From Verrucomicrobia bacterium Tous-C9LFEB (lineage in GTDB: Bacteria; Verrucomicrobiota; Verrucomicrobiia; Methylacidiphilales; UBA1321): a stretch of DNA of 64,000 bases. The notes under the pieces were generated by a model. The model worked only from the letters and a program-made list of their open reading frames with translations. It ran no database searches and was not told the origin of the DNA. The translations under genes and the position numbers were made by a program. The stretch is from the NCBI GenBank assembly GCA_002304345.1, contig NEUU01000009.1, forward strand, positions 103,428 through 167,427. Direction: 5' to 3'. Positions 1 through 64,000 of the stretch are shown here, one piece after another (position 1 is the stretch's first letter; each line of letters starts with the position of its first letter).

Positions 1-339
1 ATTGACCTCGTTCTTCTTCACGTAAGCGTTGAAGACGTCATCGGCGCTCATGCCGAGGACTTGGGCGAGGGAGATCAGGAAGTGGAACAGGTCGACCACC
101 TCGACGCGGGCGTTCTGCTCGTCGAACTTCTGGTACTTGGCCCACCATTTCCACGGCACGCTGTCGGTCAGCTCGGCCATTTCCTGCGACATCGCGCGGG
201 TGTAATTGAGCACCCATTTCGTCTTCGTCTCCTCGTCCATCGCGGAGGTATCCACGCCAATGCGCAGATTCAGGGCCGCTTGCATGCGGAAGAGTTCGTT
301 CAGTTTGTCGGCGGAAGGGGTAGGGGCGGGGCTGCTCAT
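1..339 (-). CDS. dUTPase-like all-alpha NTP pyrophosphatase (5' part, runs off left edge)
   Basis: An open frame starts at ATG 339 (minus) and continues to base 1 with no stop, giving the first 113 residues. It reads as the dimeric dUTPase / MazG-like all-alpha NTP pyrophosphatase family: LNELFRMQAALNLRIGVDT near residue 12, WVLNYTRAMSQEMAELTDS (helix with the metal-binding E..E pattern) followed by VPWKWWAKY, and RVEVVDLFHFLISLAQVLG, matching the second E..D helix. Enzymes of this family hydrolyse dUTP or related nucleotides to the monophosphate plus pyrophosphate in the cytoplasm. The family call comes from motif recall; dUTP versus another nucleotide as substrate cannot be decided. The 3' end lies outside the window. 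It is transcribed away from trxB, with an inverted-repeat element in between. Confidence 0.75.
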   Translation of the reverse strand, partial: MSSPAPTPSADKLNELFRMQAALNLRIGVDTSAMDEETKTKWVLNYTRAMSQEMAELTDSVPWKWWAKYQKFDEQNARVEVVDLFHFLISLAQVLGMSADDVFNAYVKKNEVN

Positions 340-374
340 AGGGGGCGAGGCTAGAAGCTTCCGGCCCGGGCGAC

Positions 375-513
375 AAGTTTTCAGTTCGAAGTTTTCGGTT
401 TTCAGTGGCCAGTCGTCCATTTTTGGCTATGGGTAGGCGGTTGCATTTATCGGCGCAGACCCGATAGTGTTCCTGCCTCTTACTGAAAACCGAAAACCTC
501 AAACTGAAAACTT
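375..513. repeat. MITE-like element with 32-bp terminal inverted repeats
   Basis: Bases 375-406 and 482-513 are inverted repeats of 32 bases with only two mismatches, enclosing 75 bases with no gene. The arms have the TTTTCAGTTTGAGGTTTTCGG type of composition. The element fills most of the gap between the dUTPase-like gene and trxB. I infer a small non-autonomous mobile or palindromic repeat; a long RNA hairpin could also act as a bidirectional terminator. Confidence 0.55.
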
Positions 514-521
514 AGTCATCC

Positions 522-1448
522 ATGGAACAAGTTCTTATCATCGGTACCGGCTGCGCCGGTCTGACCGCCGCCATTTACTCGGCCCGCGCCAATCTCAAGC
601 CCATCGTCCTGACTGGCACGATGCCCGGCGGCCTGCTGACGACCACGAGTGTCGTGGAGAACTTTCCCGGCTTCCCGGAAGGCATTGATGGCTATGAACT
701 CATGATGAAGCTGCAGAAGCAGGCCGAGAAATTCGGCGCACAGGTGAAGTTCGGCAATGTGGACAGCGTCGATTTCTCCAAGCGCCCCTTCACCGTTGTG
801 GTCGATGGCGACCCCGTCGAAGCCCGCACCGTCATCGTTGCGACCGGTTCCGGTCACCGCCACCTCGGACTCAAGAGTGAGGATCTCCTCGAGAAGAAGG
901 GCGTCACCTATTGTGCCACCTGCGATGGCGCGCTGCCCATGTTCCGCAACCAGCCGCTCGTCGTGGTCGGCGGTGGCGACTCCGCGTGTGAAGAAGCGAT
1001 GTACCTCACCCGCTTTGCTTCCACGGTCTATTTGATTCATCGCCGCGACCAACTCCGCGCCTCCAAAATCATGGCCGAGCGCACCCTCGCGCATGAGAAG
1101 ATCAAGCCGGTCTGGGACTCCGTCGTTGAGGACGTCCTCGACCCCGCCCAGAACAAGGTGACCGGGGTGAAGGTGAAGAACCTCAAGACGGGCGAAAGCC
1201 ACGTCATCGATTGTGCTGGGGTCTTTGTGGCCATCGGGCACCTCCCGAACACGCAGGTCTTCAACGGCCAGCTCGCGCTCGACGAGGCCGGGTACATCAA
1301 AACTTTCGGTGGCACCCGCACCAGCGTGGAAGGCGTTTACGTTGCCGGTGACGTGGCCGATTCGGTTTATCGCCAAGCCATCACGGCAGCGGGCACGGGT
1401 TGTGCTGCAGCGATTGAAGCCGAGCGTTATCTCGCCGCTCAGGAATAG
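522..1448 (+). CDS. trxB: Thioredoxin reductase (NADPH)
   Basis: 308 residues, the usual length for low-molecular-weight bacterial thioredoxin reductase, which passes electrons from NADPH through FAD to thioredoxin in the cytoplasm. The N-terminal FAD Rossmann motif is GTGCAG (residues 8-13). The redox-active pair is C131-A-T-C134 in VTYCATCDGALP. The NADPH Rossmann motif GGGDSACEEA lies at 150-159, HRRDQLRAS near 173-181 binds the NADPH phosphate, and the C-terminal FAD motif is GVYVAGDVAD. The FAD motif has Cys where most members have Pro or Ala (GxGPAG), and GGLLTTT replaces the common GGQLTTT; both are tolerable variants. It is followed by a 10-bp hairpin and then phoH on the same strand. 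Confidence 0.95.
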   Translation: MEQVLIIGTGCAGLTAAIYSARANLKPIVLTGTMPGGLLTTTSVVENFPGFPEGIDGYELMMKLQKQAEKFGAQVKFGNVDSVDFSKRPFTVVVDGDPVEARTVIVATGSGHRHLGLKSEDLLEKKGVTYCATCDGALPMFRNQPLVVVGGGDSACEEAMYLTRFASTVYLIHRRDQLRASKIMAERTLAHEKIKPVWDSVVEDVLDPAQNKVTGVKVKNLKTGESHVIDCAGVFVAIGHLPNTQVFNGQLALDEAGYIKTFGGTRTSVEGVYVAGDVADSVYRQAITAAGTGCAAAIEAERYLAAQE

Positions 1449-1506
1449 TTCCGGTGCTGCAAGATTCTGCTTTTCAATGACTTCAACCCCAAAACAAGTC
1501 CAGTCG

Positions 1507-1531
1507 AATGCAGCGGAAAAACCGCTGCATT
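1507..1531 (+). terminator. Hairpin between trxB and phoH
   Basis: Perfect 10-bp stem (1507-1516 with 1522-1531) with an AAAAA loop, 58 bases past the trxB stop. There is no T-tract behind it, so it is at best a weak or factor-assisted terminator. Its last bases overlap a possible phoH -35 (TTGACT at 1530-1535, with TACCCT 16 bases further on at 1552-1557). Confidence 0.35.
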
Positions 1532-1575
1532 GACTTCAACCGCCGTACTCCTACCCTCATAGAAACACCAAAACG

Positions 1576-2553
1576 ATGACTGCTTCCGAAACGTTGAACT
1601 TCGAGAACGCCCGTGCCGTTCAAGCCCTCTATCTGAACGATCCGCTTAACCTCAAACTCATTGAGGATAAATTTGGGGTCAAAGTCACCACCCGTGACGG
1701 TTGGATCAAAATCGACGGTCCTCAGGAATCTCTTGAGAAGGCTCGCGACGTCTTCCAGCAGCTTCACATGGCCAAGGAAAAGGGCCTGCACATCCGCAAG
1801 CACGAGTTCAAGTTCGCCCTCGATTCCGTCGGCACCAAAGGCAGCGCCACACTGGCTGATCTGCACTCGTCCCGTATCCAGCTTTCCTTCAAGAAACCGC
1901 CGGTCGTTCCCAAGACCCTGCAGCAGAAATCCTACGTCGACTCGATCAAGAAGAACGATCTTGTCTTCGGCATCGGCCCTGCCGGTAGCGGTAAAACCTT
2001 TCTCGCGATGGCCATGGCCGTGGCCGCGCTCAAAAATGAGGAAGTCTCCCGCATCGTTCTGACTCGTCCCGCCGTGGAAGCGGGCGAAGCGCTCGGCTTT
2101 CTGCCCGGCGATTTGCAGGAAAAAATCTTCCCGTACTTGCGCCCGCTTTACGATGCCCTCTACGACATGCTCGATACCGAGGAAATCCAGCGGTACATGG
2201 ACAAGGGCATTATCGAAATCGCTCCGCTGGCCTACATGCGCGGTCGCACGCTGAGCCATAGCTTTGTGATTTTGGACGAAGCGCAGAACACGACCACGGA
2301 ACAGATGTTCATGTTCCTGACCCGTCTCGGTCAGGACTCCAAATGTGTGGTGACGGGCGATCCGACGCAGGTTGACTTGCCGAACCATCGCAAATCCGGC
2401 TTGGTGGAATCGGTTCAGGCGCTCACCAGCACCGAGGGGATCGGCTTCATCCGCTTTGACGAGGTCGACGTGATCCGTCACGAACTCGTCCAGAAGATTA
2501 TCCGCGCGTACAAGGCGCACCGTGGCGAAAAGACCACGAGCATGGCCCTTTGA
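1576..2553 (+). CDS. PhoH-like ATPase
   Basis: 325 residues, standard for the PhoH/YbeZ family of cytoplasmic P-loop ATPases, often encoded next to ybeY and linked to RNA metabolism. A short N-terminal KH-like or PhoH-specific region (about 1-110) precedes the ATPase core. Walker A is GPAGSGKTF near residue 137; Walker B is FVILDEAQN near 234; QVDLPNHRKSGL near 265 is the conserved PhoH C-terminal motif. The gene lies upstream of the 7TM-HD gene and ybeY on the same strand, the conserved phoH-pgpH-ybeY order, which supports the assignment independently. The ATG at 1576 has no strong Shine-Dalgarno sequence. ATP hydrolysis is expected; the cellular substrate of this family is not settled. Confidence 0.93.
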   Translation: MTASETLNFENARAVQALYLNDPLNLKLIEDKFGVKVTTRDGWIKIDGPQESLEKARDVFQQLHMAKEKGLHIRKHEFKFALDSVGTKGSATLADLHSSRIQLSFKKPPVVPKTLQQKSYVDSIKKNDLVFGIGPAGSGKTFLAMAMAVAALKNEEVSRIVLTRPAVEAGEALGFLPGDLQEKIFPYLRPLYDALYDMLDTEEIQRYMDKGIIEIAPLAYMRGRTLSHSFVILDEAQNTTTEQMFMFLTRLGQDSKCVVTGDPTQVDLPNHRKSGLVESVQALTSTEGIGFIRFDEVDVIRHELVQKIIRAYKAHRGEKTTSMAL

Positions 2554-2604
2554 TTAGACTATGATCGCGAACGGTTTAGAGCGGGTTTCGGGTCGGGTGA
2601 TGTG

Positions 2605-2625
2605 CGAGCTGGCTTAGCCAGCTCG
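2605..2625. other. Short inverted repeat between phoH and the HD-domain gene
   Basis: A 9-bp perfect stem (2605-2613 with 2617-2625) with loop TTA, 25 bases upstream of the ATG at 2650. There is no U-tract, so intrinsic termination is not supported. It could be a leader hairpin affecting translation of the downstream gene or simply a small repeat. Confidence 0.35.
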
Positions 2626-2649
2626 GCCGCTGTGGTATATTAATTCCAT

Positions 2650-4248
2650 ATGATCAAGTGGTTTCAGCACCAGATGCTCGTCAAAAAGGGTTTGGCGTGC
2701 GACAAGACCCGTCGTCAGCGGTCCGAGGGGACTTGGCTGGAAGGCATGGACTGTAGTGCTCTGGTCCGACTGGGTGTTTTCGCCTTCTTCGCGGCCGTTC
2801 TCTATATCATCAACTTCTGGCAGAACGGCGCGATCAATAATAATGAGCAGCATCTGCTGATCTTCATCGTGTTCTTCAGCTCCATCATGCTCATGCAGAT
2901 GGATCAGCCGGAAATCTGGAACTCGAATTTCAAGATCATCCTCAGTCTCGGCGTGACGTGGGTCAGTCTCTTCATCTGCAAATTCATTTTCGTCTATGCG
3001 CAGAGCCGGCATCACATGCACCCGGCGGCCATTTACTATCTCTTGCCGAGCGCCATGGCGCCGTTCTTCATCGCGTTATTGCTGGGGCCGACTGCGGGAC
3101 TCTATACCGTGCTCAATGCCAGCCTCATGCTCGCGTTGTTATTTGACCAAAGCTTCAGTCTTTTGCTGATCAATCTGGTGACCGGCTTCACGGCGGTTTA
3201 CTTCCTGCGCGGTGCACGCAAGCGCGGGGACCTGATCAAAGCCGGTGTGGCAGTTGGTGTGGCGAGTCTGCTGTGCGCTATCGCTTTCGGCCTGATTGGT
3301 GGTCGCAGCATTCAGGCGTTGCTGGAACAGGCTGCTCTGGGCATTGGCGTGGGCATCATGACCGCGCTGGTCGTGAGCGCGTTGCTGCCGATTTTCGAGT
3401 CGACCTTTGGCATCATCACGGACATCTCGTGGATTGAAATGGCCGATTTGAATCATCCGCTACTGCAGCAGATGACCATCGAAGCGCCCGGTACGTATCA
3501 TCACAGCCTCGTCGTGGCGAACCTGATGGAGGCCGCCGCCGTGCCGCTGAAGCTTAATCCCACGCAGTGCCGCGTGATGGCTTATTTTCACGACATCGGC
3601 AAGATCATCAAGCCGGAGTACTTCTCGGAGAACTGCCCGCCGGACCGCAGCCCGCATTTGAACCTCAGCCCCTCGATGAGCGCCCTGATCATTATTGCGC
3701 ACGTCAAGGAAGGCGTCGACCTCGCGCTCAAATTCCGGTTGAAAAAGCCCATCGTGGATGCCATTCAACAGCACCACGGCGATTCGCTGGTTTATTATTT
3801 CTACAAGCGCGCCAAGCAGCTCGAGCAGGACGCCCGCGAAGGTGGCAAGATCATGAATATGCGCGAGGAAGATATCCCGGAAGTCTCCGAGAATTCCTTC
3901 CGCTATCCCGGTCCGCGCCCCAACAGCAAGGAAATCGGATTGCTCTGCCTCGCTGATGCGATTGAAGCGGCCTCCCGCACGCTGGAGCGGCCCACACCGC
4001 AACGGGTGGAAGGGCTCGTCAACGAAATCGTCGATCGTCGCATTGCCGAGGGCATGCTGGATGATTGTGGGCTGACGCTGGGCGAAATTCGCGCGGCGGC
4101 CGACAGCTTTGTCTTTACGATCAAAAACATGATGCACAGCCGCATCGTCTATCCCAAGGATGAGAAAGAAAAACCTGCCTCCTCTGCTGCTCTCCAATCG
4201 CCAAAGAAAAGTTCGCATCTCCCTCCCTCTTCTTCAGCGGCAGCTTGA
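2650..4248 (+). CDS. 7TM-HD family cyclic-dinucleotide phosphodiesterase (PgpH/YqfF-like, short form)
   Basis: 532 residues. About seven hydrophobic segments fill residues 38-250, followed by a cytoplasmic HD domain with APGTYHHSLVVANLMEAAA, AYFHDIGKI (metal-binding HD) and AIQQHHGDSLV. This is the membrane plus HD part of the PgpH family; characterised members hydrolyse c-di-AMP. The long extracellular 7TMR-HDED region found between the first and second membrane segments of canonical PgpH is absent: only a short loop (NGAINNNE) separates the first two segments. The C-terminus ends in a Ser/Pro/Ala-rich tail. The 3' end overlaps ybeY by 89 bases, indicating a tightly coupled phoH-pgpH-ybeY-recO operon. 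Activity on c-di-AMP is inferred from the family. Confidence 0.85.
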   Translation: MIKWFQHQMLVKKGLACDKTRRQRSEGTWLEGMDCSALVRLGVFAFFAAVLYIINFWQNGAINNNEQHLLIFIVFFSSIMLMQMDQPEIWNSNFKIILSLGVTWVSLFICKFIFVYAQSRHHMHPAAIYYLLPSAMAPFFIALLLGPTAGLYTVLNASLMLALLFDQSFSLLLINLVTGFTAVYFLRGARKRGDLIKAGVAVGVASLLCAIAFGLIGGRSIQALLEQAALGIGVGIMTALVVSALLPIFESTFGIITDISWIEMADLNHPLLQQMTIEAPGTYHHSLVVANLMEAAAVPLKLNPTQCRVMAYFHDIGKIIKPEYFSENCPPDRSPHLNLSPSMSALIIIAHVKEGVDLALKFRLKKPIVDAIQQHHGDSLVYYFYKRAKQLEQDAREGGKIMNMREEDIPEVSENSFRYPGPRPNSKEIGLLCLADAIEAASRTLERPTPQRVEGLVNEIVDRRIAEGMLDDCGLTLGEIRAAADSFVFTIKNMMHSRIVYPKDEKEKPASSAALQSPKKSSHLPPSSSAAA

Positions 4249-4600
4249 GACAGCTCTCAACCTGTTGAGCCCCGCGCAAGCGCGAGCGTTGCCGGAGTCC
4301 ATCGAGATCACCTTTATTGGGCACGGCACCATGTGTGACGTGCATCGCGACTTTCTGAACGATCCAACGCCCACGGACGTGATCACGTTTTTGCATGGCG
4401 AGATTCTCGTCTGCCCGGAAGTCGCCCGACAGCAATCACGTCGCTTTGGCCGGACGACCGTCGAGGAAACCTTGCTCTACGGCATCCACGGCATCCTCCA
4501 TCTCATCGGGTACAAGGATAAAACACCCGCCGCCTTTAAGCGGATGAGCGCCGCGCAGGAAAAACTGCTCACTGCCGTGCTCAAGCAATGCCCGAAGTAA
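4160..4600 (+). CDS. ybeY: Endoribonuclease YbeY (rRNA maturation factor)
   Basis: 146 residues. YbeY is a zinc-dependent RNase acting in 16S rRNA 3' end maturation and ribosome quality control. Visible motifs are the N-terminal LSNRQRKVRI, the FLNDPTPTDVITFLHGEI core (usual N..D..TDVLSFP) and HGILHLIGYKD. The first two zinc His residues are present, but the third (HGxLHLxGYDH in E. coli) is Asp here. The ATG at 4160 gives an 89-base overlap with the preceding gene; I keep it because the LSNRQRKV stretch typical of YbeY N-termini would be lost with a later start. recO follows after 10 bases. Confidence 0.9.
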   Translation: MRKKNLPPLLLSNRQRKVRISLPLLQRQLETALNLLSPAQARALPESIEITFIGHGTMCDVHRDFLNDPTPTDVITFLHGEILVCPEVARQQSRRFGRTTVEETLLYGIHGILHLIGYKDKTPAAFKRMSAAQEKLLTAVLKQCPK

Positions 4601-4610
4601 GGCTTACGTC

Positions 4611-5159
4611 ATGACCGGCGCCAGCGAATCCGCGCGGGGCTTTATCCTGGGCCGACTACCTTTCGGCAATACAGGACTCATTCTTCGCTGGCTCACGCCG
4701 GACTCGGGGCGCATGACGACCATGGCCAAGGGGGCGCTCAAGCCGAACAACAGCTTTGGGCTGCAGTTCGATCTCTATTATCTCTGCGAACTTCAATTCA
4801 TTCCCGCCCGTCGTGGCGACATGCATACCCTCAAGGAAGTGCGCTTGGTGGAGCCCTACCTCGGACTGCGACGCGAGTGGAAAACGCTACTGGCACTCGA
4901 ATACTTCGCCGCGCTCATTGAAGCAATGACGGAATCGAGTACCGCGCTGCCGGACGACTTCGATCTTTTTGCCAAAGCCGTGGATTACCTGAACACTCAT
5001 TCCGCCACGCAGACGCTCGTGGACCGGTTTGAGCAAAAGATGCTTGTGATTCACGGACTGGGCTCGTCGGAGAGCGGCGATTTTCTCACCGCCATCCGAC
5101 GCCATCATCTGCATGTGCCCGTGCAGCGGGGGCGTTTGCTGCACGAGCTCTCGGGATGA
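4611..5159 (+). CDS. recO: DNA repair protein RecO, short form
   Basis: 182 residues against roughly 230-250 for typical RecO, which loads RecA onto SSB-coated DNA with RecR. The N-terminal OB-fold is clear (GFILGRLPFGNTGLILRWLTPDSGRMTTMAKGALKP, residues 10-45, the usual start of RecO), then the all-helical domain. The C-terminal zinc-finger region with its Cys pairs is missing: only one Cys is visible and the protein ends in RRHHLHVPVQRGRLLHELSG. It is the last gene of the housekeeping block and stops 3 bases before a convergent accessory gene. It may be a natural short lineage form or a gene trimmed at the edge of the accessory region. Confidence 0.8.
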   Translation: MTGASESARGFILGRLPFGNTGLILRWLTPDSGRMTTMAKGALKPNNSFGLQFDLYYLCELQFIPARRGDMHTLKEVRLVEPYLGLRREWKTLLALEYFAALIEAMTESSTALPDDFDLFAKAVDYLNTHSATQTLVDRFEQKMLVIHGLGSSESGDFLTAIRRHHLHVPVQRGRLLHELSG

Positions 5160-5162
5160 TTA

Positions 5163-6257
5163 TTAGATAATCTCCAACTCATCGCGCGACGGTAGCTTGG
5201 GGAACGGTTTGGCGGCGTGCGCTTGATACCAATAGGCGACCGAAGCGATGTCGTCCTGCAACGGTAAGAAGCGCCCCTCGCTACGCCAGCCAAGCGCTTG
5301 CATGGTCACCTTGATATTTTTCTCAAAGCGCACCGGATCCATGATATGCCAGCGGTACATGCCGAAGCGCGGCAGCGTACTATGAAAATTGGCGGCGGGA
5401 ACCTGATAAAAGCCTGAGTAGGGGGTAGTGTAATCCTCGTACTTTCGAGCTTCCGCAGGTCCAACGTGAAAACACCAGGCGCCACCGAAATAATCTTCCG
5501 TCCCAGTGCCGCAGATCGTGGGGAATTCGCGGTCGCCATCGAGAAAGAATTTGATTTCACCTTCACCCCACCAACCACTGTTATGAGTGCCCCAAGCCAT
5601 GGTGGTGCCGACGTAATGTCCCCAACCTTCCACTCCGTCCAGGATGGTATACTCGGTTTTATCGGGAAGGGGATTCGTGCGGCGGAATTGCGCATGGAAA
5701 TAGCCTGCATGTTCAGGCACTTCCTGCAGGGAGTAATTCACTTGGTAGAAAAGCCCCTTATTTTCCAGACCGATATTCTCCATCGTGATGCGGCATTTTT
5801 TTCGAAACGGCATCGGCCAGTAGCAATTGAAGCCGTTGCTGGGATTAACGCACACTGCCAGCGAAACAATGGGGAAGTAACGACCCCAGCCATTTGCAAA
5901 GAAATCGCATAGCGGGCATTCAATGGCGGGATGCTCACAGTCATCCCAATAGATGCGGAGAATCAGATGCCGACAAACGCCTTGAGCTGTCATCCAGATT
6001 TGCTGAATGACGCCAGGGCCTTCGATGTTGGCTACTTCAAAGGTTTCTCCAGCTTCGATGCCTACGCAAGGTGACACCTTCCAGCCTGTTCCCAATTCCC
6101 GTGAGGGCCCATTGCCCGTCTCGCTGGCCATGGCACCTTTACCTTTTTCGCCGGTGCGATTTTCCGCGCTGATCGAGCGTGTCTGCGCGCGACTCAACAG
6201 GGAGAGATTGCCGAGGGAGGGATCGAATCCAGAGAAGGATGAAGGAGGGGTATTCAT
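5163..6257 (-). CDS. DUF2961 / GH172-family glycoside hydrolase
   Basis: 364 residues with no signal peptide, so probably cytoplasmic. The core is the DUF2961 (GH172) double jelly-roll: GEVANIEGPG-type start, WMTAQGVCRHLILRIYWDDCEHPAIECPLCDFF (about 88-120), then GWGHYVGTTMAW, WWGEGEIKFFLDGD and CGTGTEDYFGGAWCF (about 211-262). Candidate catalytic carboxylates are E232/E234 in GEGEIKF and E254 in GTEDYF. Characterised GH172 enzymes act on alpha-fructofuranosides, difructose dianhydrides or D-arabinan, so the substrate here is open. It is divergent from an AraC regulator whose start lies 79 bases away, suggesting local control by that regulator. Confidence 0.85.
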   Translation of the reverse strand: MNTPPSSFSGFDPSLGNLSLLSRAQTRSISAENRTGEKGKGAMASETGNGPSRELGTGWKVSPCVGIEAGETFEVANIEGPGVIQQIWMTAQGVCRHLILRIYWDDCEHPAIECPLCDFFANGWGRYFPIVSLAVCVNPSNGFNCYWPMPFRKKCRITMENIGLENKGLFYQVNYSLQEVPEHAGYFHAQFRRTNPLPDKTEYTILDGVEGWGHYVGTTMAWGTHNSGWWGEGEIKFFLDGDREFPTICGTGTEDYFGGAWCFHVGPAEARKYEDYTTPYSGFYQVPAANFHSTLPRFGMYRWHIMDPVRFEKNIKVTMQALGWRSEGRFLPLQDDIASVAYWYQAHAAKPFPKLPSRDELEII

Positions 6258-6336
6258 GTGTTATTTTCACTATAAATAAATGAGTCGCTCGGATACATGG
6301 GTAGACTTTTAAAAAACATGTCTTATTTTATTTGGC

Positions 6337-7197
6337 ATGGTAGAGCTAACGCGTAAGGCATCCGGTCATTCCACAGGATTCAAGCGTTTCTATTCCCCTC
6401 GACCTCTCGTTTCGCCGGAGATCACCGTGCGTGGAATCGGAATTCGAGAGCAAATGCCGCCGTGCCAGATTCAGCGTCCGCAGGGCACGGGTGATTTTTT
6501 GCTGATGGTCTTCCACGATCCGGCCAGTGCGTCGACGCAATCGTCATGGGACGTGGTGCAACCAGAGGAAACCATGATGATTTGGCCGCCACGGTGTGGG
6601 CAGTATTATGGCAATTCTCACAAGCGTTACTGCCATAGCTGGATCCACTGCGATGGCGCTCGCGTACGGAAGATCATCAGGGAATCGAAGGTGTCGGTCA
6701 GGCATCCTTTTGTTGTAGGAAATTCGGCATGCTTTGAGCAATGTCTGGCCGAGGTACACCGGGAATTGGTCTCCTACGTGAGACCGGACGCGGTTATAGT
6801 GGGAAATCTGCTGGAGAACTGTCTGCGTGATTTGGTGCGTCGCCAGAATGCCGATTCCGGGTTGGAACGCGTCCCGGATGGTTTGCTCAAGGTGCGGCAA
6901 TTAATCAGCGAGGCTCCCGCGCGAGAGATCACTCTTGGTCAGATGGCCGCCTTGGCCGGAATGTCGATTCCGAATTTGAGTCTGCGCTTCAAGCAGGTGT
7001 TTGGCGTTTCACCGGTGGAATGCCTGATTCAACACCGCATACATCATGCCGCGCATTTGCTCGCGAACCAAAATCTCACCGTCACCGAGGTGGGGCAATT
7101 GGTAGGCTACGACGATCCGTTTCACTTTTCCAAAATGTTCAAGAAACACTATGGATTCAGTCCGCGGGCGATGCGGCAGCGAGAATTGCGGACGTGA
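6337..7197 (+). CDS. AraC-family transcriptional regulator
   Basis: 286 residues. The C-terminal third carries the two helix-turn-helix motifs of the AraC/XylS family: ITLGQMAALAGMSIPNLSLRFKQ and LTVTEVGQLVGYDDPFHFSKMFKK, followed by HYGFSPRAMRQ. The N-terminal part, about 180 residues, is a cupin-like sensor domain with no assigned ligand. The gene is divergent from the GH172 gene (79-base AT-rich gap) and convergent with a pseudopilin gene (5-base gap). Regulators of this type usually activate neighbouring carbohydrate genes when a sugar binds the N-terminal domain. GH172 is the most likely target by position. Confidence 0.9.
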   Translation: MVELTRKASGHSTGFKRFYSPRPLVSPEITVRGIGIREQMPPCQIQRPQGTGDFLLMVFHDPASASTQSSWDVVQPEETMMIWPPRCGQYYGNSHKRYCHSWIHCDGARVRKIIRESKVSVRHPFVVGNSACFEQCLAEVHRELVSYVRPDAVIVGNLLENCLRDLVRRQNADSGLERVPDGLLKVRQLISEAPAREITLGQMAALAGMSIPNLSLRFKQVFGVSPVECLIQHRIHHAAHLLANQNLTVTEVGQLVGYDDPFHFSKMFKKHYGFSPRAMRQRELRT

Positions 7198-7202
7198 CAG
7201 AA

Positions 7203-7928
7203 TTACTTTCCACTCCAAAACGTATCCGATGCTGACGTGGGGACTGTGCTCAACGACATCCACTCCACATGCCCGTCGTAGAAAAGAAAATTGGCTCCGG
7301 CTGTATGGGATATTAATCCCCAGTACTCATTGTATCCGCTCCAGTCGCCAAGGGGAAAGCTGACTTCCGCGACCATGACGGTGCGCGTGGCATAGGTCGC
7401 GAGATTGAGTCGGATGGGTGTCGTCCAGCGCGCGCTCCAAGGGAGATCTGCGGCCATGGTCAATGGCCCGCTATTGAGTCCGTAGGAAAATTTGTTGCTG
7501 TTGATTTCGTTGGCCCGGGGATTTTTCACGGCGAATTTCATGGACGGACAACGAAAGATATTTTTGCCTTTCGCCGGCGGCAATTGGCATAGGTCAAAAA
7601 CTTTAAACTGAAAGGCAGAGGAGCTATAACCAGCATATTCCCAGATGGCTTTTCCCCAGGTGTAGTCTTGACCGGGCGGTGGCCAAGAGGTGGAGACTGG
7701 CGGCAGCATGCCGTCATGATCCGAGGCATAGGTGAAAAGTGCCGACGCGATTTGCTTGAGATTGTGTACGCATTCTGCGCGACGAGCGCCTTCCCGCATG
7801 TTCTTCACGGCTGGCAGGAGTAGCGCGATCAAGACGGAAAGGATCGCCATCACGACCAACAGTTCCATCAAGGTAAGTCCGAGACGATCATCGCCTTTGA
7901 ATTTTCTGAGTGAAAAGCGATTTTTCAT
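7203..7928 (-). CDS. Pseudopilin-like protein, prepilin-type cleavage/methylation domain with C-terminal DGHVE
   Basis: 241 residues from the ATG at 7928; an upstream in-frame ATG at 7952 is also possible. The N-terminal prepilin signal is [24 protein letters not shown] with the conserved Glu five residues after the cleavage site. Then comes the typical [22 protein letters not shown] segment and near the C-terminus [11 protein letters not shown]. Such proteins are numerous in planctomycete, lentisphaera and verrucomicrobial genomes, are processed by the prepilin peptidase and are probably exported by type II/IV-pilus-like machinery; their role is unknown. Two homologous cassettes occur in this window (40623 and 59548). 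Confidence 0.9.
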
Positions 7929-8300
7929 AACTGAATTGTGACAGCGCGGCAAAATAGCTTCAAGGATTGCAGTCGTAATCCCTCTTTTAGCAGTGATCTA
8001 TGATCATAAAAAAGTGACTTATTGCCGTTTTGGTTTTTGCCGGACTACGGACATATGACTAGGGTGGCTATATTGCAAAGCGGATCTTTCACGTGCGAGT
8101 AGGTGGAAAATAGTCGTTGCGCTAGAGATTCGATGTTGGATCAATGATTAAAGAATAATGGGTAGTAGGCCCATTCGCTTTTGCCCGGATATGGGGTCGG
8201 CGTTAAATTATGAAGTATTAAGGAGCCCATGACGGATGCTGGCTGGCAGGGAAGAGAATGTTTTTTTTCACGCTGTTCGGCATTTCAGTGGTTGTAAATT
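7929..8300. promoter_or_regulatory. Divergent intergenic region with TGATC-N3-GATCA palindromes
   Basis: 372 bases without a gene between the minus-strand pseudopilin and the plus-strand GH5-like gene. It contains TGATCTATGATCA at 7994-8006 (arms TGATC/GATCA, 3-base spacer) and a weaker copy GGATCAATGATTA at 8138-8150. Identical-pattern palindromes occur at 29768 and 36719. I infer operator sites controlling one or both flanking genes. Confidence 0.5.
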
Positions 8301-9779
8301 ATGACGAATGAAGAGCTGGTCGGCCAAAGATCGGCAGACGAAGGAACGACTGGTTTGTTATTGGAGTCCGAACCACGGAGTGAGATCCGTTCGGTCGCTG
8401 TTTATGGCCATAGCCATATTACGCCGAGCCCGCGCCATGCTCGCTATTTTGAAACGGTGGAAGGTCGAACCTATATCCCCATCGGGTTGAATCTTTGCTT
8501 TCCGCGTCATGTCGTGAAGCGCGAAGAGGGGCTGAACAAAATGTTTCGCTGGCTGGATCGACTGTCCGAGAATGGCGGAAATTTCGCGCGCATTTTCATG
8601 GGACACGCCTTCTTTGATATTGAGTCGGGTGACTTCGGGACATTCGATGAGGAAAAGGCGTCCCGACTCGATGCCGTGCTCGAGTACGCATGGCAGAGGG
8701 GCGTTCGCTTGAAGCTGACGATCGATCTGTTTCGTACGGTCGAGGAGGCTGAGCAGGCCGAGATTTTTCCCGGTGCTGTAAGTTTCTCAAAGCCCAATTT
8801 TCACACGTCCAATAATGGTCGTTTCGAAGACATGGATGACTATCTGTTGAGCCGCGAAGGCAGGGCGCACTTTTTGCGCAAGCTGGATTGGCTGGCAGAG
8901 CGGTATGGGGATCATCCGGGAATTTTTGGTTGGGATTTATGGAATGAAATGAACGCTGTCAGCAGCGTGCATTGGCAATCTTGGACGCGCGAAATGCTGG
9001 TGGAGCTCAAGAAGCGATTCCCCAGACATCTTGCGATGCAAACGCTGGGTAGCATGGATGGGGACGACTCGGTCAGGAATTACGAAACCATTATGCCGTT
9101 GGCCAGTAATGAGGCGTCCCAAGCGCATCGTTATCTGGATGCCGGGGCGCGCTACGCTATTTGTCATGGCCCTGTTGATGTCATGATGGCCGATGCCGTT
9201 GGGATCTTGCTACGCGTGGCGCCGGGTAAGCCTGCCATTCTGGCGGAAGGTGGTGCCGTGGAGCGGCAACATATCGGGCCGTGGCTTTTATATCCGTCGG
9301 ATACGGAGGGTATCGTTTTGCATGATGTACTCTTCGCGCCATTTTTTGCCGGAGCCGCTGGTTGCGGACAGGCATGGCATTGGCAGGAGTATGTCGATCC
9401 GAATCATTTGTGGGCACATTACGCTCGATTCGCCAAAGCTATTGAGGGGGTTGATCCAATCGAACAACGACTGACGCCCGAGTGTTGGGAAGCGAATGAT
9501 CTCCGCGTTTATGCCTTGGTCGGACGGACGCAATGTTTGGTCTGGTGCCGGGAGACTCATTCGGACTGGAGGACAGAACTGGTCGATCATATCCCGGCTG
9601 GAGTGGTGAAAGGCGCGAAGGTTACGCTTCCGTCACGGCTGGGGTCCAATTGGCAGGGGCGCTTTTATGATCCGTGGACGAATCGCCAGTCAGAACCACA
9701 GGCGATTGTCGATGGATGTGTGAATATTCCGGATTTCCGTCGCTCCATGGTTTTGCGGCTGGAACGGGTCGAGGAATAA
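8301..9779 (+). CDS. Cellulase-type (GH5-like, clan GH-A) glycoside hydrolase
   Basis: 492 residues with no signal peptide, so an intracellular enzyme is likely. The TIM-barrel signature is present: YIPIGLNLCFPRH (residues 58-70), NGGNFARIFMGHAFF, LDAVLEYAWQRGVRLKLTID, then FGWDLWNEMN with the expected acid/base E216, and PAILAEGGA with the likely nucleophile E316. A beta-sandwich tail follows (about 390-492). The closest general description is the cellulase superfamily (GH5 and relatives); the family and substrate cannot be fixed by reading. It starts a same-strand run with the GH39-like gene (15 bases on) and the MDR dehydrogenase. Confidence 0.75.
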   Translation: MTNEELVGQRSADEGTTGLLLESEPRSEIRSVAVYGHSHITPSPRHARYFETVEGRTYIPIGLNLCFPRHVVKREEGLNKMFRWLDRLSENGGNFARIFMGHAFFDIESGDFGTFDEEKASRLDAVLEYAWQRGVRLKLTIDLFRTVEEAEQAEIFPGAVSFSKPNFHTSNNGRFEDMDDYLLSREGRAHFLRKLDWLAERYGDHPGIFGWDLWNEMNAVSSVHWQSWTREMLVELKKRFPRHLAMQTLGSMDGDDSVRNYETIMPLASNEASQAHRYLDAGARYAICHGPVDVMMADAVGILLRVAPGKPAILAEGGAVERQHIGPWLLYPSDTEGIVLHDVLFAPFFAGAAGCGQAWHWQEYVDPNHLWAHYARFAKAIEGVDPIEQRLTPECWEANDLRVYALVGRTQCLVWCRETHSDWRTELVDHIPAGVVKGAKVTLPSRLGSNWQGRFYDPWTNRQSEPQAIVDGCVNIPDFRRSMVLRLERVEE

Positions 9780-9794
9780 TTTTAACAGGCGCTT

Positions 9795-11357
9795 ATGACA
9801 TCCCATCGCGGGGACCTTGCCCGTCTCGTTACTGTTTCGCGCGGACCTCTGCGCAAACCGTGGAAAAATTGTATCGCGGTGGGGCGTGCTTACGATCTGT
9901 TGCGCGACGATTTGCTCTCCCATCTGGACTGGCTTCAGAAGGAGGTGGGATTTCGTTCCTCCCGGTTTCATGCGGTTTTTCACGATGATGTGGGAATCGT
10001 CAAGAAGACGCGCGATGGACAGATTTATTACTGCTGGAATCAGCTCGATAAAATCTATGATGCCCTACTGGCGCGCGGATTACGTCCTTTTGTGGAGTTG
10101 AATCCGATGCCCGCAGCCTTGGCCTCGGGGCCGGCCCGAATCATGCATTACAACATGAATGTGTCGCCCCCGGCCAAGTGGGAAGCCTGGGGAGAGTTGG
10201 TGGAGGCTTTCGCTCGGCATCTGGTGGAGCGCTACGGCATCGAGGAGATTCGTCAATGGAACTTCGAGGTCTGGAATGAACCGAACCTTTCCGCATTTTG
10301 GAGCGGAACCAAAGAGGATTATTTTCGTTTGTACGAGACGGCGGCATGGGCGTTGAAGCGGGTCGATTCGACTTTGAAAATCGGTGGGCCGGCCTCATCG
10401 AAAGCGCATTGGTTGGGCGATTTGATCGCGTATTGTCATGCGAACCGCGTGCCACTCGATTTCATCTCCACGCATCTTTATCCTCAGGATGAGCAGGTCG
10501 AGGCGGGGCAGGGGAAATCGCCCTACGCACCGGGAGAATTCTTTCGCGAGATGTTCCTTGGTGTGCAAAAGCTGGTGCGCTCCTCGGCCATGCCCGATCT
10601 CCCCATTCATTGGACGGAATGGAATACGCAAAGCGCTGCCGACTCAGCAGGGATCACCTGGTTTGATAACGAGGCGTGCGACAATGCCTATGGTGGCGCT
10701 TTCGTGGCGCGGCAATGCTTGGAACTGGATGCCACGTGCGAGACCATGGCGTTCTGGGTGGCGAGCGATGTTTTTGAAGAGCATCCGATTCAACCCGCTC
10801 CTTTTTCAGCGACGTACGGAATCGTCACGATTGATGGAGTGCCCAAGGCGGCCGCGAATGCTTTCCGACTGCTGAATCGTTTGCGAGGCAATGTGGTCGC
10901 GGAAGTTTTCGATGCGCCTCTTGGATGTGGTGGTGCCGTCACGCAGGAAGGGGCGGTCACGCATGCGCTCTTTTATAATTGTCAGCCGCCTTCCGAGAAG
11001 AATCCGGGAGACTGGTTGACAACGTTTGCGCTGCCTGCTGTAGCGGGGGATCGGTTGATTACGCGTTTGTTCGTCGGACCCGAAGCTGGCAGCCCTTACG
11101 AATGGTGGTGCCGGATTGGCCGCCCCATGCATTTGTCGTCTGCGCAATTGGCCGCAATGAGGCAGATTGCAGAACCGAAAAGTGAGACATGGCTGGAGAA
11201 ATCGGGAGACGAGCCGTGTAGATTGGCTGTAGATCTGCCCGCGAATACCTTTGCGTATTTTGAAATTCGTCCGGCAGAACCCTCCGCCCCGCGCAAGAGC
11301 GAATGGGCGGATCTGAAATTAATCGAGGAGGAGCTCGGCGAATTGTCACGTGAGTAG
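9795..11357 (+). CDS. GH39-like glycoside hydrolase (beta-xylosidase family)
   Basis: 520 residues, near the usual GH39 length. Strong GH39 features are seen: DDLLSHLDWLQKEVGFRSSRFHAVFHDD (about 38-65), QWNFEVWNEPNLSAFWSG with acid/base E162, LDFISTHLYP (221-230) and IHWTEWNTQSAAD with nucleophile E275. GH39 enzymes are beta-xylosidases or alpha-L-iduronidases; the xylanase and arabinofuranosidase elsewhere in the window favour xylosidase. No signal peptide is evident, so it probably trims imported oligosaccharides. It lies 15 bases after the GH5-like gene and 102 bases before the dehydrogenase. Confidence 0.85.
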   Translation: MTSHRGDLARLVTVSRGPLRKPWKNCIAVGRAYDLLRDDLLSHLDWLQKEVGFRSSRFHAVFHDDVGIVKKTRDGQIYYCWNQLDKIYDALLARGLRPFVELNPMPAALASGPARIMHYNMNVSPPAKWEAWGELVEAFARHLVERYGIEEIRQWNFEVWNEPNLSAFWSGTKEDYFRLYETAAWALKRVDSTLKIGGPASSKAHWLGDLIAYCHANRVPLDFISTHLYPQDEQVEAGQGKSPYAPGEFFREMFLGVQKLVRSSAMPDLPIHWTEWNTQSAADSAGITWFDNEACDNAYGGAFVARQCLELDATCETMAFWVASDVFEEHPIQPAPFSATYGIVTIDGVPKAAANAFRLLNRLRGNVVAEVFDAPLGCGGAVTQEGAVTHALFYNCQPPSEKNPGDWLTTFALPAVAGDRLITRLFVGPEAGSPYEWWCRIGRPMHLSSAQLAAMRQIAEPKSETWLEKSGDEPCRLAVDLPANTFAYFEIRPAEPSAPRKSEWADLKLIEEELGELSRE

Positions 11358-11459
11358 TGCGGTTGCCGCTATTTTTTATCAAATACCACAGCCGAAAAAC
11401 ACCAATAATCGCTGTTTATTCGAATGGGATACAAGGTCGCAGTGTAGTCTAGTAGTGGC

Positions 11460-12467
11460 ATGTCATCGCCCCATTTTGCAGAGGCTTCGCGCCTCGTTTT
11501 CACCGGAAAACAACAAGTCTCGCTGGAATCGTTCGATTCCGGCGCTCTCGACAAGAACGAAGTGCTCGTCAAAACGCACCTCTCGTTGATGAGCACCGGC
11601 ACCGAAAATATCGTGTTCAACCGTCTCTTCGATCCCGGTACGCACTGGGATAATTGGGTGAAATACCCCTTTTATCCAGGCTATGCATCCGTTGGAGTTG
11701 TCGAGGCCATTGGAAGTGAAGTCACGACTTTAAAAGTAGGCGACCGCGTAGCGGCGAGATCCGGGCATCGCTCGCATTTCCGGAGTCAGGCGGCCGATTG
11801 CTTTCTGATCCCCGATGCTTTGAGCTTTGATGCTGCCGTATGGTTTCCCTTGGCCAAGATCGCTTTTCATGGTGCCTTGGTGGCGCATTATCAGCTCGGC
11901 GACAGCGTTCTGATTATCGGTGCGGGTCCGATTGGACAGATGTCGATTCGCTGGGCGCATGCCGCCGGGGCGGCTTCCGTCATTGTTGTGGATGCGGTGC
12001 CAAATCGCATGGCTCTGGCGAAATCGGGAGGAGCGACAGCGACGATCACCGAATCGATTCAAAAAGCGAGCGACGCAGTCAAGCAAGCGGGTAATGGCGA
12101 GTTGCCGCGCGTGGTGATCGATTCAACGGGAAATGCGGCGGTGTTTGAAGCGGCTTTGGGGCTTGCGGCGAAATTTGGAACGGTGGTTGTACTGGGTGAT
12201 ACGGGAACGCCGGGACAGCAGCGGTTGAGTCTGGATGTGATTACGCGCGGGCTGACGATTGTCGGGGCGCACGACTGTCATAACTCGGAGCAATGGAACA
12301 ATGCGACGATTGCGCGGCTGTTCTTTACGCTGGCGGCATCGGGACGGTTCGCGCTGGAGGGGATGAACACGCATCGGTTTAAGCCGAGCGATTGCGTTGA
12401 GGCATATACCGTGGCGAATCGTGACCGGGCGAGCACGATGGGCATTGTGTTTGACTGGGTCAACTAA
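11460..12467 (+). CDS. Medium-chain dehydrogenase (MDR), zinc-site-poor; paralog of 53779
   Basis: 335 residues. GroES-like N-terminal domain and Rossmann domain with VLIIGAGPIGQMSIRWAHAAGA near 155-175; an acidic residue at the end of the second strand (VVDAVPNRM) favours NAD(H). The usual catalytic zinc Cys in the N-terminal domain (replaced within LSLMSTGTEN) and the structural zinc four-Cys loop are both absent, as in BchC-like and other atypical MDR proteins. The paralog at 53779-54783 has the same features and nearly the same length. A role in oxidising or reducing a sugar or sugar alcohol released by the neighbouring hydrolases is inference. A strong terminator follows 23 bases after the stop. 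Confidence 0.8.
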   Translation: MSSPHFAEASRLVFTGKQQVSLESFDSGALDKNEVLVKTHLSLMSTGTENIVFNRLFDPGTHWDNWVKYPFYPGYASVGVVEAIGSEVTTLKVGDRVAARSGHRSHFRSQAADCFLIPDALSFDAAVWFPLAKIAFHGALVAHYQLGDSVLIIGAGPIGQMSIRWAHAAGAASVIVVDAVPNRMALAKSGGATATITESIQKASDAVKQAGNGELPRVVIDSTGNAAVFEAALGLAAKFGTVVVLGDTGTPGQQRLSLDVITRGLTIVGAHDCHNSEQWNNATIARLFFTLAASGRFALEGMNTHRFKPSDCVEAYTVANRDRASTMGIVFDWVN

Positions 12468-12490
12468 GAGAAAACGCTCACTAAGCGACA

Positions 12491-12528
12491 AAGCCGATTC
12501 CTGCCGAAGGCGGGGATCGGCTTTTTTT
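12491..12528 (+). terminator. Rho-independent terminator after the MDR dehydrogenase
   Basis: A 14-bp GC-rich stem (AGCCGAT paired with ATCGGCT, extended inward with two G-U pairs) closed by a GAA loop and followed by seven T residues. It ends the 8301-12467 transcript. Confidence 0.85.
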
Positions 12529-12633
12529 AATTTTTTCGCACACCTAAGAAATGTGTTGATAATGAAGGGGATAGCTATGCGATTGGTGAGTTCATGAAAA
12601 TCGAGTTATTGTGGGATATTCTCGGCGTTCACC

Positions 12634-13314
12634 ATGATCAGCGCCACCAGTAAATTGCAGGTTATTCACACGGAGCTTTGCGACAAGATCCTGCGCGGGG
12701 CATTTCAATGCGGGGATCGTCTCCCGACTACGGAAGAGTTGGCCAAGCAGTTTGACTGCAGCGTGGGAATGGCCAGCAAGGCGATTGCGATGTTGGTTCA
12801 CTCGGGGTTGGTGGAGCAGCGTCGTGGCTTGGGGACCCGGGTGTTGAAGAATGTAGAAGCGGAGACTGGTTCGTCTCTGGATTTGAATGCGTTTGTGTTC
12901 ATCTATCCCAGTGAAAAGCACGAGGGAATCTGGCGTACGGTCAAAGGCTTTCAGGATGCGGCGCAGGAGCAGGGGCGTCGGACCATTACGCTGACCACGG
13001 GCACGGATTATAAAAAGGAAGGCGAGTTGATCGGTCGTCTCAAGGAATTTGACGTCAAAGGGGCGGCGGTTTATTCGACGATTTCTCTTGTTCTGGCGTG
13101 TATCCATATACCGGGGATGAATCGCATCAAGATTGAGTATCGGCGCGGTGAGAACAAGGTGTCGATGTATGTGAACGATCAGAAGGTTCTCGGTGGCTTT
13201 AATCTGGAGAAGCGCGGGTTCATTCCTGATGCGGCCTATGCGGGTGTGACGGGGTATGGCCAGGTGGCCGATCAGCAAAGCGTGGATAACGTGGTGCTGA
13301 CGTTGCAGCCCTGA
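12634..13314 (+). CDS. Chimeric GntR-type regulator with a LamG-like C-terminal piece
   Basis: 226 residues. Residues 1-75 form a GntR-type winged helix (CGDRLPTTEELAKQFDCSVGMASKAI, EQRRGLGTRV). Residues 86-147 match, almost residue by residue, the start of the LacI-type sensor domain of the regulator at 58402 (KHEGIWRTVKGFQDAA against QHEGIRRTANGFQDAA; GRLKEFDVKGA against GRLSEFDVKGA). After about residue 150 (near base 13084) the similarity ends. The remaining 75 residues (NRIKIEYRRGENKVSMYVND, ADQQSVDNVVLTLQP) instead look like the end of a LamG/jelly-roll domain such as those at 60266 and 60983. The sensor domain is therefore truncated. It reads as a deletion fusion of two genes; DNA binding may survive, effector sensing should not. 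Confidence 0.75.
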   Translation: MISATSKLQVIHTELCDKILRGAFQCGDRLPTTEELAKQFDCSVGMASKAIAMLVHSGLVEQRRGLGTRVLKNVEAETGSSLDLNAFVFIYPSEKHEGIWRTVKGFQDAAQEQGRRTITLTTGTDYKKEGELIGRLKEFDVKGAAVYSTISLVLACIHIPGMNRIKIEYRRGENKVSMYVNDQKVLGGFNLEKRGFIPDAAYAGVTGYGQVADQQSVDNVVLTLQP

Positions 13315-13377
13315 ACGTCGCTATTTTCGTAGAGGCGACGTTGAGACTGGGGTAAAGGAGAACTTCCGTGAAGATTG

Positions 13378-13406
13378 ACACACCCCGGCGCAGCGCCGGG
13401 GTGTGT
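13378..13406. terminator. Strong hairpin between convergent genes
   Basis: A 13-bp perfect GC-rich stem (13378-13390 with 13394-13406) and CAG loop between the stops of the chimeric regulator and the minus-strand ADP-ribosylglycohydrolase-like gene. No T-run follows on either strand, although an A/T-rich stretch (13408-13420) abuts it. It may be a bidirectional terminator or a REP-type palindrome. Confidence 0.5.
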
Positions 13407-13431
13407 GCAAAAATTTAAAAGGCTATAGTCA

Positions 13432-15381
13432 TCACTCGTCCCATGGGAAGCGGGGGCGGAGGAGGTCGGTGACTCCGGCGTGGAGCCGCTTCTTGTCGCT
13501 GTAGAGGACGTGGCAGGCGAATGGCGGGCAGGTGTCGTCTGCGGCGAATTTCATGAGGACTTCGTTCCATCCGGCGCGAACGGGAAGTTCTCCATGCAGA
13601 CCGCCTTCGCCACTGCCCCAGGCAGCGGGACGCAGGGGACGGGTGGCTTTGGATTCGAGGATGACTTTTCCGTTGAGCCAGACTTTGGCGGGGACTCGGG
13701 AGCAGGTGTGCAGCCAGAGGTTTTGTTCCTGGTCGCTGTGGAGAAAGCTGCGGAGGTAGACGACGCCACTTTTAAAACCGGACAAGCAGCCGGTGACGTC
13801 ATTGCCATCAGAGAGGACGGCGCTCCATTCCGTGCCGCGCGCGTTCGGTTCGGTCAGGGAGCCGATGGCGGTTTCCGGTGCGAAGGGGTGATCAATAAGT
13901 TCTGCGGCCGTTTTTCCGTCCGCCGGGAAAAGTGTCGATTTGAGGTAGGTGGGGGCACCGATCAAAACGAGTGGCGACGGGGAGAGGACGGGGCGACGTT
14001 CGGGCTGGAGGTGGAAGTAAAGCGATTGGCTGTTGGCGAGGTGGGCGCGTTCGGGGGCGTGGACGGTGACAGTGCCGGTCCACGGCTGATGCGGGTGGAG
14101 GGTGAGGGGAATCGTGGCGGGAGTGGCGGTCCAGCCGACGGGCGTTTGAACGCGGAGTGTGGCGGGCATTGGCTCGGGGTGACGACTGTGGGCGGTGACG
14201 CGAATTTCTTTCGTTTCACCCGCCGCAATCTGGGGGGTGTCGAGGTAGTCGAGCGTGAGGTCGAGCCGATGGGTGAGCGGGAAGGTCAATACGGTGGGGG
14301 GCTGATTGACGGATTGCAGTGTGGCCGCGTCGGCATAGAGCGAGGCGAGATCGGTCGGCGCGGCACCGAAGCGGGCTTCGACGAGTTTCTGAATCCGGAT
14401 CACGCGATCGGTGAGTTCCGTGATGCTGCGCGGAGAGGGATTGGGCGGGAGGTAGAGATTCTTGACGCCATTGGGATCGCTCGTGGCGAGGGCGTCGCCC
14501 AGCGGGGCGGCCCAGCGTTCGGGCAGGGCCTTGGCTCCCATGATGATGCCGAGAAACGAGCCGAGGGTGGCGCCGGTGCAGTCGGTGTCGTAGCCGCAGT
14601 TGACCGCTTTGCAGAGGGCGTCGCCGAAGTCTTTTCCGTAGAGCCAGCCGATGACTTGGAAGGCGATGTTGGGCGGGGAGAATTGGGCGTTGATGTGGTA
14701 GCCGATTTCAATAACGCGGCGGCGCGCTTCGAGCCAATCGCCACCATCCGCGTGCGCGGCGAGGACGGCGCGTAGGCAACGCGCGGTGAGCGATTCCTTC
14801 GGGAGATAGGAGAGACCGATGTCAATGAGCGTGGGGACGTCGCTGACGGAGAATGCGGCGGCTTCAACGGTGACATTGAAGAGCGAGCCGTAGAGGCTTT
14901 CGCCTCCGGCGTGGTCCACAATGGAGTCGAGCAACGCATAGCGGGCGGCGAGCCGGGGTTGACCCGGTGCAATACAGGCCCATATCTCGGTACGGATGGG
15001 ACAGCCCATGCAGTCGCGGAAATAATTATTGTAGTATCCGGCCACGGGTGGGAGGAGACCGAACCGCAGATTGGTCATCATGAGGCCATACTCGTCGAAA
15101 TTGTAAGCGACGTGATCGAGCCAGTATTGGGCGAGATCGTGGGCGGTGAGATCGAGGCCGATTTCTTCGACAGCCTTGAGCCAGATGAGCTGGATTTCGA
15201 GATCGTCGTTGGGGATTCCACCTTCGCGAATCTCGGAGTAGTAGGAAGCGTTGAAGGGTTCCGCTTCGGAGTAGCATTTTTCCAGTGGCCCGCCCAAGGT
15301 GCCGCCGCAGTTCTTGCCCATCCAACAACCGAGGATTTTGTCGTAGAGGGTTTCCTGGTCAGGGAGAGCGATGGAATTCAT
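13432..15381 (-). CDS. ADP-ribosylglycohydrolase-family protein with beta-sandwich/galactose-binding-like C-terminus
   Basis: 649 residues. Residues 12-370 have the ADP-ribosylglycohydrolase fold: KILGCWMGKNCGGTLGGPLE, GGIPNDDLEIQLIWL (metal-site DD at 59-60), HAGGESLYGSLFNVTVEAAAF, and NCGYDTDCTGATLGSFLGIIMG with D265/D267 as the second metal site. The rest (about 380-649) is not part of that family: a beta-sandwich region (IRVTAHSRHPEPMPATLRV) then a galactose-binding-like segment (KVWLNGKVILES, VRAGWNEVLMKF). The family removes ADP-ribose from proteins or small molecules, but multidomain members in sugar-utilisation clusters have no known substrate. The gene is divergent from an AraC regulator. 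Confidence 0.8.
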   Translation of the reverse strand: MNSIALPDQETLYDKILGCWMGKNCGGTLGGPLEKCYSEAEPFNASYYSEIREGGIPNDDLEIQLIWLKAVEEIGLDLTAHDLAQYWLDHVAYNFDEYGLMMTNLRFGLLPPVAGYYNNYFRDCMGCPIRTEIWACIAPGQPRLAARYALLDSIVDHAGGESLYGSLFNVTVEAAAFSVSDVPTLIDIGLSYLPKESLTARCLRAVLAAHADGGDWLEARRRVIEIGYHINAQFSPPNIAFQVIGWLYGKDFGDALCKAVNCGYDTDCTGATLGSFLGIIMGAKALPERWAAPLGDALATSDPNGVKNLYLPPNPSPRSITELTDRVIRIQKLVEARFGAAPTDLASLYADAATLQSVNQPPTVLTFPLTHRLDLTLDYLDTPQIAAGETKEIRVTAHSRHPEPMPATLRVQTPVGWTATPATIPLTLHPHQPWTGTVTVHAPERAHLANSQSLYFHLQPERRPVLSPSPLVLIGAPTYLKSTLFPADGKTAAELIDHPFAPETAIGSLTEPNARGTEWSAVLSDGNDVTGCLSGFKSGVVYLRSFLHSDQEQNLWLHTCSRVPAKVWLNGKVILESKATRPLRPAAWGSGEGGLHGELPVRAGWNEVLMKFAADDTCPPFACHVLYSDKKRLHAGVTDLLRPRFPWDE

Positions 15382-15452
15382 GAGGAAGAGTCTGCCCCAA
15401 GCGGGAAAAGAAAGCTTGCATGGGGTGGTGGAATGACTTGAATATTTTGGCC

Positions 15453-16367
15453 ATGCCGAATCTTGTCCCCCGTTTTCGCATCAGTCAGGAACAGGTGCGG
15501 CTGGAGTCGAGCCGACCGGTACGGGTGCAGCCGGACATTCGGCAGGTGGATTATCCGCCGCATGATCATGAGTTCGCGGAACTCAGCATCGTCTGGTCGG
15601 GCCGGGGCTGGCATCGGACGCGGGAGGGATTGCGGCCGTTGCAGGCGGGATCGATGATCGTGATGATGCCGGGGCAGGTGCATGCGTTCGAGAAGACGCG
15701 CGGCCTGATTTCGACCAATGTGTATTATCTGAGCGAGTGGCTGCTGGGTGATTTGCGCGCGTATGCGGATGGGGGCCGGTTGTTGCCGCTCTTTCTTTTC
15801 CAGAGTTTGTTCAAGCGCCCGGCGTGGCAGGAGGTGCCGTTGTTCCAGTTGAGCCCGGAGGATCAGGAGGCGTCGCGTCGGGATCTGGCGGATCTGCAGC
15901 GGGAGTTGAGTTTGCCAGAACCGTCGGCGTTTTATTTGCGGACGACTTTTTTGCGCTTTCTGTATCGCAGCGCACGAGCGTTTGGGACGAGCGGTCGCGT
16001 GGCCGATTGGGCGGTGCCAGCGGAAGTGCAGCGGTTGCTGGACGAGGTGGAGGTGGCATTGGCGGAGCGCCGGGCGTTGTCGATGGAGCAGGCAGTACGT
16101 CGCGCGGGTTTGTCGCGGCGTCACGCGTCGCGGAAATTCAAAGAACACATTGGGATGAGCCTGGCGCGTTACTATCAGCGGCGTCGCATTCATGTGGCCT
16201 GTGCATTGTTGCTGGACCCGACGCGTTCGGTGACGAGCGTGGCGTATGAACTCGGCTTCGCGGACGGAGCTCATTTCACGCGCTCTTTTCATGCGGAGAT
16301 GGGGGTGTCGCCGAGAGGCTATCAGCAGACTTACCGGACGGCTGAGGAAGATAAAAGACGTGATTGA
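15453..16367 (+). CDS. AraC-family transcriptional regulator with cupin sensor
   Basis: 304 residues from the ATG at 15453; an upstream in-frame ATG at 15420 would add 11 residues with no family support. The N-terminal cupin is clear: YPPHDHEFAELSIVWSGRGWHR, then GSMIVMMPGQVHAFE, the arabinose-binding-like fold of AraC proteins. C-terminal double HTH: MEQAVRRAGLSRRHASRKFKE and RSVTSVAYELGFADGAHFTRSF, ending in GVSPRGYQQTYR. It is divergent from the ADP-ribosylglycohydrolase-like gene with a short gap (15382-15452), the natural place for its operator. The DGC-domain gene follows 28 bases downstream and may be co-transcribed. Confidence 0.9.
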   Translation: MPNLVPRFRISQEQVRLESSRPVRVQPDIRQVDYPPHDHEFAELSIVWSGRGWHRTREGLRPLQAGSMIVMMPGQVHAFEKTRGLISTNVYYLSEWLLGDLRAYADGGRLLPLFLFQSLFKRPAWQEVPLFQLSPEDQEASRRDLADLQRELSLPEPSAFYLRTTFLRFLYRSARAFGTSGRVADWAVPAEVQRLLDEVEVALAERRALSMEQAVRRAGLSRRHASRKFKEHIGMSLARYYQRRRIHVACALLLDPTRSVTSVAYELGFADGAHFTRSFHAEMGVSPRGYQQTYRTAEEDKRRD

Positions 16368-16395
16368 CGCGGTGAAATCTGGGAGAGTGGCGGGC

Positions 16396-16767
16396 ATGAC
16401 AACGAATTCCTTCCTTCCTGCGAACAAGACCTTGATCTTTGCCTGTTCGGGCGGTTCGGATGTCGGGGGTGTCACGGACCGGGTGGCGCGACGACTCACC
16501 CGCGAAGGCGCGGGGAAGATGTATTGCATCGCGGGAATCGGTGCGCGGACGGAAAGCTTTCTGCAAAACACGCGTCAAGCGGAACGGATTTTGGTTTTGG
16601 ATGGCTGTCCGCAGCGGTGTGCGCGCAAAACATTGGAGCAGGCGGGACTGACCGTGACGCAGGCCCTGGAACTCTCTTCTCTGGGTTTCATGAAAGGGCA
16701 GACTCCCGAAGCCGAGCCGGTGATTGAGCATGTCGCCGCGAAGGCCCGGGCGGCTCTGGCATCGTAG
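16396..16767 (+). CDS. DGC-domain putative zinc-binding protein
   Basis: 123 residues from the ATG at 16396, preceded by GGGAG. A reading frame open further upstream overlaps the AraC gene and is not needed. The motif ACSGGSDVGGVTDRVARR at the start and VLDGCPQRCARKTLEQAG in the middle identify the DGC family, named for the conserved Asp-Gly-Cys and thought to bind zinc through conserved cysteines. No enzymatic role is established for the family. It sits between an AraC regulator and a hydroxyacid dehydrogenase on the same strand, without an obvious functional link to either. Confidence 0.8.
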   Translation: MTTNSFLPANKTLIFACSGGSDVGGVTDRVARRLTREGAGKMYCIAGIGARTESFLQNTRQAERILVLDGCPQRCARKTLEQAGLTVTQALELSSLGFMKGQTPEAEPVIEHVAAKARAALAS

Positions 16768-16827
16768 GGGCGAAGGCAAAAACAAGACTCGTCAAAAAGT
16801 ATCCCTCTTCCTAGAGTCGGGGCTGCT

Positions 16828-17874
16828 GTGACTACGCCTGTTATTGATTCCTCTCCTTCTGTTTCCACTGAAAAAAACAAACCGTTTATCGTCATGATCG
16901 GCCAACCCCAAGCCTTGGGGTTGGCTTACTCGCGGGCTGCCCGGACCGAATTGACCAAACTGGGATCGCTCGCGGCGACGGAATTGACCCTGGATAATTG
17001 GATGGACCACCCGGAGATCACGCGCCAGGCGGATCTCATTCTCTCCACGTGGGGTATGCCCAGGATGGACGAAAAGTTTCTCGCGGCGTTCCCGAAGCTG
17101 AAAGCGAATTTTTACGCGGCGGGAACGGTGAAGGGATTCGTAACGGACGCTTCCTATGCGCGGCCGGTGGTGGTCAGCAGTGCGGCGACCGCCAATGCGA
17201 TTCCAGTGGCGGAGTATACGATTTCCACCGTGCTGATGAGCTTGAAGCGGTTTTGGAGCATGGCGCGGGACGTGCGCCAAACTAAAACCTGGAAGCGGAT
17301 GGAGGAGGGCGTTCCCGGAACCTATCATTCCACGGTGGGGATTGTTTCCTTGGGCGCGGTGGGGCGTTCCGTGGTGCAGATGTTATCGCGCTTCGAACTG
17401 GATTTGATCGCTTACGATCCGTTTGTGCCGAAGGACGTGGCGGAGGAATTGGGCGTGGAGCTGGTTTCCCTCGAGGAGCTTTTTCGCCGCTCGGACGTGG
17501 TGACGCTGCATTCCCCGTGGATTCCCGAAACGGAAAATCTGGTGAATGAACGTCTGCTGCGCCTGATGAAAACGGGGGCGACCTTTATCAATACCTCGCG
17601 CGGTGCCATCGTGAATGAGCCCGATCTCTGCCGCGTGCTGAAAGAGCGGGACGATTTGACCGCCATTCTGGATGTCACGCATCCCGAGCCGCCGGTGGAG
17701 GGTTCACCGCTGTATCAACTTGAGAATATCATCCTCACGCCGCATATCGCCGGGAGCATGGGTAGTGAAGTCACGCGGATGGGCGATTGGATGGTCGAGG
17801 AAATGCGCCGTTACCTGAACAAGGCACCCCTTCGTTATCAAATCACCCAAGCAATGCTCGCGCGCATGGCCTAA
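16828..17874 (+). CDS. D-isomer 2-hydroxyacid dehydrogenase (phosphoglycerate-dehydrogenase-like)
   Basis: 348 residues, GTG start. Substrate-domain halves flank a Rossmann NAD-binding domain: STVGIVSLGAVGRSVVQML near 166-184, in which Ser takes the place of the first Gly of GxGxxG. Catalytic elements follow: INTSRGAIVNE (Arg), the DVTHPEPP loop and ILTPHIAGSMG (His). These enzymes interconvert 2-hydroxy and 2-oxo acids with NAD(H). Most likely it acts on a sugar-acid-derived substrate, given the neighbouring isomerase gene 19 bases downstream; serine biosynthesis is less likely because a regulatory ACT domain and the usual context are absent. Confidence 0.85.
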   Translation: MTTPVIDSSPSVSTEKNKPFIVMIGQPQALGLAYSRAARTELTKLGSLAATELTLDNWMDHPEITRQADLILSTWGMPRMDEKFLAAFPKLKANFYAAGTVKGFVTDASYARPVVVSSAATANAIPVAEYTISTVLMSLKRFWSMARDVRQTKTWKRMEEGVPGTYHSTVGIVSLGAVGRSVVQMLSRFELDLIAYDPFVPKDVAEELGVELVSLEELFRRSDVVTLHSPWIPETENLVNERLLRLMKTGATFINTSRGAIVNEPDLCRVLKERDDLTAILDVTHPEPPVEGSPLYQLENIILTPHIAGSMGSEVTRMGDWMVEEMRRYLNKAPLRYQITQAMLARMA

Positions 17875-17893
17875 TCGGAACGGGGAATCGATC

Positions 17894-18652
17894 ATGCGTA
17901 TTGGACTTGTTTCGGTGACTTATCGTAAGCTCAGCCCCGAGGAGGTCGTGTCGCTTTCTCGTGAAGCGGGCGTGGAGTGCCTCGAGTGGGGTGGTGATGT
18001 GCATGTGCCGCCTGGGGATCTTGCCCGCGCCCGGCAGGTGGCGAGCCTGACCCACGATGCGGGGCTATCCGTGGCGGCGTACGGTTCGTACTATCGATTG
18101 GCTGTCAGCGAGGCGGATGGATTACCTTTTGAAAAAGTGCTCGAAAGTGCCGTCGCGCTGGGGGCACCCGTGATTCGCGTGTGGGCGGGAAATAAAGCCT
18201 CCTCCGAAGCCGACGAATCGTACCGCCAGCGGGTGGCTGCCGATGCGTTGCGCATCGCGGGGCTGGCTCACGCCGCTCACATCAAGATTGCTTACGAATA
18301 CCATGGCGGGACGTTGACGGATGAGACCGCCTCGGCCCGCGCATTGCTCGATGCGACAGTGCATCCGGCCGTCACCACACTCTGGCAGCCGTACAACGGT
18401 GAGAGTCTCGAAACGTGTCTGACCAGCTTGCATTCGGTGATCGATCGTCTCAGTAACGTGCATGTTTTTCATTGGTGGCCGGATGCGGGAACGCGCTTGC
18501 CGCTGGCGGAGGGGGCGGAGCGCTGGCAGCAGTATTTGACGGTGCTGCGTCAGGCGGGGAAGAATCCGGACCTTCTGCTGGAGTTCGTGCCGAAGGATGA
18601 TCCGGCGGTTCTCGCCCGCGAAGTGGCGACGCTGCGCAGGTGGCTGGCGTAA
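17894..18652 (+). CDS. Sugar phosphate isomerase/epimerase (xylose isomerase-like TIM barrel)
   Basis: 252 residues with the AP-endonuclease-2/xylose-isomerase-like TIM barrel: RIGLVSVTYRKLSPEEVVSL, GVECLEWGGDVHVPPGD (first metal-side strand), PVIRVWAG, IKIAYEYHGGTLTD (Glu ligand near 134), VTTLWQPYNGE and VHVFHWWPDAG. Members isomerise or epimerise ketoses and cyclitols using divalent metals; the exact sugar cannot be told from sequence. It is coupled to the dehydrogenase upstream (19 bases) and overlaps the next gene by 13 bases, so the three form one transcription unit. Confidence 0.8.
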   Translation: MRIGLVSVTYRKLSPEEVVSLSREAGVECLEWGGDVHVPPGDLARARQVASLTHDAGLSVAAYGSYYRLAVSEADGLPFEKVLESAVALGAPVIRVWAGNKASSEADESYRQRVAADALRIAGLAHAAHIKIAYEYHGGTLTDETASARALLDATVHPAVTTLWQPYNGESLETCLTSLHSVIDRLSNVHVFHWWPDAGTRLPLAEGAERWQQYLTVLRQAGKNPDLLLEFVPKDDPAVLAREVATLRRWLA

Positions 18653-19422
18653 AAAGATTTGGGGCCGAACCGGATCTACGCTACGTTTTCCTTGTGCAGC
18701 TGGATTTTCTATGGGCGAAAAGGGAAGACGCCACACCGCCGACGGTGCTGCAACTGGATGCCACGCGGCAGGTGGCGATTGAATTTCACCACCATGAACG
18801 GGCGCGCCGTTACCTTTTGAGGTTGCGGGCGGATGGTGTCGCGCGCGTGACGATTCCCCGTCGCGGTTCCCTGCGGCAAGCCCGCCTTTTTCTCGAGGAG
18901 AATAAGCCGTGGTTGCTGCAGCAATATCAGAAATGGCAGGCGCATCCCAAAGAAACTTGGGAGTGGAGTCCGGGCGCGGAATTCTTTTTCCGAGGTGAGA
19001 AAGTGCGGTTGGAAGTGGAGGAGGAACGTTTTGCGGTCTTCTCCGGGGAGCGTATTCCCTTGCGTAAAGGAGTGTCACTTCGCCGGCAGGTGGAGGCGCG
19101 ATTGCTGAAAATCGCCCAGCACGAATTACCCGGACAAGTCGTTAGCTTTGCGCGTCAACATCACTGCAAGATCGGGCGGGTGACCGTCCGCAATCAACGC
19201 TCGCGGTGGGGTTCCTGTTCCGTGCGTGGCACGATTTCCTTGAACTGGCGGATCATTCAGATGCCACCAGCGGTCAAGGATTACATCATTCTCCACGAAT
19301 TGATGCACACGCGGGAGATGAATCATTCCCGGCGTTACTGGGCGCAAGTGTCCGAAGTCTGTCCTGATTTCGAAGCCGCCGAGCGCTGGATTAAAGTGCA
19401 TGGCCGTGAGCTGGCGAAGTAG
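18640..19422 (+). CDS. YgjP-like metal-dependent hydrolase (DUF45)
   Basis: 260 residues, GTG start inside the end of the isomerase gene; a somewhat later start is possible. The YgjP/DUF45 family signature is complete: RWGSCSVRGTISLNWRIIQMPP (189-210), ILHELMHTREMNHSRRYW with the zinc-binding HELMH at 219-223 and a third ligand candidate H229. The fold is related to the SprT/WLM metalloproteases. Its cellular substrate is unknown. The location next to sugar genes is probably incidental. Confidence 0.85.
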   Translation: MAGVKRFGAEPDLRYVFLVQLDFLWAKREDATPPTVLQLDATRQVAIEFHHHERARRYLLRLRADGVARVTIPRRGSLRQARLFLEENKPWLLQQYQKWQAHPKETWEWSPGAEFFFRGEKVRLEVEEERFAVFSGERIPLRKGVSLRRQVEARLLKIAQHELPGQVVSFARQHHCKIGRVTVRNQRSRWGSCSVRGTISLNWRIIQMPPAVKDYIILHELMHTREMNHSRRYWAQVSEVCPDFEAAERWIKVHGRELAK

Positions 19423-19757
19423 CTCACCCAGCTTGCTTGTTCTCCAATCGCATTGGATGAATTCACAGCCAAAGTGAGAAATATTGTCCCACCTTACCGG
19501 TAGGTATGGCGAATGATACTTTATCCTAAGATTAGCTTTCCACATGCAATGTTTAAGTGGCTAATTATCAGGAGGATTTGAAATCATCGTTAGTGATTCA
19601 AAAGCAATGGCATGCATAAGTTTTAGAGGAAGGTTTCGAGGCTTTATGAAGTAGTTCTTATATTAGTTGATGTAGATACAATAGGGCTTGGACTTATCGT
19701 GGCTCGTTATTATCTTGCCCGGCGCGAGTGAGATAAACACGAAACCAAACGAGCTTT
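19423..19757. other. Intergenic region before the giant GLUG gene
   Basis: 335 bases, richer in A+T than the flanks. I see no gene, no strong hairpin and no repeat shared with other intergenic regions. It must hold the promoter of the 9.9-kb gene, but no -35/-10 pair is convincing enough to place. Confidence 0.4.
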
Positions 19758-22700
19758 ATGAATCTGACGCGATGGAAAAAAGGATTGAGATACGGACAAT
19801 CTGGACGTCTGGCCAACGCTTTCTTGTTTGCTTTGGTTCTGGGTTGGCAATTGAGCCCCGCCCTGGTGTATGCCAATCCCACGGGTGGTGAGGTGGTGGG
19901 CGGCAGTGCCAACATCAGCTCAGCGGGAAACACGCTGACGGTTAATCAGGGCAGCCAGTATGCGGTCATCAACTGGCAAGGGTTTTCCATTTCCATGGGG
20001 GAACTCACCAAGTTCATCCAGCCGGGGGCGGATAGCGCGGTCTTGAATCGCGTGGTGGGCGGCAATCTTTCCGAAATTTACGGAAGCCTGCAGGCGAATG
20101 GCCGCGTTTATCTGATCAATCCCAACGGGGTGCTGATCGGGTCCAGCGGCGTGATCAATACGTCGGGATTTCTAGCGAGCACGCTCAATGTGGCGAATGA
20201 CGAATTCATGGCGGGAGGGAAGCTCCATTTCGTCGGCGACTCGAATGCTTCCGTGATCAATCAAGGCACGATCAATTCCGTGCGGGGCAACGTGTACCTG
20301 ATCGCGGCGCAGGTGGTCAATGAAGGGACCATCACCGCGGCGAATGGAACAGCGGGATTGGCGGGCGGTCATGATGTGTGGCTGCAGCAGGAAGGGGACG
20401 AGCGGCTTTTTATCGCGACGGGTTCCAATGGTTCGGTGTCGAACATGGGGGCGATTCACGCCGCGCAGGTGGAATTAAAAGCGGCGGGTGGTAACGCGTA
20501 CGCGCTGGCGATCAACAACGGCGGGACGGTCCGCGCGACGGGCGTGGCGAATGTGGATGGTAAGATCATACTTGCGGCGAACGGCGGCAAGATTCTCAAC
20601 AGCGGGACTCTCGCGGCGAAAAAAGCCAACGGCGATGGCGGTGCGATCAAGGTCAATGCGAAGGATATTGAATTTACCTCGGGCTCGTCCTTCGACGTAG
20701 ATGGCGAAGGCACCGGTTCCGGCGGCACGGCGGATATTATCGCGACCGATACTTTGATTTTTGCCGGCACGGGCAGCGCGCGCGGGGGCGAGTTGGGAGG
20801 CCATGGCGGCTTTGCGGAATTGAGCGGTTACAATCAGGTCTTGATCTCGGGCCATGTGGATTTCCGGGCGGACCATGGCGCGTGGGGCAGTTTGTTGATC
20901 GATCCCGGCGCGGTCACGATTCAGAGCGGACCGAATGCGGCGATTGATTTCAACACGTTCAACGATGGGTACGTCAATGCCCAGTTGGGTTTGGGTAGCG
21001 TTGTCATCTCCACGGCGAATGCCACGGGTGGTGGCGCGGAGAATATTACGTTGAATGCTGGAGCCGCGCTGGATTGGTCCGCGGCGACGATCCTTTCGTT
21101 GGGTGCGGGAAACTCCATCATTCTCAATGGCACCATCACCGCAACGAACGGCGTCCTGGTTTTGAGTGCGGCGAATGCCGCGTCCTCGATCACGGCGGGC
21201 GGAGACATTTACGTGATGGATTTCCGGCTGATGCAGGGACAATGGTCCCAACTGGGCGCGTTGCCCGCCTTCACGGTGCTCAATAATTTTGTTCTCTCCA
21301 ACGGCGTACAGTTTTTGCGCGCCGCGGGCGGGACAGGCGCGACGCTCGATCCGTACATTCTCATGGATGTCTATGGATTACAGGGCATGGCCTATTCGCC
21401 GATGACCTATTCGTATCAGTTGGGCTCAAATATCAATGCTTCGGGCACGGCGACGTGGAACAGCGGAGCGGGTTTTGTGTCGATCGGTTCGGCGGCGGAT
21501 GCGTATACCGGCACGTTTAACGGGGCGACCTATTCGATCAGCGGTTTGACGATCAACCGGTCGTCAGCGAATGATGTCGGCTTGTTTGGTCGTAGTACCG
21601 GGACCGTCCAGAATGTGACTCTCGCCAATGTGTCGATCACGGGTGGCACCAATACGGGCGCGTTGGTTGGCTCCAATTCGGGATCGATTTTATCCAGCAC
21701 AGTGAGTGGTGTCGTCAATGGGGTGCAGAATGTCGGCGGTATCGCGGGGGTGAGCTCGGGTACGGTGGCCAGTACGATCAACAACTCGACGGTGAGCGGC
21801 GGCTACTACATCGGTGGTGTGGTGGGTATGAACACCACCTCTGGCCGTATTATCGGTAGCAGCAACAGCGGCGCAGTCTCTGCTACGGGCAATGTTGTCG
21901 GTGGTATTGCGGGGTGGAATAATGGCGTGGTGGATGGAGCGAGCAATTCCGGAACGGTGTCGGGGACCAATATTGTCGGCGGCATCGCGGGCTACAATGC
22001 GTGGCAGGTGCTGAACTCGACGAATTCCGGCAGCGTGAGCGGAACCTATCAGGTCGGTGGTATTGCCGGAATCAATCTGAGCACGCTCAGCGGGGTTTAT
22101 AATCTCGGGACCGTGACCAATAGTAGCGACGCCACCGGCGGTCTGGTGGGAAACAATCTGGTTACGGGAACGGTGGTCAATAGTACCAACTCTGGACGTG
22201 TTTTCGGTACGGGTTCCGATATCGGCGGTATTGCCGGGTACAATGCGGGAACTCTCAGTGGGGTGATCAATGTCGCCACGGTGAGCAGCCCCAGCGGACC
22301 GGTCGGTAATTATGTCGGTGGTATCGCGGGCCGAAACGCGACCTCGGGAAGAATTACGAGCGCCACCAATAGCGGACAGGTTAACGGCTTTACGCAGGTG
22401 GGTGGTATCGCCGGTTTCAATGCCGGAAGCCTTTCGAATGCGATCAATAGCGGAACGATCAGCGGCAGCACCTATGTCGGTGGTATCGCAGGGGTGAATT
22501 CCGGTAGTGGCGTCATCACCAATAGCACGCAGAGTGGCAAAGTGTCGGGTGTCCGAAACGTTGGAGGTCTGGTGGGTTGGAATAATGCGGGAGCGACGCT
22601 GAGCAGTAGCGTGGTGTCCGCGGGTTCGATGGTTCTCGGTACAAGCGATAACATCGGCGGCGCAGTGGGCGCGAATCAGTCGGCTCTCGTGTCCAATGTA

Positions 22701-25700
22701 ACGGTGTCGGCTTCCGTGAGCAGTCCCGGCAATAATGTGGGCGGTATTGTGGGCATGAATAACGCGATCGTGAGCACGGTGAATTTTACAGGCACAGCTT
22801 CCGGCTACAGCTATGTAGGCGGAGCGATCGGTTACAATTTTGGTGGAACCGGCAGCGGATTAATGGTGGGGGGCAGGGTCACGGGTACGGCCTATGTGGG
22901 GGGATTGGTCGGTGAGAATCTCGGCGGCGGCGTGGTGAAGCAATCCGTGTTTGCGGGGACGGCCTCCGGAATTTATTACGTAGGCGGAGCGGTTGGGCGC
23001 AACTATTTCAACAACAGTCTGGTCGATCAGGTCTACGTGCTTGGAACGGTCACCGGCAGCTCAACCGTGGGCGGCGTCATCGGGCTCAACTTGCAGAACG
23101 CGACGGTCAGTAACAGCAGCTTTAGCGGCACGGTGACGAACACGGGCAGTTACACGGGCGGCATCGTCGGTTTCAATGATGGGGGCAATATTACCAACGT
23201 GACGAATAGCGGCACGGTGAGCGGTGCTTATTACGTCGGTGGCATCGCGGGTCAAAATTCCGGAGGCGTTCTCGTCAACACGATTACGAATGTGACCAAT
23301 ACCGGGACGGTGATCGCCACGGGCAGTTATGTCGGCGGCATCATTGGTTACAATACGTCCACATTCTCAATTTCGAGCCTGTACAACAGCGGTAGCGTGG
23401 TTTCGACCAACGGTCATGACGTGGGCGGTATTGTGGGCTGGAACAACAGTACGATCAGTGACGCGGTCAATACCGGTGCGGTGAGCGGAACGGACAGCAT
23501 TGGCGGGATTGCGGGCTTAAATGATAACGGGGGCAAGATCCTCGGTTCGTATTCGACGGGGACGGTGACTTCATCGTCTTATTCGGCAGGTGGTATCGTC
23601 GGGTACAATTTTGCGGGCGGCAGCGTGATCAATAGCAGTGCCAGCGGTTTCATTACGGCGGCGAATGGCCAGACGGGCGGTATCGTAGGGCTGAATATTG
23701 GCACGGTGAGCGGCAGTATTGCTTCGGCGACGGTGAGCTCTGCGTATTCCGCGGGCGGTATTGTCGGGGCGAATTCCGGTGGAACCGTGGAGACGAGTAC
23801 CAGTAGCGGTACCGTCTCGGGTACCTATTATATCGGCGGTATTGTGGGGCTAAATAGCGGCGGGACGCTAAGTAATACCGTCCATACTGGTCAGGTGAGC
23901 GGCACGGGTGACATCGGTGGTATTGTGGGTTTTAATGATGGCGTGGTCAGCTCAAGTTTAAATAGTGGGTCGGCCACCGGAGGGAACTTCACGGGTGGCC
24001 TTGTCGGTGTTAATAACGATAATGGCTCAGTGAAAGATTCGCTCAATACCGGCACGGTGTCGGGGACGAATAATTTCACCGGCGGTATCGCGGGTTCGAA
24101 TAGAGGCACGATCTCCAATTCAGGCAGCACCGGTGCGGTCACGGGCAACCATTACACAGGTGGTCTGGTCGGCTATAATACCGGTATTATCAATACCAGT
24201 TCCAATGCGGGGACCTTGCAAGGTACGGGAGATTTTACGGGCGGTCTGGTTGGCGCGTATGTGGGTGGGGTGATATCGAATTCGACCAATTCTTCGACTG
24301 TAACGGGAGTGAATTATGTCGGCGGCATCGCGGGTGTGGTCTCGGCTTCGGCCACGTTGAATGGCGTTGAAAACTCGAGATCGGTTGTCGGAACCGGAAG
24401 CTATGTCGGTGGTATCGCGGGGGCGAATTACGGTACGATTGCGAACAGTTCCAACTCGGGAACTCTGAGTGGTGTGTACGGTCTTGGTGGCATTGTTGGG
24501 TATAATGCGAGCACAGGTACCGTCACAGGTAGTACGAATTTAAGCGCGATCGTGGCGAATACGAATGCTTCCACTATCGGCGGCATCGCCGGGGTGAATG
24601 CTGGATCGATCCAGAACAGCACGAACGCAGGAACCGTATCGGGTACGGTCAATGTCGGTGGCATCGTGGGTTTGAACGATACGGCGGGGGTGATTTCCAC
24701 CACGCTGAATAACGGCAAGGTTTCGGGCGCGACGTTTGTGGGTGGTATTGCGGGAGTGAATAACGGTCTCCTCAATGGCTTAAGCACGACAAGCTCGGTA
24801 ACGATCAGCGGTACTTACGGCGTGGGTGGTCTGGTGGGTTATAATACGGGGACGGTTTCCAGCAGCTATAATCAGTCGGCTCTGGCGGCTGGATCAGGCG
24901 CGTCGTTCTTTGGCGGTCTGGTGGGTTCCAATAGCGGTACCATTCTTTCCAGCAGCAATGCTGGCGCGATCACGGCGACTGGCGCCATGTTTATCGGCGG
25001 TTTGGCGGGGGTGAACAGCGCAACGATCAGTGGCAGTATCAATGCGGGAATCATTACCGTGACAAATACCTCCTTCGTCGGTGGCGTGGTGGGATTGAAT
25101 AATGGCTGGGTGATCAGCAATACCAATAGCGGTGTCCTCAACGGCAGTTATTCGATCAGCTCTTTTGGCGGCATCGCGGGCTACAACGGCGCCGGTGCCA
25201 CGATCAGCGGCAGCGTGAATACCGCGGCGGTGAGTGCCAGCACCAATGCGATGCATATCGGCGGTGTGGTCGGTTATAATTACGGGACGATTACCTCGAG
25301 CTCCAATCAGGGCAGTGTGAACGGCTACGGGGCTTCGCCGACGAATATCGGTGGTGTGGCGGGACAGAATCTTGGGTACATCCTGGTGAGCAGTAACAGT
25401 GGGGCGATTGCAGGGGGCTCGAATTCGCAAAACATCGGCGGCATTGTTGGGTACAATAACGCCGCGACGGTGAGTGGGAGCGTGAATGGCGGCACCGTGA
25501 CCGGCGGAACGAATTCCTTCTATATCGGCGGTCTGGTGGGTTCCAATAGCGGTTGGGTTTCGGGGAGCACCAACAACGGAGCGATCTCGGCACTTAGCGG
25601 ATCGTCGGGCATCGGTGGTCTTGTCGGGGCCAGTCAGAGCAGTGGCGGCGTGGCATCGATCATTAACAATACGAACTCGGGTGCGGTGCAGGCGACGACA

Positions 25701-28700
25701 GGCTCGGTGAGTATCGGGGGGCTCGTGGGTTACCTCGCGGACGGAACGCTCAGCGGCAACGTCAACGCTTTGTCGGGAACTGTGACCGTTACCAGCGGCG
25801 GACAGGCAGGCGGTTTTGTCGGTTACAACTCGGGCATCATCGAAAACAACGTGAATTACGCGACTGTTACCGCGACGAATACGGACAACGTCGGTGGCTT
25901 GGTCGGATTTAATACGGCCACTATTCGCAACAACTCCAATAGCGGCACGTTGAATGGCGCAGGTATTGGCATCAATTACGGCGGCATTGCGGGTTGGAAC
26001 TATTATGGTGGTTACATCGAGAACAATACGAACAGCGGGACGATTAACGCTGACGTCAATTATGTGGGCGGTATCGCGGGTGTGAATCTGAGTGTGATTA
26101 CCAACAGCCGGAATCTGGCGACGGTCAATGGCCGCAATTTCGCCGGGGGCATTGTCGGTCAGAATTCGATCAGCGGCCGGATTTATTCCAGCTCGAATTC
26201 CGGTTCGGTCAACGGTCTCACGAACGTGGGCGGCATCGCGGGAGATAATAATACGGCCACTCTGAGCGGCGTGTACAACAGCGGTAGCGTCTCGGGTACG
26301 CAGTACACGGGTGGTTTGGCAGGCGCCAACACGGCGGGATTCCTTATCAATTCGACGGTCGGTGGAGCGCACGTCACGGGAACACAATATGTCGGCGGTC
26401 TCATTGGGGTCAATAATTCCAGCACGGTGCTGAACAATACGGTCACAGCGACGGTGACTGGCAGCGGTAGGGTCGGCGGTGCGATTGGTTCCAACACCAG
26501 CGGCACTTTCTCCGGGATGAACGTTACCGCGGGAGTTTACTCCACGGGTGATTACCTTGGCGGACTCATCGGTTGGAACAACTCAGCGCAGGTTCTGGCG
26601 AATTCGACCTTCTCGGGTACGGTCTCCGGTGTCAATTATGTGGGCGGGGCGATCGGCACTACCACGTCGAACACCGTCAGTAATCTAATTGTGAACGCCA
26701 CAGTGATTGGCAGCAACACGGTCGGTGGGTTGATCGGCAATAACTTTGCCGCGACGCTGCAGAACTCCACATTTACGGGCACGGTCAGCGGTGTCAGTTA
26801 CGTTGGCGGCGCGGTGGGCTACAATAACAGTTCCAGCACGATCAACAACGTCACGGTCTCGGGGACGGTGACGGCTTCGGGTGTCAATGTCGGTGGTATT
26901 GCCGGTTACGCGCAGAACAGCACGATCAGCAATTCGATCAATACGGCCGCGGTGACCGGTTCGTCGCTCGTGGGCGGTATCGTCGGTACGTCGACCGGAG
27001 CGGCCCGGATATTGACCAGCACCAATAGCGGTCAAGTTTATGGTCTCACCATTGTGGGCGGCGTGGCTGGCCAGAATGACGCCACGATCAGCTCGAGTAT
27101 GAATTCGGGTTTCGTCAGCGGCGCGACGAACTCGGTGGGGGGCATCGCGGGATTTAATAATGGGTTGCTTTCCGGCGTGACGAACACGGGTGCTGTCAGC
27201 GCATCGTCTACGGTCGGCGGTATCGCGGGCTATGATGGCGGCACGATCACGAATGCGACGAACTCGGGGACGGTGAGTGGTGTGAATTATGTTGGCGGTA
27301 TGGTCGGTCGCTTGACGATCAGCGCGGTGATTACCAATAGTACTAATGCAGGCCAGGTCACTGGCACGAGTTATGTGGGTGGCATCGGTGGTCATATGAT
27401 GACTGGCACGCTGAGCGATGTGATGAACACGGGCGCCGTGAGCGGGGTTGATAACGTGGGTGGTATCGCGGGCGCGAGCATCGTGGGAAGCTCTATTCTG
27501 AATGCGACGAATAGCGGTGTGGTCACGGGTACCGGTTCGTATACGGGCGGTATCGCGGGCTATCACAGTGCCAGTACCATCAGCGGGTCGCTGAATACGG
27601 CCACGATTAGCGGCAATCATTATGTCGGCGGTGTGGTGGGGGACAGTACGTCATCCAGTTGGATTACGAGCGTTTCAAATAGCGGCACGGTCACGGGTTC
27701 CCGGTTTATCGGTGGCGTTGCGGGTGTGAATTATGGGAGCATGATCAGTGGGGTGCTAAATACCGGCGCGATTAATGGTTTGACCTATGCAGGTGGTATC
27801 GTTGGGTACAATATGGATTCTGTTGTCGATACGGTTACGAATAGCGGTACGGTGACTGGAGGGGTGTATACCGGTGGTATTTTTGGGGGGACGACCAATA
27901 GTACGGTCAGTCAGATTGTGAATAGTGGTGCCGTCAGTGGTACGGTTTGGGTGGGCGGGTTGATGGGCACCAGTGGTACGAATATCTCGGTGAGCTACGG
28001 CACGAATTCAGGCGCCGTTACGGGTGGTACGAACGTGGGCGGCATTGCGGGCACGTCGGATATCTTGAGCTATGTCATGAATCTTGGCACCGTGAGCGGC
28101 TCGACGAACGTTGGCGGTATCGCAGGCGTAAGTTTCATCGTCCTGACCAATGCGACGAATTCAGGTGCTGTCACGGGAGGTACGGGCGTCGGTGGTATTG
28201 CGGGGACCGCTAGCGGTACGATCGGTGGCGTGACAAATACGGCCGCAGTGACTGCCGTCAATAAGGTGGGCGGGATCATCGGCGCACTCAATAACGGCAG
28301 TATTAGTGGAGCGATCAACTCGGGCTCGGTCACTGGTACGCAGAACGTCGGTGGACTGATTGGTACCGTCACGAGCAGCACGTTGATCGGAAACTTCAGT
28401 TCTGGGGCAGTCACGGGAAGTCAGAACATCGGCGGTCTTGTCGGTTACAGCTATCACAGCACCGTCAACGCGAGTTCTGCCAGCGGAACGGTTCTGGCCA
28501 CGGTGAGCTACGCGGGTGGATTGATCGGACAGATGATCGATGGCACGCTCTCGAACTCCCTCGCGAGCGGCGACGTCACGGGTGTTGATTTCACTGGCGG
28601 TGCAGTGGGCTATAACTACTCGGGTACCATCACGAATTCCACCGCCACGGGCGCTGTGACGGGCAACACTTTTGTGGGTGGTTTACTCGGAATCAACTTC

Positions 28701-29660
28701 TTCGGTATCGTCGCCAACTCCACGGCGAGTGGTGCGGTCACGGGAACGACGCTCGTGGGTGGTTTGGCGGGCGTGATGGCGAACGGCACGATTAGCGGCT
28801 CGTTCGCTTCCGGTTCGGTGAATGGCACCAATACCGCCGGCGGTCTCGTTGGCGGCGTGCAGGATGGCTGGGTCAATACGAGCATGGCGACGGGTAATGT
28901 GACTGGCGGGAACTATGTTGGCGGGCTGGTCGGTTCTTCGACAAACAGCGGCTTCACTCAAGTGTCGGCGACGGGCTCGGTGAGCGGAACGACCTACGTG
29001 GGTGGGTTGATCGGTGACATGATTGGAGGCAGTGTCAAAGAGGCCTACGCGCGTGGTCAAGTGACTGGAAACGCGAACGTGGGCGGCCTTATCGGTCATA
29101 ACACGGGCGCGATCACGCACGCCTACAGCACGGGCAAGGTCACGACAAGTGGCGTCGCTCCGACGGCGATTGGCGGCTTCATCGGCAGTAATAGCGGTGC
29201 GCTGACTTCCACGTTCTGGGATTTCCAATCCTCCGGGATGGCGATTGGCGTGGGTGCCGGTTCTGCGGCGGGATTGTCCGCCCAGCCGACAGCCTACATG
29301 CGTGATTCCAGTACCTTCATCGGGGCGGGATGGAACTTCACGAATACGTGGTCGATTGAGATCGTGGGTGTCATGGCCAAGAATGATGGTTACGCCTTCT
29401 TCCAATGGCAGAATCTTGTTCTCGAACCGATGAGTCCGACTCCTCCGGTGCCCGTGGTGGTTGTTCAAGGACCGTCTTTCGAATCCATCCTGCAGTCTTT
29501 CCAGGCTTCCTACGATTTCATCCATCGCTATGAGAACTGGGAGGAAGATCTGCTTCGCCGAAACGAACTGAATGCCAGCCTCAACGGTCATCTGGTGTAT
29601 GTGAGCCGTCCACAGCCTCTCACTTCCGTGATTGCTCACGGTTCGAGCTTCGACCAATAA
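19758..29660 (+). CDS. Giant secreted filamentous-haemagglutinin/TPS-domain protein with GLUG repeats
   Basis: 3300 residues. A basic N-terminus and hydrophobic stretch (FLFALVLGWQLSPALVYA) form a signal sequence ending near residue 39. Residues 40-300 are a two-partner-secretion (haemagglutination-activity) domain: NPTGGEVVGGSANIS, VINWQGFSI, YLINPNGVLIGSSGVINTSGF. From about 560 to 3150 the protein is a run of roughly one hundred GLUG-type repeats of 22-26 residues (pattern VGGIAGYNSGTVSNSTNSGTV), predicted to form a long beta-helix. The C-terminal 140 residues (WDFQSSG, WNFTNTWSIEI, a Pro-rich linker, a charged helix) are unique. A surface fibre or adhesin is inferred. TPS proteins need a TpsB outer-membrane partner; none is in this window. 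Confidence 0.85.
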   Translation: MNLTRWKKGLRYGQSGRLANAFLFALVLGWQLSPALVYANPTGGEVVGGSANISSAGNTLTVNQGSQYAVINWQGFSISMGELTKFIQPGADSAVLNRVVGGNLSEIYGSLQANGRVYLINPNGVLIGSSGVINTSGFLASTLNVANDEFMAGGKLHFVGDSNASVINQGTINSVRGNVYLIAAQVVNEGTITAANGTAGLAGGHDVWLQQEGDERLFIATGSNGSVSNMGAIHAAQVELKAAGGNAYALAINNGGTVRATGVANVDGKIILAANGGKILNSGTLAAKKANGDGGAIKVNAKDIEFTSGSSFDVDGEGTGSGGTADIIATDTLIFAGTGSARGGELGGHGGFAELSGYNQVLISGHVDFRADHGAWGSLLIDPGAVTIQSGPNAAIDFNTFNDGYVNAQLGLGSVVISTANATGGGAENITLNAGAALDWSAATILSLGAGNSIILNGTITATNGVLVLSAANAASSITAGGDIYVMDFRLMQGQWSQLGALPAFTVLNNFVLSNGVQFLRAAGGTGATLDPYILMDVYGLQGMAYSPMTYSYQLGSNINASGTATWNSGAGFVSIGSAADAYTGTFNGATYSISGLTINRSSANDVGLFGRSTGTVQNVTLANVSITGGTNTGALVGSNSGSILSSTVSGVVNGVQNVGGIAGVSSGTVASTINNSTVSGGYYIGGVVGMNTTSGRIIGSSNSGAVSATGNVVGGIAGWNNGVVDGASNSGTVSGTNIVGGIAGYNAWQVLNSTNSGSVSGTYQVGGIAGINLSTLSGVYNLGTVTNSSDATGGLVGNNLVTGTVVNSTNSGRVFGTGSDIGGIAGYNAGTLSGVINVATVSSPSGPVGNYVGGIAGRNATSGRITSATNSGQVNGFTQVGGIAGFNAGSLSNAINSGTISGSTYVGGIAGVNSGSGVITNSTQSGKVSGVRNVGGLVGWNNAGATLSSSVVSAGSMVLGTSDNIGGAVGANQSALVSNVTVSASVSSPGNNVGGIVGMNNAIVSTVNFTGTASGYSYVGGAIGYNFGGTGSGLMVGGRVTGTAYVGGLVGENLGGGVVKQSVFAGTASGIYYVGGAVGRNYFNNSLVDQVYVLGTVTGSSTVGGVIGLNLQNATVSNSSFSGTVTNTGSYTGGIVGFNDGGNITNVTNSGTVSGAYYVGGIAGQNSGGVLVNTITNVTNTGTVIATGSYVGGIIGYNTSTFSISSLYNSGSVVSTNGHDVGGIVGWNNSTISDAVNTGAVSGTDSIGGIAGLNDNGGKILGSYSTGTVTSSSYSAGGIVGYNFAGGSVINSSASGFITAANGQTGGIVGLNIGTVSGSIASATVSSAYSAGGIVGANSGGTVETSTSSGTVSGTYYIGGIVGLNSGGTLSNTVHTGQVSGTGDIGGIVGFNDGVVSSSLNSGSATGGNFTGGLVGVNNDNGSVKDSLNTGTVSGTNNFTGGIAGSNRGTISNSGSTGAVTGNHYTGGLVGYNTGIINTSSNAGTLQGTGDFTGGLVGAYVGGVISNSTNSSTVTGVNYVGGIAGVVSASATLNGVENSRSVVGTGSYVGGIAGANYGTIANSSNSGTLSGVYGLGGIVGYNASTGTVTGSTNLSAIVANTNASTIGGIAGVNAGSIQNSTNAGTVSGTVNVGGIVGLNDTAGVISTTLNNGKVSGATFVGGIAGVNNGLLNGLSTTSSVTISGTYGVGGLVGYNTGTVSSSYNQSALAAGSGASFFGGLVGSNSGTILSSSNAGAITATGAMFIGGLAGVNSATISGSINAGIITVTNTSFVGGVVGLNNGWVISNTNSGVLNGSYSISSFGGIAGYNGAGATISGSVNTAAVSASTNAMHIGGVVGYNYGTITSSSNQGSVNGYGASPTNIGGVAGQNLGYILVSSNSGAIAGGSNSQNIGGIVGYNNAATVSGSVNGGTVTGGTNSFYIGGLVGSNSGWVSGSTNNGAISALSGSSGIGGLVGASQSSGGVASIINNTNSGAVQATTGSVSIGGLVGYLADGTLSGNVNALSGTVTVTSGGQAGGFVGYNSGIIENNVNYATVTATNTDNVGGLVGFNTATIRNNSNSGTLNGAGIGINYGGIAGWNYYGGYIENNTNSGTINADVNYVGGIAGVNLSVITNSRNLATVNGRNFAGGIVGQNSISGRIYSSSNSGSVNGLTNVGGIAGDNNTATLSGVYNSGSVSGTQYTGGLAGANTAGFLINSTVGGAHVTGTQYVGGLIGVNNSSTVLNNTVTATVTGSGRVGGAIGSNTSGTFSGMNVTAGVYSTGDYLGGLIGWNNSAQVLANSTFSGTVSGVNYVGGAIGTTTSNTVSNLIVNATVIGSNTVGGLIGNNFAATLQNSTFTGTVSGVSYVGGAVGYNNSSSTINNVTVSGTVTASGVNVGGIAGYAQNSTISNSINTAAVTGSSLVGGIVGTSTGAARILTSTNSGQVYGLTIVGGVAGQNDATISSSMNSGFVSGATNSVGGIAGFNNGLLSGVTNTGAVSASSTVGGIAGYDGGTITNATNSGTVSGVNYVGGMVGRLTISAVITNSTNAGQVTGTSYVGGIGGHMMTGTLSDVMNTGAVSGVDNVGGIAGASIVGSSILNATNSGVVTGTGSYTGGIAGYHSASTISGSLNTATISGNHYVGGVVGDSTSSSWITSVSNSGTVTGSRFIGGVAGVNYGSMISGVLNTGAINGLTYAGGIVGYNMDSVVDTVTNSGTVTGGVYTGGIFGGTTNSTVSQIVNSGAVSGTVWVGGLMGTSGTNISVSYGTNSGAVTGGTNVGGIAGTSDILSYVMNLGTVSGSTNVGGIAGVSFIVLTNATNSGAVTGGTGVGGIAGTASGTIGGVTNTAAVTAVNKVGGIIGALNNGSISGAINSGSVTGTQNVGGLIGTVTSSTLIGNFSSGAVTGSQNIGGLVGYSYHSTVNASSASGTVLATVSYAGGLIGQMIDGTLSNSLASGDVTGVDFTGGAVGYNYSGTITNSTATGAVTGNTFVGGLLGINFFGIVANSTASGAVTGTTLVGGLAGVMANGTISGSFASGSVNGTNTAGGLVGGVQDGWVNTSMATGNVTGGNYVGGLVGSSTNSGFTQVSATGSVSGTTYVGGLIGDMIGGSVKEAYARGQVTGNANVGGLIGHNTGAITHAYSTGKVTTSGVAPTAIGGFIGSNSGALTSTFWDFQSSGMAIGVGAGSAAGLSAQPTAYMRDSSTFIGAGWNFTNTWSIEIVGVMAKNDGYAFFQWQNLVLEPMSPTPPVPVVVVQGPSFESILQSFQASYDFIHRYENWEEDLLRRNELNASLNGHLVYVSRPQPLTSVIAHGSSFDQ
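21500..29200 (+). repeat. GLUG-repeat coding array
   Basis: Tandem degenerate repeats of about 66-80 bases encoding the GLUG units, with recurring words such as GGCGGTATCGCGGG and AATAGCGGCACGGTGA. Spacing varies because units have insertions, so it is an amplified protein repeat and not a DNA satellite. Limits are approximate. Confidence 0.75.
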
Positions 29661-29683
29661 GGCAGCGCATCGCTTCACGCACG

Positions 29684-29720
29684 AACGGCCCTCTCCTGGA
29701 TTATTCAGGAGAGGGCCGTT
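29684..29720 (+). terminator. Terminator after the giant gene
   Basis: Perfect 15-bp stem (29684-29698 with 29706-29720) and a 7-base loop, starting 23 bases past the stop codon and followed by a T-containing tract (TGCATTTC). A clear stop for the 9.9-kb transcript. Confidence 0.85.
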
Positions 29721-29767
29721 TGCATTTCAACCCGAAATGACGAATTCCTGATCTGGATAATTGGCTC

Positions 29768-29780
29768 TGATCAATGATCA
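29768..29780. promoter_or_regulatory. TGATC-N3-GATCA palindrome
   Basis: TCTGATCAATGATCAGA (29766-29782) is a 17-base palindrome with 8-bp arms, 121 bases upstream of the PEP-CTERM gene. It is the best copy of the site family also present at 7994 and 36719. Confidence 0.5.
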
Positions 29781-29901
29781 GAACTATGTGGCTTCATTGA
29801 GCCTCATCCATTGAGGCGATTCGTCGTGTTGATTATAGTCGGGATATGGGAAGTCATTCGGATTGCGGCCTTCCTGAATTGAATAGCGACTACAAAACAA
29901 A

Positions 29902-30711
29902 ATGAATACTACACTCAATCGAACACTCAAAGGGCTGGCTATCGCGGCGGTTTGCTGGATGACGACCTCGGCGCAGGCGCAGGTTCTCTACTCACAAAGC
30001 TTCACCAATGCCACCGGGGCGACGTCCGGCGTATCCATGGCAGGGTGGAATGCCTATATCGGTGCCAATGCGGTCAATGTCACCGGTCCGGGCAGCGTTG
30101 CGGCACTCACGGCGGGTAACTCGGTGACAATGCCAAACAAAACGGGTAATCCGAATACCTCCAACGGATTTCTGCAGTTTTACAACGGCGAAAATACCGG
30201 ATTGGTTTCGCAATCCTTCTCGGCAGTCGTGACGGGATTGAATCTGAATTTGACCAGCGGGACATCGATGATCTCGTGGAAGATGAATACGAGTCTGGCG
30301 ACCTCGCAGGAGCTGCGCTTGCTCGTTCAGGTCGGAGGCGCTTGGTATGTCACCAATAGCACCTTTGCTCAAACCGCATTGAGTCAAAGTACCGCGGGCA
30401 ACTTCGATGTGGCGGATACCGGTTCGTTTCTGTTTTCGACAGCCGCATCCACTTGGTCGGCGTTCACTCTTATTGGTAACTCCAGTTCCAGCGTGGCAGA
30501 TGGGACGATGGCAATCGGTGCGACCCAGACGCTGGATCTGAGTTCGAGCACGATAACCGGAATTGGATTCTACGCGGCGGTGAGCACCCGCTATAATATT
30601 CTTCGCATCGATTCCCTGGAAGTGAATGCGGTGCCGGAGCCGTCTTCGTTGATGTTGCTTTTGGGCGCGAGCGGCATGTTGGGAATGGGACTGCGCCGCC
30701 GCAGGGTATAG
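29902..30711 (+). CDS. PEP-CTERM sorting-domain protein
   Basis: 269 residues. Signal peptide of about 29 residues (TLKGLAIAAVCWMTTSAQAQ), then a beta-rich, Ser/Thr/Asn-rich exported domain with no assigned family (VLYSQSFTNATGAT, SWKMNTSLATSQELRLLVQVG; lectin-like jelly-roll is plausible). The C-terminus is a PEP-CTERM tripartite signal: VPEPSSLMLLLG, a hydrophobic helix and RRRRV. Such proteins are cut by an exosortase and attached to the surface or extracellular matrix. It follows the giant GLUG gene, but the terminator between them makes it a separate unit; a strong terminator also follows it. Confidence 0.9.
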   Translation: MNTTLNRTLKGLAIAAVCWMTTSAQAQVLYSQSFTNATGATSGVSMAGWNAYIGANAVNVTGPGSVAALTAGNSVTMPNKTGNPNTSNGFLQFYNGENTGLVSQSFSAVVTGLNLNLTSGTSMISWKMNTSLATSQELRLLVQVGGAWYVTNSTFAQTALSQSTAGNFDVADTGSFLFSTAASTWSAFTLIGNSSSSVADGTMAIGATQTLDLSSSTITGIGFYAAVSTRYNILRIDSLEVNAVPEPSSLMLLLGASGMLGMGLRRRRV

Positions 30712-30735
30712 GGTAAAATTCGAGTTGGTCGTTTT

Positions 30736-30771
30736 GCTGGAAAGCTTTTTCGGAAGCTTTCCAGCTTTTTT
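30736..30771 (+). terminator. Terminator after PEP-CTERM gene
   Basis: Perfect 12-bp stem (30736-30747 with 30754-30765), TTTCGG loop, followed directly by TTTTTTGTTT. Typical intrinsic terminator 25 bases past the stop. Confidence 0.9.
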
Positions 30772-30813
30772 GTTTGGCTTGTCGCAACGCTATGACCTTG
30801 GAGCATGCCAACT

Positions 30814-30946
30814 GATCCTTCGACAAGCTCAGGATGACGAATGGGGCAAATAATCTCAAATGACCGTGAGGAGTTCTCGCGAGAGTCCGACGCTTATCCT
30901 CTGAAATTACTTTCATTTCACGTCATCCTGAGCTTGTCGAAGGATC
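30814..30946. repeat. MITE-like element with 26-bp perfect inverted repeats
   Basis: Bases 30814-30839 and 30921-30946 are perfect 26-base inverted repeats of the CCTTCGACAAGCTCAGGATG type, flanking 81 bases with no gene. This arm sequence is widespread in unrelated bacterial genomes and often appears in spurious small proteins as VILSLSKDQ. I infer a small mobile palindromic element inserted between the terminator and the end of the convergent GH20 gene. Confidence 0.65.
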
Positions 30947-30989
30947 GCGTGAGAAGGTTTACAATGCGACAATGAACTTGAAATCCGCT

Positions 30990-32570
30990 CTAGCAATAGG
31001 GATCGAGGCGAAGCTCCGTCAGCTTCTTGACGGCAGACGGAACATAGTAGACGCTCCAGACCTTTTGAAGTTCCGGGCGCAAGGCGCGCATTTTTTTGCG
31101 GAGAGACGTCTGGATGGGCAACTCCTTGAGGAGGCGCTTTTCATATTTCAGCTTTAATTTCATTTCCTGAGAAAGCACTTCGAAGAGCCGGGCGTGAGCC
31201 TGTTTGACGGCATACTTTCGAAAACACTTCTGATGGCCCGGAAGCCGAGCGCTGAGCTTGTTCACGGTGGCGTGCTCTCTCGCTACCATTCCGGCGTCAC
31301 GATGCCATTGGATTTTCTTTTCGGGAGGGACGATCTGCCATGTGGGATTGAAAATGTCGCCGAGTTCAAAGCGACGGGAAGCGTTCCAGACGGCGTTGGC
31401 GAAATCCGGGGCATCCTGACCTAGAGTGAGAGTGGTGTAGCGCGGAAGGATTTTTTCCGGAGCCATCGCGCGGTGATTGTGCTGCAGCCCTTCGCTAAAG
31501 GCGGTAATGCCGAGCCAGAGTGTCTCCAGCGGCGGCCAGAAGGGTGCCCAATGACAAAGGGTGCCGCCAGCGGCGCCGGTTTCGTGGATGCGTTTGACGG
31601 CATGTGTGAGGTGCGACCATTTTTCCTGCACGTTGGGCAGAATGGAGCCGAGTTCAACGTAGGGAAGCGCAGAGCCGATGACGTCAAACCGGTGGTCCGT
31701 GAAGAACTGCAGATAGGGGAAGGATTTGGCGCTGGTCTGCTTGCGGTCCAGTTTCCAATAGTCGCGATAGACGGTGGCGAGGCCTTGGGGGAGTTCCTCT
31801 AATGGGCGAGTAAGAGGAAAATGAGTCATCACCGCGAGATCGCCGGTGATGGCTTTCTTGTCGAGAATGAACATGTCGCTGAATCCGCCACCGATGGTGA
31901 GAAAGGGTTGGCGTTCGCCGTGACTCCAATAGTCCCAATAGAAAATCAGCAGGTCGCGCGAGAGGTTGTCGATGGCCTGCGGATAGCGGATCAGCATGTC
32001 CGACCAGATGGCGGGACGTACTCCCAATTGGCGGAAGCGGCGGGCGACTTTGTTGAGGAAGTTGACGAGAACGCCGGAGCGTCCGTGCTGGCACATGGCC
32101 GTGGTGCAACGGGGACAGGCGATCAGTTGCTGGATCTCATCGCCACCGATATGGATGAATTTGGATTCGGGATGCAGTTCGAGAACGTCCTCGGCGAGCT
32201 CCGCCATGAGATCGATGGATCGCGGATGGGTGAGGCAGAGGCTGGCCTTGGCATCGGATTCGGCGAGATCCGCGTATTGCGGACGCTGGAGTAGTTGGTC
32301 CGAATGACTGAAGGAATAGGTGAGGGGAATGATCTGAAGGCCATTGTCTTTGGCCCACTGATTGATTTGCCGAACTTGTGCTCGGGAGTAAGTAAAACTG
32401 CCGCGCAGAGTGCGATGCCGCCGGAAGGGAAACGTATCTTCGTATTGAAGGTAAACGGTGTTGTAGCCGAGCTGGCCGAGTCGTTCGAAGGTTTGCCGAA
32501 TGTAATCGGGTTGGAGGGGAAGGAATCGAAGCTCGATCTGAACGGAACGAATGGAGGCAGCCGGTAGCAT
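30990..32570 (-). CDS. GH20-family beta-N-acetylhexosaminidase-like protein
   Basis: 526 residues from the ATG at 32570; a TTG at 32612 would add 14 residues and overlap the upstream gene. The TIM barrel has the GH20 hallmark KFIHIGGDEIQQL with the catalytic Asp-Glu pair at about D144-E145, preceded by LGYNTVYLQYEDTFPF and LQIIPLTYSFSHSDQLL. GH20 enzymes release beta-linked GlcNAc or GalNAc by substrate-assisted catalysis. The N-terminal GH20b domain is reduced and no signal peptide is visible, so a cytoplasmic enzyme on imported oligosaccharides is likely. It starts 16 bases after the stop of the large upstream hydrolase, so the two are co-transcribed. Confidence 0.8.
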   Translation of the reverse strand: MLPAASIRSVQIELRFLPLQPDYIRQTFERLGQLGYNTVYLQYEDTFPFRRHRTLRGSFTYSRAQVRQINQWAKDNGLQIIPLTYSFSHSDQLLQRPQYADLAESDAKASLCLTHPRSIDLMAELAEDVLELHPESKFIHIGGDEIQQLIACPRCTTAMCQHGRSGVLVNFLNKVARRFRQLGVRPAIWSDMLIRYPQAIDNLSRDLLIFYWDYWSHGERQPFLTIGGGFSDMFILDKKAITGDLAVMTHFPLTRPLEELPQGLATVYRDYWKLDRKQTSAKSFPYLQFFTDHRFDVIGSALPYVELGSILPNVQEKWSHLTHAVKRIHETGAAGGTLCHWAPFWPPLETLWLGITAFSEGLQHNHRAMAPEKILPRYTTLTLGQDAPDFANAVWNASRRFELGDIFNPTWQIVPPEKKIQWHRDAGMVAREHATVNKLSARLPGHQKCFRKYAVKQAHARLFEVLSQEMKLKLKYEKRLLKELPIQTSLRKKMRALRPELQKVWSVYYVPSAVKKLTELRLDPYC

Positions 32571-32586
32571 GAACGGAAGCTCCCGG

Positions 32587-35500
32587 TTACGCGGCGGATT
32601 CAATTCCTGCAATCGCCAGAAGAATCAGGATGCCAGGGCCTTTGGATTTGAGGACAATGTGGCGAATCGTTTTTTGAGGTTGCGGGTTATCGGCCAAGAG
32701 AACGAAAGCTCCCAGTTCGATACCGGCCTGACTGGTAATGGTGCGTTGGGCAGGGATGCCCGACTTGTTGGCCGAGAGGAACCAATCGCGAATGTCTCGG
32801 TTATTGAGGAGGGGAATCGTGGCCGTGGAACCGTCCTCGTACGTGAGTTGGTATTCTCCCAGTGCGGCTTTATCCGGCGCTTCCACATAGAGGGCGGTGT
32901 GCAGAAACGCGAGTTGTGCGAACTTGGCATTCACGGACACGGGGGCTGAATCGACCGGGAGTGATTTGACCAGATTACTCGGGGCGACGATGACTGCAGC
33001 ATTGCCCGTGGCCTGCGGTTGCAGTGTAAAGGGAATGCCTCCGATGATGTTTGAGCCGCGAACGAAATCGCGTAGGGGCACCAGCGAGATGGTGTCCATT
33101 TTTTTCACGATCTGGAGCGTATCGGTGTAGCTGCGATTCGCGGCGGAACCCACGGAGATTGGCTTCACCTTGTCCTTGGCAACGCGCAGCGGTTCGATGC
33201 GGGTGAAGGTCATGTCGTCGACCAGCAGATCGCCCGCTCCTTTTTCGATGCCCGCCATGAAGGCGACTTGCTTTTCGGGTGTCGTCTCGAATTTGACTTC
33301 GTGACTGAATTCTGTCCATTGATCGGCGCTGGCCTGCGGGAAATGCTTCCGGTCGACGCGACCGCTGGCCATATCGTAAACACTCAGGAACGGAATGCCG
33401 GCGTCCTTGGCCGAGCCGCGTTTGAACCAACCGGTAACGCGATACGTGCCCGGCGCGGGAATCGTGCAGTATTGGAAGGCGTAGACAGCGCCCTTTCCCG
33501 AGGAGTGTATGTTGATGGCGTATTTGCCGCTGTGCGCGTTGTCGGTGATTGTAATGGCTCCTTGCGGATCATAGGTTTTATCGCGCAAGGTCCACCCGGC
33601 GGGTTTTCCGGCGGAGAGTCCACCTGTCAGGATGTCGCCCTGCACCTGTTCGAAATCGCCATTGGTATAGAGCGGAGTGGCCTCGGTGGCTTCGGACTCC
33701 AACACCTTGATCGGTTTGTCTGAGATAATATAGGCGAGGCTGGCGATTTTGATTTTCGTCTGGCCATCCTTCGTTTCAAACGCAATGGGGCGACCCCAGA
33801 CGTCGATGGCGGAGTGGATTACGCCATCGATCCGCACTTGATGCGCGGCAAGTTCGCTACCGAGAACAGTCAATGTTTTACCATCTGTACGAGTCAGGAC
33901 GTGACGGAGCGAGTAGTCATCGCTTCCGGGAAAAGTCAGACGACCACTGAGGGTGTTCGTTTGGCGCAATTGTCCCTGAAGAACGCCGAGAATATGGAAG
34001 TCGACCGTGGGGGAGTGGGTGAAGTGGTTGAACTGAAGTTCGTCGAATCCGAAGGCATAGAATTTTTCGAATTTCTTGTCGATGTAATTGAGGACGATCG
34101 CGACCTCCTGATAAATGCGATTCTTCTCATTACTGATGGTGAGCCACGCGTGCTCGGTCATCCACATTTTGCCGCCCGGTTTCTTTTGATCGAGAGCGGC
34201 GCGGAGTTGATCGACAAACAGAACTCCGTTGTAGGCGTGCATGGCGAAGGCATCGAAGTGATCGGCCGCACCCATCTTGAGCAAATCGTAGGGCATGGCG
34301 GCATCGCACACGCTGTTGAGGCTGAAGCCGCTCATCAGTACCTGGGCTTCAGGGTCAGCCTTTTTGATTTGCTGGTAGGCCGCCTTGAGGAGATTGTTGT
34401 AGTCCTCGGTGCTGCCGGAAAAGCTGGCGGGCATGGCGGGTGGGTGGAAGTCCACTTCATTCCAGATTTCCCAGTACTTGACCTTTCCCTTGTAGCGGGA
34501 GGCCACTTGGAAAATGTAGTTTTCCCAATCCTTGATGTTGCGCGGTTTCCAGCGCTCGAACCGCGTGGTATTGGGATGCTGTTTCTTCATCGCCTCACCG
34601 GGATCTTCACCCGCCCAATGGGGCGGGCCGCAAAGGATGCCGAGGAGATCGTGATTGGATTGATTAGCCTGGCGGACCATGGTATCGGCTTCTTCCCATT
34701 GGAATTTACCTTGGATGGGTTCCAGCAGGAACCATTTGAAGACGTCGACTCGCGAGGTATGAATGCCGACTTGATCCATGACTTTCACATCGAAATCGAA
34801 ATCGTGGTGATTACCCAGATAGCGGGCGAGCGCGCCTTCTTTCGCACCTGTTGGAAATGCGGGGCAGATGGAGAGGGAGCTTTTCCACTCCGTGTCATTA
34901 CCACTGGGATCGGTGATGATGGTTTTGACGGTGTAGAAGCCGGGAGCTTTGAGCTCTGGCTGCGGGACCTCCAGAAGATGGTACGCTTTGTCCGCGGGAA
35001 TTTCCCAGGTGCGCTCAAGCTTGAGCGGTTCACCGACAGGATAGGGAGTGATGACTTGCGCGATCTTAAATGACTGAGCGGACGCAGAGCGGTTGATGCC
35101 GACGAGTGGATAACGAACTTCCTGTCCGGTGACGTAGCTCTGGGATGTGACGTCCCAAACGGGCATCACGTCTGCGAATTTGATCCGGTTGTGCCAGGCG
35201 GTCTGGAACGTTTCGATTTTCTTGAGCGAATCCGTGACGAGCAGTGCGGTGTCAGGATCTGCGGTGAATTCTTTTTGCGGATCTCCGGCGAGTCGTTCCT
35301 CAGGCAAGGCGATGGAGGAGACGCGTACGCCTCGAGCATTGAATGGTGCCGAACGGCGGACCTTGAACAAGGCGGGAAGCGGGGAGATTAGTCGCGAATA
35401 GGGTTTGCTGGCGACGAGTTTGCCGTTGATGAAGAGTTTGAGTTCCGAACCCCAGGAGCAGGCGATCCGGATCGGTTGACCGGCTTCAAATTCGAGCTTG

Positions 35501-35901
35501 GGATAGTTGACCGCTGTGGATTTGTTTTCGTTGCGACAAATGAAATTCCATCCGGTGGTTCCGTGCGAAGGAGGTGGGATGTGAAGTCCCATGAGTGTGC
35601 GACCGCTGATTTCCTGCCCGGGGATTACAATGAAGGCAAAGTCGTAGCTGGCGGTGAATTCCGAAGCTGGCTTCGAGGGAACAAGGGTAAGTTCGATCGT
35701 ACCTTCGTCAGGTCGAATGATGCCGGGAATGTAATAGTAGAACCAATTCTCGTCGGTCGTGAGGGTATTGAGAATGGTCGAGGAGGAGGTATTCGCCGTG
35801 GATGGTGGTGCACTCTGACCGTGGGAGGGAAATAGAAAGGGGGCTACCGTGATGATAAGGGTGATGACGAGCGCGTGAAGAAGGGGGCGACGTGTGGGCA
35901 T
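32587..35901 (-). CDS. Secreted multidomain glycoside hydrolase (LamG-like + clan GH-A barrel + CBM)
   Basis: 1104 residues. Signal peptide 1-31 (ALVITLIITVAPFLFPSHGQSA). Residues 45-200 are a LamG/concanavalin-like domain (GTIELTLVP, LKLFINGKLVASKPYS); 245-345 an Ig-like beta-domain. Residues 350-690 are a GH39/GH5-type barrel: HTSRVDVFKWFLLEPIQGKFQWEEAD, KYWEIWNEVDF with acid/base E482, DAFAMHAYNG and KMWMTEHAWLT with the likely nucleophile E583. Residues 750-900 are a carbohydrate-binding module (TNGDFEQVQ, YRVTGWFKRG). The last 200 residues are beta-rich and unassigned. An extracellular depolymerase is inferred; its substrate is unknown. Downstream GH20 is coupled, and a small secreted protein gene lies 45 bases upstream. 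Confidence 0.75.
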   Translation of the reverse strand: MPTRRPLLHALVITLIITVAPFLFPSHGQSAPPSTANTSSSTILNTLTTDENWFYYYIPGIIRPDEGTIELTLVPSKPASEFTASYDFAFIVIPGQEISGRTLMGLHIPPPSHGTTGWNFICRNENKSTAVNYPKLEFEAGQPIRIACSWGSELKLFINGKLVASKPYSRLISPLPALFKVRRSAPFNARGVRVSSIALPEERLAGDPQKEFTADPDTALLVTDSLKKIETFQTAWHNRIKFADVMPVWDVTSQSYVTGQEVRYPLVGINRSASAQSFKIAQVITPYPVGEPLKLERTWEIPADKAYHLLEVPQPELKAPGFYTVKTIITDPSGNDTEWKSSLSICPAFPTGAKEGALARYLGNHHDFDFDVKVMDQVGIHTSRVDVFKWFLLEPIQGKFQWEEADTMVRQANQSNHDLLGILCGPPHWAGEDPGEAMKKQHPNTTRFERWKPRNIKDWENYIFQVASRYKGKVKYWEIWNEVDFHPPAMPASFSGSTEDYNNLLKAAYQQIKKADPEAQVLMSGFSLNSVCDAAMPYDLLKMGAADHFDAFAMHAYNGVLFVDQLRAALDQKKPGGKMWMTEHAWLTISNEKNRIYQEVAIVLNYIDKKFEKFYAFGFDELQFNHFTHSPTVDFHILGVLQGQLRQTNTLSGRLTFPGSDDYSLRHVLTRTDGKTLTVLGSELAAHQVRIDGVIHSAIDVWGRPIAFETKDGQTKIKIASLAYIISDKPIKVLESEATEATPLYTNGDFEQVQGDILTGGLSAGKPAGWTLRDKTYDPQGAITITDNAHSGKYAINIHSSGKGAVYAFQYCTIPAPGTYRVTGWFKRGSAKDAGIPFLSVYDMASGRVDRKHFPQASADQWTEFSHEVKFETTPEKQVAFMAGIEKGAGDLLVDDMTFTRIEPLRVAKDKVKPISVGSAANRSYTDTLQIVKKMDTISLVPLRDFVRGSNIIGGIPFTLQPQATGNAAVIVAPSNLVKSLPVDSAPVSVNAKFAQLAFLHTALYVEAPDKAALGEYQLTYEDGSTATIPLLNNRDIRDWFLSANKSGIPAQRTITSQAGIELGAFVLLADNPQPQKTIRHIVLKSKGPGILILLAIAGIESAA

Positions 35902-35946
35902 AAAATACGTAGATGTGTACGGGAGGCCGAAAGGTTATCCGTTCGA

Positions 35947-36582
35947 TTATTTGCGATCGAGTCGGGAGTAGAATGTAATCGTAACCGGAGTACCTTGCTC
36001 AATCGTCAGCGCCTGAAGATAACGGGAGTTATGCCAGACTCGGGCATAGTAGCGGCCCTCCGGAGCGTTATCGTCTTCGAGTCTCGCGCGCAAATTGTCA
36101 TCGATGGGGGGATTGCTCGTGGAGACGGTGTTGTCATCCCAGTAAATTGGGTTGTGCGCCTTGTCGATTTTCTCAAAGCCGCCATTCTTGAACTCCGTGC
36201 CTTCGACCTTGAAGTCATCATAGCACACAAACATGGGAGTAAGCTCTCGTGTGCTCTTATCGGGAGCTGCGAGGACATAAGGGCCCAGAATGAGGATTAA
36301 AATTCGGCCGCTCTTTTTAGGCGTGATGGTGAATGAGAATTGTTTCCACGTGTGGGTGATCGGAAAGTCGATAAACAGATTGGTATCACCGCCACTGGCT
36401 CCGGCTGTCGTGGCGTGACCGCCCTCGGGGGCCTTCGTGACTTCGAAATCTGCCCCCTGGCGGCCAATCAAATTAATGCTGCCTGAGGCGCTCTCGGCGG
36501 AGTGGGCTGACAGGACCGGGAGGCAGGAGAACAGCGTGACGCCGAGCAGAAGCTTGGCCAGAGATAAGATCGAGCGATTCAT
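35947..36582 (-). CDS. Secreted beta-sandwich protein, possibly carbohydrate-binding
   Basis: 211 residues with a clear signal peptide (LAKLLLGVTLFSCLPVLSAHSA). The mature part is one jelly-roll-like domain (WKQFSFTITPKKSGRILILILG, YDDFKVEGTEFKNGGFEKID), the pattern of CBM4/9-type modules, but no binding residues can be named. It is the first gene of the minus-strand unit 36582 to 30990 and is divergent from the IclR regulator, so it is a likely target of that regulator. Confidence 0.6.
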   Translation of the reverse strand: MNRSILSLAKLLLGVTLFSCLPVLSAHSAESASGSINLIGRQGADFEVTKAPEGGHATTAGASGGDTNLFIDFPITHTWKQFSFTITPKKSGRILILILGPYVLAAPDKSTRELTPMFVCYDDFKVEGTEFKNGGFEKIDKAHNPIYWDDNTVSTSNPPIDDNLRARLEDDNAPEGRYYARVWHNSRYLQALTIEQGTPVTITFYSRLDRK

Positions 36583-36718
36583 AATAACGGGTGGGGTGCT
36601 GGAAGTCTCCGACAGGTTAGCTTGGGTTTACCAAGTCCCGCGAGTCCTTTGCTATCAATACTATTAAACGAGCCCGGCTTGGTTCCAAATTTAAAGTTGT
36701 CATTTGATCTGATAGGTC

Positions 36719-36731
36719 TGATCATTGATCA
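36719..36731. promoter_or_regulatory. TGATC-N3-GATCA palindrome at the IclR start
   Basis: TGATCATTGATCA ends five bases before the ATG at 36737, with further TGATC half-sites at 36704-36709. Position over the start region fits autorepression by the IclR-family protein. Same pattern as at 7994 and 29768. Confidence 0.5.
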
Positions 36732-36736
36732 CTGCC

Positions 36737-37489
36737 ATGCCGCGCAACGAATCGATTCAATCAGTTCAACGGGCCATCCGGATTTTATATGCGGTGGCGG
36801 GAACGGAAGATGGCCGGAGTATTGGCCAGATTGCCGCGGCGGTGGGACTCAAATCCAATACGGTCTATAAATTTATCCGGACTCTCGAGGCGGAACATTT
36901 TCTGGTGCGCAAGGAGAATCCACTCCGCTTTTCCATCGGTCGGGCCATGACCGAATTGAAGCGGCTCGATGATGACCGTCACCTCCTCACTGTTGCGGCG
37001 AAGGTGTTGATGAAAGTGCACACGAAAATGCCCTCGGGAAGTTTCGGCCTCATGGAGCATCAGTCCGGGGATACCTATGTGCGCCTGAATATCGAATCCA
37101 AGCGACCGGGCGTATTGGTGCGTCCTCGCGAGCGACGATTTCACCCCTACGGCAAAGCCAGTTCGCTGGTCTTCCTCGCGTACGCCCCTCAGGAGGAATA
37201 CGATCAGTTTTTCCGCATTCATCCCTTCGAAGTGGAGGGCAAGAGTATTTGGAAGACGCGGGAGCGATTGGAAGCGTGCCTTGCCAAGATTCGTCGGCTC
37301 GGCTACGCGCAGGCCGAATTCATCAGCGTGCAGGATTGGCGAGGGATAGCCGTTCCGGTGTTTTCCTCCGGCAAGGAATTGGTGGCTGTGGTCGCGGGCT
37401 ATTATGACATCAATATGCCTGTAGACTCGTGCAAGACGTTGTTTCGCCTTTCGTTTGAAGCCGCCAAGGAAATATCGAGCCGTTTGTGA
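36737..37489 (+). CDS. IclR-family transcriptional regulator
   Basis: 250 residues from the ATG at 36737; the in-frame ATG at 36725 lies inside the palindrome and would add 4 residues. The N-terminal winged helix is typical of IclR: SIQSVQRAIRILYAV, SIGQIAAAVGLKSNTVYKFIRTLEAEHFL. The C-terminal sensor domain is present (LAAKVLMKVHTKMPSGSFGLME region, FHPYGKASSLVFLAY, GYAQAEFISVQDWRGIAVPVF). IclR proteins respond to small acids or sugar-derived metabolites and bind palindromes. It is divergent from the minus-strand unit beginning at 36582. Confidence 0.9.
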   Translation: MPRNESIQSVQRAIRILYAVAGTEDGRSIGQIAAAVGLKSNTVYKFIRTLEAEHFLVRKENPLRFSIGRAMTELKRLDDDRHLLTVAAKVLMKVHTKMPSGSFGLMEHQSGDTYVRLNIESKRPGVLVRPRERRFHPYGKASSLVFLAYAPQEEYDQFFRIHPFEVEGKSIWKTRERLEACLAKIRRLGYAQAEFISVQDWRGIAVPVFSSGKELVAVVAGYYDINMPVDSCKTLFRLSFEAAKEISSRL

Positions 37490-37555
37490 TCCGCTCTATC
37501 GGTTAGGAGAGTCGAGACAGAACGGTCCGGTTGAAACCAGACCAATACGCCGATG

Positions 37556-38632
37556 TTAAGGGTTTGTTTGATCCGCCATTTGTTGCGCTTTCAGTGAGAG
37601 TTCGGCCGCTTTGAAAGCGTATTCCTGAGTCATGGCGTTTTCGGTACGGTTCAGGCAATCGAGGATCAACCGGCCAAAGAAGGGGAAGCCAACTTTGCCT
37701 TTGCAATCGATGAGATGCTCTTTCTCTTGGGTGGTGAGAAGGACGAGGTCGCCGCCCGTGTCGCGAGCGAGGTCGATGTACTTGCGCACTTCAATAAAAC
37801 CTTCGGTACCGAGGATGAAGAGTCTCCCGTCGCCCCACGTGCGCAGGCCATGGGGAGTGAGCCAGTCGAGTCGGCAGTAACAGGACGCGCCGTTGTCAGT
37901 GATCAGGCTCGCTTCACCGAAATCCTCCAGTCCAGGCTTGTCTGGGTTGGCGAAATTCGCCACGCGGGCAAAGTTAATGATGGCATCCTGAGCGCCGGTG
38001 TAGGCGAGAAATTGCTCGAACTGGTGAGAGCCAATGTCGGTTAAAATACCACCGTATCGGGCTTTATCGAAGAACCAATCGGGACGGCTGCTCTTGCTTA
38101 ACCGATGTGGACCGAGATTAATGACCTGGATCACTTTTCCTATGGCCCCTTGAGCGATGAGTTCTCCGGCGTGCCAGGCCGATTCCACATGCAGACGTTC
38201 GCCATAGTAGACCATGTATTTGCGACCGGTTGCGGCGACGACTTTTCGGGTCTCGGCGAGTTGATTGAGAGTGGTGAAGGGGGCCTTGTCGGTGAAATAG
38301 TCTTTGCCCGCCTGCATGACGCGGTGACCGATGGCGCTACGCTCGCAGGGGATGGCTGCAGCGGCGACGAGCTGGATTTCTTTGTCGTCTAGAATTTCTT
38401 CAAAAGAGTCCACCGCCCTGGTCTGTGGGAAGTGTTTGAGAAAATCCGCAAGACGCACGGGATCGCGGTCATAGGCATACTTGAGGACGCCTCCGGCTTC
38501 GATGAGGCCATTGCATTGGCCGAAAATATGACCGTGCTCCAGGAACGCGACAGCAAAAATAAACTCGCCCGGTTTGACTGCTGGCTGCGGTTTACCTGTG
38601 GGAATGTAGTTGGAGTCTAATTGTGATGGCAT
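37556..38632 (-). CDS. Gfo/Idh/MocA-family oxidoreductase
   Basis: 358 residues from the ATG at 38632; an upstream ATG at 38677 adds 15 residues and overlaps nothing. The N-terminal Rossmann domain (FIFAVAFLEHGHIFGQCNGLIEAGG, LVAAAAIPCERSAIGHRVMQAGKDYFTDKAPF) and the C-terminal alpha/beta domain (GPHRLSKSSRPDWFFDKARYGGILTDIGSHQFEQFL with the family H/D pattern) are clear; the usual EKP is DKA here. Such enzymes oxidise or reduce sugars and cyclitols with NAD(P)H. The gene follows the carbohydrate-binding protein gene at 38681 and lies in the unit controlled from the 39234 operator. Confidence 0.85.
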   Translation of the reverse strand: MPSQLDSNYIPTGKPQPAVKPGEFIFAVAFLEHGHIFGQCNGLIEAGGVLKYAYDRDPVRLADFLKHFPQTRAVDSFEEILDDKEIQLVAAAAIPCERSAIGHRVMQAGKDYFTDKAPFTTLNQLAETRKVVAATGRKYMVYYGERLHVESAWHAGELIAQGAIGKVIQVINLGPHRLSKSSRPDWFFDKARYGGILTDIGSHQFEQFLAYTGAQDAIINFARVANFANPDKPGLEDFGEASLITDNGASCYCRLDWLTPHGLRTWGDGRLFILGTEGFIEVRKYIDLARDTGGDLVLLTTQEKEHLIDCKGKVGFPFFGRLILDCLNRTENAMTQEYAFKAAELSLKAQQMADQTNP

Positions 38633-38680
38633 TGAATTGGATTGTGAGAGGGATGATGAAAGTGTTTCGCAATCCACCTC

Positions 38681-39178
38681 TCATTCAATTGCTGTAAGAG
38701 TGATATCCGCTATGTAGAATTTGGCGCCAGCGACATTCAATTGAAATGCAATCCGGGCATTCGGTGTTTCTGCGTTCGGCTGAAAATCATAGGAAAATTC
38801 CTGCCATTCCGCATGAGGTTTGAGTTTTTGGGGTGGGGCCAAGGCTGTGAAAGGTTCGACATCCAGAAGAGCGCTCACATAAATCGGAGCGGCAATATCG
38901 AAATCGGCCTTCATACTGAATTTCAATAGATACTTTTTCCCTTTCTCCATGCGGGTTGCGTATTTGAGCTGATTGAACCAGAGGTGGCCCGCTCCGCTTT
39001 TATCGATCTGAATGATGAGACATTCCTTGCCCGACGGACCATCCGGAGCAACCGTTCGCTTGGCCGTAGCGCCTTGCAAACTGATTATTTTCCAGTGATC
39101 AAAATTCGCGATTTCGCCCGTTTGACAAAAAGCTGTATGGGGCACCAAGACTGTAACGAGAAGAAGGAGGAGTTTCAT
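38681..39178 (-). CDS. Secreted carbohydrate-binding-module protein
   Basis: 165 residues: signal peptide (KLLLLLVTVLVPHTAFC) followed by a single CBM4/9-type beta-sandwich (NFDHWKIISLQGATAKRTV, WFNQLKYATRMEKGKKYLLKFSMKAD, EWQEFSYDF, AGAKFYIADITLTAIE). The family call rests on the alternating pattern of a ligand-binding jelly roll, not on named binding residues. It is followed directly by the oxidoreductase gene. It is divergent from the LacI regulator gene, with a GATATA-N4-TATATY site in the gap. Confidence 0.65.
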   Translation of the reverse strand: MKLLLLLVTVLVPHTAFCQTGEIANFDHWKIISLQGATAKRTVAPDGPSGKECLIIQIDKSGAGHLWFNQLKYATRMEKGKKYLLKFSMKADFDIAAPIYVSALLDVEPFTALAPPQKLKPHAEWQEFSYDFQPNAETPNARIAFQLNVAGAKFYIADITLTAIE

Positions 39179-39233
39179 GGTGTGCGGAGGTTGTGAGATC
39201 GATTTGATAGAATTGGGATTGGAACGCCAGAAT

Positions 39234-39249
39234 GATATAGCGTTATATT
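39234..39249. promoter_or_regulatory. Candidate LacI-family operator, site 1
   Basis: GATATAGCGTTATATT, an imperfect palindrome 55 bases upstream of the minus-strand carbohydrate-binding protein gene and 195 bases upstream of the LacI gene. It shares GATATA-N4-TATATY with sites at 40561 and 43936. Confidence 0.55.
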
Positions 39250-39444
39250 AATTTAGGCAAGTTTTTTGATCGTAAGGCTATTTCGGTTCGATGATTGCTT
39301 CTCTCAAGGTAAGCTCCGCCGAGATCGCGGCGGAGAAATCCATTGTATTTTTGAAGCGAAAAACGATATTGAAGAGGAATCTCACGGTGAGCTGCCAAAT
39401 ATCAGCTCGTCTTCCTTTTCACCTTTGCCATAAAGTTCTATCAG

Positions 39445-40470
39445 ATGAAGCACGCTCCAACGCTGGCCGATATTGCGAAAATTGTCGGAGTGACTCCGAT
39501 GGTTGTCAGTGATGTCTTGAAAAAAAGGAATGATCGTATCCGGGCCTCAGAAGACACCCGGGCCAAGATTTTTCAAGTCGCCAAACAGCTTAACTACCGT
39601 CCCAATGGCTCGGCGCGCGCCATGCGCCAAAACCATTTCAACAATATTGGTTATCTTTCGATTCAGAACGACGATGATTACACGATTGAGGCCATCGAAA
39701 GCGGCATTTGTGAAGTGGCCAACCGGCGCAATTACCGCATCACTTTGATCAAGCATCGGTATGACTGGAATCCTACTGAGTCCGATATTCCCGCCATCTA
39801 TAGAGAGGCTCATCTTGACGCGCTCATTGTCAACATCTGGCGCCATTCGTTGCCGGCCATTGCGGAGAATCTGCTGACGAACGCCGGTTTTCCCATTCTT
39901 TTTTTCAACGACAAAAGACGGTATAACTCTGTCTATGCAGACGATTTGCTCGGCACGCGGTTATTAATGGAGCATTTATTCGGGCAGGGGTACCGGAGGA
40001 TTGCATTTCTGACCTTCAAGAAAGAGCGTATTGGAATTTCTTACAGTTTCACGGACCGGCAGAGGACGTACGAATCGCTCATGAAAAAGGCCGGGTTGAA
40101 GCCGGAAGTGGCCACCATGGAGAACCATCCATTTTTGGATGAGGTCAAGGCGTGGGTGAGGGATTCACGGCCGGAAGCCATCATTTGCACGAACGACAAC
40201 CAGACCTATGTGGTTCAGCGCGCGCTCTATGAGCTGGGATTGCGATCACCCGATGATGTGGCGATCGCGGGTTTCAATGGTGAGATTTTATCCCGTATTT
40301 CACCGGTTCCCTTGACGACCATCCGGCTTCCTTTTCTCAAGATGGCGCATACGCTGGCAGAGATGGCGATCAACCTTTCCGAGTCACCGGAAAAGGGGCC
40401 ATTGCCCTCGGTCAAATTCAAGCCGGAGTTGGTGGTGGCGGCTTCGACGCTGCGGTCAGTCAAGGCATGA
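39445..40470 (+). CDS. LacI-family transcriptional regulator
   Basis: 341 residues. N-terminal LacI helix-turn-helix and hinge: TLADIAKIVGVTPMVVSDVLKKRND, DTRAKIFQVAKQLNYRPNGSARAMR. The periplasmic-binding-protein-like sensor covers the rest (NNIGYLSIQ, LFGQGYRRIAFLTF, EAIICTNDNQTYVVQRALYELGLRSPDDVAIAGFNG, PLTTIRLPFLKM). Typical LacI length is about 330-350. Usually represses until an inducer sugar binds. The GATATA-N4-TATATY sites around the gene make it the obvious candidate for their ligand. Confidence 0.92.
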   Translation: MKHAPTLADIAKIVGVTPMVVSDVLKKRNDRIRASEDTRAKIFQVAKQLNYRPNGSARAMRQNHFNNIGYLSIQNDDDYTIEAIESGICEVANRRNYRITLIKHRYDWNPTESDIPAIYREAHLDALIVNIWRHSLPAIAENLLTNAGFPILFFNDKRRYNSVYADDLLGTRLLMEHLFGQGYRRIAFLTFKKERIGISYSFTDRQRTYESLMKKAGLKPEVATMENHPFLDEVKAWVRDSRPEAIICTNDNQTYVVQRALYELGLRSPDDVAIAGFNGEILSRISPVPLTTIRLPFLKMAHTLAEMAINLSESPEKGPLPSVKFKPELVVAASTLRSVKA

Positions 40471-40560
40471 CCAGTCAACGCATGCGCCTGGCGTGCTAGC
40501 AGTCTGCTAGAGCGAACTGGCATGGTTTTCTGCTTTCACTGCGAAAAAGGCATTGACTTT

Positions 40561-40576
40561 GATATAAGGATATATT
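40561..40576. promoter_or_regulatory. Candidate LacI-family operator, site 2
   Basis: GATATAAGGATATATT, 46 bases upstream of the pseudopilin gene start, immediately after a possible -35 (TTGACT at 40553-40558). Binding here would block the promoter of the pseudopilin/beta-helix unit. Confidence 0.55.
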
Positions 40577-40622
40577 AACTTTTCCCCGGTAAGTCCCTTT
40601 CTTGACAGCCCGATAAACCTAT

Positions 40623-41339
40623 ATGTGGTCGCGATCCCATCCCAAAGCTCGTTTTCGTGCTCCCAGCTTCAGCCTGGCTGAACTGCTCGTGACGGTGGCC
40701 ATTATCTCGATCTTGGCGGCGCTTTTGTTGCCTGCTCTGCAAAAGGGCAGGGTGGCTGCCCTGAAGTCCAAAGGGGCTGGAAATCTTCGTCAGACGGGCG
40801 TGGGAATTCTCGCCTACGCGGGTGATCACGATGGTTATTTCCCGGGGCCGTGCTCCTTCGGTACGTTGCCGTTTTACAACTGGAACGCGGTCCCCATGGG
40901 GGTACTGGCCGGATTCATCGGACCTTATCTGGGGTCGCCGGATTTGCTGGCGGCGCGCAATTATTCCTCGTATATGACCGTGTCCAGTCTTGTCTCGCCG
41001 GGCTTGGTGGCGTGGAATATCTCGACGCTCCAGACCAACAGCCTTGTACCTCATTATATCCAGAATAATACCCTGACGAACGCCGGCTCTGCGTTTCGTA
41101 TCCTTGGCAGCGTCACTACGCCTTGGGTCCAGCAGCCTTTGAAGGTGATGCAGCTTTCCACATTTGGCGATGTCAGCCAGGTCTGGATTTTGAGCGACGT
41201 GGATCAACAATTGAACAATCCGACGGTCTCTGCCAGTGGCTGGTATGGTTCACTTCCTCCCCGGCCCGTCTATCGCGACATTCGTCTGAGACTCTATGCG
41301 GATGGTCATGTCGAGGCGATCAGTATCAACGCGCCTTAA
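40623..41339 (+). CDS. Pseudopilin-like protein, prepilin-type domain with C-terminal DGHVE
   Basis: 238 residues. Prepilin signal SFSLAELLVTVAIISILAALLLPALQKG, then NLRQTGVGILAYAGDHDGYFPGP and a C-terminal RLYADGHVEAISINAP. Same organisation as the proteins at 7203 and 59548. The unit begins downstream of LacI operator site 2, and the stop codon overlaps an ATG (TAATG at 41337-41341) in frame with the next gene, indicating translational coupling. Function of this class is unknown; export through a pilus-like secretion machine is inferred. Confidence 0.88.
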   Translation: MWSRSHPKARFRAPSFSLAELLVTVAIISILAALLLPALQKGRVAALKSKGAGNLRQTGVGILAYAGDHDGYFPGPCSFGTLPFYNWNAVPMGVLAGFIGPYLGSPDLLAARNYSSYMTVSSLVSPGLVAWNISTLQTNSLVPHYIQNNTLTNAGSAFRILGSVTTPWVQQPLKVMQLSTFGDVSQVWILSDVDQQLNNPTVSASGWYGSLPPRPVYRDIRLRLYADGHVEAISINAP

Positions 41340-41362
41340 TGGCCGCTTTTTTTCCTATCTAT

Positions 41363-43894
41363 ATGTCCCAAAAAATCAGACGCTTTTTTGCATGCAGCAT
41401 CGCCTCGCTCTTTCTGGGCTTGGCTCTATTCCCATGTCGTGCGCAAGAAGCGGTCTCCATTCGGAATTTCAGTTTTGAGGAGGGAGTTGAAGGTTGGAAT
41501 CTCGACAAGGATGCAGGCCGCAGCCGGGTGATTTCCGAGGCCGCATGCGTGGGCAGGATGGGATTACGCATTGCCGAGCCGGGTGGAAAACCGGGGGCCG
41601 TGGTTGTTTCCTCCTTCTTCGATATCAAGCCGGGGTTGGGTTATCGTCTCACTTTCCAATCGCGGGCGATAGACGGTCGGTTGGGCTGTGGTTTCTATCT
41701 CCGCTACTACGATGCCGCAGGTCGGGTGCTAAACCATATACCCTATCCTTATGATGTGGATATTGTCGTGCCCAACATGGACGCAGAAAAAGGCTGGACG
41801 ACGTATACACTTGATTCTTTGCCTTCCGAGGGTGCGGTGAGGGGAAGCATCCAGATCGCCACTTGGGGTTCGCGCATCACTCTGGATGTGGATGATATTC
41901 GACTCAGCTCTTATACGCCTGTCGTTGCAGCTCCGTGGTTGTCCACATACAAGCTGACTCCGGCGGACAAGGATCGGTTAACCGCTGCGGATGTCGTGGG
42001 GCCTGATGGTTTGGTCTATCCTGACTGGAGTCGATCGGGCGTGCCGGGGGGTATTCCCCACGTTAAGGCAGTCGTCGGTCCGCAGGCATTTGCCGCGCTT
42101 CGCGGAGCGGACATCTCGGGAGCACTCGAGGAGGCCGTGCGAATGACAGCGGCGGCGGGTGGCGGCGCTATCCAGATTCCAGAAGGGACCTTCTATCTAG
42201 ACCGGACGGTACTGATCGCTGACAGCCACATTGTCCTCCGGGGAGAGGGCATGGACAAAACGCGGATCATCTTCCGGGATCGCATCCCGTATGGCACATT
42301 ACGACTCTTCAATTGGGCGGGCACGGGAAAAGAATTCGGTCCCGGTGCCGCGGCGGAGGTGCAGGCGAATCCAAAGGATCTGGCTTCTCTGCAATTGGCC
42401 AGCGAGGGAAAAGTTCTGGCCAAACAAAATCGCAAAATGCATTGGGGGAATACCTACCAGATTCGCGTTGAGGGGCTCACTCTGCTCCAAAAACTTGGCG
42501 TCGGTGCTCACGTGCTCGAGGCAACGGCGATTTACGCGGACGGTAAACAGTTTGTTCAAAAGTTTCCGATCTTGGTGAGCGATACTGCGGTGGAAGCTCC
42601 TGCCGCCACTTTCAATGCCGCGATTATTTTTGCCGGTAAAGGTCGCGATAACGAACAGAAGCGGTTGGCCCAGGACGGCAAGCGGGGAGACCGCAAGATT
42701 GTATTCGTGACCAATCCCGGCTGGTCGGTGGGTGATCGTATTCGCCTGATTGGACCGACAACAGAGCGCTGGAACAAGATCATCGGCAATCGCGTGGCCT
42801 GGGGTGTTTTTCGGTCGGGCATCTATGAAATCACGGCGGTTAACGGGGCCGAAATTACACTCAACCAACCGCTACGCATTGAGTTCCCCCAAGTCGACGG
42901 TTCCTATGCGGAAAGAATTTTTTTGAATACTGGATGTGGGATCGAGAGCCTTACCTTGGAGCAACAAATCGTCACTAAAAATCCATCGGGGCAGAAGGAC
43001 GCGATGAGCGGGTGGTATGCGATCGAAGATCTTTGGACCAACGGTGTTACTTTTTCATTCCAGCTTGGAAGCTGGATGCGGAACGTGCGCATTGTTAACT
43101 CTGGAAGAAACCCGGTGTACCTTCCCAATACCAAATTCTGTGAAGTCCGCGATTGCGAGTTCGACGATGCTCTTTTCAAAGGCGGCGGCGGGACAGCGTA
43201 TGTGGGTTTTGAAACTGCCTTCGACTGTTTGATGGATTCGGTCGTAACGAAAAAAATGCGCCATGCGCCCGACATCCAGTGGGCGGCTTCCGGAAATGTA
43301 GTGCGCAATTCCAAATTCTATAATAGCGATGCGCAATTTCATGCGGGCTGGGCTCACGAAAACCTGCTGGAGGGAAACCTCATTATTGCCGGGGACGATG
43401 ACATCGAAAATGGCGGTTACGGGCATGGGATCTTTGCCAGCGGACCCTCATCGACTGAGCATGGCCCCGAGGGGCCTCGCAATGTCATTTACAATAACGA
43501 CGTCGTGGCTCCCCATGATGGCATTCATATGGAAGGCGGGAACGAAAACTGGTTGATTCTCTATAACCGGATTCGCTCTGGGGACGGCTATTCGATCTAT
43601 TGCCGCGAGAAAAGTTTTGATCATGTGATTCAGGGCAATGTTTTTGTTGGCGAGCGCTCCAAAACGCCCATGGTCTATTTCGGCGCGCCCAACTGCACCG
43701 GTGTTGAGCTCATCGGGAATAAGTTTTATGGTGCGAGCGCGAAATTGATCGGATTCAACGGTGGGGTAGGTAAAGCGCTGGAAAGGAACAATGAGCTTCT
43801 CTCGTTGAATGAAGCTGCAAAAGCAGCTGTGCCTAAACCCCCCGTGGAATCAATCTACCTCTGGCAAAAAGCGCGGACCAAAGCGCCCCAATAA
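41363..43894 (+). CDS. Secreted right-handed beta-helix protein (pectate-lyase-like)
   Basis: 843 residues from the ATG at 41363; an in-frame ATG at 41339 overlaps the previous stop and would add 8 residues. Signal peptide FFACSIASLFLGLALFPCRA, then a carbohydrate-binding-like jelly roll (FSFEEGVEGWNLDKDAGRSR, to about 190). The main part begins with SGALEEAVRMTAAAGGGAIQIPEGTFYLDRTVLI, the start of the pectate-lyase-3/GH28-type superfamily, and continues as a parallel beta-helix (VRNSKFYNSDAQFHAG, NVIYNNDVVAPHDGIHMEG, HVIQGNVFVG). An insert (about 340-430) breaks the helix early. A polysaccharide lyase or hydrolase is likely, but no catalytic residues can be named. Confidence 0.75.
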   Translation: MSQKIRRFFACSIASLFLGLALFPCRAQEAVSIRNFSFEEGVEGWNLDKDAGRSRVISEAACVGRMGLRIAEPGGKPGAVVVSSFFDIKPGLGYRLTFQSRAIDGRLGCGFYLRYYDAAGRVLNHIPYPYDVDIVVPNMDAEKGWTTYTLDSLPSEGAVRGSIQIATWGSRITLDVDDIRLSSYTPVVAAPWLSTYKLTPADKDRLTAADVVGPDGLVYPDWSRSGVPGGIPHVKAVVGPQAFAALRGADISGALEEAVRMTAAAGGGAIQIPEGTFYLDRTVLIADSHIVLRGEGMDKTRIIFRDRIPYGTLRLFNWAGTGKEFGPGAAAEVQANPKDLASLQLASEGKVLAKQNRKMHWGNTYQIRVEGLTLLQKLGVGAHVLEATAIYADGKQFVQKFPILVSDTAVEAPAATFNAAIIFAGKGRDNEQKRLAQDGKRGDRKIVFVTNPGWSVGDRIRLIGPTTERWNKIIGNRVAWGVFRSGIYEITAVNGAEITLNQPLRIEFPQVDGSYAERIFLNTGCGIESLTLEQQIVTKNPSGQKDAMSGWYAIEDLWTNGVTFSFQLGSWMRNVRIVNSGRNPVYLPNTKFCEVRDCEFDDALFKGGGGTAYVGFETAFDCLMDSVVTKKMRHAPDIQWAASGNVVRNSKFYNSDAQFHAGWAHENLLEGNLIIAGDDDIENGGYGHGIFASGPSSTEHGPEGPRNVIYNNDVVAPHDGIHMEGGNENWLILYNRIRSGDGYSIYCREKSFDHVIQGNVFVGERSKTPMVYFGAPNCTGVELIGNKFYGASAKLIGFNGGVGKALERNNELLSLNEAAKAAVPKPPVESIYLWQKARTKAPQ

Positions 43895-43935
43895 AGGACG
43901 TTAAAACCCTCTTGACCATTTAAGAAGCTCTGTTA

Positions 43936-43951
43936 GATATAATATTATATC
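43936..43951. promoter_or_regulatory. Candidate LacI-family operator, site 3
   Basis: GATATAATATTATATC, a perfect 16-base palindrome, 37 bases before the PEP-CTERM gene start. It overlaps a TATAAT (43938-43943), as expected for a repressor site on a promoter. Confidence 0.6.
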
Positions 43952-43988
43952 AGTCGTTTCTTTACTCCAAACCAATCCAAAAAAAATC

Positions 43989-45944
43989 ATGAAAAAATCA
44001 TCGAAAATTACGGTGTTGCTTGGCTGTCTCGCGCTGCTCGGCGGGGTCAATGCCTTCTCCCAAGTCTGGACTGCGGCAGGCTCTGGAGCTTGGACGACGG
44101 ATGCAAACTGGAGTACGGGTGTCGCTCCGGTTTCCTCCAACGTCTCGATCGTTTCCATCGACGATGCGTTGGCCGCGGCGAGTCAAACGGTCACTTTGGA
44201 TATCAGTGGTATTAACTACAACGTTGGTTCGTTCACATTGTCAAACAGCGCGGGTGCAGGCTTTACGAATACGCTTTTGCTGACGAGCAGTGGAACGGCG
44301 ATCGGTACTTCGATTTTTAACGTGAACGGCGCTCTGTCCTTGGGCTCGCCGAGCGGAACGGTCGAAATTCGCTTGAGTCCCTCCGTCAATGCCGGTTTCT
44401 CGCAATTGAGCGCCACGGGTGGTATCACGGTCAATTCCGGCGGTTTGATTACGCTCGATGGGACGACTGGCACTACGGTTAATGCCAATGTGAAAAGTCC
44501 GGTCACCCTCAGCGGTGGTACAATGAGTGTGCTCGGCGGTAGCGCGTCGGGTGGCGTAGGACAGGCACTTACCATGACGAGTGGTGTCATTACATTTGAT
44601 AAGAATGCGGCGTCGACGGCTGGTCGTTTGACGATTGGCGGCGATTTCAACGCCACTGGCGGCGCGATTACGGCCAATCATTTTTCCGGTTCGGCCAACA
44701 TCATTGAATTGTACGGAGCGAATAATACGCTCAGCGCGGTCACGATCAATAACAGTGCCAATCTCTCGTTTTCCTTTCGCGGGACAACCAATCAGTCGCT
44801 GACTTCCTCTGTCGATCTGCCGAGCCTGATCTTGCGCAATGGCAAGATCAATACCGTTACGCTGACGAGTGCAGCCCAGAACACCGGATCGATCAGTTTC
44901 CTGAATTCACCGACGACGCTCAAACTTGGCAGCGATATGAATACGATCGCGACACCCACGATTTCAGCGGTTGCGGCGGCGGGATCGGGTATCGATGCGA
45001 ACGGTCATACATTTAATGTAACGGCTGGCACGCAATGGAATCTCGCCAACAATATGAATTTGACGTCGTCGGCTGCGGGCGGTCGATTCAAAGCCAACTC
45101 CTACGCCTTCGGCAATGGAACGATTGGGAGTAATATCATTGTTGAAGCGACCGGTGGTGGTGGCGCTACCAATACCCTCGATACGGCAACCTTCAATCCC
45201 ACTTCGACATTGTTATTTTCGGGAAATGCCACAACAACCAGCCCGGTGGTGCTGCGCGTCAGTGGTACGACTCAGACAGTCGGCAACCTGCAGGTCGGCA
45301 CGGGGACCAGTGCCACCAGCGTTGCCATTCAAAGCAATAATCTGGTCATGGCTGGCAATCTCAGCGTTCTGTCTAACTCAACACTTGATCTCAACGGACG
45401 CGCCCATACGTTGTCCGGCTCGCTGCAGGGTAACGGGATGGTTCGGGTCGGAGCCAATGCCAACTTGGTTTTTAATTCGACGGGTGGCATTTCTCCGGGT
45501 TTTGGCGGCGCGGGTATAGGCGCTGGGTACGTTGGTGGACTGAGTCTCGTGGGCACGGCCACTTCAGGAAAAGTTTTGACGCTGAATAGCGCCTCGGTCT
45601 CTTTCTTCGATTTGAGCAGTGATGTCTCGTATGACAGCGTGTCGGCGGGCGGGTTCAATCTGACGCTGGACGGTCAACTCGTTATCAATCTGATCGATGG
45701 GTATACTCCCATGACGATGGGGCAAACTTGGACGATCTTTACCGGCTTGGGCAGCGGCACAACTGGTAATTTCTCGTCTATTCTCAGTAATTCTGGGGAG
45801 ACGTTTTCATTTGCGATTAATGGGAGTGGTAACGGCATCCTGACGCTCACTTCCATACCTGAACCGTCGACCTGGATTCTCCTTCTGTTCTCCGTGCTAA
45901 TTTTGGGAAGGGGACTTCTTCGTAGCCGTTGGAGCGCTCTCTAA
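43989..45944 (+). CDS. PEP-CTERM protein with autotransporter-type beta-strand repeats
   Basis: 651 residues. Signal peptide (ITVLLGCLALLGGVNAFSQ), N-terminal VWTAAGSGAWTTDANWSTG as in autotransporter-associated repeat proteins, then a long beta-helical, Thr/Ser/Asn/Gly-rich region (GNLQVGTGTSATSVAIQSNNLVMAGNLSVLSN, TLDLNGRAHTLSGSLQGNG). C-terminal PEP-CTERM signal: IPEPSTWILLLF, hydrophobic helix, LRSRW. An exosortase-processed surface protein, possibly a scaffold or adhesin. It lies under operator site 3, and the GH10 gene follows 57 bases on. Confidence 0.88.
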   Translation: MKKSSKITVLLGCLALLGGVNAFSQVWTAAGSGAWTTDANWSTGVAPVSSNVSIVSIDDALAAASQTVTLDISGINYNVGSFTLSNSAGAGFTNTLLLTSSGTAIGTSIFNVNGALSLGSPSGTVEIRLSPSVNAGFSQLSATGGITVNSGGLITLDGTTGTTVNANVKSPVTLSGGTMSVLGGSASGGVGQALTMTSGVITFDKNAASTAGRLTIGGDFNATGGAITANHFSGSANIIELYGANNTLSAVTINNSANLSFSFRGTTNQSLTSSVDLPSLILRNGKINTVTLTSAAQNTGSISFLNSPTTLKLGSDMNTIATPTISAVAAAGSGIDANGHTFNVTAGTQWNLANNMNLTSSAAGGRFKANSYAFGNGTIGSNIIVEATGGGGATNTLDTATFNPTSTLLFSGNATTTSPVVLRVSGTTQTVGNLQVGTGTSATSVAIQSNNLVMAGNLSVLSNSTLDLNGRAHTLSGSLQGNGMVRVGANANLVFNSTGGISPGFGGAGIGAGYVGGLSLVGTATSGKVLTLNSASVSFFDLSSDVSYDSVSAGGFNLTLDGQLVINLIDGYTPMTMGQTWTIFTGLGSGTTGNFSSILSNSGETFSFAINGSGNGILTLTSIPEPSTWILLLFSVLILGRGLLRSRWSAL

Positions 45945-46001
45945 TCGACCTTCAAATGCGGAAAGAATGACTGCAGCAAAAACGAGGAAGGAGGCTGGTC
46001 C

Positions 46002-47807
46002 ATGTGCCACGTATATGCCGTCTTAGGCGCGTTTCTGCTTGCGCTTGATCTTGCCTCCGTGCAGGCGGAGCCCATAGATATTTTTCCCGATGCCTTGCAT
46101 CGCCTCGAAGTTCTCAGTCCAGGACCGGAGGCGGCGGAAACGCGGATCGTTCCTGTGGAAGGTCAGGATTTCGAGCAGGCACTGGAGGCTAAGACTATCC
46201 AGGGCACCCAGTGGCCGTGGGGGATTCAATTCATGGCGTCTGTTCCGGTAGAAGTCAGAAATGGTGATGTGATTCTCGCGGAGTTTTCCCTGCGAACGAT
46301 TGCCGCGACGGCTGAAAGTGGCGAAGGCAAGACCCAACTCTCATTCGAAGAAAAGGGGGGAGGATTCTTAAAATCCCTCACCTACGATGCCTGCGCGGGG
46401 CAAGCTTGGAAGAGATTCCAAATTCCATTTCGCGTGATCGGAGTCAAAGGAAAGGATTACGCGCCCAATGAAGCGCAGATTGGTTTCCGACTGGGATACC
46501 GTGGCCAGACCATTCAAATCGGTGGCATCCGGATCGTCAATTATGGGCAGGATTATGATATATCTTCCTTGCCCGTGACTCGACTGGATTATTCCGGACG
46601 TGATTCGAAAGCCGCATGGAGGGCCGCCGCTCAGCGTCGAATCGCGGAGTTGCGCCAAGCCCCGTTGATTGTGCAAATTGTCGATGCGGCGGGAAAACCG
46701 GTCTCTGGTGCGACCGTGGACGTACGCATGAAGCGGCATGCATTTCGTTTTGGCAGCGCGGTGGATCTGCAATTCTTTTCGGGTAACGCGCCGGATAACC
46801 AGCGGTATCGCCAGTTCGTGCTGGATCACTTCAATCAGATCACGCCGGAAAACGATTTGAAATGGGATTATTGGGAAGCGAACGTTTCCCGGCGCGAGGA
46901 GACCGTTGAGGCACTCAAGGACCTTAAAAAAAGTGGTATTCGTATTCATGGTCATAACCTGATCTGGCCGGGGTTCGGGGTGATGCCTCGCGATATCAAA
47001 TCACTTCTCGCCGACCGTACCGCGCTGGATAAAAGGATTGCCGATCACTTTACCGAGATCCTCGGACAAACGCATGACTTGGTGGAGGAGTGGGATGCGG
47101 TGAACGAACCCTATGCCGTGCGACCTATCCTGGAGCGCTACGGAGATGGTCTCGTGGGAGATTGGTTTGCCCTGGCCCATCGAATCGACCCGGCTCCTGT
47201 CCTCTATCTCAACGACTATGCGAACTTCCAAAATAATGGTGACGATACGGCGCATAAGTTGGATTTCGAAAAGCGATTGAAAGATTTGCTGGCGGCAAAA
47301 GCCCCGGTTCAAGGCATCGGCATGCAAGGCCATTTGGGCGGCATGGTCTGCTCCCCGGAGGCCGTGCTTAAGGAATTGGATCGCTTCGCCAAAATCGGAC
47401 TTCCCATCCAGATTACGGAATTCGACATCGACGCGACCGATGAGAAGTTGAAGGCCGACTTCACGCGTGATTTTATGACCGCCTGTTTCAGTCATCCTGC
47501 GGTCATCGGATTTAGCAGCTGGGGATTTTGGGAGGGCCGACATTATCTGCCCGCCGCCGCGATGGTGCGCCAGGATTGGTCATTCACTCCGTGGGGAAAG
47601 GCGTGGTTTGACCTGGTGGAGAAAACGTGGTGGACCAAAGCTTCGGGAACTTCGGATGCGGCGGGCAAATATCAGGTGAATGGATTTTTGGGCGACTACA
47701 CGATAACCGTCAAATTTGGCGGCAAGGAAGCGGTGGTTTCAACCGCACTGCAGAAAGGTTCGCCTGTTCTGCAGATTCAACTCGAACATGGACCGGTCGC
47801 AAAATAG
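46002..47807 (+). CDS. GH10 endo-1,4-beta-xylanase
   Basis: 601 residues. A short signal peptide (AVLGAFLLALDLASVQA) leads to a carbohydrate-binding-like domain (to about 185), then the GH10 barrel: RHAFRFGSAVDLQFFS, FNQITPENDLKWDYWE, IRIHGHNLIWPGF, EEWDAVNEPYAVR with acid/base E369, VQGIGMQGHLGG and PIQITEFDIDA with nucleophile E473. A short beta-domain ends the protein (GKYQVNGFLGDYTITV). GH10 enzymes cut xylan main chains outside the cell. A strong Shine-Dalgarno (GAAGGAGG) precedes the ATG by 9 bases. The oxidoreductase gene starts 5 bases after the stop. Confidence 0.92.
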   Translation: MCHVYAVLGAFLLALDLASVQAEPIDIFPDALHRLEVLSPGPEAAETRIVPVEGQDFEQALEAKTIQGTQWPWGIQFMASVPVEVRNGDVILAEFSLRTIAATAESGEGKTQLSFEEKGGGFLKSLTYDACAGQAWKRFQIPFRVIGVKGKDYAPNEAQIGFRLGYRGQTIQIGGIRIVNYGQDYDISSLPVTRLDYSGRDSKAAWRAAAQRRIAELRQAPLIVQIVDAAGKPVSGATVDVRMKRHAFRFGSAVDLQFFSGNAPDNQRYRQFVLDHFNQITPENDLKWDYWEANVSRREETVEALKDLKKSGIRIHGHNLIWPGFGVMPRDIKSLLADRTALDKRIADHFTEILGQTHDLVEEWDAVNEPYAVRPILERYGDGLVGDWFALAHRIDPAPVLYLNDYANFQNNGDDTAHKLDFEKRLKDLLAAKAPVQGIGMQGHLGGMVCSPEAVLKELDRFAKIGLPIQITEFDIDATDEKLKADFTRDFMTACFSHPAVIGFSSWGFWEGRHYLPAAAMVRQDWSFTPWGKAWFDLVEKTWWTKASGTSDAAGKYQVNGFLGDYTITVKFGGKEAVVSTALQKGSPVLQIQLEHGPVAK

Positions 47808-47812
47808 TTCTC

Positions 47813-49066
47813 ATGAAAATGAAATCTTCAGGCATTTCCGTCGCGCTCGTTGGTGTGTCAGGCTTCGGGGAGGTCCATTATCGAAACCTCCGTGACGCGG
47901 CTAAAAAAGGACAACTTCGCCTGGCTGCCGCCACCATCATCAATCAACAGGAAGAATGGGCCAAATGTGAGGAGTTGCGCGCGAGCGGGTGCCAACTTTT
48001 TGATAACTACGAAGCGATGTTGACCACCTGGCAGGGGCGCTTGGATCTATGTGTCATTCCCACCGGAATTCATCATCATGCCCCGATGACCCAGCGCGCT
48101 CTTCAGGCTGGATGCCATGTGCTGGTGGAAAAACCAGCGGCGGGCGTTATTCAGGATGTTGACGCCATGATCCTTGCGGAGAAAAAGGCGGGGAAGTTTG
48201 TGGCTGTTGGATACCAGCACATTTACACGCCTGAAATTGCAGCGATGAAGCAAGCGATTCTCGATGGTTTGATTGGAGAAGTCCACGCTCTGAAATGTGT
48301 CGGTATGTGGCCGCGGTTCGATAGCTATTACACCCGCAACGACTGGGCTGGACGCCTCAAGAGCCGGGACAAGTGGGTGCTGGACGCCCCTTTTAGTAAT
48401 GCCTTTGCTCATTTTTTGAATCTGCTTTGTTTCCTCGCGGGGGATCAATTGCAGACCAGTGCGGCACCGCATCAGATCCAGGCAGAACTCTACCGGTCGC
48501 GCCTCATCGAAAGCACGGATACGGCATGCCTGCGCGCGCTCACTGAAAATGGCTTGCCGCTCCTGCTCTGGTTGACCCACTCGTGCCCAAGCGTGCAGGG
48601 TCCGATGCTCGAAGTGCGCGGAACCCGGGGTTCGCTGATCTGGACCGAAAGCGAAATTCTCCATCGCACTTCCACTGCGACGCAAAGGTTCCGGTCTGTA
48701 TGTAATTTTGATCAAAGCGAGCATTGGATGTTGCAGGCGGTTTTAAACAAGATCCAGAATCGGAATACCTTTGTCTGCGGTTTGGATATTGCGCGAAATC
48801 AGACCTTGTGCGCCAACGGCGCGTTTGAATCCTCTCCCATAGAGGTGATCGATCCCGATTTTTTGTCCGTTCAGCATGAGAATGCGGAAAGTCTCACCGT
48901 GATCGATGGAATTGAGGACGCCTGCCATAACGCTTTCACCAAGGAACTGCTCTGGAGCGAAATGGCGGTGCCATGGGCTCGCGCAGGTGAAGAAATCGAT
49001 CTGCAGAAGTACCGTTCTTTTCGTGGCGATATCCCCACTGCACTTGCCTCCGTCTCACTTATCTAA
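47813..49066 (+). CDS. Gfo/Idh/MocA-family oxidoreductase
   Basis: 417 residues from the ATG at 47813, 5 bases after the xylanase stop; a longer upstream frame overlaps the xylanase and is not supported. Rossmann motif VALVGVSGFGEVHYRNL, then CVIPTGIHHHAPMTQRALQAGCHVLVEKPAAG with the family EKP, and the C-terminal domain with KSRDKWVLDAPFSNAFAHFLNLL. Members are NAD(P)-dependent sugar dehydrogenases or related enzymes. Coupling to the xylanase suggests a substrate derived from xylan, such as a xylose or glucuronate derivative. It is a second member of the family in this window (the other is at 37556). Confidence 0.88.
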   Translation: MKMKSSGISVALVGVSGFGEVHYRNLRDAAKKGQLRLAAATIINQQEEWAKCEELRASGCQLFDNYEAMLTTWQGRLDLCVIPTGIHHHAPMTQRALQAGCHVLVEKPAAGVIQDVDAMILAEKKAGKFVAVGYQHIYTPEIAAMKQAILDGLIGEVHALKCVGMWPRFDSYYTRNDWAGRLKSRDKWVLDAPFSNAFAHFLNLLCFLAGDQLQTSAAPHQIQAELYRSRLIESTDTACLRALTENGLPLLLWLTHSCPSVQGPMLEVRGTRGSLIWTESEILHRTSTATQRFRSVCNFDQSEHWMLQAVLNKIQNRNTFVCGLDIARNQTLCANGAFESSPIEVIDPDFLSVQHENAESLTVIDGIEDACHNAFTKELLWSEMAVPWARAGEEIDLQKYRSFRGDIPTALASVSLI

Positions 49067-49125
49067 CCAGAAACAGTGGCGCCTGTGTGAGTCCCTAACC
49101 GGCATATAGAATCTATTTGAATCCT

Positions 49126-50211
49126 ATGAGAAGTTTACTATCCAGTCTGCCTAGCCGTATAGAGAAGGAGATTGCGCTCGAAAGAGACGACCGTTTTTCC
49201 ACTCCTCCGAAAGGACGCCCTGTTGGTCGTTCGATCTTATCTTGGCCGCTGGGTCTATCGCTGGCATTTCTTCTTTTAGTTGCGACGGCGAGAGCTTGGG
49301 GCGGCGAACCGATCAAGGTCCTCTGCATTGGCAACAGTTTTGCGCAGAATGCGACCAGCTACCTTGGTGATTTCTCGAGAGAGGGCGAAAAACCGATTGA
49401 ATACCTAGTCGCCTTCAAGCCGGGATGCTCACTGCAGGAGCATGCCGAGGGGCTCGCAGTGGCGGAGAAGAATCCGGAATCGGCAGCCGCTCGAATCTAT
49501 TCGAACAAAGGATTCGATAAGAGTGGCGTGCAGACGACGTTCAATCTCATCGAGGCATTAAAACGAAAAAAATGGGATATTGTTACGATTCAGCAATTCA
49601 GTGTCCTTTGTTACAAGTCGGAGACTTATGAACCCTATGCGGGACAGGTGATCGCCGCGATCCGGCAGTATGCCCCGCAGGCAGAAATCGTCGTATTGCA
49701 GACCTGGGCTTATCGGGAGGACGATTCTCTTTTCTCCAAGGGGGACTTCACGTACCAAAAAATGCACGAGTTGTTGCAGGCGGCCTACGCCAAGCTCGCT
49801 GCCGATTATCATTTGCGAACCATCCCAATCGGCAACGCTTTCCATACGGCACGCGCCTTGCCTAGATGGACTTTTATTCCCGATGCGACTTTCGACTTCG
49901 CGCATCCTGCGGAAGGGGCGTTGCCAAACGAAAAGGGAGGGCTCCACAAGGGATGGGTGTGGAAGAAAGATGAAAAGACCAGCGAGATGAAACTGAAGCG
50001 CGATGGACACCATGCGAATTCTGATGGGCAGTATCTGGGCGCGGCAGTTTTTTTCGAGTTTCTCATTGGCACAAATGTTGAGGCTCTATCGTTCCATCCT
50101 CCCGATCTCGCGCCGGAGGATGCCGCAATGCTGCGTAAGATTGCCCATGAAACGATAGTGGCGCAGAAGCAAGTTGAAGCTACGCCTGCACTTGTAAAAG
50201 GAGGCGGCTAG
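49126..50211 (+). CDS. SGNH/GDSL-like hydrolase (DUF4886-type), membrane-anchored or secreted
   Basis: 361 residues from the ATG at 49126; a TTG at 49117 is an alternative. A hydrophobic stretch after a long basic N-terminus (SWPLGLSLAFLLLVATARA, ending near residue 56) is a signal or anchor. The catalytic part has KVLCIGNSFAQNATSYLGDF (Ser-containing block I), DIVTIQQFSVL (block III-like) and KRDGHHANSDGQYLGAAVFF with the C-terminal Asp/His motif, matching the DUF4886 SGNH group. Carbohydrate esterases removing acetyl groups belong to this superfamily, which suits the xylanase context; the ester substrate is inferred. Its stop overlaps a convergent gene. Confidence 0.75.
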   Translation: MRSLLSSLPSRIEKEIALERDDRFSTPPKGRPVGRSILSWPLGLSLAFLLLVATARAWGGEPIKVLCIGNSFAQNATSYLGDFSREGEKPIEYLVAFKPGCSLQEHAEGLAVAEKNPESAAARIYSNKGFDKSGVQTTFNLIEALKRKKWDIVTIQQFSVLCYKSETYEPYAGQVIAAIRQYAPQAEIVVLQTWAYREDDSLFSKGDFTYQKMHELLQAAYAKLAADYHLRTIPIGNAFHTARALPRWTFIPDATFDFAHPAEGALPNEKGGLHKGWVWKKDEKTSEMKLKRDGHHANSDGQYLGAAVFFEFLIGTNVEALSFHPPDLAPEDAAMLRKIAHETIVAQKQVEATPALVKGGG

Positions 50212-52208
50212 GGAAGGGGAGTGATGATGAGGTGAATCGTCGCCTCTGTAACGGGCGTCTTAAAGTCCAATCCCACTCGTGTGCCATGCGATCTTTCTGA
50301 GGGAACAATCCCGATGATCGGCGCTTCCGTCAGAGTCAAGGCAGGGTCTTTTTCTTCACCGGATAGTTCCGCTTTCCATTCCACCCGGACGGAACGTTGT
50401 TTTCCGCGAACCGTGAATTGTGATCCATCAGCATTTTCCCGCTTTTGTTCCTTGCCGAGAATTATCGCCGTCCCAAACGTCTGGGGCTGGGGGCCCTTGA
50501 ACTTCACGCGGTCAATGATTTCGACGCGGCCTCCTCCATTCCGCTCAAAGATAAATGTCCGCGTCAGCTTTTCCAGATCAGGCACGGCATAGGCACGAGT
50601 CAGATAGATTTCCCAGAGATCGCGTGTCTCGGAAAATTCGGTTCGCACTGTCACCGCCTTCGCTTGCTTGCCGGTGCTTTGGAGCTGTCCGGCGACCATA
50701 GGCACGGCATGGCCAAACGAATTGATCACCGCGCTGGTGTACCGTTTTGTGGAAAAAGTATCCTTTACGTAGGTGTCGTTCCCGAGATCGCCAAGAACGA
50801 CATCCCCGTCATACAGCACGACGAACGAACCGATGTCATTATGGTTATGCGACTGGCCATTGTGGCCACCGTTAAATGCCGCGGCCAGACCCGGTTCCGG
50901 AGCGGTGCGGCGAACGACGAGCGCGCCACCGATCGGAAACCAATCCCGTAGCTGCGGTGTCGCGCGGGTTTAGGTCGCTCCGGTCGGCAGACGTGGCAGA
51001 GACAGGTCGAAGCAGGTAGCGTATAGATGCGCGCTGAGGTCGTGATGATAGATTGGAATTTCCCTCTCTACGGAACCGAGGAGTCCTCCGGTTCCGCCGT
51101 ATCGCAGCGTGGCGAAATCATGCAGAAAAGGGGGCAGCTTGGTTCCCGCGAAGACATCTCCGAAAAGAGGAAATACGCCTGGCACGATTTGCCAACGGAC
51201 ATCGAAGATGGCGAGCGTCTTCTGCTTCTCCCCAGCGAGCAAGTCGAGATATCCGGATGTTGCCAGTCGGACCAGCTCTGCTGCCATCGTGTAGTGACCG
51301 TAACCATAGACCCAATAGCTAATGCCTTCTTCACAAAAACCGTCGTCTTCGAGGCCAGAAAGATAGTATGGAGTGAGGGCTTCGAATGCCGAGATCAACT
51401 CGGCGCATTCCGCTCGCGATGCGGCCGGAGAGGAACCGCCGGACAGTAATAATCCCGCCGCGAGAACTCCGCCATTGCAAATCGCATTCCAGTTATTGGT
51501 GCCGTTCATCCACCAGAAATCCCTCCGGTCGCCCAAGCGGATCCGTTCCAGATACGGATCCAGAACCCGCTCCCGCACCTCGGTGCGGATTCGCACTCGC
51601 AGCGCGGGAGGGAGTTTATCTCCCAGCAAATAGTCCGCCATGGCCACATCCCACGCTCGGGCGGCGGCCGCGAGATCGACAAAATTGCGGCTCGCTTCCC
51701 AGGACGTCCGTTGCGTGGTGTGCACCGGTGCGGCCCATGAAGGTTCGTCGAGAATCGTGGTCAATTCCCGTTCAATTGCCTGTAGACGCTTGCCGTCGTT
51801 CGCCAAGCCTTCGGCGAAAAGGAGGAGACCGAGCCGCAACGTCCGCTCGGTGAATGGTTTTTCGAAACTGGGACGCTTTCCGGTTTTGCGGAACTCCTCG
51901 AATAAGTCGCGAGTGAGAATCGGTGGCGGAGTGCTTGCCGCTCGATCTGCTCGTGCATAGAGGCTGTCCAGTTTGTAAGTCGCGGCTATCTTGTTCCAAA
52001 AGGTGCGATTGGAAAACGGGGGCGTATAGAAAATCGGGAGCGCCGAGTCCGGAGGGAGATGCTCCGCAATCTCGGCGATTCTCTTCGGGTTCAAGGGGGG
52101 CAGGGACGTTTTTCCCGTTTCTGCACCCGGTGCCACGACAGCACTCAGTAGCACGCAGGAAAATAGGGGAAGAAAAAGGGTTTCTATTGATTTATTCGGG
52201 TGCCACAT
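50208..52208 (-). pseudogene. Heparinase II/III-family polysaccharide lyase interrupted by an in-frame stop
   Basis: One continuous minus-strand frame runs from the ATG at 52208 to the stop at 50208, broken only by a TAA at 50970-50972. Upstream part, 412 residues: signal peptide (LFLPLFSCVLLSAVVAPGA), alpha/alpha toroid with WWMNGTNNWNAICNGGVLAAG and EEGISYWVYGYGHYTMA. Downstream of the stop the same frame goes on with PQLRDWFPIGGALVVRR, FNGGHNGQSHNHNDIGSFVV (the conserved heparinase HNHND motif) and the C-terminal beta-sheet domain to PLP. All family blocks are present in order, so the stop is a nonsense change or small insertion: GCGAC flanks a 15-base stretch (T-stop-T-R-A). A GTG at 50819 could start a remnant. 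The MFS gene upstream overlaps its start by 17 bases. Confidence 0.8.
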
Positions 52209-53676
52209 ACGATGTTGGTCCTCCTAATGCCATGAATTTTTGATGTACAGCAAAGGAAAGGTAGAGTGCTAGAAGACTCAGGGCGAATGCGACGACAAAC
52301 GTACAGCGGTAAGTCCCGCCAGTCATGGTAATCAGGAAGCCCACGGCAGGGGCCAGGGCCATTTGCGCGGCAGCTCCCATCAGGTGTGCGGCGGAGGCAA
52401 ATTGGGCGAAGTTCGAGCGCGGAAACAACCGCTGCATTAAGGACGCCGAAGTGGTCAGATAGCTGCCGCACAAAATGCCGTGCAGTACGAGAATCACCAG
52501 GAACGAAGTGACGCTTGTCGCGAACAACCCTCCCGCAGCCGTCACCAGCGTGCAACCCAGCAATGTGGCGATCGATGTGCGCATCGGGTGGAAGCGGTCC
52601 GAGAGCCAACCTAATCCATAGGACAAGAGCAACGAGGCGACGTAGGTCAGGGCAAGACATTTCCCGTAAATATCCATGCTGACTCCCAGATTCTTGGCGT
52701 AGGGTAGGAAGAAGACGTTAACGGCGAGAAAAGAGGAGGAGACGGCGGTGATCATTATAAAAATCATCACGTAGTAGGGATTCGAAAAGCATTCCTTAAA
52801 GTACGTCTTGAAAGCCTTGGCATATCGAGGCAGTAATTTCGGCGACGCGAGATTTTGCGCTGGAATGATCGGCTTGGGATAAGAGCCTTCTTTGACCTTC
52901 AGGCATACAAGGGTGAAGGCCAGTCCGTAGAAAATGCCGACGATCACCAGAATCAAGGTGAAATACGAGGAGACCCCGCCCAATATCCAGTAATTAAAGA
53001 TCATGGCATCGATCAAACTGACTGCCCGAAAGAGTCCGTAAAAACGACCCTGCATGCACGCAGGCACAACGTCGTTGATCAACCCCCTGAAGACGGCTCC
53101 ACTGGCGATGGAAGCGAATTCAAAGATTGTCCAGAACACGGAGAATACAATTACCGCCAGCGTCTTTTCATTGCGCAGAACAGAAAGAATCCAGGCTCCC
53201 GTGGCATTGTTCCCCCACGCTTCCATCAGCCATCTTCCCGTTGCATGATCGGAGGAGACAATATGACTTGCCCATTCGATCACAAGAGGAGTCAATCCCA
53301 GTCCGACCACGCCCAGCGCGGTGAGGGGAGTCGTCACCAAGAGAAACGGAATGCGGCGTCCCCAGCGTCCACGGTGGTGGTCTGACTTGACACTGATGAT
53401 CGGAACCAACACCAGACCGATTAGCGCCGGAAACGAACTAAAGATAAGACCAAACAGCAACGCCGAAATACCGAGTGAATCCAGATACCATTGGCAAAAC
53501 GGGCCCACCGATCGGTCCCGCATGGCCCATGCGAAATCACCGAAAAGCAGCCAGAAAAAAAGCGCCATCAAGCCGCCCGCCGTATACGTCAGCGTTCCGA
53601 CCTTCCATGTTTTAGGCCCAAGGTTTTCGGGTATGGTTGTCGTGTCTTCGTCAACCTGCTGTGAGGAGGGATTCAT
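52192..53676 (-). CDS. MFS transporter (glycoside/sugar type)
   Basis: 494 residues from the ATG at 53676; a GTG at 53727 would add 17 residues. About twelve membrane segments, with the first near LTYTAGGLMALFFWLLFGDFAW. The loop after the second segment carries SVKSDHHRGRWGRRIPFLL, the D-x-R-x-G-RR-x-P/I-type motif of the GPH:cation symporter and related sugar MFS branches. A large periplasmic loop lies between segments 4 and 5, and the second half begins after a basic cytoplasmic loop (KAFKTYFKECF). It probably imports oligosaccharides. It overlaps the heparinase-like gene by 17 bases, so the two were one transcript, and uptake of the lyase products was the likely original job. Confidence 0.85.
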   Translation of the reverse strand: MNPSSQQVDEDTTTIPENLGPKTWKVGTLTYTAGGLMALFFWLLFGDFAWAMRDRSVGPFCQWYLDSLGISALLFGLIFSSFPALIGLVLVPIISVKSDHHRGRWGRRIPFLLVTTPLTALGVVGLGLTPLVIEWASHIVSSDHATGRWLMEAWGNNATGAWILSVLRNEKTLAVIVFSVFWTIFEFASIASGAVFRGLINDVVPACMQGRFYGLFRAVSLIDAMIFNYWILGGVSSYFTLILVIVGIFYGLAFTLVCLKVKEGSYPKPIIPAQNLASPKLLPRYAKAFKTYFKECFSNPYYVMIFIMITAVSSSFLAVNVFFLPYAKNLGVSMDIYGKCLALTYVASLLLSYGLGWLSDRFHPMRTSIATLLGCTLVTAAGGLFATSVTSFLVILVLHGILCGSYLTTSASLMQRLFPRSNFAQFASAAHLMGAAAQMALAPAVGFLITMTGGTYRCTFVVAFALSLLALYLSFAVHQKFMALGGPTSYVAPE

Positions 53677-53778
53677 GGGCGATTTTAACGGACAGCCGGA
53701 GATCAACGCCTCGCAACTGAGGTTCACTCGCGGGCGCTGATTTGGTTCAAGATCTCATTTCTTTATCGGATCAACTTG

Positions 53779-54783
53779 TCAATGCTTCGACCAATCAAAC
53801 AGAATTCCCATGGTGGAAGACCGCTCCCGGTTTGCCGTGGCGTAAGCTTCCTCACATTGCGACGGAGAGAAAATATGCGAGGAAAGACCGGAGAGGTGAA
53901 ACCGCTTTTGGTTCGCAAGGGACAAGAAGAGCGCGGCGATCGTGGCATCATTCCATTGCTCATTATTATGGGCATCATGAGCACCCACGATCCGAAGCCC
54001 GCGTCGGATCACATCCGATGTGAGGGTCTGTTTGGACGGCTCACCGGTATCTCCAAGGATAACGACTGTGCCAAATTTGGCGGCAAGAGGTAGCGCTGAC
54101 GGTAGAACCGCCCAGTGCCCGGTCGTGTCAATAACCACTCGCGGCAGTTGCCCACCGTTTGCCGCCAGAATCGCGTCGCCTGCTTGGTCGATGGGAGAGA
54201 CAATCGCGGCCGTGGCACCGCCCTTGGTGGCGAATTCCATCCGGTCTGAAGCGGTATCCACCATAATAATAGAAATGGCACCAGCGGCATGCGCCCAACG
54301 GACCGACATTTGACCGATGGGGCCCGCTCCAATAATCAGTACCGTGTCGCCCAGTTGATATTGCGCGGCGCGCGCGCCTTGAAACGCGATCTTGGCCAGC
54401 GCATACCAGATCGCTTCGGTCCACGGGATTCCATCGGGAATCGGAAACGCGGTGGCCACCGACTGAATTTCGTGCGAGGAATGTTTGCCACGCCAAACGA
54501 CCCGGTCACCGATCTTGTGCGAAGTGACGTTCGGACCCAGCGCTTCGACCGTGCCAACCGCGGCATAGCCCGGATAAAACGGATACTTCACCCAGCGATC
54601 CCAATGCGTATTTGGAGCGAAATTTCGGTTAAAAACGATATTCTCCGTTCCCGTGCTCATCTGACTGAACTCAGTCTTAATGCGGATATGACCTTCGCCG
54701 GGTTGCTCCGGCGTATAGGATTCTAAGTGCACTTGCTGTTTGCCGGTGAAGACAACTCGCCGGCCCGGAAGAGTGGTGGACAT
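53779..54783 (-). CDS. Medium-chain dehydrogenase (MDR); paralog of 11460
   Basis: 334 residues, similar along its whole length to the protein at 11460 (VVFTGKQQVHLES, SQMSTGTENIVFNR, HWDRWVKYPFYPGYAAVG, VLIIGAGPIGQMSVRWAHAAGA, GAHDAHNNEQWNDATIA, ERSSTMGILFDW). Like it, the protein lacks the catalytic and structural zinc cysteines; only one Cys is present. NAD(H) use is suggested by IIMVDTASDR. It is divergent from an AraC regulator with a 123-base AT-rich gap, parallel to the arrangement of GH genes and AraC elsewhere. The sugar or alcohol substrate is unknown. Confidence 0.82.
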   Translation of the reverse strand: MSTTLPGRRVVFTGKQQVHLESYTPEQPGEGHIRIKTEFSQMSTGTENIVFNRNFAPNTHWDRWVKYPFYPGYAAVGTVEALGPNVTSHKIGDRVVWRGKHSSHEIQSVATAFPIPDGIPWTEAIWYALAKIAFQGARAAQYQLGDTVLIIGAGPIGQMSVRWAHAAGAISIIMVDTASDRMEFATKGGATAAIVSPIDQAGDAILAANGGQLPRVVIDTTGHWAVLPSALPLAAKFGTVVILGDTGEPSKQTLTSDVIRRGLRIVGAHDAHNNEQWNDATIAALFLSLANQKRFHLSGLSSHIFSPSQCEEAYATANRERSSTMGILFDWSKH

Positions 54784-54906
54784 GCTTTAATATGATTTCC
54801 AAACGCTCCGGGAAACAATCAGAATAAACGCTGATATTTTATAAATTTTGATGATTTTAAAAATATATTCGTCGTGATTTTCTAAAATCTATTGTAAATT
54901 ACGTCT

Positions 54907-55713
54907 GTGTCTTCCTATCGGCTTTGGAAACGCTTGCTTAAGAGCCAGCTGCACAAGCCGCAGATCCGATTCGTCACGGGTATGCGCCACAGAGTGCTTG
55001 CGGGGAGGTATACCCGCTTCCACAGTCATCCGGAGATTGAGGCGGTTTTCCATCCAACAGGAGCCGGTACGACGCGACTGTTGCACCGTCCGGCCATCAC
55101 GTTCAAAGAAGGTGCCGTCGTTCTTTATGGAGTGGGGGAAATGCATGAACAGACCATCAGTCGATCCGGGGAGGATTTATGCTTGCAATGGTTGATCCCG
55201 GTCGACTTGGCTCCTTCGGGGCTCCTTCATCTTCCCCATTTGTCTGATCCCTATCTCATTTCAGAATTTCTCGCGCTTACGTTGGGGCAAAGCGTCGACA
55301 GTCCCACACAGCGTGCACTGCTCGATAGTCGTGCCTCCAGTGTCCTGCTCAACCTGCTGCATCTCGCGCTTGCGCAATCCGAAGAGCTTTCAACGGGGGA
55401 GAAGTACGTCGCGCAGGCGGAGCAATTCATTCGTGATGAATACCCGAAAATACGCTCCCTGATGCAGGTTGCCTTGCATGTAGGCCTCAGCCTCAGTCAC
55501 CTGAGATCTCTTTTCAAAAAATCACGCGGCATCAGCATGGTGACCTATTTGAATCAGGTGCGGATCGAGCGAGCCCGCAACCTGCTGATCCATTCTCAAC
55601 TCCCCATCAAGGAGGTCGCTACGCAATGCGGCTTCGCCGACGAGTATTACTTTTCCACAGTCTTTCGACAGCATACGCATTTGCCTCCGGGACGATTCCG
55701 CCGCGGAGGTTGA
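54907..55713 (+). CDS. AraC-family transcriptional regulator with cupin sensor
   Basis: 268 residues with a GTG start; later in-frame ATGs exist but would cut into the cupin. Cupin: YTRFHSHPEIEAVFHP, ITFKEGAVVLYGVGEMHEQ. Double HTH at the C-terminus: IRSLMQVALHVGLSLSHLRSLFKK and LPIKEVATQCGFADEYYFSTVFRQ, then LPPGRFRRGG. It is divergent from the MDR dehydrogenase (54783) and convergent with the GH78 gene. The A+T-rich gap 54784-54906 is the likely control region for both divergent genes. Confidence 0.92.
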   Translation: MSSYRLWKRLLKSQLHKPQIRFVTGMRHRVLAGRYTRFHSHPEIEAVFHPTGAGTTRLLHRPAITFKEGAVVLYGVGEMHEQTISRSGEDLCLQWLIPVDLAPSGLLHLPHLSDPYLISEFLALTLGQSVDSPTQRALLDSRASSVLLNLLHLALAQSEELSTGEKYVAQAEQFIRDEYPKIRSLMQVALHVGLSLSHLRSLFKKSRGISMVTYLNQVRIERARNLLIHSQLPIKEVATQCGFADEYYFSTVFRQHTHLPPGRFRRGG

Positions 55714-55778
55714 GAATTTCCTTTGGAACGGACGGGAAGTCGGTCCACCGCGCATCAGCGAGTCGTGAAACTGTTTTT

Positions 55779-58334
55779 TCAGAGGGTGCGTGCAGTAGTG
55801 TGAATCTTCTGGGGGACGCTGATTTTCTGCTTGCCGCCTTGAAGTGGAAAGGGGTGATGGCTCAGGATCAGTTGTCCCGTGAGGGAGTCGGGCAATTCGA
55901 TGGTGGTCTCCACAGACTCTTCGTTTCGATCGATGTGCACGGTAATCTGCCCTTGCGGATGGGGCAACGTCCCGTGAATGGAGGTCAATTTTCCGAGTAG
56001 GGGCGAAATGGTGACTTCACTAAATCCCATGCTGGCTGGTCTCACGCCGAGAATGGTGGCGTAGAGATGGTGCAAGGGATGCGCGGACCACGCGTGACAA
56101 TCCGATCGGGAGGGTTCGGGGCGTTCCAGTGCGGTTTTGAGTCCCAATGTTTGGAAATGACACCAGTGTTCGAGTCGTTCGAAAAGGGCGTGATCGAGGC
56201 CCATTTTATGATAGGCATCAAATAGGTAGTGGCTGAAGTAGAAGGTGGCGCGGGTGAGAGCGGGATCGTGCGCAAGCCCGCGCGCGAGGGATGGCGCGAA
56301 CGGTTCGGGTAGAGAACGGTTTAGCACGGCCAGACACTGGGAATGTTCGCTGAAGTGCTGATGGGCGAGGTCGTCGGCCATCAAGCCCCGCTCTTCGCTC
56401 CAAAACGCTTTCACGCAGGCGGCGGTGAGTCGTTGCGCGAACGCGGATTGTCGGGCCGCCATTTCCAAATCGCCGGTGAGGGCTTCCAGTTCCGCGGCTT
56501 GCTGAAAGGCGAGCGAGGCCTGCCAGTTGAGCACGCCGCTGATGCCATTGACTCCATCGGGCGGAACTCCATACCACCATCCGCCACTGCGAGAGGAGTC
56601 TGTTGTGGTGTTCTGGGTTTCGGCCCAGTCTTGAAAATTCCAGCCCTCGGGGGAGCGGATCAGTCCGTCGGCATTGACGAGCAACCGGAAATAATCGGAG
56701 ATGGCGCGAACACCGGGGATAAGTTGCCGGATCAGGTCGATGTCGTTGCGCCACTGGGCGTAGTCATGGACCATGCCAATCCAGCAGAGCGAAAACGGTG
56801 GGATGGTCTGGAGTACGCGCGAAGGCGCGCGGGAGAGAGTCAGACCCGTGCTGCGCCGCGACCAGTCGAATTGTTGCAGCGCCTTGCGCGGGAGTCGATC
56901 ATCGTTAGTGAGGACGTACGTGGTGAGCGCTTGGAGTCGCGTATCGCCGATATACATGAGCTGCTCGTAGTAGGGGCAGTCCATGTAGGTTTCATGAGCG
57001 CACATTTGCAGGGTGCGCAGCGCGAGCGGGATCACCTTGTTCAATCGAGAATCGCTGGTCTTGATCCCGCCGTCGGAGGTGAGTGGGTAGCGCGTTTCCC
57101 GCAGTGAAATGCTTTCGATAATCAAGGGTTCGTCCTGAGTTTCCACCAGAATTTCGACGTAGCGGCCACACTCCCACCACAGGGTTTCGAATTTCCGGCT
57201 CCTGCCGCCCTCGCAGATAAAACTGTCGCCGATCCCGTCCTTTAAGGAGTTTTCCGTGGTGAAGAATTTGTTGTCCACGGCATCGCGGTTATCTTTATGG
57301 ATCGCCTCTTTCTCGCGATAAAGCGATTCGTTCCAGAGCAGGCGCACGAGGGCGTTTTTACCGTGGCTCGTGACGAACTCGGGATAGGCACAGTAATAGT
57401 CTTCGAGATCGATGAGGGCGCGACGTCGCGTGTGGGCCGGAATGGTGAGCGTGGCGCGGCCGTGTAGAAGTTCCTGCCAATCGCGTACTTCGTGTGGCAG
57501 GTGGTCCTGCGGACGCACGGGAAGGGCATTGGTCTCGTTATGGGACGGAGTGGAGAGGTGCCGGATCGTGCCGAGGTTGCGGCGTTCCTCAATCATCGGC
57601 GGGAGTGTCGCGGGAAAGAGTCGCTGATGATGTTCACTGGCGTCGTTCTTCTCGGTGCCGTTGAATCCTTCATGCAGGAGCGTGCTCTTTTTCCAGCCAT
57701 CGCCGTCGCCCGACTCGAAACCCCAATCAAAATCAGCTCCATTCATATGGAGGCGAGCACCGGTTCCCCACGCGCTGAGGGGATCGCGAAACGAGTAACC
57801 GCCCAGCCGCTTGCAGTCCCACGCGGCGCAACCCGTGCCGAGCAACTGAAGCTGTTGCAGGTCATCCGGCATCAAATAGAAACCGGGAGTGAGGCTGATT
57901 TGCGCGACAGGGGCTCGTTCGCCCAACGCCCAGATGCGCGCGACCAAAGTGTGCTGACCGACGGGCAGGGTGAGATCGTAGCTTTCAAAGAACCAATGCG
58001 TCGCATCGCCGCGTTCGCTGCCGCGGCCAATCCGCGTGCCATTGAGAAAGAGGTCGTAGCGTTCATCGGCGGTGACGTGGATGCGGAGTGTGGTGGGTTG
58101 ATGAATCGTGAAGCGATTGCGGAAAGCCGCGACAAACGGCGCGGTGAGGGCGTCGGGGCATCCGATCCAACGGCACGGCCATGTACCGCGCATCCACGGG
58201 GCGGTCGTTTTCTGTTGAGGTAAGGGGCTGTGATCGAGCAATACGCGGCTCGCGCGGGGCGTGTGGATTTCCACGGGCGATGGACTCTTGGCGGCGGGAC
58301 GGTCGAAGATCTTGGGCATGGCGTTCAGTCTCAT
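55779..58334 (-). CDS. GH78 alpha-L-rhamnosidase
   Basis: 851 residues, usual for GH78 with accessory domains. An N-terminal beta-domain (FRNRFTIHQPTTLRIHVTADERYDLFLNGTRIGRGS, about 70-110) is the galactose-binding-like domain N. The (alpha/alpha)6 catalytic barrel begins near 400 and has ETYMDCPYYEQLMYIGDTRLQA, the GH78 signature equivalent to DCPxREExxGWTGD with substitutions, then ISDYFRLLVNADGLI and DWAETQN. The C-terminal beta-domain has SWTHPLH-like SAHPLHHLYATILGVRPAS. It releases terminal L-rhamnose from pectin side chains or plant glycosides. No signal peptide, so probably cytoplasmic. It is divergent from the GntR-LacI regulator across a 67-base gap holding a 22-base palindrome. Confidence 0.9.
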   Translation of the reverse strand: MRLNAMPKIFDRPAAKSPSPVEIHTPRASRVLLDHSPLPQQKTTAPWMRGTWPCRWIGCPDALTAPFVAAFRNRFTIHQPTTLRIHVTADERYDLFLNGTRIGRGSERGDATHWFFESYDLTLPVGQHTLVARIWALGERAPVAQISLTPGFYLMPDDLQQLQLLGTGCAAWDCKRLGGYSFRDPLSAWGTGARLHMNGADFDWGFESGDGDGWKKSTLLHEGFNGTEKNDASEHHQRLFPATLPPMIEERRNLGTIRHLSTPSHNETNALPVRPQDHLPHEVRDWQELLHGRATLTIPAHTRRRALIDLEDYYCAYPEFVTSHGKNALVRLLWNESLYREKEAIHKDNRDAVDNKFFTTENSLKDGIGDSFICEGGRSRKFETLWWECGRYVEILVETQDEPLIIESISLRETRYPLTSDGGIKTSDSRLNKVIPLALRTLQMCAHETYMDCPYYEQLMYIGDTRLQALTTYVLTNDDRLPRKALQQFDWSRRSTGLTLSRAPSRVLQTIPPFSLCWIGMVHDYAQWRNDIDLIRQLIPGVRAISDYFRLLVNADGLIRSPEGWNFQDWAETQNTTTDSSRSGGWWYGVPPDGVNGISGVLNWQASLAFQQAAELEALTGDLEMAARQSAFAQRLTAACVKAFWSEERGLMADDLAHQHFSEHSQCLAVLNRSLPEPFAPSLARGLAHDPALTRATFYFSHYLFDAYHKMGLDHALFERLEHWCHFQTLGLKTALERPEPSRSDCHAWSAHPLHHLYATILGVRPASMGFSEVTISPLLGKLTSIHGTLPHPQGQITVHIDRNEESVETTIELPDSLTGQLILSHHPFPLQGGKQKISVPQKIHTTARTL

Positions 58335-58381
58335 TCCTAGTTTTAGGACGATCTGATTATTAGTCGATTAAAAATACAATA

Positions 58382-58403
58382 ATTTATTGATTGATCAATA
58401 AAT
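58382..58403. promoter_or_regulatory. 22-base palindrome, candidate operator of the GntR-LacI regulator
   Basis: Two perfect 10-base arms (58382-58391 and 58394-58403, core TTATTGAT / ATCAATAA) around TG. It ends on the candidate ATG at 58402 and lies between the divergent regulator and GH78 genes. It fits an operator shared by both. If so, the second ATG at 58426 may be the true start of the regulator. Confidence 0.6.
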
Positions 58404-59526
58404 GGATTTACGATACAAAAAGAGCATGGAGACGCGATTGCCCAACGAAGTGGACCACATTTACGCTGATATTCGGGAGAAAATCCAAAGTGGACTCTGG
58501 AAATCGGGCGAGCGCATGCCTTCAGTCCGGGAATTGGCCAAGGATCTGCACTGCAGCATCGGCTCGGTAAGCAAGGCGTTGACGCTTCTCGCTCATGCGG
58601 GAATGGTGGCCCAACAACGGACCAAGGGCGGGACACGCGTGATCTGGGACGGGGCGAAATCGGCTGAGACGTCGGCGCGACTCGATGCCTACGCTTTCAT
58701 TTGTGCCAGCGAACAGCATGAGGGGATTCGACGCACGGCCAATGGATTTCAAGACGCCGCGCGGGAGAATGACCGCCGGACTTTGGTTCTCACGACCGGC
58801 AAGGATTATCGCAAGGAAGCAGAGATCATCGGACGCCTTTCGGAATTTGATGTGAAAGGGGCGGTGATTCATCCGCTCTTGTTGACGCCTGAGGATCACG
58901 CGCACTTCGCGCAATTGGTGGTGTCCTCCCGTTTCCCGATTGTGCTGACCATTAATCTGCCGGGGCTCGGTTGTCCGTCGGTGGTGGTGGATGGTTTTGA
59001 CATGGGTTACACGATGACGAACTACCTGATTCAGAAAGGAGCCCGGCGTATTGGTTATCTGTCGAACTACATGATGGCTCCCTTCATGCGCGAGCGATAT
59101 CGCGGTTATCAATGGGCTCTCAAAATGGCCGGTATCGAGGAATCTGCCGAGCGTGTGATGTTAGAGCCAGGGATGCATCCGGATTTCCGCAATCCTCTCG
59201 CGGAACCGATGCGACTGGCGGAAGTCTTTTTGAAATCGGCAGGCAAGCTTGATGCGGTGGTCTGTGCCTATGACTACCTGGCGGTGGGCATGCTCGCGGC
59301 TGCGAAGAAAATGGGCATCAGTGTTCCGAACGATCTCATGGTCACCGGAGTGGACGATATTTCTCTGGCGGCCGAGGCGGAAGTGCCGCTCACGACTTAT
59401 CGACTTAATTCGGAAGAACAGGGGCATGTACTTTTCAATGTGCTCCAGTCTTTTCTCAAAGGGGAAATCGACGGCAGCAGCGAAACGCGTTTTCGTGGCG
59501 AAATCGTCGTTCGACAAAGCGCCTGA
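58402..59526 (+). CDS. GntR-type HTH fused to LacI-type sensor domain regulator
   Basis: 374 residues. A GntR winged helix (IYADIREKIQSGLWKSGERMPSVRELAKDLHCSIGSVSKALTLL, 20-63) is fused to a periplasmic-binding-protein-like sensor (AYAFICASEQHEGIRRTANGFQDAA, LVVSSRFPIVLTINLPGLGCPSVVVDGFDMGYTMTNYLIQKGARRIGYLSNYM, LDAVVCAYDYLAVGMLAAAKKMGISVPNDLMVTGVDDI), the AraR-type architecture. This arrangement usually senses a sugar and represses hydrolase genes. It starts within or just after the 22-base palindrome and leads into the pseudopilin gene 21 bases downstream. It is the full-length relative of the truncated protein at 12634. Confidence 0.92.
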   Translation: MDLRYKKSMETRLPNEVDHIYADIREKIQSGLWKSGERMPSVRELAKDLHCSIGSVSKALTLLAHAGMVAQQRTKGGTRVIWDGAKSAETSARLDAYAFICASEQHEGIRRTANGFQDAARENDRRTLVLTTGKDYRKEAEIIGRLSEFDVKGAVIHPLLLTPEDHAHFAQLVVSSRFPIVLTINLPGLGCPSVVVDGFDMGYTMTNYLIQKGARRIGYLSNYMMAPFMRERYRGYQWALKMAGIEESAERVMLEPGMHPDFRNPLAEPMRLAEVFLKSAGKLDAVVCAYDYLAVGMLAAAKKMGISVPNDLMVTGVDDISLAAEAEVPLTTYRLNSEEQGHVLFNVLQSFLKGEIDGSSETRFRGEIVVRQSA

Positions 59527-59547
59527 CGTTTTTAACCCGAGACTGGC

Positions 59548-60261
59548 ATGCAATCGAATCTCTCCACTCTCATTGGCCGCCAGAATGCCAATGGTTTGAA
59601 TGCCATTCGCGCTGCGAGTGGGTTCACGCTGATGGAGTTGATGGTGGTGGTGGCGATTCTGGTGGTGCTGGCGGCGCTCATGTTGCCGGCATTGGAGCGG
59701 GCTCGGCAGGCTTCGGACAAGATTCGTTGCGCGAACAATCTTCGTCAGTTGGTCGCGGGAGCCATTCTTTATGCGAACGATCACGATGGTCTCTATCTAC
59801 CGCCGGTATCCAATGATTCACTTGGATTTCGCCAATGGATGTTCAATGACGATTATCTGCAGATCCTGGGATTGAAGCCCACGCAGGATCTGAAAAAACT
59901 GCCCGATCTGTTTCGTTGTTCGCGCGCAGTCCGACTGGGCAATACGATGGGCATTAGCTACGGGGCCAATATCACAGGATTAGGCATCAGTGCGGGCAAC
60001 TACAAGACCGCTGGGTTTATACCGCGTACCAAGATGGTGCCGCGTGCCTCGCAGAAGGTATATCTCATCGAGAGCCTCGACTGGTGGGTGTCATATGCCT
60101 ACGCCAACGGTTATACCAACAGCGAAGTAACAACATCGATGACTCCGGCTTATCGCCATGATCGTGGAGCCAACGTGGCTTTCTTCGACGGACATGTGGA
60201 ATACCTGAAATCAACGGACCTCATCGGCAAACAGGATGTTTGGGATATCCCTGCGTTTTAA
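59548..60261 (+). CDS. Pseudopilin-like protein, prepilin-type domain with C-terminal DGHVE
   Basis: 237 residues. Prepilin signal GFTLMELMVVVAILVVLAALMLPA (25-48), then NNLRQLVAGAILYANDHDGLYLPP and a C-terminal VAFFDGHVEYLKSTDLIG. Third of its kind in the window and again directly downstream of a sugar-responsive regulator, with a LamG-like gene starting 4 bases after its stop and a GH51 gene further on. The function is not known; such minor pilin-like proteins may be secreted or anchored. Confidence 0.9.
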   Translation: MQSNLSTLIGRQNANGLNAIRAASGFTLMELMVVVAILVVLAALMLPALERARQASDKIRCANNLRQLVAGAILYANDHDGLYLPPVSNDSLGFRQWMFNDDYLQILGLKPTQDLKKLPDLFRCSRAVRLGNTMGISYGANITGLGISAGNYKTAGFIPRTKMVPRASQKVYLIESLDWWVSYAYANGYTNSEVTTSMTPAYRHDRGANVAFFDGHVEYLKSTDLIGKQDVWDIPAF

Positions 60262-60265
60262 TTCG

Positions 60266-60922
60266 ATGAAAATAATGAATTCACTGTCATGGATGGGCCT
60301 AGGAGCGGCGCTTTTGCTCGCCGTCGCTTTGCCGTTGCGGGCTGAGAGTATTACCGATGATTTTAATCGGGCGAATACGTCGCAGGGGAATGGCGGTTTG
60401 GGTGCGGATTGGAATATCACTGGCGAGATCTTTCTCCATGAGAATCACGCCATCACGCATTACAAGGGAGAGGCCTTGGCCGTGTATGCGAAGGCGAAGA
60501 CTTCGGGAGAATTCTCCGTGGCATGCGATTTTTATGCGCTCGCGAACCGCAATTACGCGGGAGTCGTCTTTCACTTTATCGACGCGAAGAACTATCAGGT
60601 GCTGCGCGTTTCCTTCAGCGAGCAGGACGACCAGAAGACGGTCTGGCAGTGGCTGAAGTTTACGGGTGGAAAAATGGAGCTGACTGCACAGGGGGCTATT
60701 CCTGCGGGGAACATGCCCGTCAAACAATGGCGTCGACTCAGTCTGCAATCGGACGGAAAGCCCGGCGCGTATCGCTTCAAGGTAACGGACCGATCCGGTG
60801 ACACCCAGTACGCGGCAGGAGCGCTGCAGGGGGGCGACGCGGCGACTGGCGGCCAGTGTGGATTTTATTTCGGCAACGCCTACCAGTACGCGGACAACTT
60901 CAATCTGGAGTCTGGTCAGTAG
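60266..60922 (+). CDS. Secreted LamG/jelly-roll domain protein without PEP-CTERM
   Basis: 218 residues from the ATG at 60266, 4 bases after the pseudopilin stop (a longer frame would overlap it). Signal peptide WMGLGAALLLAVALPLRAES, then one LamG/DUF1080-like beta-sandwich: DDFNRANTSQGNGGLGADWN, VVFHFIDAKNYQVLRVSFS, GNMPVKQWRRLSLQSDG, CGFYFGNAYQYADNFNLES. It ends without a PEP-CTERM tail, so it should be soluble or periplasmic. The next gene encodes a clear paralog that carries the tail. A sugar-binding role is inferred from the fold. Confidence 0.72.
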   Translation: MKIMNSLSWMGLGAALLLAVALPLRAESITDDFNRANTSQGNGGLGADWNITGEIFLHENHAITHYKGEALAVYAKAKTSGEFSVACDFYALANRNYAGVVFHFIDAKNYQVLRVSFSEQDDQKTVWQWLKFTGGKMELTAQGAIPAGNMPVKQWRRLSLQSDGKPGAYRFKVTDRSGDTQYAAGALQGGDAATGGQCGFYFGNAYQYADNFNLESGQ

Positions 60923-60982
60923 CTTGCAACGCGAACGATCCCTTTACTTCAACCCGCAATCAGCCAACGAGAGAGAGAACCT

Positions 60983-61708
60983 ATGAAAACAACGATCAAA
61001 CAATTTGGACTCATGGCCGCCGTGCTGGCCATGTCGCTTGTGGCCACGCAGGCCCAGATCCTATTCACGGATAATTTTACCCGGTCCAACACCGCGTCAC
61101 CCAATGGGGGTTTGGGAACGGATTGGACCATCGCGGGGAATATGTTTCTCAATACGAATCATGCGCAGACACAGACTGCGGCGGAAAGTTTTGCTCTCTA
61201 TAATGGGGCGAGTCTATCGCAGAGTTTCAGTATGAGTGTGGACATCTATTCGCAGTCGACGGGGCGTTATGGGGGGCTCCTCTTTAACTATGTGGACTCT
61301 TCGAACTACTATGAGTTGCGCGCCAACTTTAATTCCACATCGACGGTGTGGCAATTTATCAAAGTAATTGGAGGGACTTCCACCACAGTGTCCCAGAGTA
61401 CCATCGCGGCAGGAAATATGCCCGTGGATACATGGCGTACACTCACGCTGAATTCCTCGGCAACAACAGGTCAGTACACCTTTGCCTTAACCAATGTGGG
61501 TGGGGCGACTACGTATGCGAGCGGAACGCTAACCGATACGAATTTGAGTCTGGGTGGTTCGGCTGGGTTCTACTTCTCTGGCAGCAATGCTTGGGCCGAT
61601 AATTTCAGTTTGCAAACGGTACCTGAACCGATGGTGTCGGGCATGCTGGGGATGAGCGTGTTACTCGCGTTCCTGCGTCGTCGTCGTTTATCGGACAGGC
61701 TGTCGTAA
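60983..61708 (+). CDS. PEP-CTERM protein with LamG-like domain, tandem paralog of 60266
   Basis: 241 residues; a purine-rich GAGAGAG stretch sits before the ATG. Signal peptide FGLMAAVLAMSLVATQAQ, LamG-like domain (DNFTRSNTASPNGGLGTDW, AGNMPVDTWRTLTLNSS, AGFYFSGSNAWADNFSLQ) and a C-terminal PEP-CTERM-like signal (VPEPMVSGMLGMSVLLAFLRRRR). The matching blocks show it arose with 60266 by duplication, one copy anchored and one not. Probably a cell-surface carbohydrate-binding protein working with the neighbouring GH51 enzyme. Confidence 0.85.
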   Translation: MKTTIKQFGLMAAVLAMSLVATQAQILFTDNFTRSNTASPNGGLGTDWTIAGNMFLNTNHAQTQTAAESFALYNGASLSQSFSMSVDIYSQSTGRYGGLLFNYVDSSNYYELRANFNSTSTVWQFIKVIGGTSTTVSQSTIAAGNMPVDTWRTLTLNSSATTGQYTFALTNVGGATTYASGTLTDTNLSLGGSAGFYFSGSNAWADNFSLQTVPEPMVSGMLGMSVLLAFLRRRRLSDRLS

Positions 61709-61790
61709 GCGGTTCTTTTTCTCGATTGATTACACTCGCTTCATTCTCTTGAAAAAGTTTTCAGGAGAATGGCTGATTTCCTTACTCTCT

Positions 61791-63905
61791 ATGCGCAGTA
61801 AATGGTATTCGATTACACTCGCGTTAATCGGACTTTGCACGATTCAAGCCATTGCGGCTGGCGAGCCGGAAGTGGTTCAAATCCGTATTCAAGCGGAGGG
61901 CGCGGGTGTGCCGGTGAATCCGAAAATATTCGGACACTTTATGAAGGGTGCGGACAACTATGGAATCTTCTCCGCCTCCAAGCCTGATCTGGCTGTTTTG
62001 CATGAAGGCGATGGGGTTTGGAATCCCGAGACACGGGCTCCCTATCCGCAGCCTTTCCAAATTCTGCAATCCTATCGTCCCGGCGCGTTGCGTTATCCCG
62101 ACGGACTGGGCGTCCACAATCACGACTGGAAGAAAACGATCGGTCCCGTGGAATCTCGCGGCGAGTGGAAATTCGGACTGAACGAATTCATGCAGATTTG
62201 CGAGCAGGTGAAGGCTGATCCGATATTCGTTGTCAGCGAATATATTGGCACGCCGCAGGACGCGGCAGACTTGGTGGAATATTTGAACATGCCTGCGGAA
62301 GAGCGTTACCCGTGGGCGCTCAAGCGCGCGGCGGACGGGCATCCGGCTCCCTACAAGGTAAAGTACTTCGAGATGGGCAACGAGTCGTGGGTGGATTGGC
62401 GCAAATTCGGCAAGACCAACGTTCGGCCCGCTCCCGAAGTGGGGAAATACGCTTCGGCCCTGGCGAAAGCGATGAAGGCGGTTGATCCGACGATTCGCTG
62501 TGGTGTGCCATACGGCGAGGGGGATTGGAATCGAGGCGTACTCGGGGCGATAACGAAAGATATTGATTTTGTGGTGGTGCATTCCTATCCGGTCAAATAT
62601 GGCGGAAAGGATCTGACGGGCCTCAAGGAGAAGTTGATGCTCGAATCGATGCTGACCTCCGGCTATGAGATGGTTCAGGAGTTGGCCGAAATACGTGGAC
62701 ACATCCGGGAGTTCTCCGGTCGCGCGATGCCGATTTTCATTACGGAATATAATATGGGCCCCACTCAGATGCAGTCCGGTTTGGAGCGCCCTTATCGCTA
62801 CACGCTCGCGGCGGCACTGGGAACGGGCGATTTTCTAGGACGCTTGATGCAACCCGGAGAGCAAGTCGAAGCGGCCATCTATTGGTCCTGGCTCAACGGT
62901 TTCTTCGAATCGGTCCATACCTATGCGGAGCACCCGATGAAAAGTTTGCGCAAATTGGATGAGCCGCTGCTGAGGCCCGTACATTTTATTTTTCAACTCT
63001 GGGCCCGATATCGTGGCGAAGAATTATTGAGCGTGCAGAACGACAGTCCCCGGGTCGACTTTCCCGGATTCACCCGAATGAATCCCTGCCTGGGTTCCGA
63101 AAGCCGGGAAGCGGTTCGTCTGGATGCGCGTAATATCATTGAAGGCGCGCGGGTCCTCAAGTCCGCCCAACCGGGCGTGACTCCGACGATTTCCCCGGAG
63201 GGGGAGTGGAGCATTCGCTTGGAGAATCAGACTCGCAATGCGTTCCCGAATTTACTCATCAAATCTCTGGCGGATATTCCGGCCAGCCTGCGTCCTCCTG
63301 TTCAGGGTTTGGTTTATAAAATTTCGTTCGACGCGATTTGGGAGCCGGAGGAGGGTTCGATGATGCCGAATCTCGGCATCGGTCTTGGCGATTCCCGCGG
63401 TTGGCAAGCCAGCGGTTCGGCCATCGGCACGTATGGCATTCAAGGAGCTAAGGACTGGAAGCATTTCGAGGAAGTTTACCAGCCCATGCCGGATACCGAA
63501 GGACTGGTTATTCTGGCTAGAATTGAGGGTGGAACGACTCCGATTACGGGCGTGGTCAAAATCAAGAATCTGCGAGTCGAAGCGTGGAGTCATGCCTCCT
63601 ATCCGGCGAGACCGGCATTGACGAGTTACGCGACCCGCTCGGCAGATCGCAAAAAGCTGTACCTGACGGTTTTTAACCTGACATCCGATCGGGATTTTAC
63701 GGGTCAAATCACATGGAGCGGATTCAAGGCCAAACGGGCGAAATTTTCCGAGGTGAATGCGGCGAGCGTTGCCTCGGTGAATAGCAAGGAGGTACCAACG
63801 GTCTGGAAAACGCAGGACGCGGCGCTTCCGCTCTCTTCTGCGGATCGATTGATCCATGTGTTTCCGGCTCATTCGGCGACTGGCATTGAATTGGTTGTCG
63901 ACTAG
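61791..63905 (+). CDS. GH51 alpha-L-arabinofuranosidase, secreted
   Basis: 704 residues from the ATG at 61791, which gives a good signal peptide (WYSITLALIGLCTIQAIAA); a TTG at 61749 would add 14 residues. GH51 features: VNPKIFGHFMKGADNYGI near 42-59, ILQSYRPGALRYPDGLG, VKYFEMGNESW with acid/base E198, DFVVVHSYPVKY and MPIFITEYNMGPTQ with nucleophile E319. About 180 residues beyond the barrel (near 430-620) look like an inserted or appended CBM-like domain (YKISFDAIWEPEEGS, KDWKHFEEVYQP) before the end of the C-terminal beta-sandwich. It removes L-arabinofuranosyl side chains from arabinoxylan or arabinan. Confidence 0.88.
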   Translation: MRSKWYSITLALIGLCTIQAIAAGEPEVVQIRIQAEGAGVPVNPKIFGHFMKGADNYGIFSASKPDLAVLHEGDGVWNPETRAPYPQPFQILQSYRPGALRYPDGLGVHNHDWKKTIGPVESRGEWKFGLNEFMQICEQVKADPIFVVSEYIGTPQDAADLVEYLNMPAEERYPWALKRAADGHPAPYKVKYFEMGNESWVDWRKFGKTNVRPAPEVGKYASALAKAMKAVDPTIRCGVPYGEGDWNRGVLGAITKDIDFVVVHSYPVKYGGKDLTGLKEKLMLESMLTSGYEMVQELAEIRGHIREFSGRAMPIFITEYNMGPTQMQSGLERPYRYTLAAALGTGDFLGRLMQPGEQVEAAIYWSWLNGFFESVHTYAEHPMKSLRKLDEPLLRPVHFIFQLWARYRGEELLSVQNDSPRVDFPGFTRMNPCLGSESREAVRLDARNIIEGARVLKSAQPGVTPTISPEGEWSIRLENQTRNAFPNLLIKSLADIPASLRPPVQGLVYKISFDAIWEPEEGSMMPNLGIGLGDSRGWQASGSAIGTYGIQGAKDWKHFEEVYQPMPDTEGLVILARIEGGTTPITGVVKIKNLRVEAWSHASYPARPALTSYATRSADRKKLYLTVFNLTSDRDFTGQITWSGFKAKRAKFSEVNAASVASVNSKEVPTVWKTQDAALPLSSADRLIHVFPAHSATGIELVVD

Positions 63906-63941
63906 AGCATTTTAAATAAAACTATAGCCGCAGGTGCCTTG

Positions 63942-63993
63942 CTGTAGGGCGCTTCGGTGAAGCGCCATGGCGGGACACCGTCCCGCCCTACAG
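63942..63993. repeat. REP-type double hairpin at right edge
   Basis: A 10-bp outer stem (63942-63951 with 63984-63993) encloses, and competes with, two GC-rich hairpins: an 8-bp stem (63948-63955 with 63959-63966, loop GGT) and a 7-bp stem (63969-63975 with 63981-63987). No T-run follows. It resembles repetitive extragenic palindromes and sits 36 bases after the GH51 stop. Confidence 0.6.
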
Positions 63994-64000
63994 AAAACCG

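Follow-up and report, generated by a model that had tools for sequence, protein, structure and literature searches.

The 64,000-nucleotide stretch of the Verrucomicrobia bacterium Tous-C9LFEB genome analysed here (the window) holds three groups of genes in which a pseudopilin gene lies with genes for a sugar-type regulator and glycoside hydrolases. The first-pass annotation had pointed out these groups and they are confirmed, all of their genes and domain matches being present (Table 1). The three pseudopilins belong to one family of the DUF1559/H-X9-DG type, here called class A, which has 65 copies in this 4.28-Mb genome. The suspected recurrence was also found: genes for pseudopilins, sugar-type regulators and glycan-active proteins are linked both genome-wide and in four of five relatives. 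We propose, with a probability of roughly 0.45, that class A proteins are alternative subunits of the type II secretion system (T2SS) pseudopilus, each predicted to be produced only as part of one polysaccharide programme and to aid the export or retention of the proteins produced with it.

Pseudopilin cassettes of the window

Table 1. Features of the window (scores in bits; cut-offs: PF07963, 21.2; H-X9-DG (TIGR04294), 19; PF07596, 23.3)
Feature	Cassette	Position	Strand	Match or property
AraC-family regulator	1	6337..7197	+	PF12833 79.0
Class A pseudopilin	1	7203..7952	-	PF07596 49.0, PF07963 23.8, TIGR04294 27.7, all above cut-off
GH5-like enzyme	1	8301..9779	+	PF00150 24.9, barely above cut-off 23.5
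GH39-family enzyme	1	9795..11357	+	PF01229 307
ORF, probable scar of a fourth cassette		12634..13314	+	
LacI-family regulator	2	39445..40470	+	PF00356 42.9, PF13377 93.9
Class A pseudopilin	2	40623..41339	+	class A score 133
Beta-helix protein	2	41339..43894	+	PF13229 35.1
PEP-CTERM protein	2	43989..45944	+	PF07589 23.9 at window 45852-45923
GH10 enzyme	2	46002..47807	+	PF00331 132.9
GntR-LacI regulator	3	58402..59526	+	PF00392 47.2, PF13377 95.4
Class A pseudopilin	3	59548..60261	+	PF07963 24.4, TIGR04294 21.2
Protein with signal-peptide-like start (read off sequence)	3	60266..60922	+	without PEP-CTERM end
PEP-CTERM-like protein with a predicted lectin-type fold	3	60983..61708	+	
GH51-like alpha-L-arabinofuranosidase-type enzyme	3	61749..63905	+	PF22848 (ASD1_dom) 32.8, above cut-off

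The pseudopilin gene of cassette 1 (class A score 210 bits; likelier start, the ATG at 7928) lies antiparallel to the AraC gene, tail to tail at a distance of 5 bp, and diverges from the GH5-like gene. It is therefore co-transcribed with neither, and cassette 1 is no operon. Cassettes 2 and 3 had been described as nearly gapless. The TAATG overlap (41337-41341) and the 4-base gap (60262-60265) are both real, but they join the pseudopilin to the gene that follows it: in cassette 2 the start of the beta-helix gene overlaps the pseudopilin stop, and in cassette 3 the next gene begins 4 bp past that stop, while the gaps between regulator and pseudopilin are 152 and 21 bp, respectively. The beta-helix protein has a signal-peptide-like start, as read off the sequence. 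The first gene after the cassette 3 pseudopilin encodes a paralogue (41% identity) of the PEP-CTERM-like protein encoded next to it. The latter scores 14.9 bits with PF07589, below the cut-off of 20.7 though the motif is visible, and 8 of its 11 homologues other than itself match PF07589.

The cassette 2 pseudopilin carries the DGHVE end and scores 24.9 bits with PF07963 in the genome frame and 20.5 in the protein scan (cut-off 21.2); the domain scan gave neither a DUF1559 (PF07596) nor an H-X9-DG (TIGR04294) match for it. In cassette 3 the PF07596 match is partial and, at 23.3 bits, exactly at the cut-off. Assignment of the window pseudopilins to the T2SS major pseudopilin GspG was rejected, with TIGR01710 scores of 31.8 and 27.0 in cassettes 1 and 3 against a cut-off of 88.85 and no TIGR01710 match in cassette 2. 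A pseudopilin structure model compared with the PDB and viral models using Foldseek returned nothing at E≤0.001; no clear lectin or CBM was seen among the matches listed, a result that shows neither a new fold nor an absence of glycan binding.

The ORF between cassettes 1 and 2 is probably what is left of a further cassette, in which the N-terminal part of a GntR-LacI regulator and the C-terminal end of a class A-adjoining protein family appear fused in frame. Its first 125 residues share 43-58% identity, in alignments of 93-127 residues, with nine GntR-LacI regulators of the same genome (fetched stretches). Its C-terminal end shows 46% identity (63 residues) with the product of the gene immediately downstream of pseudopilin C34_59505, and 34% identity (65 residues) with that of the gene immediately upstream of pseudopilin C31_63358.

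Neighbours of class A genes across genomes

Class A membership was bordered at a score >100, a value of our own choice. Genes of this genome came from a home-made caller that mis-set some starts, and 13 pilins that it missed or mis-called were put in from genome-scan coordinates; a search of genome contigs with a single pseudopilin was swamped by generic pilin N-termini and set aside. The fifth residue of the mature helix, a glutamate that pilins require for assembly, is present as Glu5 in 65/65 class A proteins (62 by script, 3 by eye), and the paralogues vary greatly in the stretch that separates the helix from the DGH end.

A LacI, GntR-LacI or AraC regulator lies within three genes of 46/65 class A genes, seven LacI proteins missed by PF13377 having been added to these counts from a home-made model. 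A PEP-CTERM-like protein is encoded equally near in 48/65 cases, and both are in 37/65. Among the 29 non-class-A pilins of the genome the corresponding figures are 8/29 for regulators and 8/29 for PEP-CTERM-like proteins, and of the distant genes in the same fetched regions 24/125 have a regulator this near. The first-pass annotation had asked for a genome-wide count against random placement, and here the distance from a single-pilin locus to a regulator was at most 300 bp in 18/68 cases against 1.4 expected, a number reached in 0/500 shuffles, which drop intervals uniformly rather than gene by gene. Chance placement is rejected by this test and by a second one that shuffles in the same way. 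Multi-pilin loci were too few to weigh (0/10 against 0.2 expected within 300 bp; 5/10 against 2.2 within 5 kb).

The regulators are spread over the three upstream places without one sharp position: they occur at -1 in 12/65, at -2 in 15/64 and at -3 in 12/61, followed by 3/56 at -4, 8/49 at -5 and 9/59 at +4. The PEP-CTERM-like protein is the most sharply placed partner in this genome, a feature unseen in the first-pass annotation; its gene lies directly upstream (-1) of class A in 22/65 cases and at -4 in 6/56. Neighbour counts of PEP-CTERM-like proteins, in this genome and in the relatives, used a regular expression (at E≤0.001, PF07589 matches 28 of the 72 proteins that it selected, and a handful of the 72, such as DGC and BadF, are plainly false), whereas the window scores and one placement test used the Pfam model. 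Exosortase matches in the genome number two.

In five relatives, a regulator was found within three genes of 44/71 class A genes, taken from the best-scoring listed matches rather than as a random sample, against 26/433 control genes. For this comparison 69 genes were chosen and 60 stretches fetched; in relative G128, six stretches gave four recognised class A genes. The linkage recurs in four of the five. The exception is G083 (115 class A matches), where 1/12 sampled genes has a regulator within three genes; the regulator model was trained on the Tous-C9LFEB genome and may miss regulators in distant genomes such as this one. In G006, with at least 150 copies, the order regulator, pseudopilin, hydrolase is frequent; a regulator stands at -1 in 20/32 cases and at -4 in 2/29, and control genes already have one within three genes in 16/81. 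By regular expression, PEP-CTERM-like neighbours accompany 0/32 sampled class A genes in G006 and 0/12 in G083, where 10/65 control genes have one. Genomes differ in copy number between 0 and at least 150, with the qualification that profile matches include the general pilin helix, so that weak ones (for example in G078, with 16 matches, the best at 1.4e-15) may be other pilins; in one of the two profile scans no more than 20 candidates were scored for any genome.

Matching between pseudopilins and enzymes is weakly supported. Pseudopilin similarity correlates weakly with neighbour-enzyme similarity, at rho 0.096 against 0.042 (SD 0.017) in permutations. The 28 closest within-genome pseudopilin pairs share a homologous non-regulator neighbour in 28.6% of cases against 5.1% of the rest, so that most of even these pairs lack one, and several close paralogues adjoin unrelated enzymes. 

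Secretion platform and candidate roles

One T2SS locus was found in the genome, along with a single PF08334 match at C3:100813. The earlier interpretation, substrate-specific minor pilins of a type II-like machine, is partly supported: the gene linkage and a type II secretion locus are there, and the matching of each pseudopilin to one substrate or enzyme is at most weakly supported. Among 16 genomes, made up of all 6 that lack class A matches and 10 of the 139 that have them, the T2SS major pseudopilin (T2SSG) was found in 9/9 with at least seven class A matches and in 0/7 with at most three; these genomes are related, one family supplying four of the negatives and a second family two. PF00437 ATPases give eight matches in all in this genome, two of them at C3:90545-93398, and the further ones possibly belong to a type IV pilus, which could be the platform for class A instead. 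SusD gave no match at E≤0.001 in 7/7 genomes searched.

According to the proposed model, the regulator of a locus would sense a sugar and induce the pseudopilin together with neighbouring genes. Prepilin peptidase would process the pseudopilin, which may then enter the pseudopilus of the single T2SS through a helix that keeps Glu5, leaving its variable globular part to touch cargo or polysaccharide. Tip pseudopilins of the T2SS are known to contact cargo.

It is less probable that class A proteins are polysaccharide-induced capture pilins which, on the T2SS or on a type IV pilus, draw the bound polymer to the surface, the SusD-type role of Bacteroidota. Such a role would be consistent with the lack of SusD matches in the genomes searched and with the variable region between helix and DGH end, and close paralogues beside unrelated enzymes fit matching to a glycan better than matching to an enzyme. 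However, the predicted lectin fold sits on the PEP-CTERM-like partner instead, and no such partners accompany the class A genes sampled in G006. We give slightly less weight again to an expanded family of interchangeable members, duplicated and carried along with blocks of glycan genes, that has no locus-specific role. The weak pairing with enzymes agrees with this, as do the wide range of copy numbers and the very large size of the family (5652/7998 scored database candidates at E≤1e-10, the best 120 listed), but a mere passenger sits poorly with the preferred position and orientation of PEP-CTERM-like genes in this genome and of regulators in G006, with the tight junctions from pseudopilin to next gene in two window cassettes and with the invariant Glu5. 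That the linkage merely reflects glycan-use genes, regulators and surface proteins sharing islands is improbable: the regulators near distant genes of the same regions would fit, as would the lack of a fixed place for regulators near class A genes in this genome, but the other pilins of the genome have fewer regulators, and both PEP-CTERM-like genes here and regulators in G006 drop from -1 to -4.

Extending the T2SS-subunit model to the phylum, pilus-based polysaccharide use might replace SusCD in Verrucomicrobiota, although we regard this as doubtful. One T2SS platform would serve dozens to more than 100 exchangeable pseudopilins, every one controlled by a separate sugar regulator, and a substrate-tuned pseudopilus would export and display the enzymes that match it, together with exosortase-anchored lectins in part of the phylum.

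Relation to known systems

Verrucomicrobiota are widely regarded as polysaccharide degraders, and a pseudopilin family that marks glycan loci offers a way to find such loci and to pair them with regulators, as well as the idea of a single secretion machine fitted with many sugar-induced subunits. No description of the regulator-pseudopilin-hydrolase linkage was found in the open-licence literature, as far as the available excerpts go, but the statement that no role had been described was too strong. The nearest account, in excerpts of PMC13274419 (2026), places a pulG-like pseudopilin, pgaptmp_000050, inside an alginate cluster of Verruconatronum alginivorum AB-alg1 that appeared upregulated as one operon; the genome has 67 homologues of it and a T2SS, for which export of alginate lyases was suggested, on evidence from one locus and one replicate proteome per treatment. 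Compared by description, class A is alike in combining a pseudopilin within a polysaccharide cluster, tens of homologues and a T2SS, and it differs in its linkage to regulators and PEP-CTERM proteins, which those excerpts do not report for pgaptmp_000050. In the excerpts available, pilin or secretion terms were not found in PMC5615132, PMC6388578 and PMC10880615, and nothing relevant in PMC10540074; PMC11361711 describes secretion-system genes upregulated by laminarin in Lentisphaerae, again with pilin terms not found, and PMC12487129 describes an enrichment of pilins and pseudopilins in two Verrucomicrobiae populations.

Two of the three window pseudopilins have domain matches to the DUF1559/SBP_bac_10 and H-X9-DG families (PF07596, TIGR04294). 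The planctomycete Rhodopirellula baltica shows a DUF1559 expansion of 74 genes (PMC2754498) and one DUF1559 gene pair is known from plasmids (PMC5352709), both as given in excerpts; class A differs in being linked to sugar-type regulators, PEP-CTERM genes and hydrolases, which the excerpts of PMC2754498 do not mention. The Verru_Chthon cassette (TIGR02596) likewise consists, by its model name, of multi-copy pilin-like genes of Verrucomicrobia, but assignment to its protein D was rejected, cassettes 1 and 3 scoring 20.5 and 25.1 against a cut-off of 70 and cassette 2 giving no match. SusC/SusD polysaccharide utilisation loci likewise combine a regulator and glycan enzymes with a surface or envelope component that recurs from locus to locus, whereas here that component is a pseudopilin, partly with a PEP-CTERM-like protein, in place of the SusD sought above. 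The minor pseudopilins GspH-K of the T2SS resemble class A in pilin helix and Glu5, and they are linked to the secretion of degradative enzymes. However, GspH-K are a small fixed set within one operon, whereas class A comprises 65 scattered copies near many regulators.

Class A pseudopilins and the window loci

The prepilin motif gave 94 matches in the genome at E<=10, of which 77 exceed the cut-off. A profile built from the genome's own proteins, with the border set by us at a score above 100, separated 65 class A genes (the DUF1559/H-X9-DG-type pseudopilin family) from 29 other pilins, among them the GspG of the type II secretion system (T2SS) locus, the pilins encoded beside it and a number of multi-pilin clusters. 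Class A proteins are about 190-280 residues long (genes as called), with Glu5 in 65/65 (62 by script, 3 by eye), DGH close to the C-terminal end in 51/65 and a strongly variable middle part. Five three-gene pilin clusters of another type have members of about 200-235, 140-180 and 240-330 residues as called, and in this genome 0/5 have a regulator within 300 bp.

Coordinates of features in the window and of pilin clusters elsewhere in the genome (contigs C3 to C34)
Feature	Position	Strand	Remark
Cassette 1 pseudopilin	window 7203-7952	-	class A
Cassette 2 pseudopilin	window 40623-41339	+	class A
Cassette 3 pseudopilin	window 59548-60261	+	class A
Tandem paralogues	window 60266-61708		41% identity; one with, one without PEP-CTERM-like anchor
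Joined gene	window 12634-13314		first 125 residues of a GntR-LacI regulator, in frame with another family's C-terminal end
3300-residue protein	window 19758-29660		sole Pfam match at E<=0.001: GLUG repeat (PF07581, 160 bits summed)
Three-gene pilin cluster	C12:147506-149533		other type
Three-gene pilin cluster	C13:27738-29731		other type
Three-gene pilin cluster	C31:37578-39410		other type
Three-gene pilin cluster	C34:68642-70865		other type
Three-gene pilin cluster	C3:14018-16043		other type

The window spans 103428-167427 of contig C36 in a 4.28-Mb genome (36 contigs, 89.7% complete). All three pseudopilin genes described there by the first-pass annotation are present in those positions, and all are class A (210 bits in cassette 1, 133 in cassette 2 and 169 in cassette 3). 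Cassette 2 runs LacI, 152 bp, pseudopilin, beta-helix protein, PEP-CTERM protein and GH10, with the beta-helix ATG overlapping the pseudopilin stop (TAATG). In cassette 3, 21 bp separate the GntR-LacI gene from the pseudopilin, and another 4 bp separate the pseudopilin from a gene whose product has a signal-peptide-like start; the PEP-CTERM-like paralogue of that product and a GH51-like enzyme are encoded next. The proposed cassette 1 holds as a neighbourhood and no further, because its pseudopilin lies tail to tail with the AraC gene and is divergent from the GH5-like gene.

The tandem paralogues may represent one lectin-type protein in two forms, soluble and anchored. P0003 and P0141, related to the pseudopilin and the PEP-CTERM-like protein of cassette 3, probably share one contig as a conserved pair, because 2165 bases is the longest contig for both. 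The family supplying the end of the joined gene is elsewhere a direct neighbour of class A pseudopilins; this gene is probably what remains of a fourth cassette lost by deletion.

Regulator and PEP-CTERM genes beside class A

Regulators were mapped genome-wide from 49 HTH_18, 75 Peripla_BP_3 and 31 GntR matches, which merged into 124 genes. Of the single-pilin loci, 18/68 lay within 300 bp of a regulator (1.4 expected) and 47/68 within 5 kb (16.0 expected), the corresponding values for multi-pilin loci being 0/10 (0.2 expected) and 5/10 (2.2 expected). A gene-by-gene count, for which seven further LacI proteins were added to the set, bore out the earlier suggestion that these pseudopilins accompany regulators: a regulator occurred within three genes of 46/65 class A genes (directly adjacent in 19), compared with 8/29 other pilins and 24/125 genes lying farther away in the regions fetched. 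Its upstream position was not fixed (12/65, 15/64 and 12/61 over three upstream places).

A PEP-CTERM-like protein was encoded within three genes of 48/65 class A genes, 8/29 other pilins and 25/125 distant genes; 37/65 class A genes had both partners within this distance and 57/65 had either. The sharpest neighbour position was a PEP-CTERM-like gene directly upstream (22/65, by regular expression). Using Pfam only, a co-directional PEP-CTERM gene ended no more than 300 bp upstream of 15/65 class A genes (0.25 expected) and 0/29 other pilins, and lay within 3 kb of 35/65 (7.15 expected) and 2/29, respectively. Exosortase has two matches in the genome. Among the other direct neighbours, the 84 proteins scanned matched 86 Pfam families, most commonly GH42 (6), GH5 (5), beta-helix (5), CBM9 (5) and GH10 (5). 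The largest neighbour cluster within three genes comprises 16 genes near 18 class A loci, 12 of them encoding 801-1171 residues; its sole scanned member, C12_179136, matched GH10 (29.3 bits) and GH42 (23.9 bits), both over cut-off.

Linkage in other Verrucomicrobiota

Of 145 genomes in the phylum, 139 had a match to the class A profile at E<=1e-6, with no more than 20 candidates scored in each. Neighbourhoods were compared in five genomes with genes of random regions, using a regulator model derived from the genome of the bacterium studied here.

Class A matches in related genomes, and partners within three genes of class A or control genes
Genome	Class A matches	Regulator, class A	Regulator, control	PEP-CTERM-like, class A	PEP-CTERM-like, control
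G006	>=150	27/32	16/81	0/32	0/81
G083	115	1/12	0/65	0/12	10/65
G128	35	2/4	0/97	2/4	12/97
G045	31	10/13	6/98	11/13	9/98
G140	26	4/10	4/92	5/10	0/92
G117	26				
G078	16 (weak only)				

Absence of pseudopilin enrichment near regulators and hydrolases in relatives had been named beforehand as a refuting result; for regulators, the pooled counts were 44/71 for class A and 26/433 for controls. G083 looks like an exception, to be read with caution given the origin of the regulator model. In the genomes sampled, regulator linkage is thus the wider theme and PEP-CTERM linkage was found only in the bacterium's own class. In G006 the regulator was the direct upstream gene in 20/32 cases (17 co-directional), and the gene after class A lay on the same strand in 30/31; the 26 such genes scanned include GH42 (4), GH123 (3) and GH3 (2). 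This 4.8-Mb genome (family f15) carries four matches to T2SSG, the major T2SS pseudopilin. In G083 (family f31), a sigma-54 activator was found among neighbours of sampled class A genes.

Secretion platform, enzyme pairing and known systems

We propose that a polymer-derived sugar would be sensed by the LacI, GntR-LacI or AraC protein and induce the locus, and that the processed class A pseudopilin would join a pseudopilus on the T2SS platform, where its variable part may contact cargo or polymer. The genome's T2SS locus matched GspE, GspF, GspG, GspK, GspM and secretin, and T2SSG matched once in the whole genome. Across 16 genomes, T2SSG was found in 9/9 with at least seven class A matches and in 0/7 with three or fewer, which supports the association short of proof because the negatives come from few families. 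A type IV pilus is a possible alternative platform, consistent with eight PF00437 ATPase matches in the bacterium's own genome.

Over 136 loci, pseudopilin similarity followed neighbour similarity with rho 0.096 (permuted mean 0.042, SD 0.017; reached by 0/200 permutations). Of the most similar 1% of pseudopilin pairs, 35.9% of 92 shared a homologous non-regulator neighbour when all pairs were taken together (rest 2.1%); the share was 28.6% of 28 for pairs inside one genome (rest 5.1%) and 6.2% of 65 for pairs from different genomes (rest 1.1%). The pairing is real but small, so the data favour a tie of class A to a regulated programme over a pairing with a single enzyme family, and the test limits the specificity of the T2SS-based mechanism proposed here.

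SusD, a component of Bacteroidota polysaccharide utilisation loci, had no match in the seven genomes searched (0/7). Within the accessible text of the open-licence literature, no quantified account was found of how pseudopilins are linked to regulators and PEP-CTERM proteins, or of how widely this occurs in the phylum. For Verruconatronum alginivorum, a pulG-like pseudopilin with 67 homologues in the genome is reported inside a cluster that, in a single replicate for each treatment, seemed to be upregulated on alginate as one operon; a second pseudopilin, outside the clusters, was likewise over-expressed, and lyase export by the T2SS was suggested (PMC13274419). Pilins and pseudopilins are described as enriched in two Verrucomicrobiae populations (PMC12487129), and an expansion of DUF1559 is reported for a planctomycete (PMC2754498).
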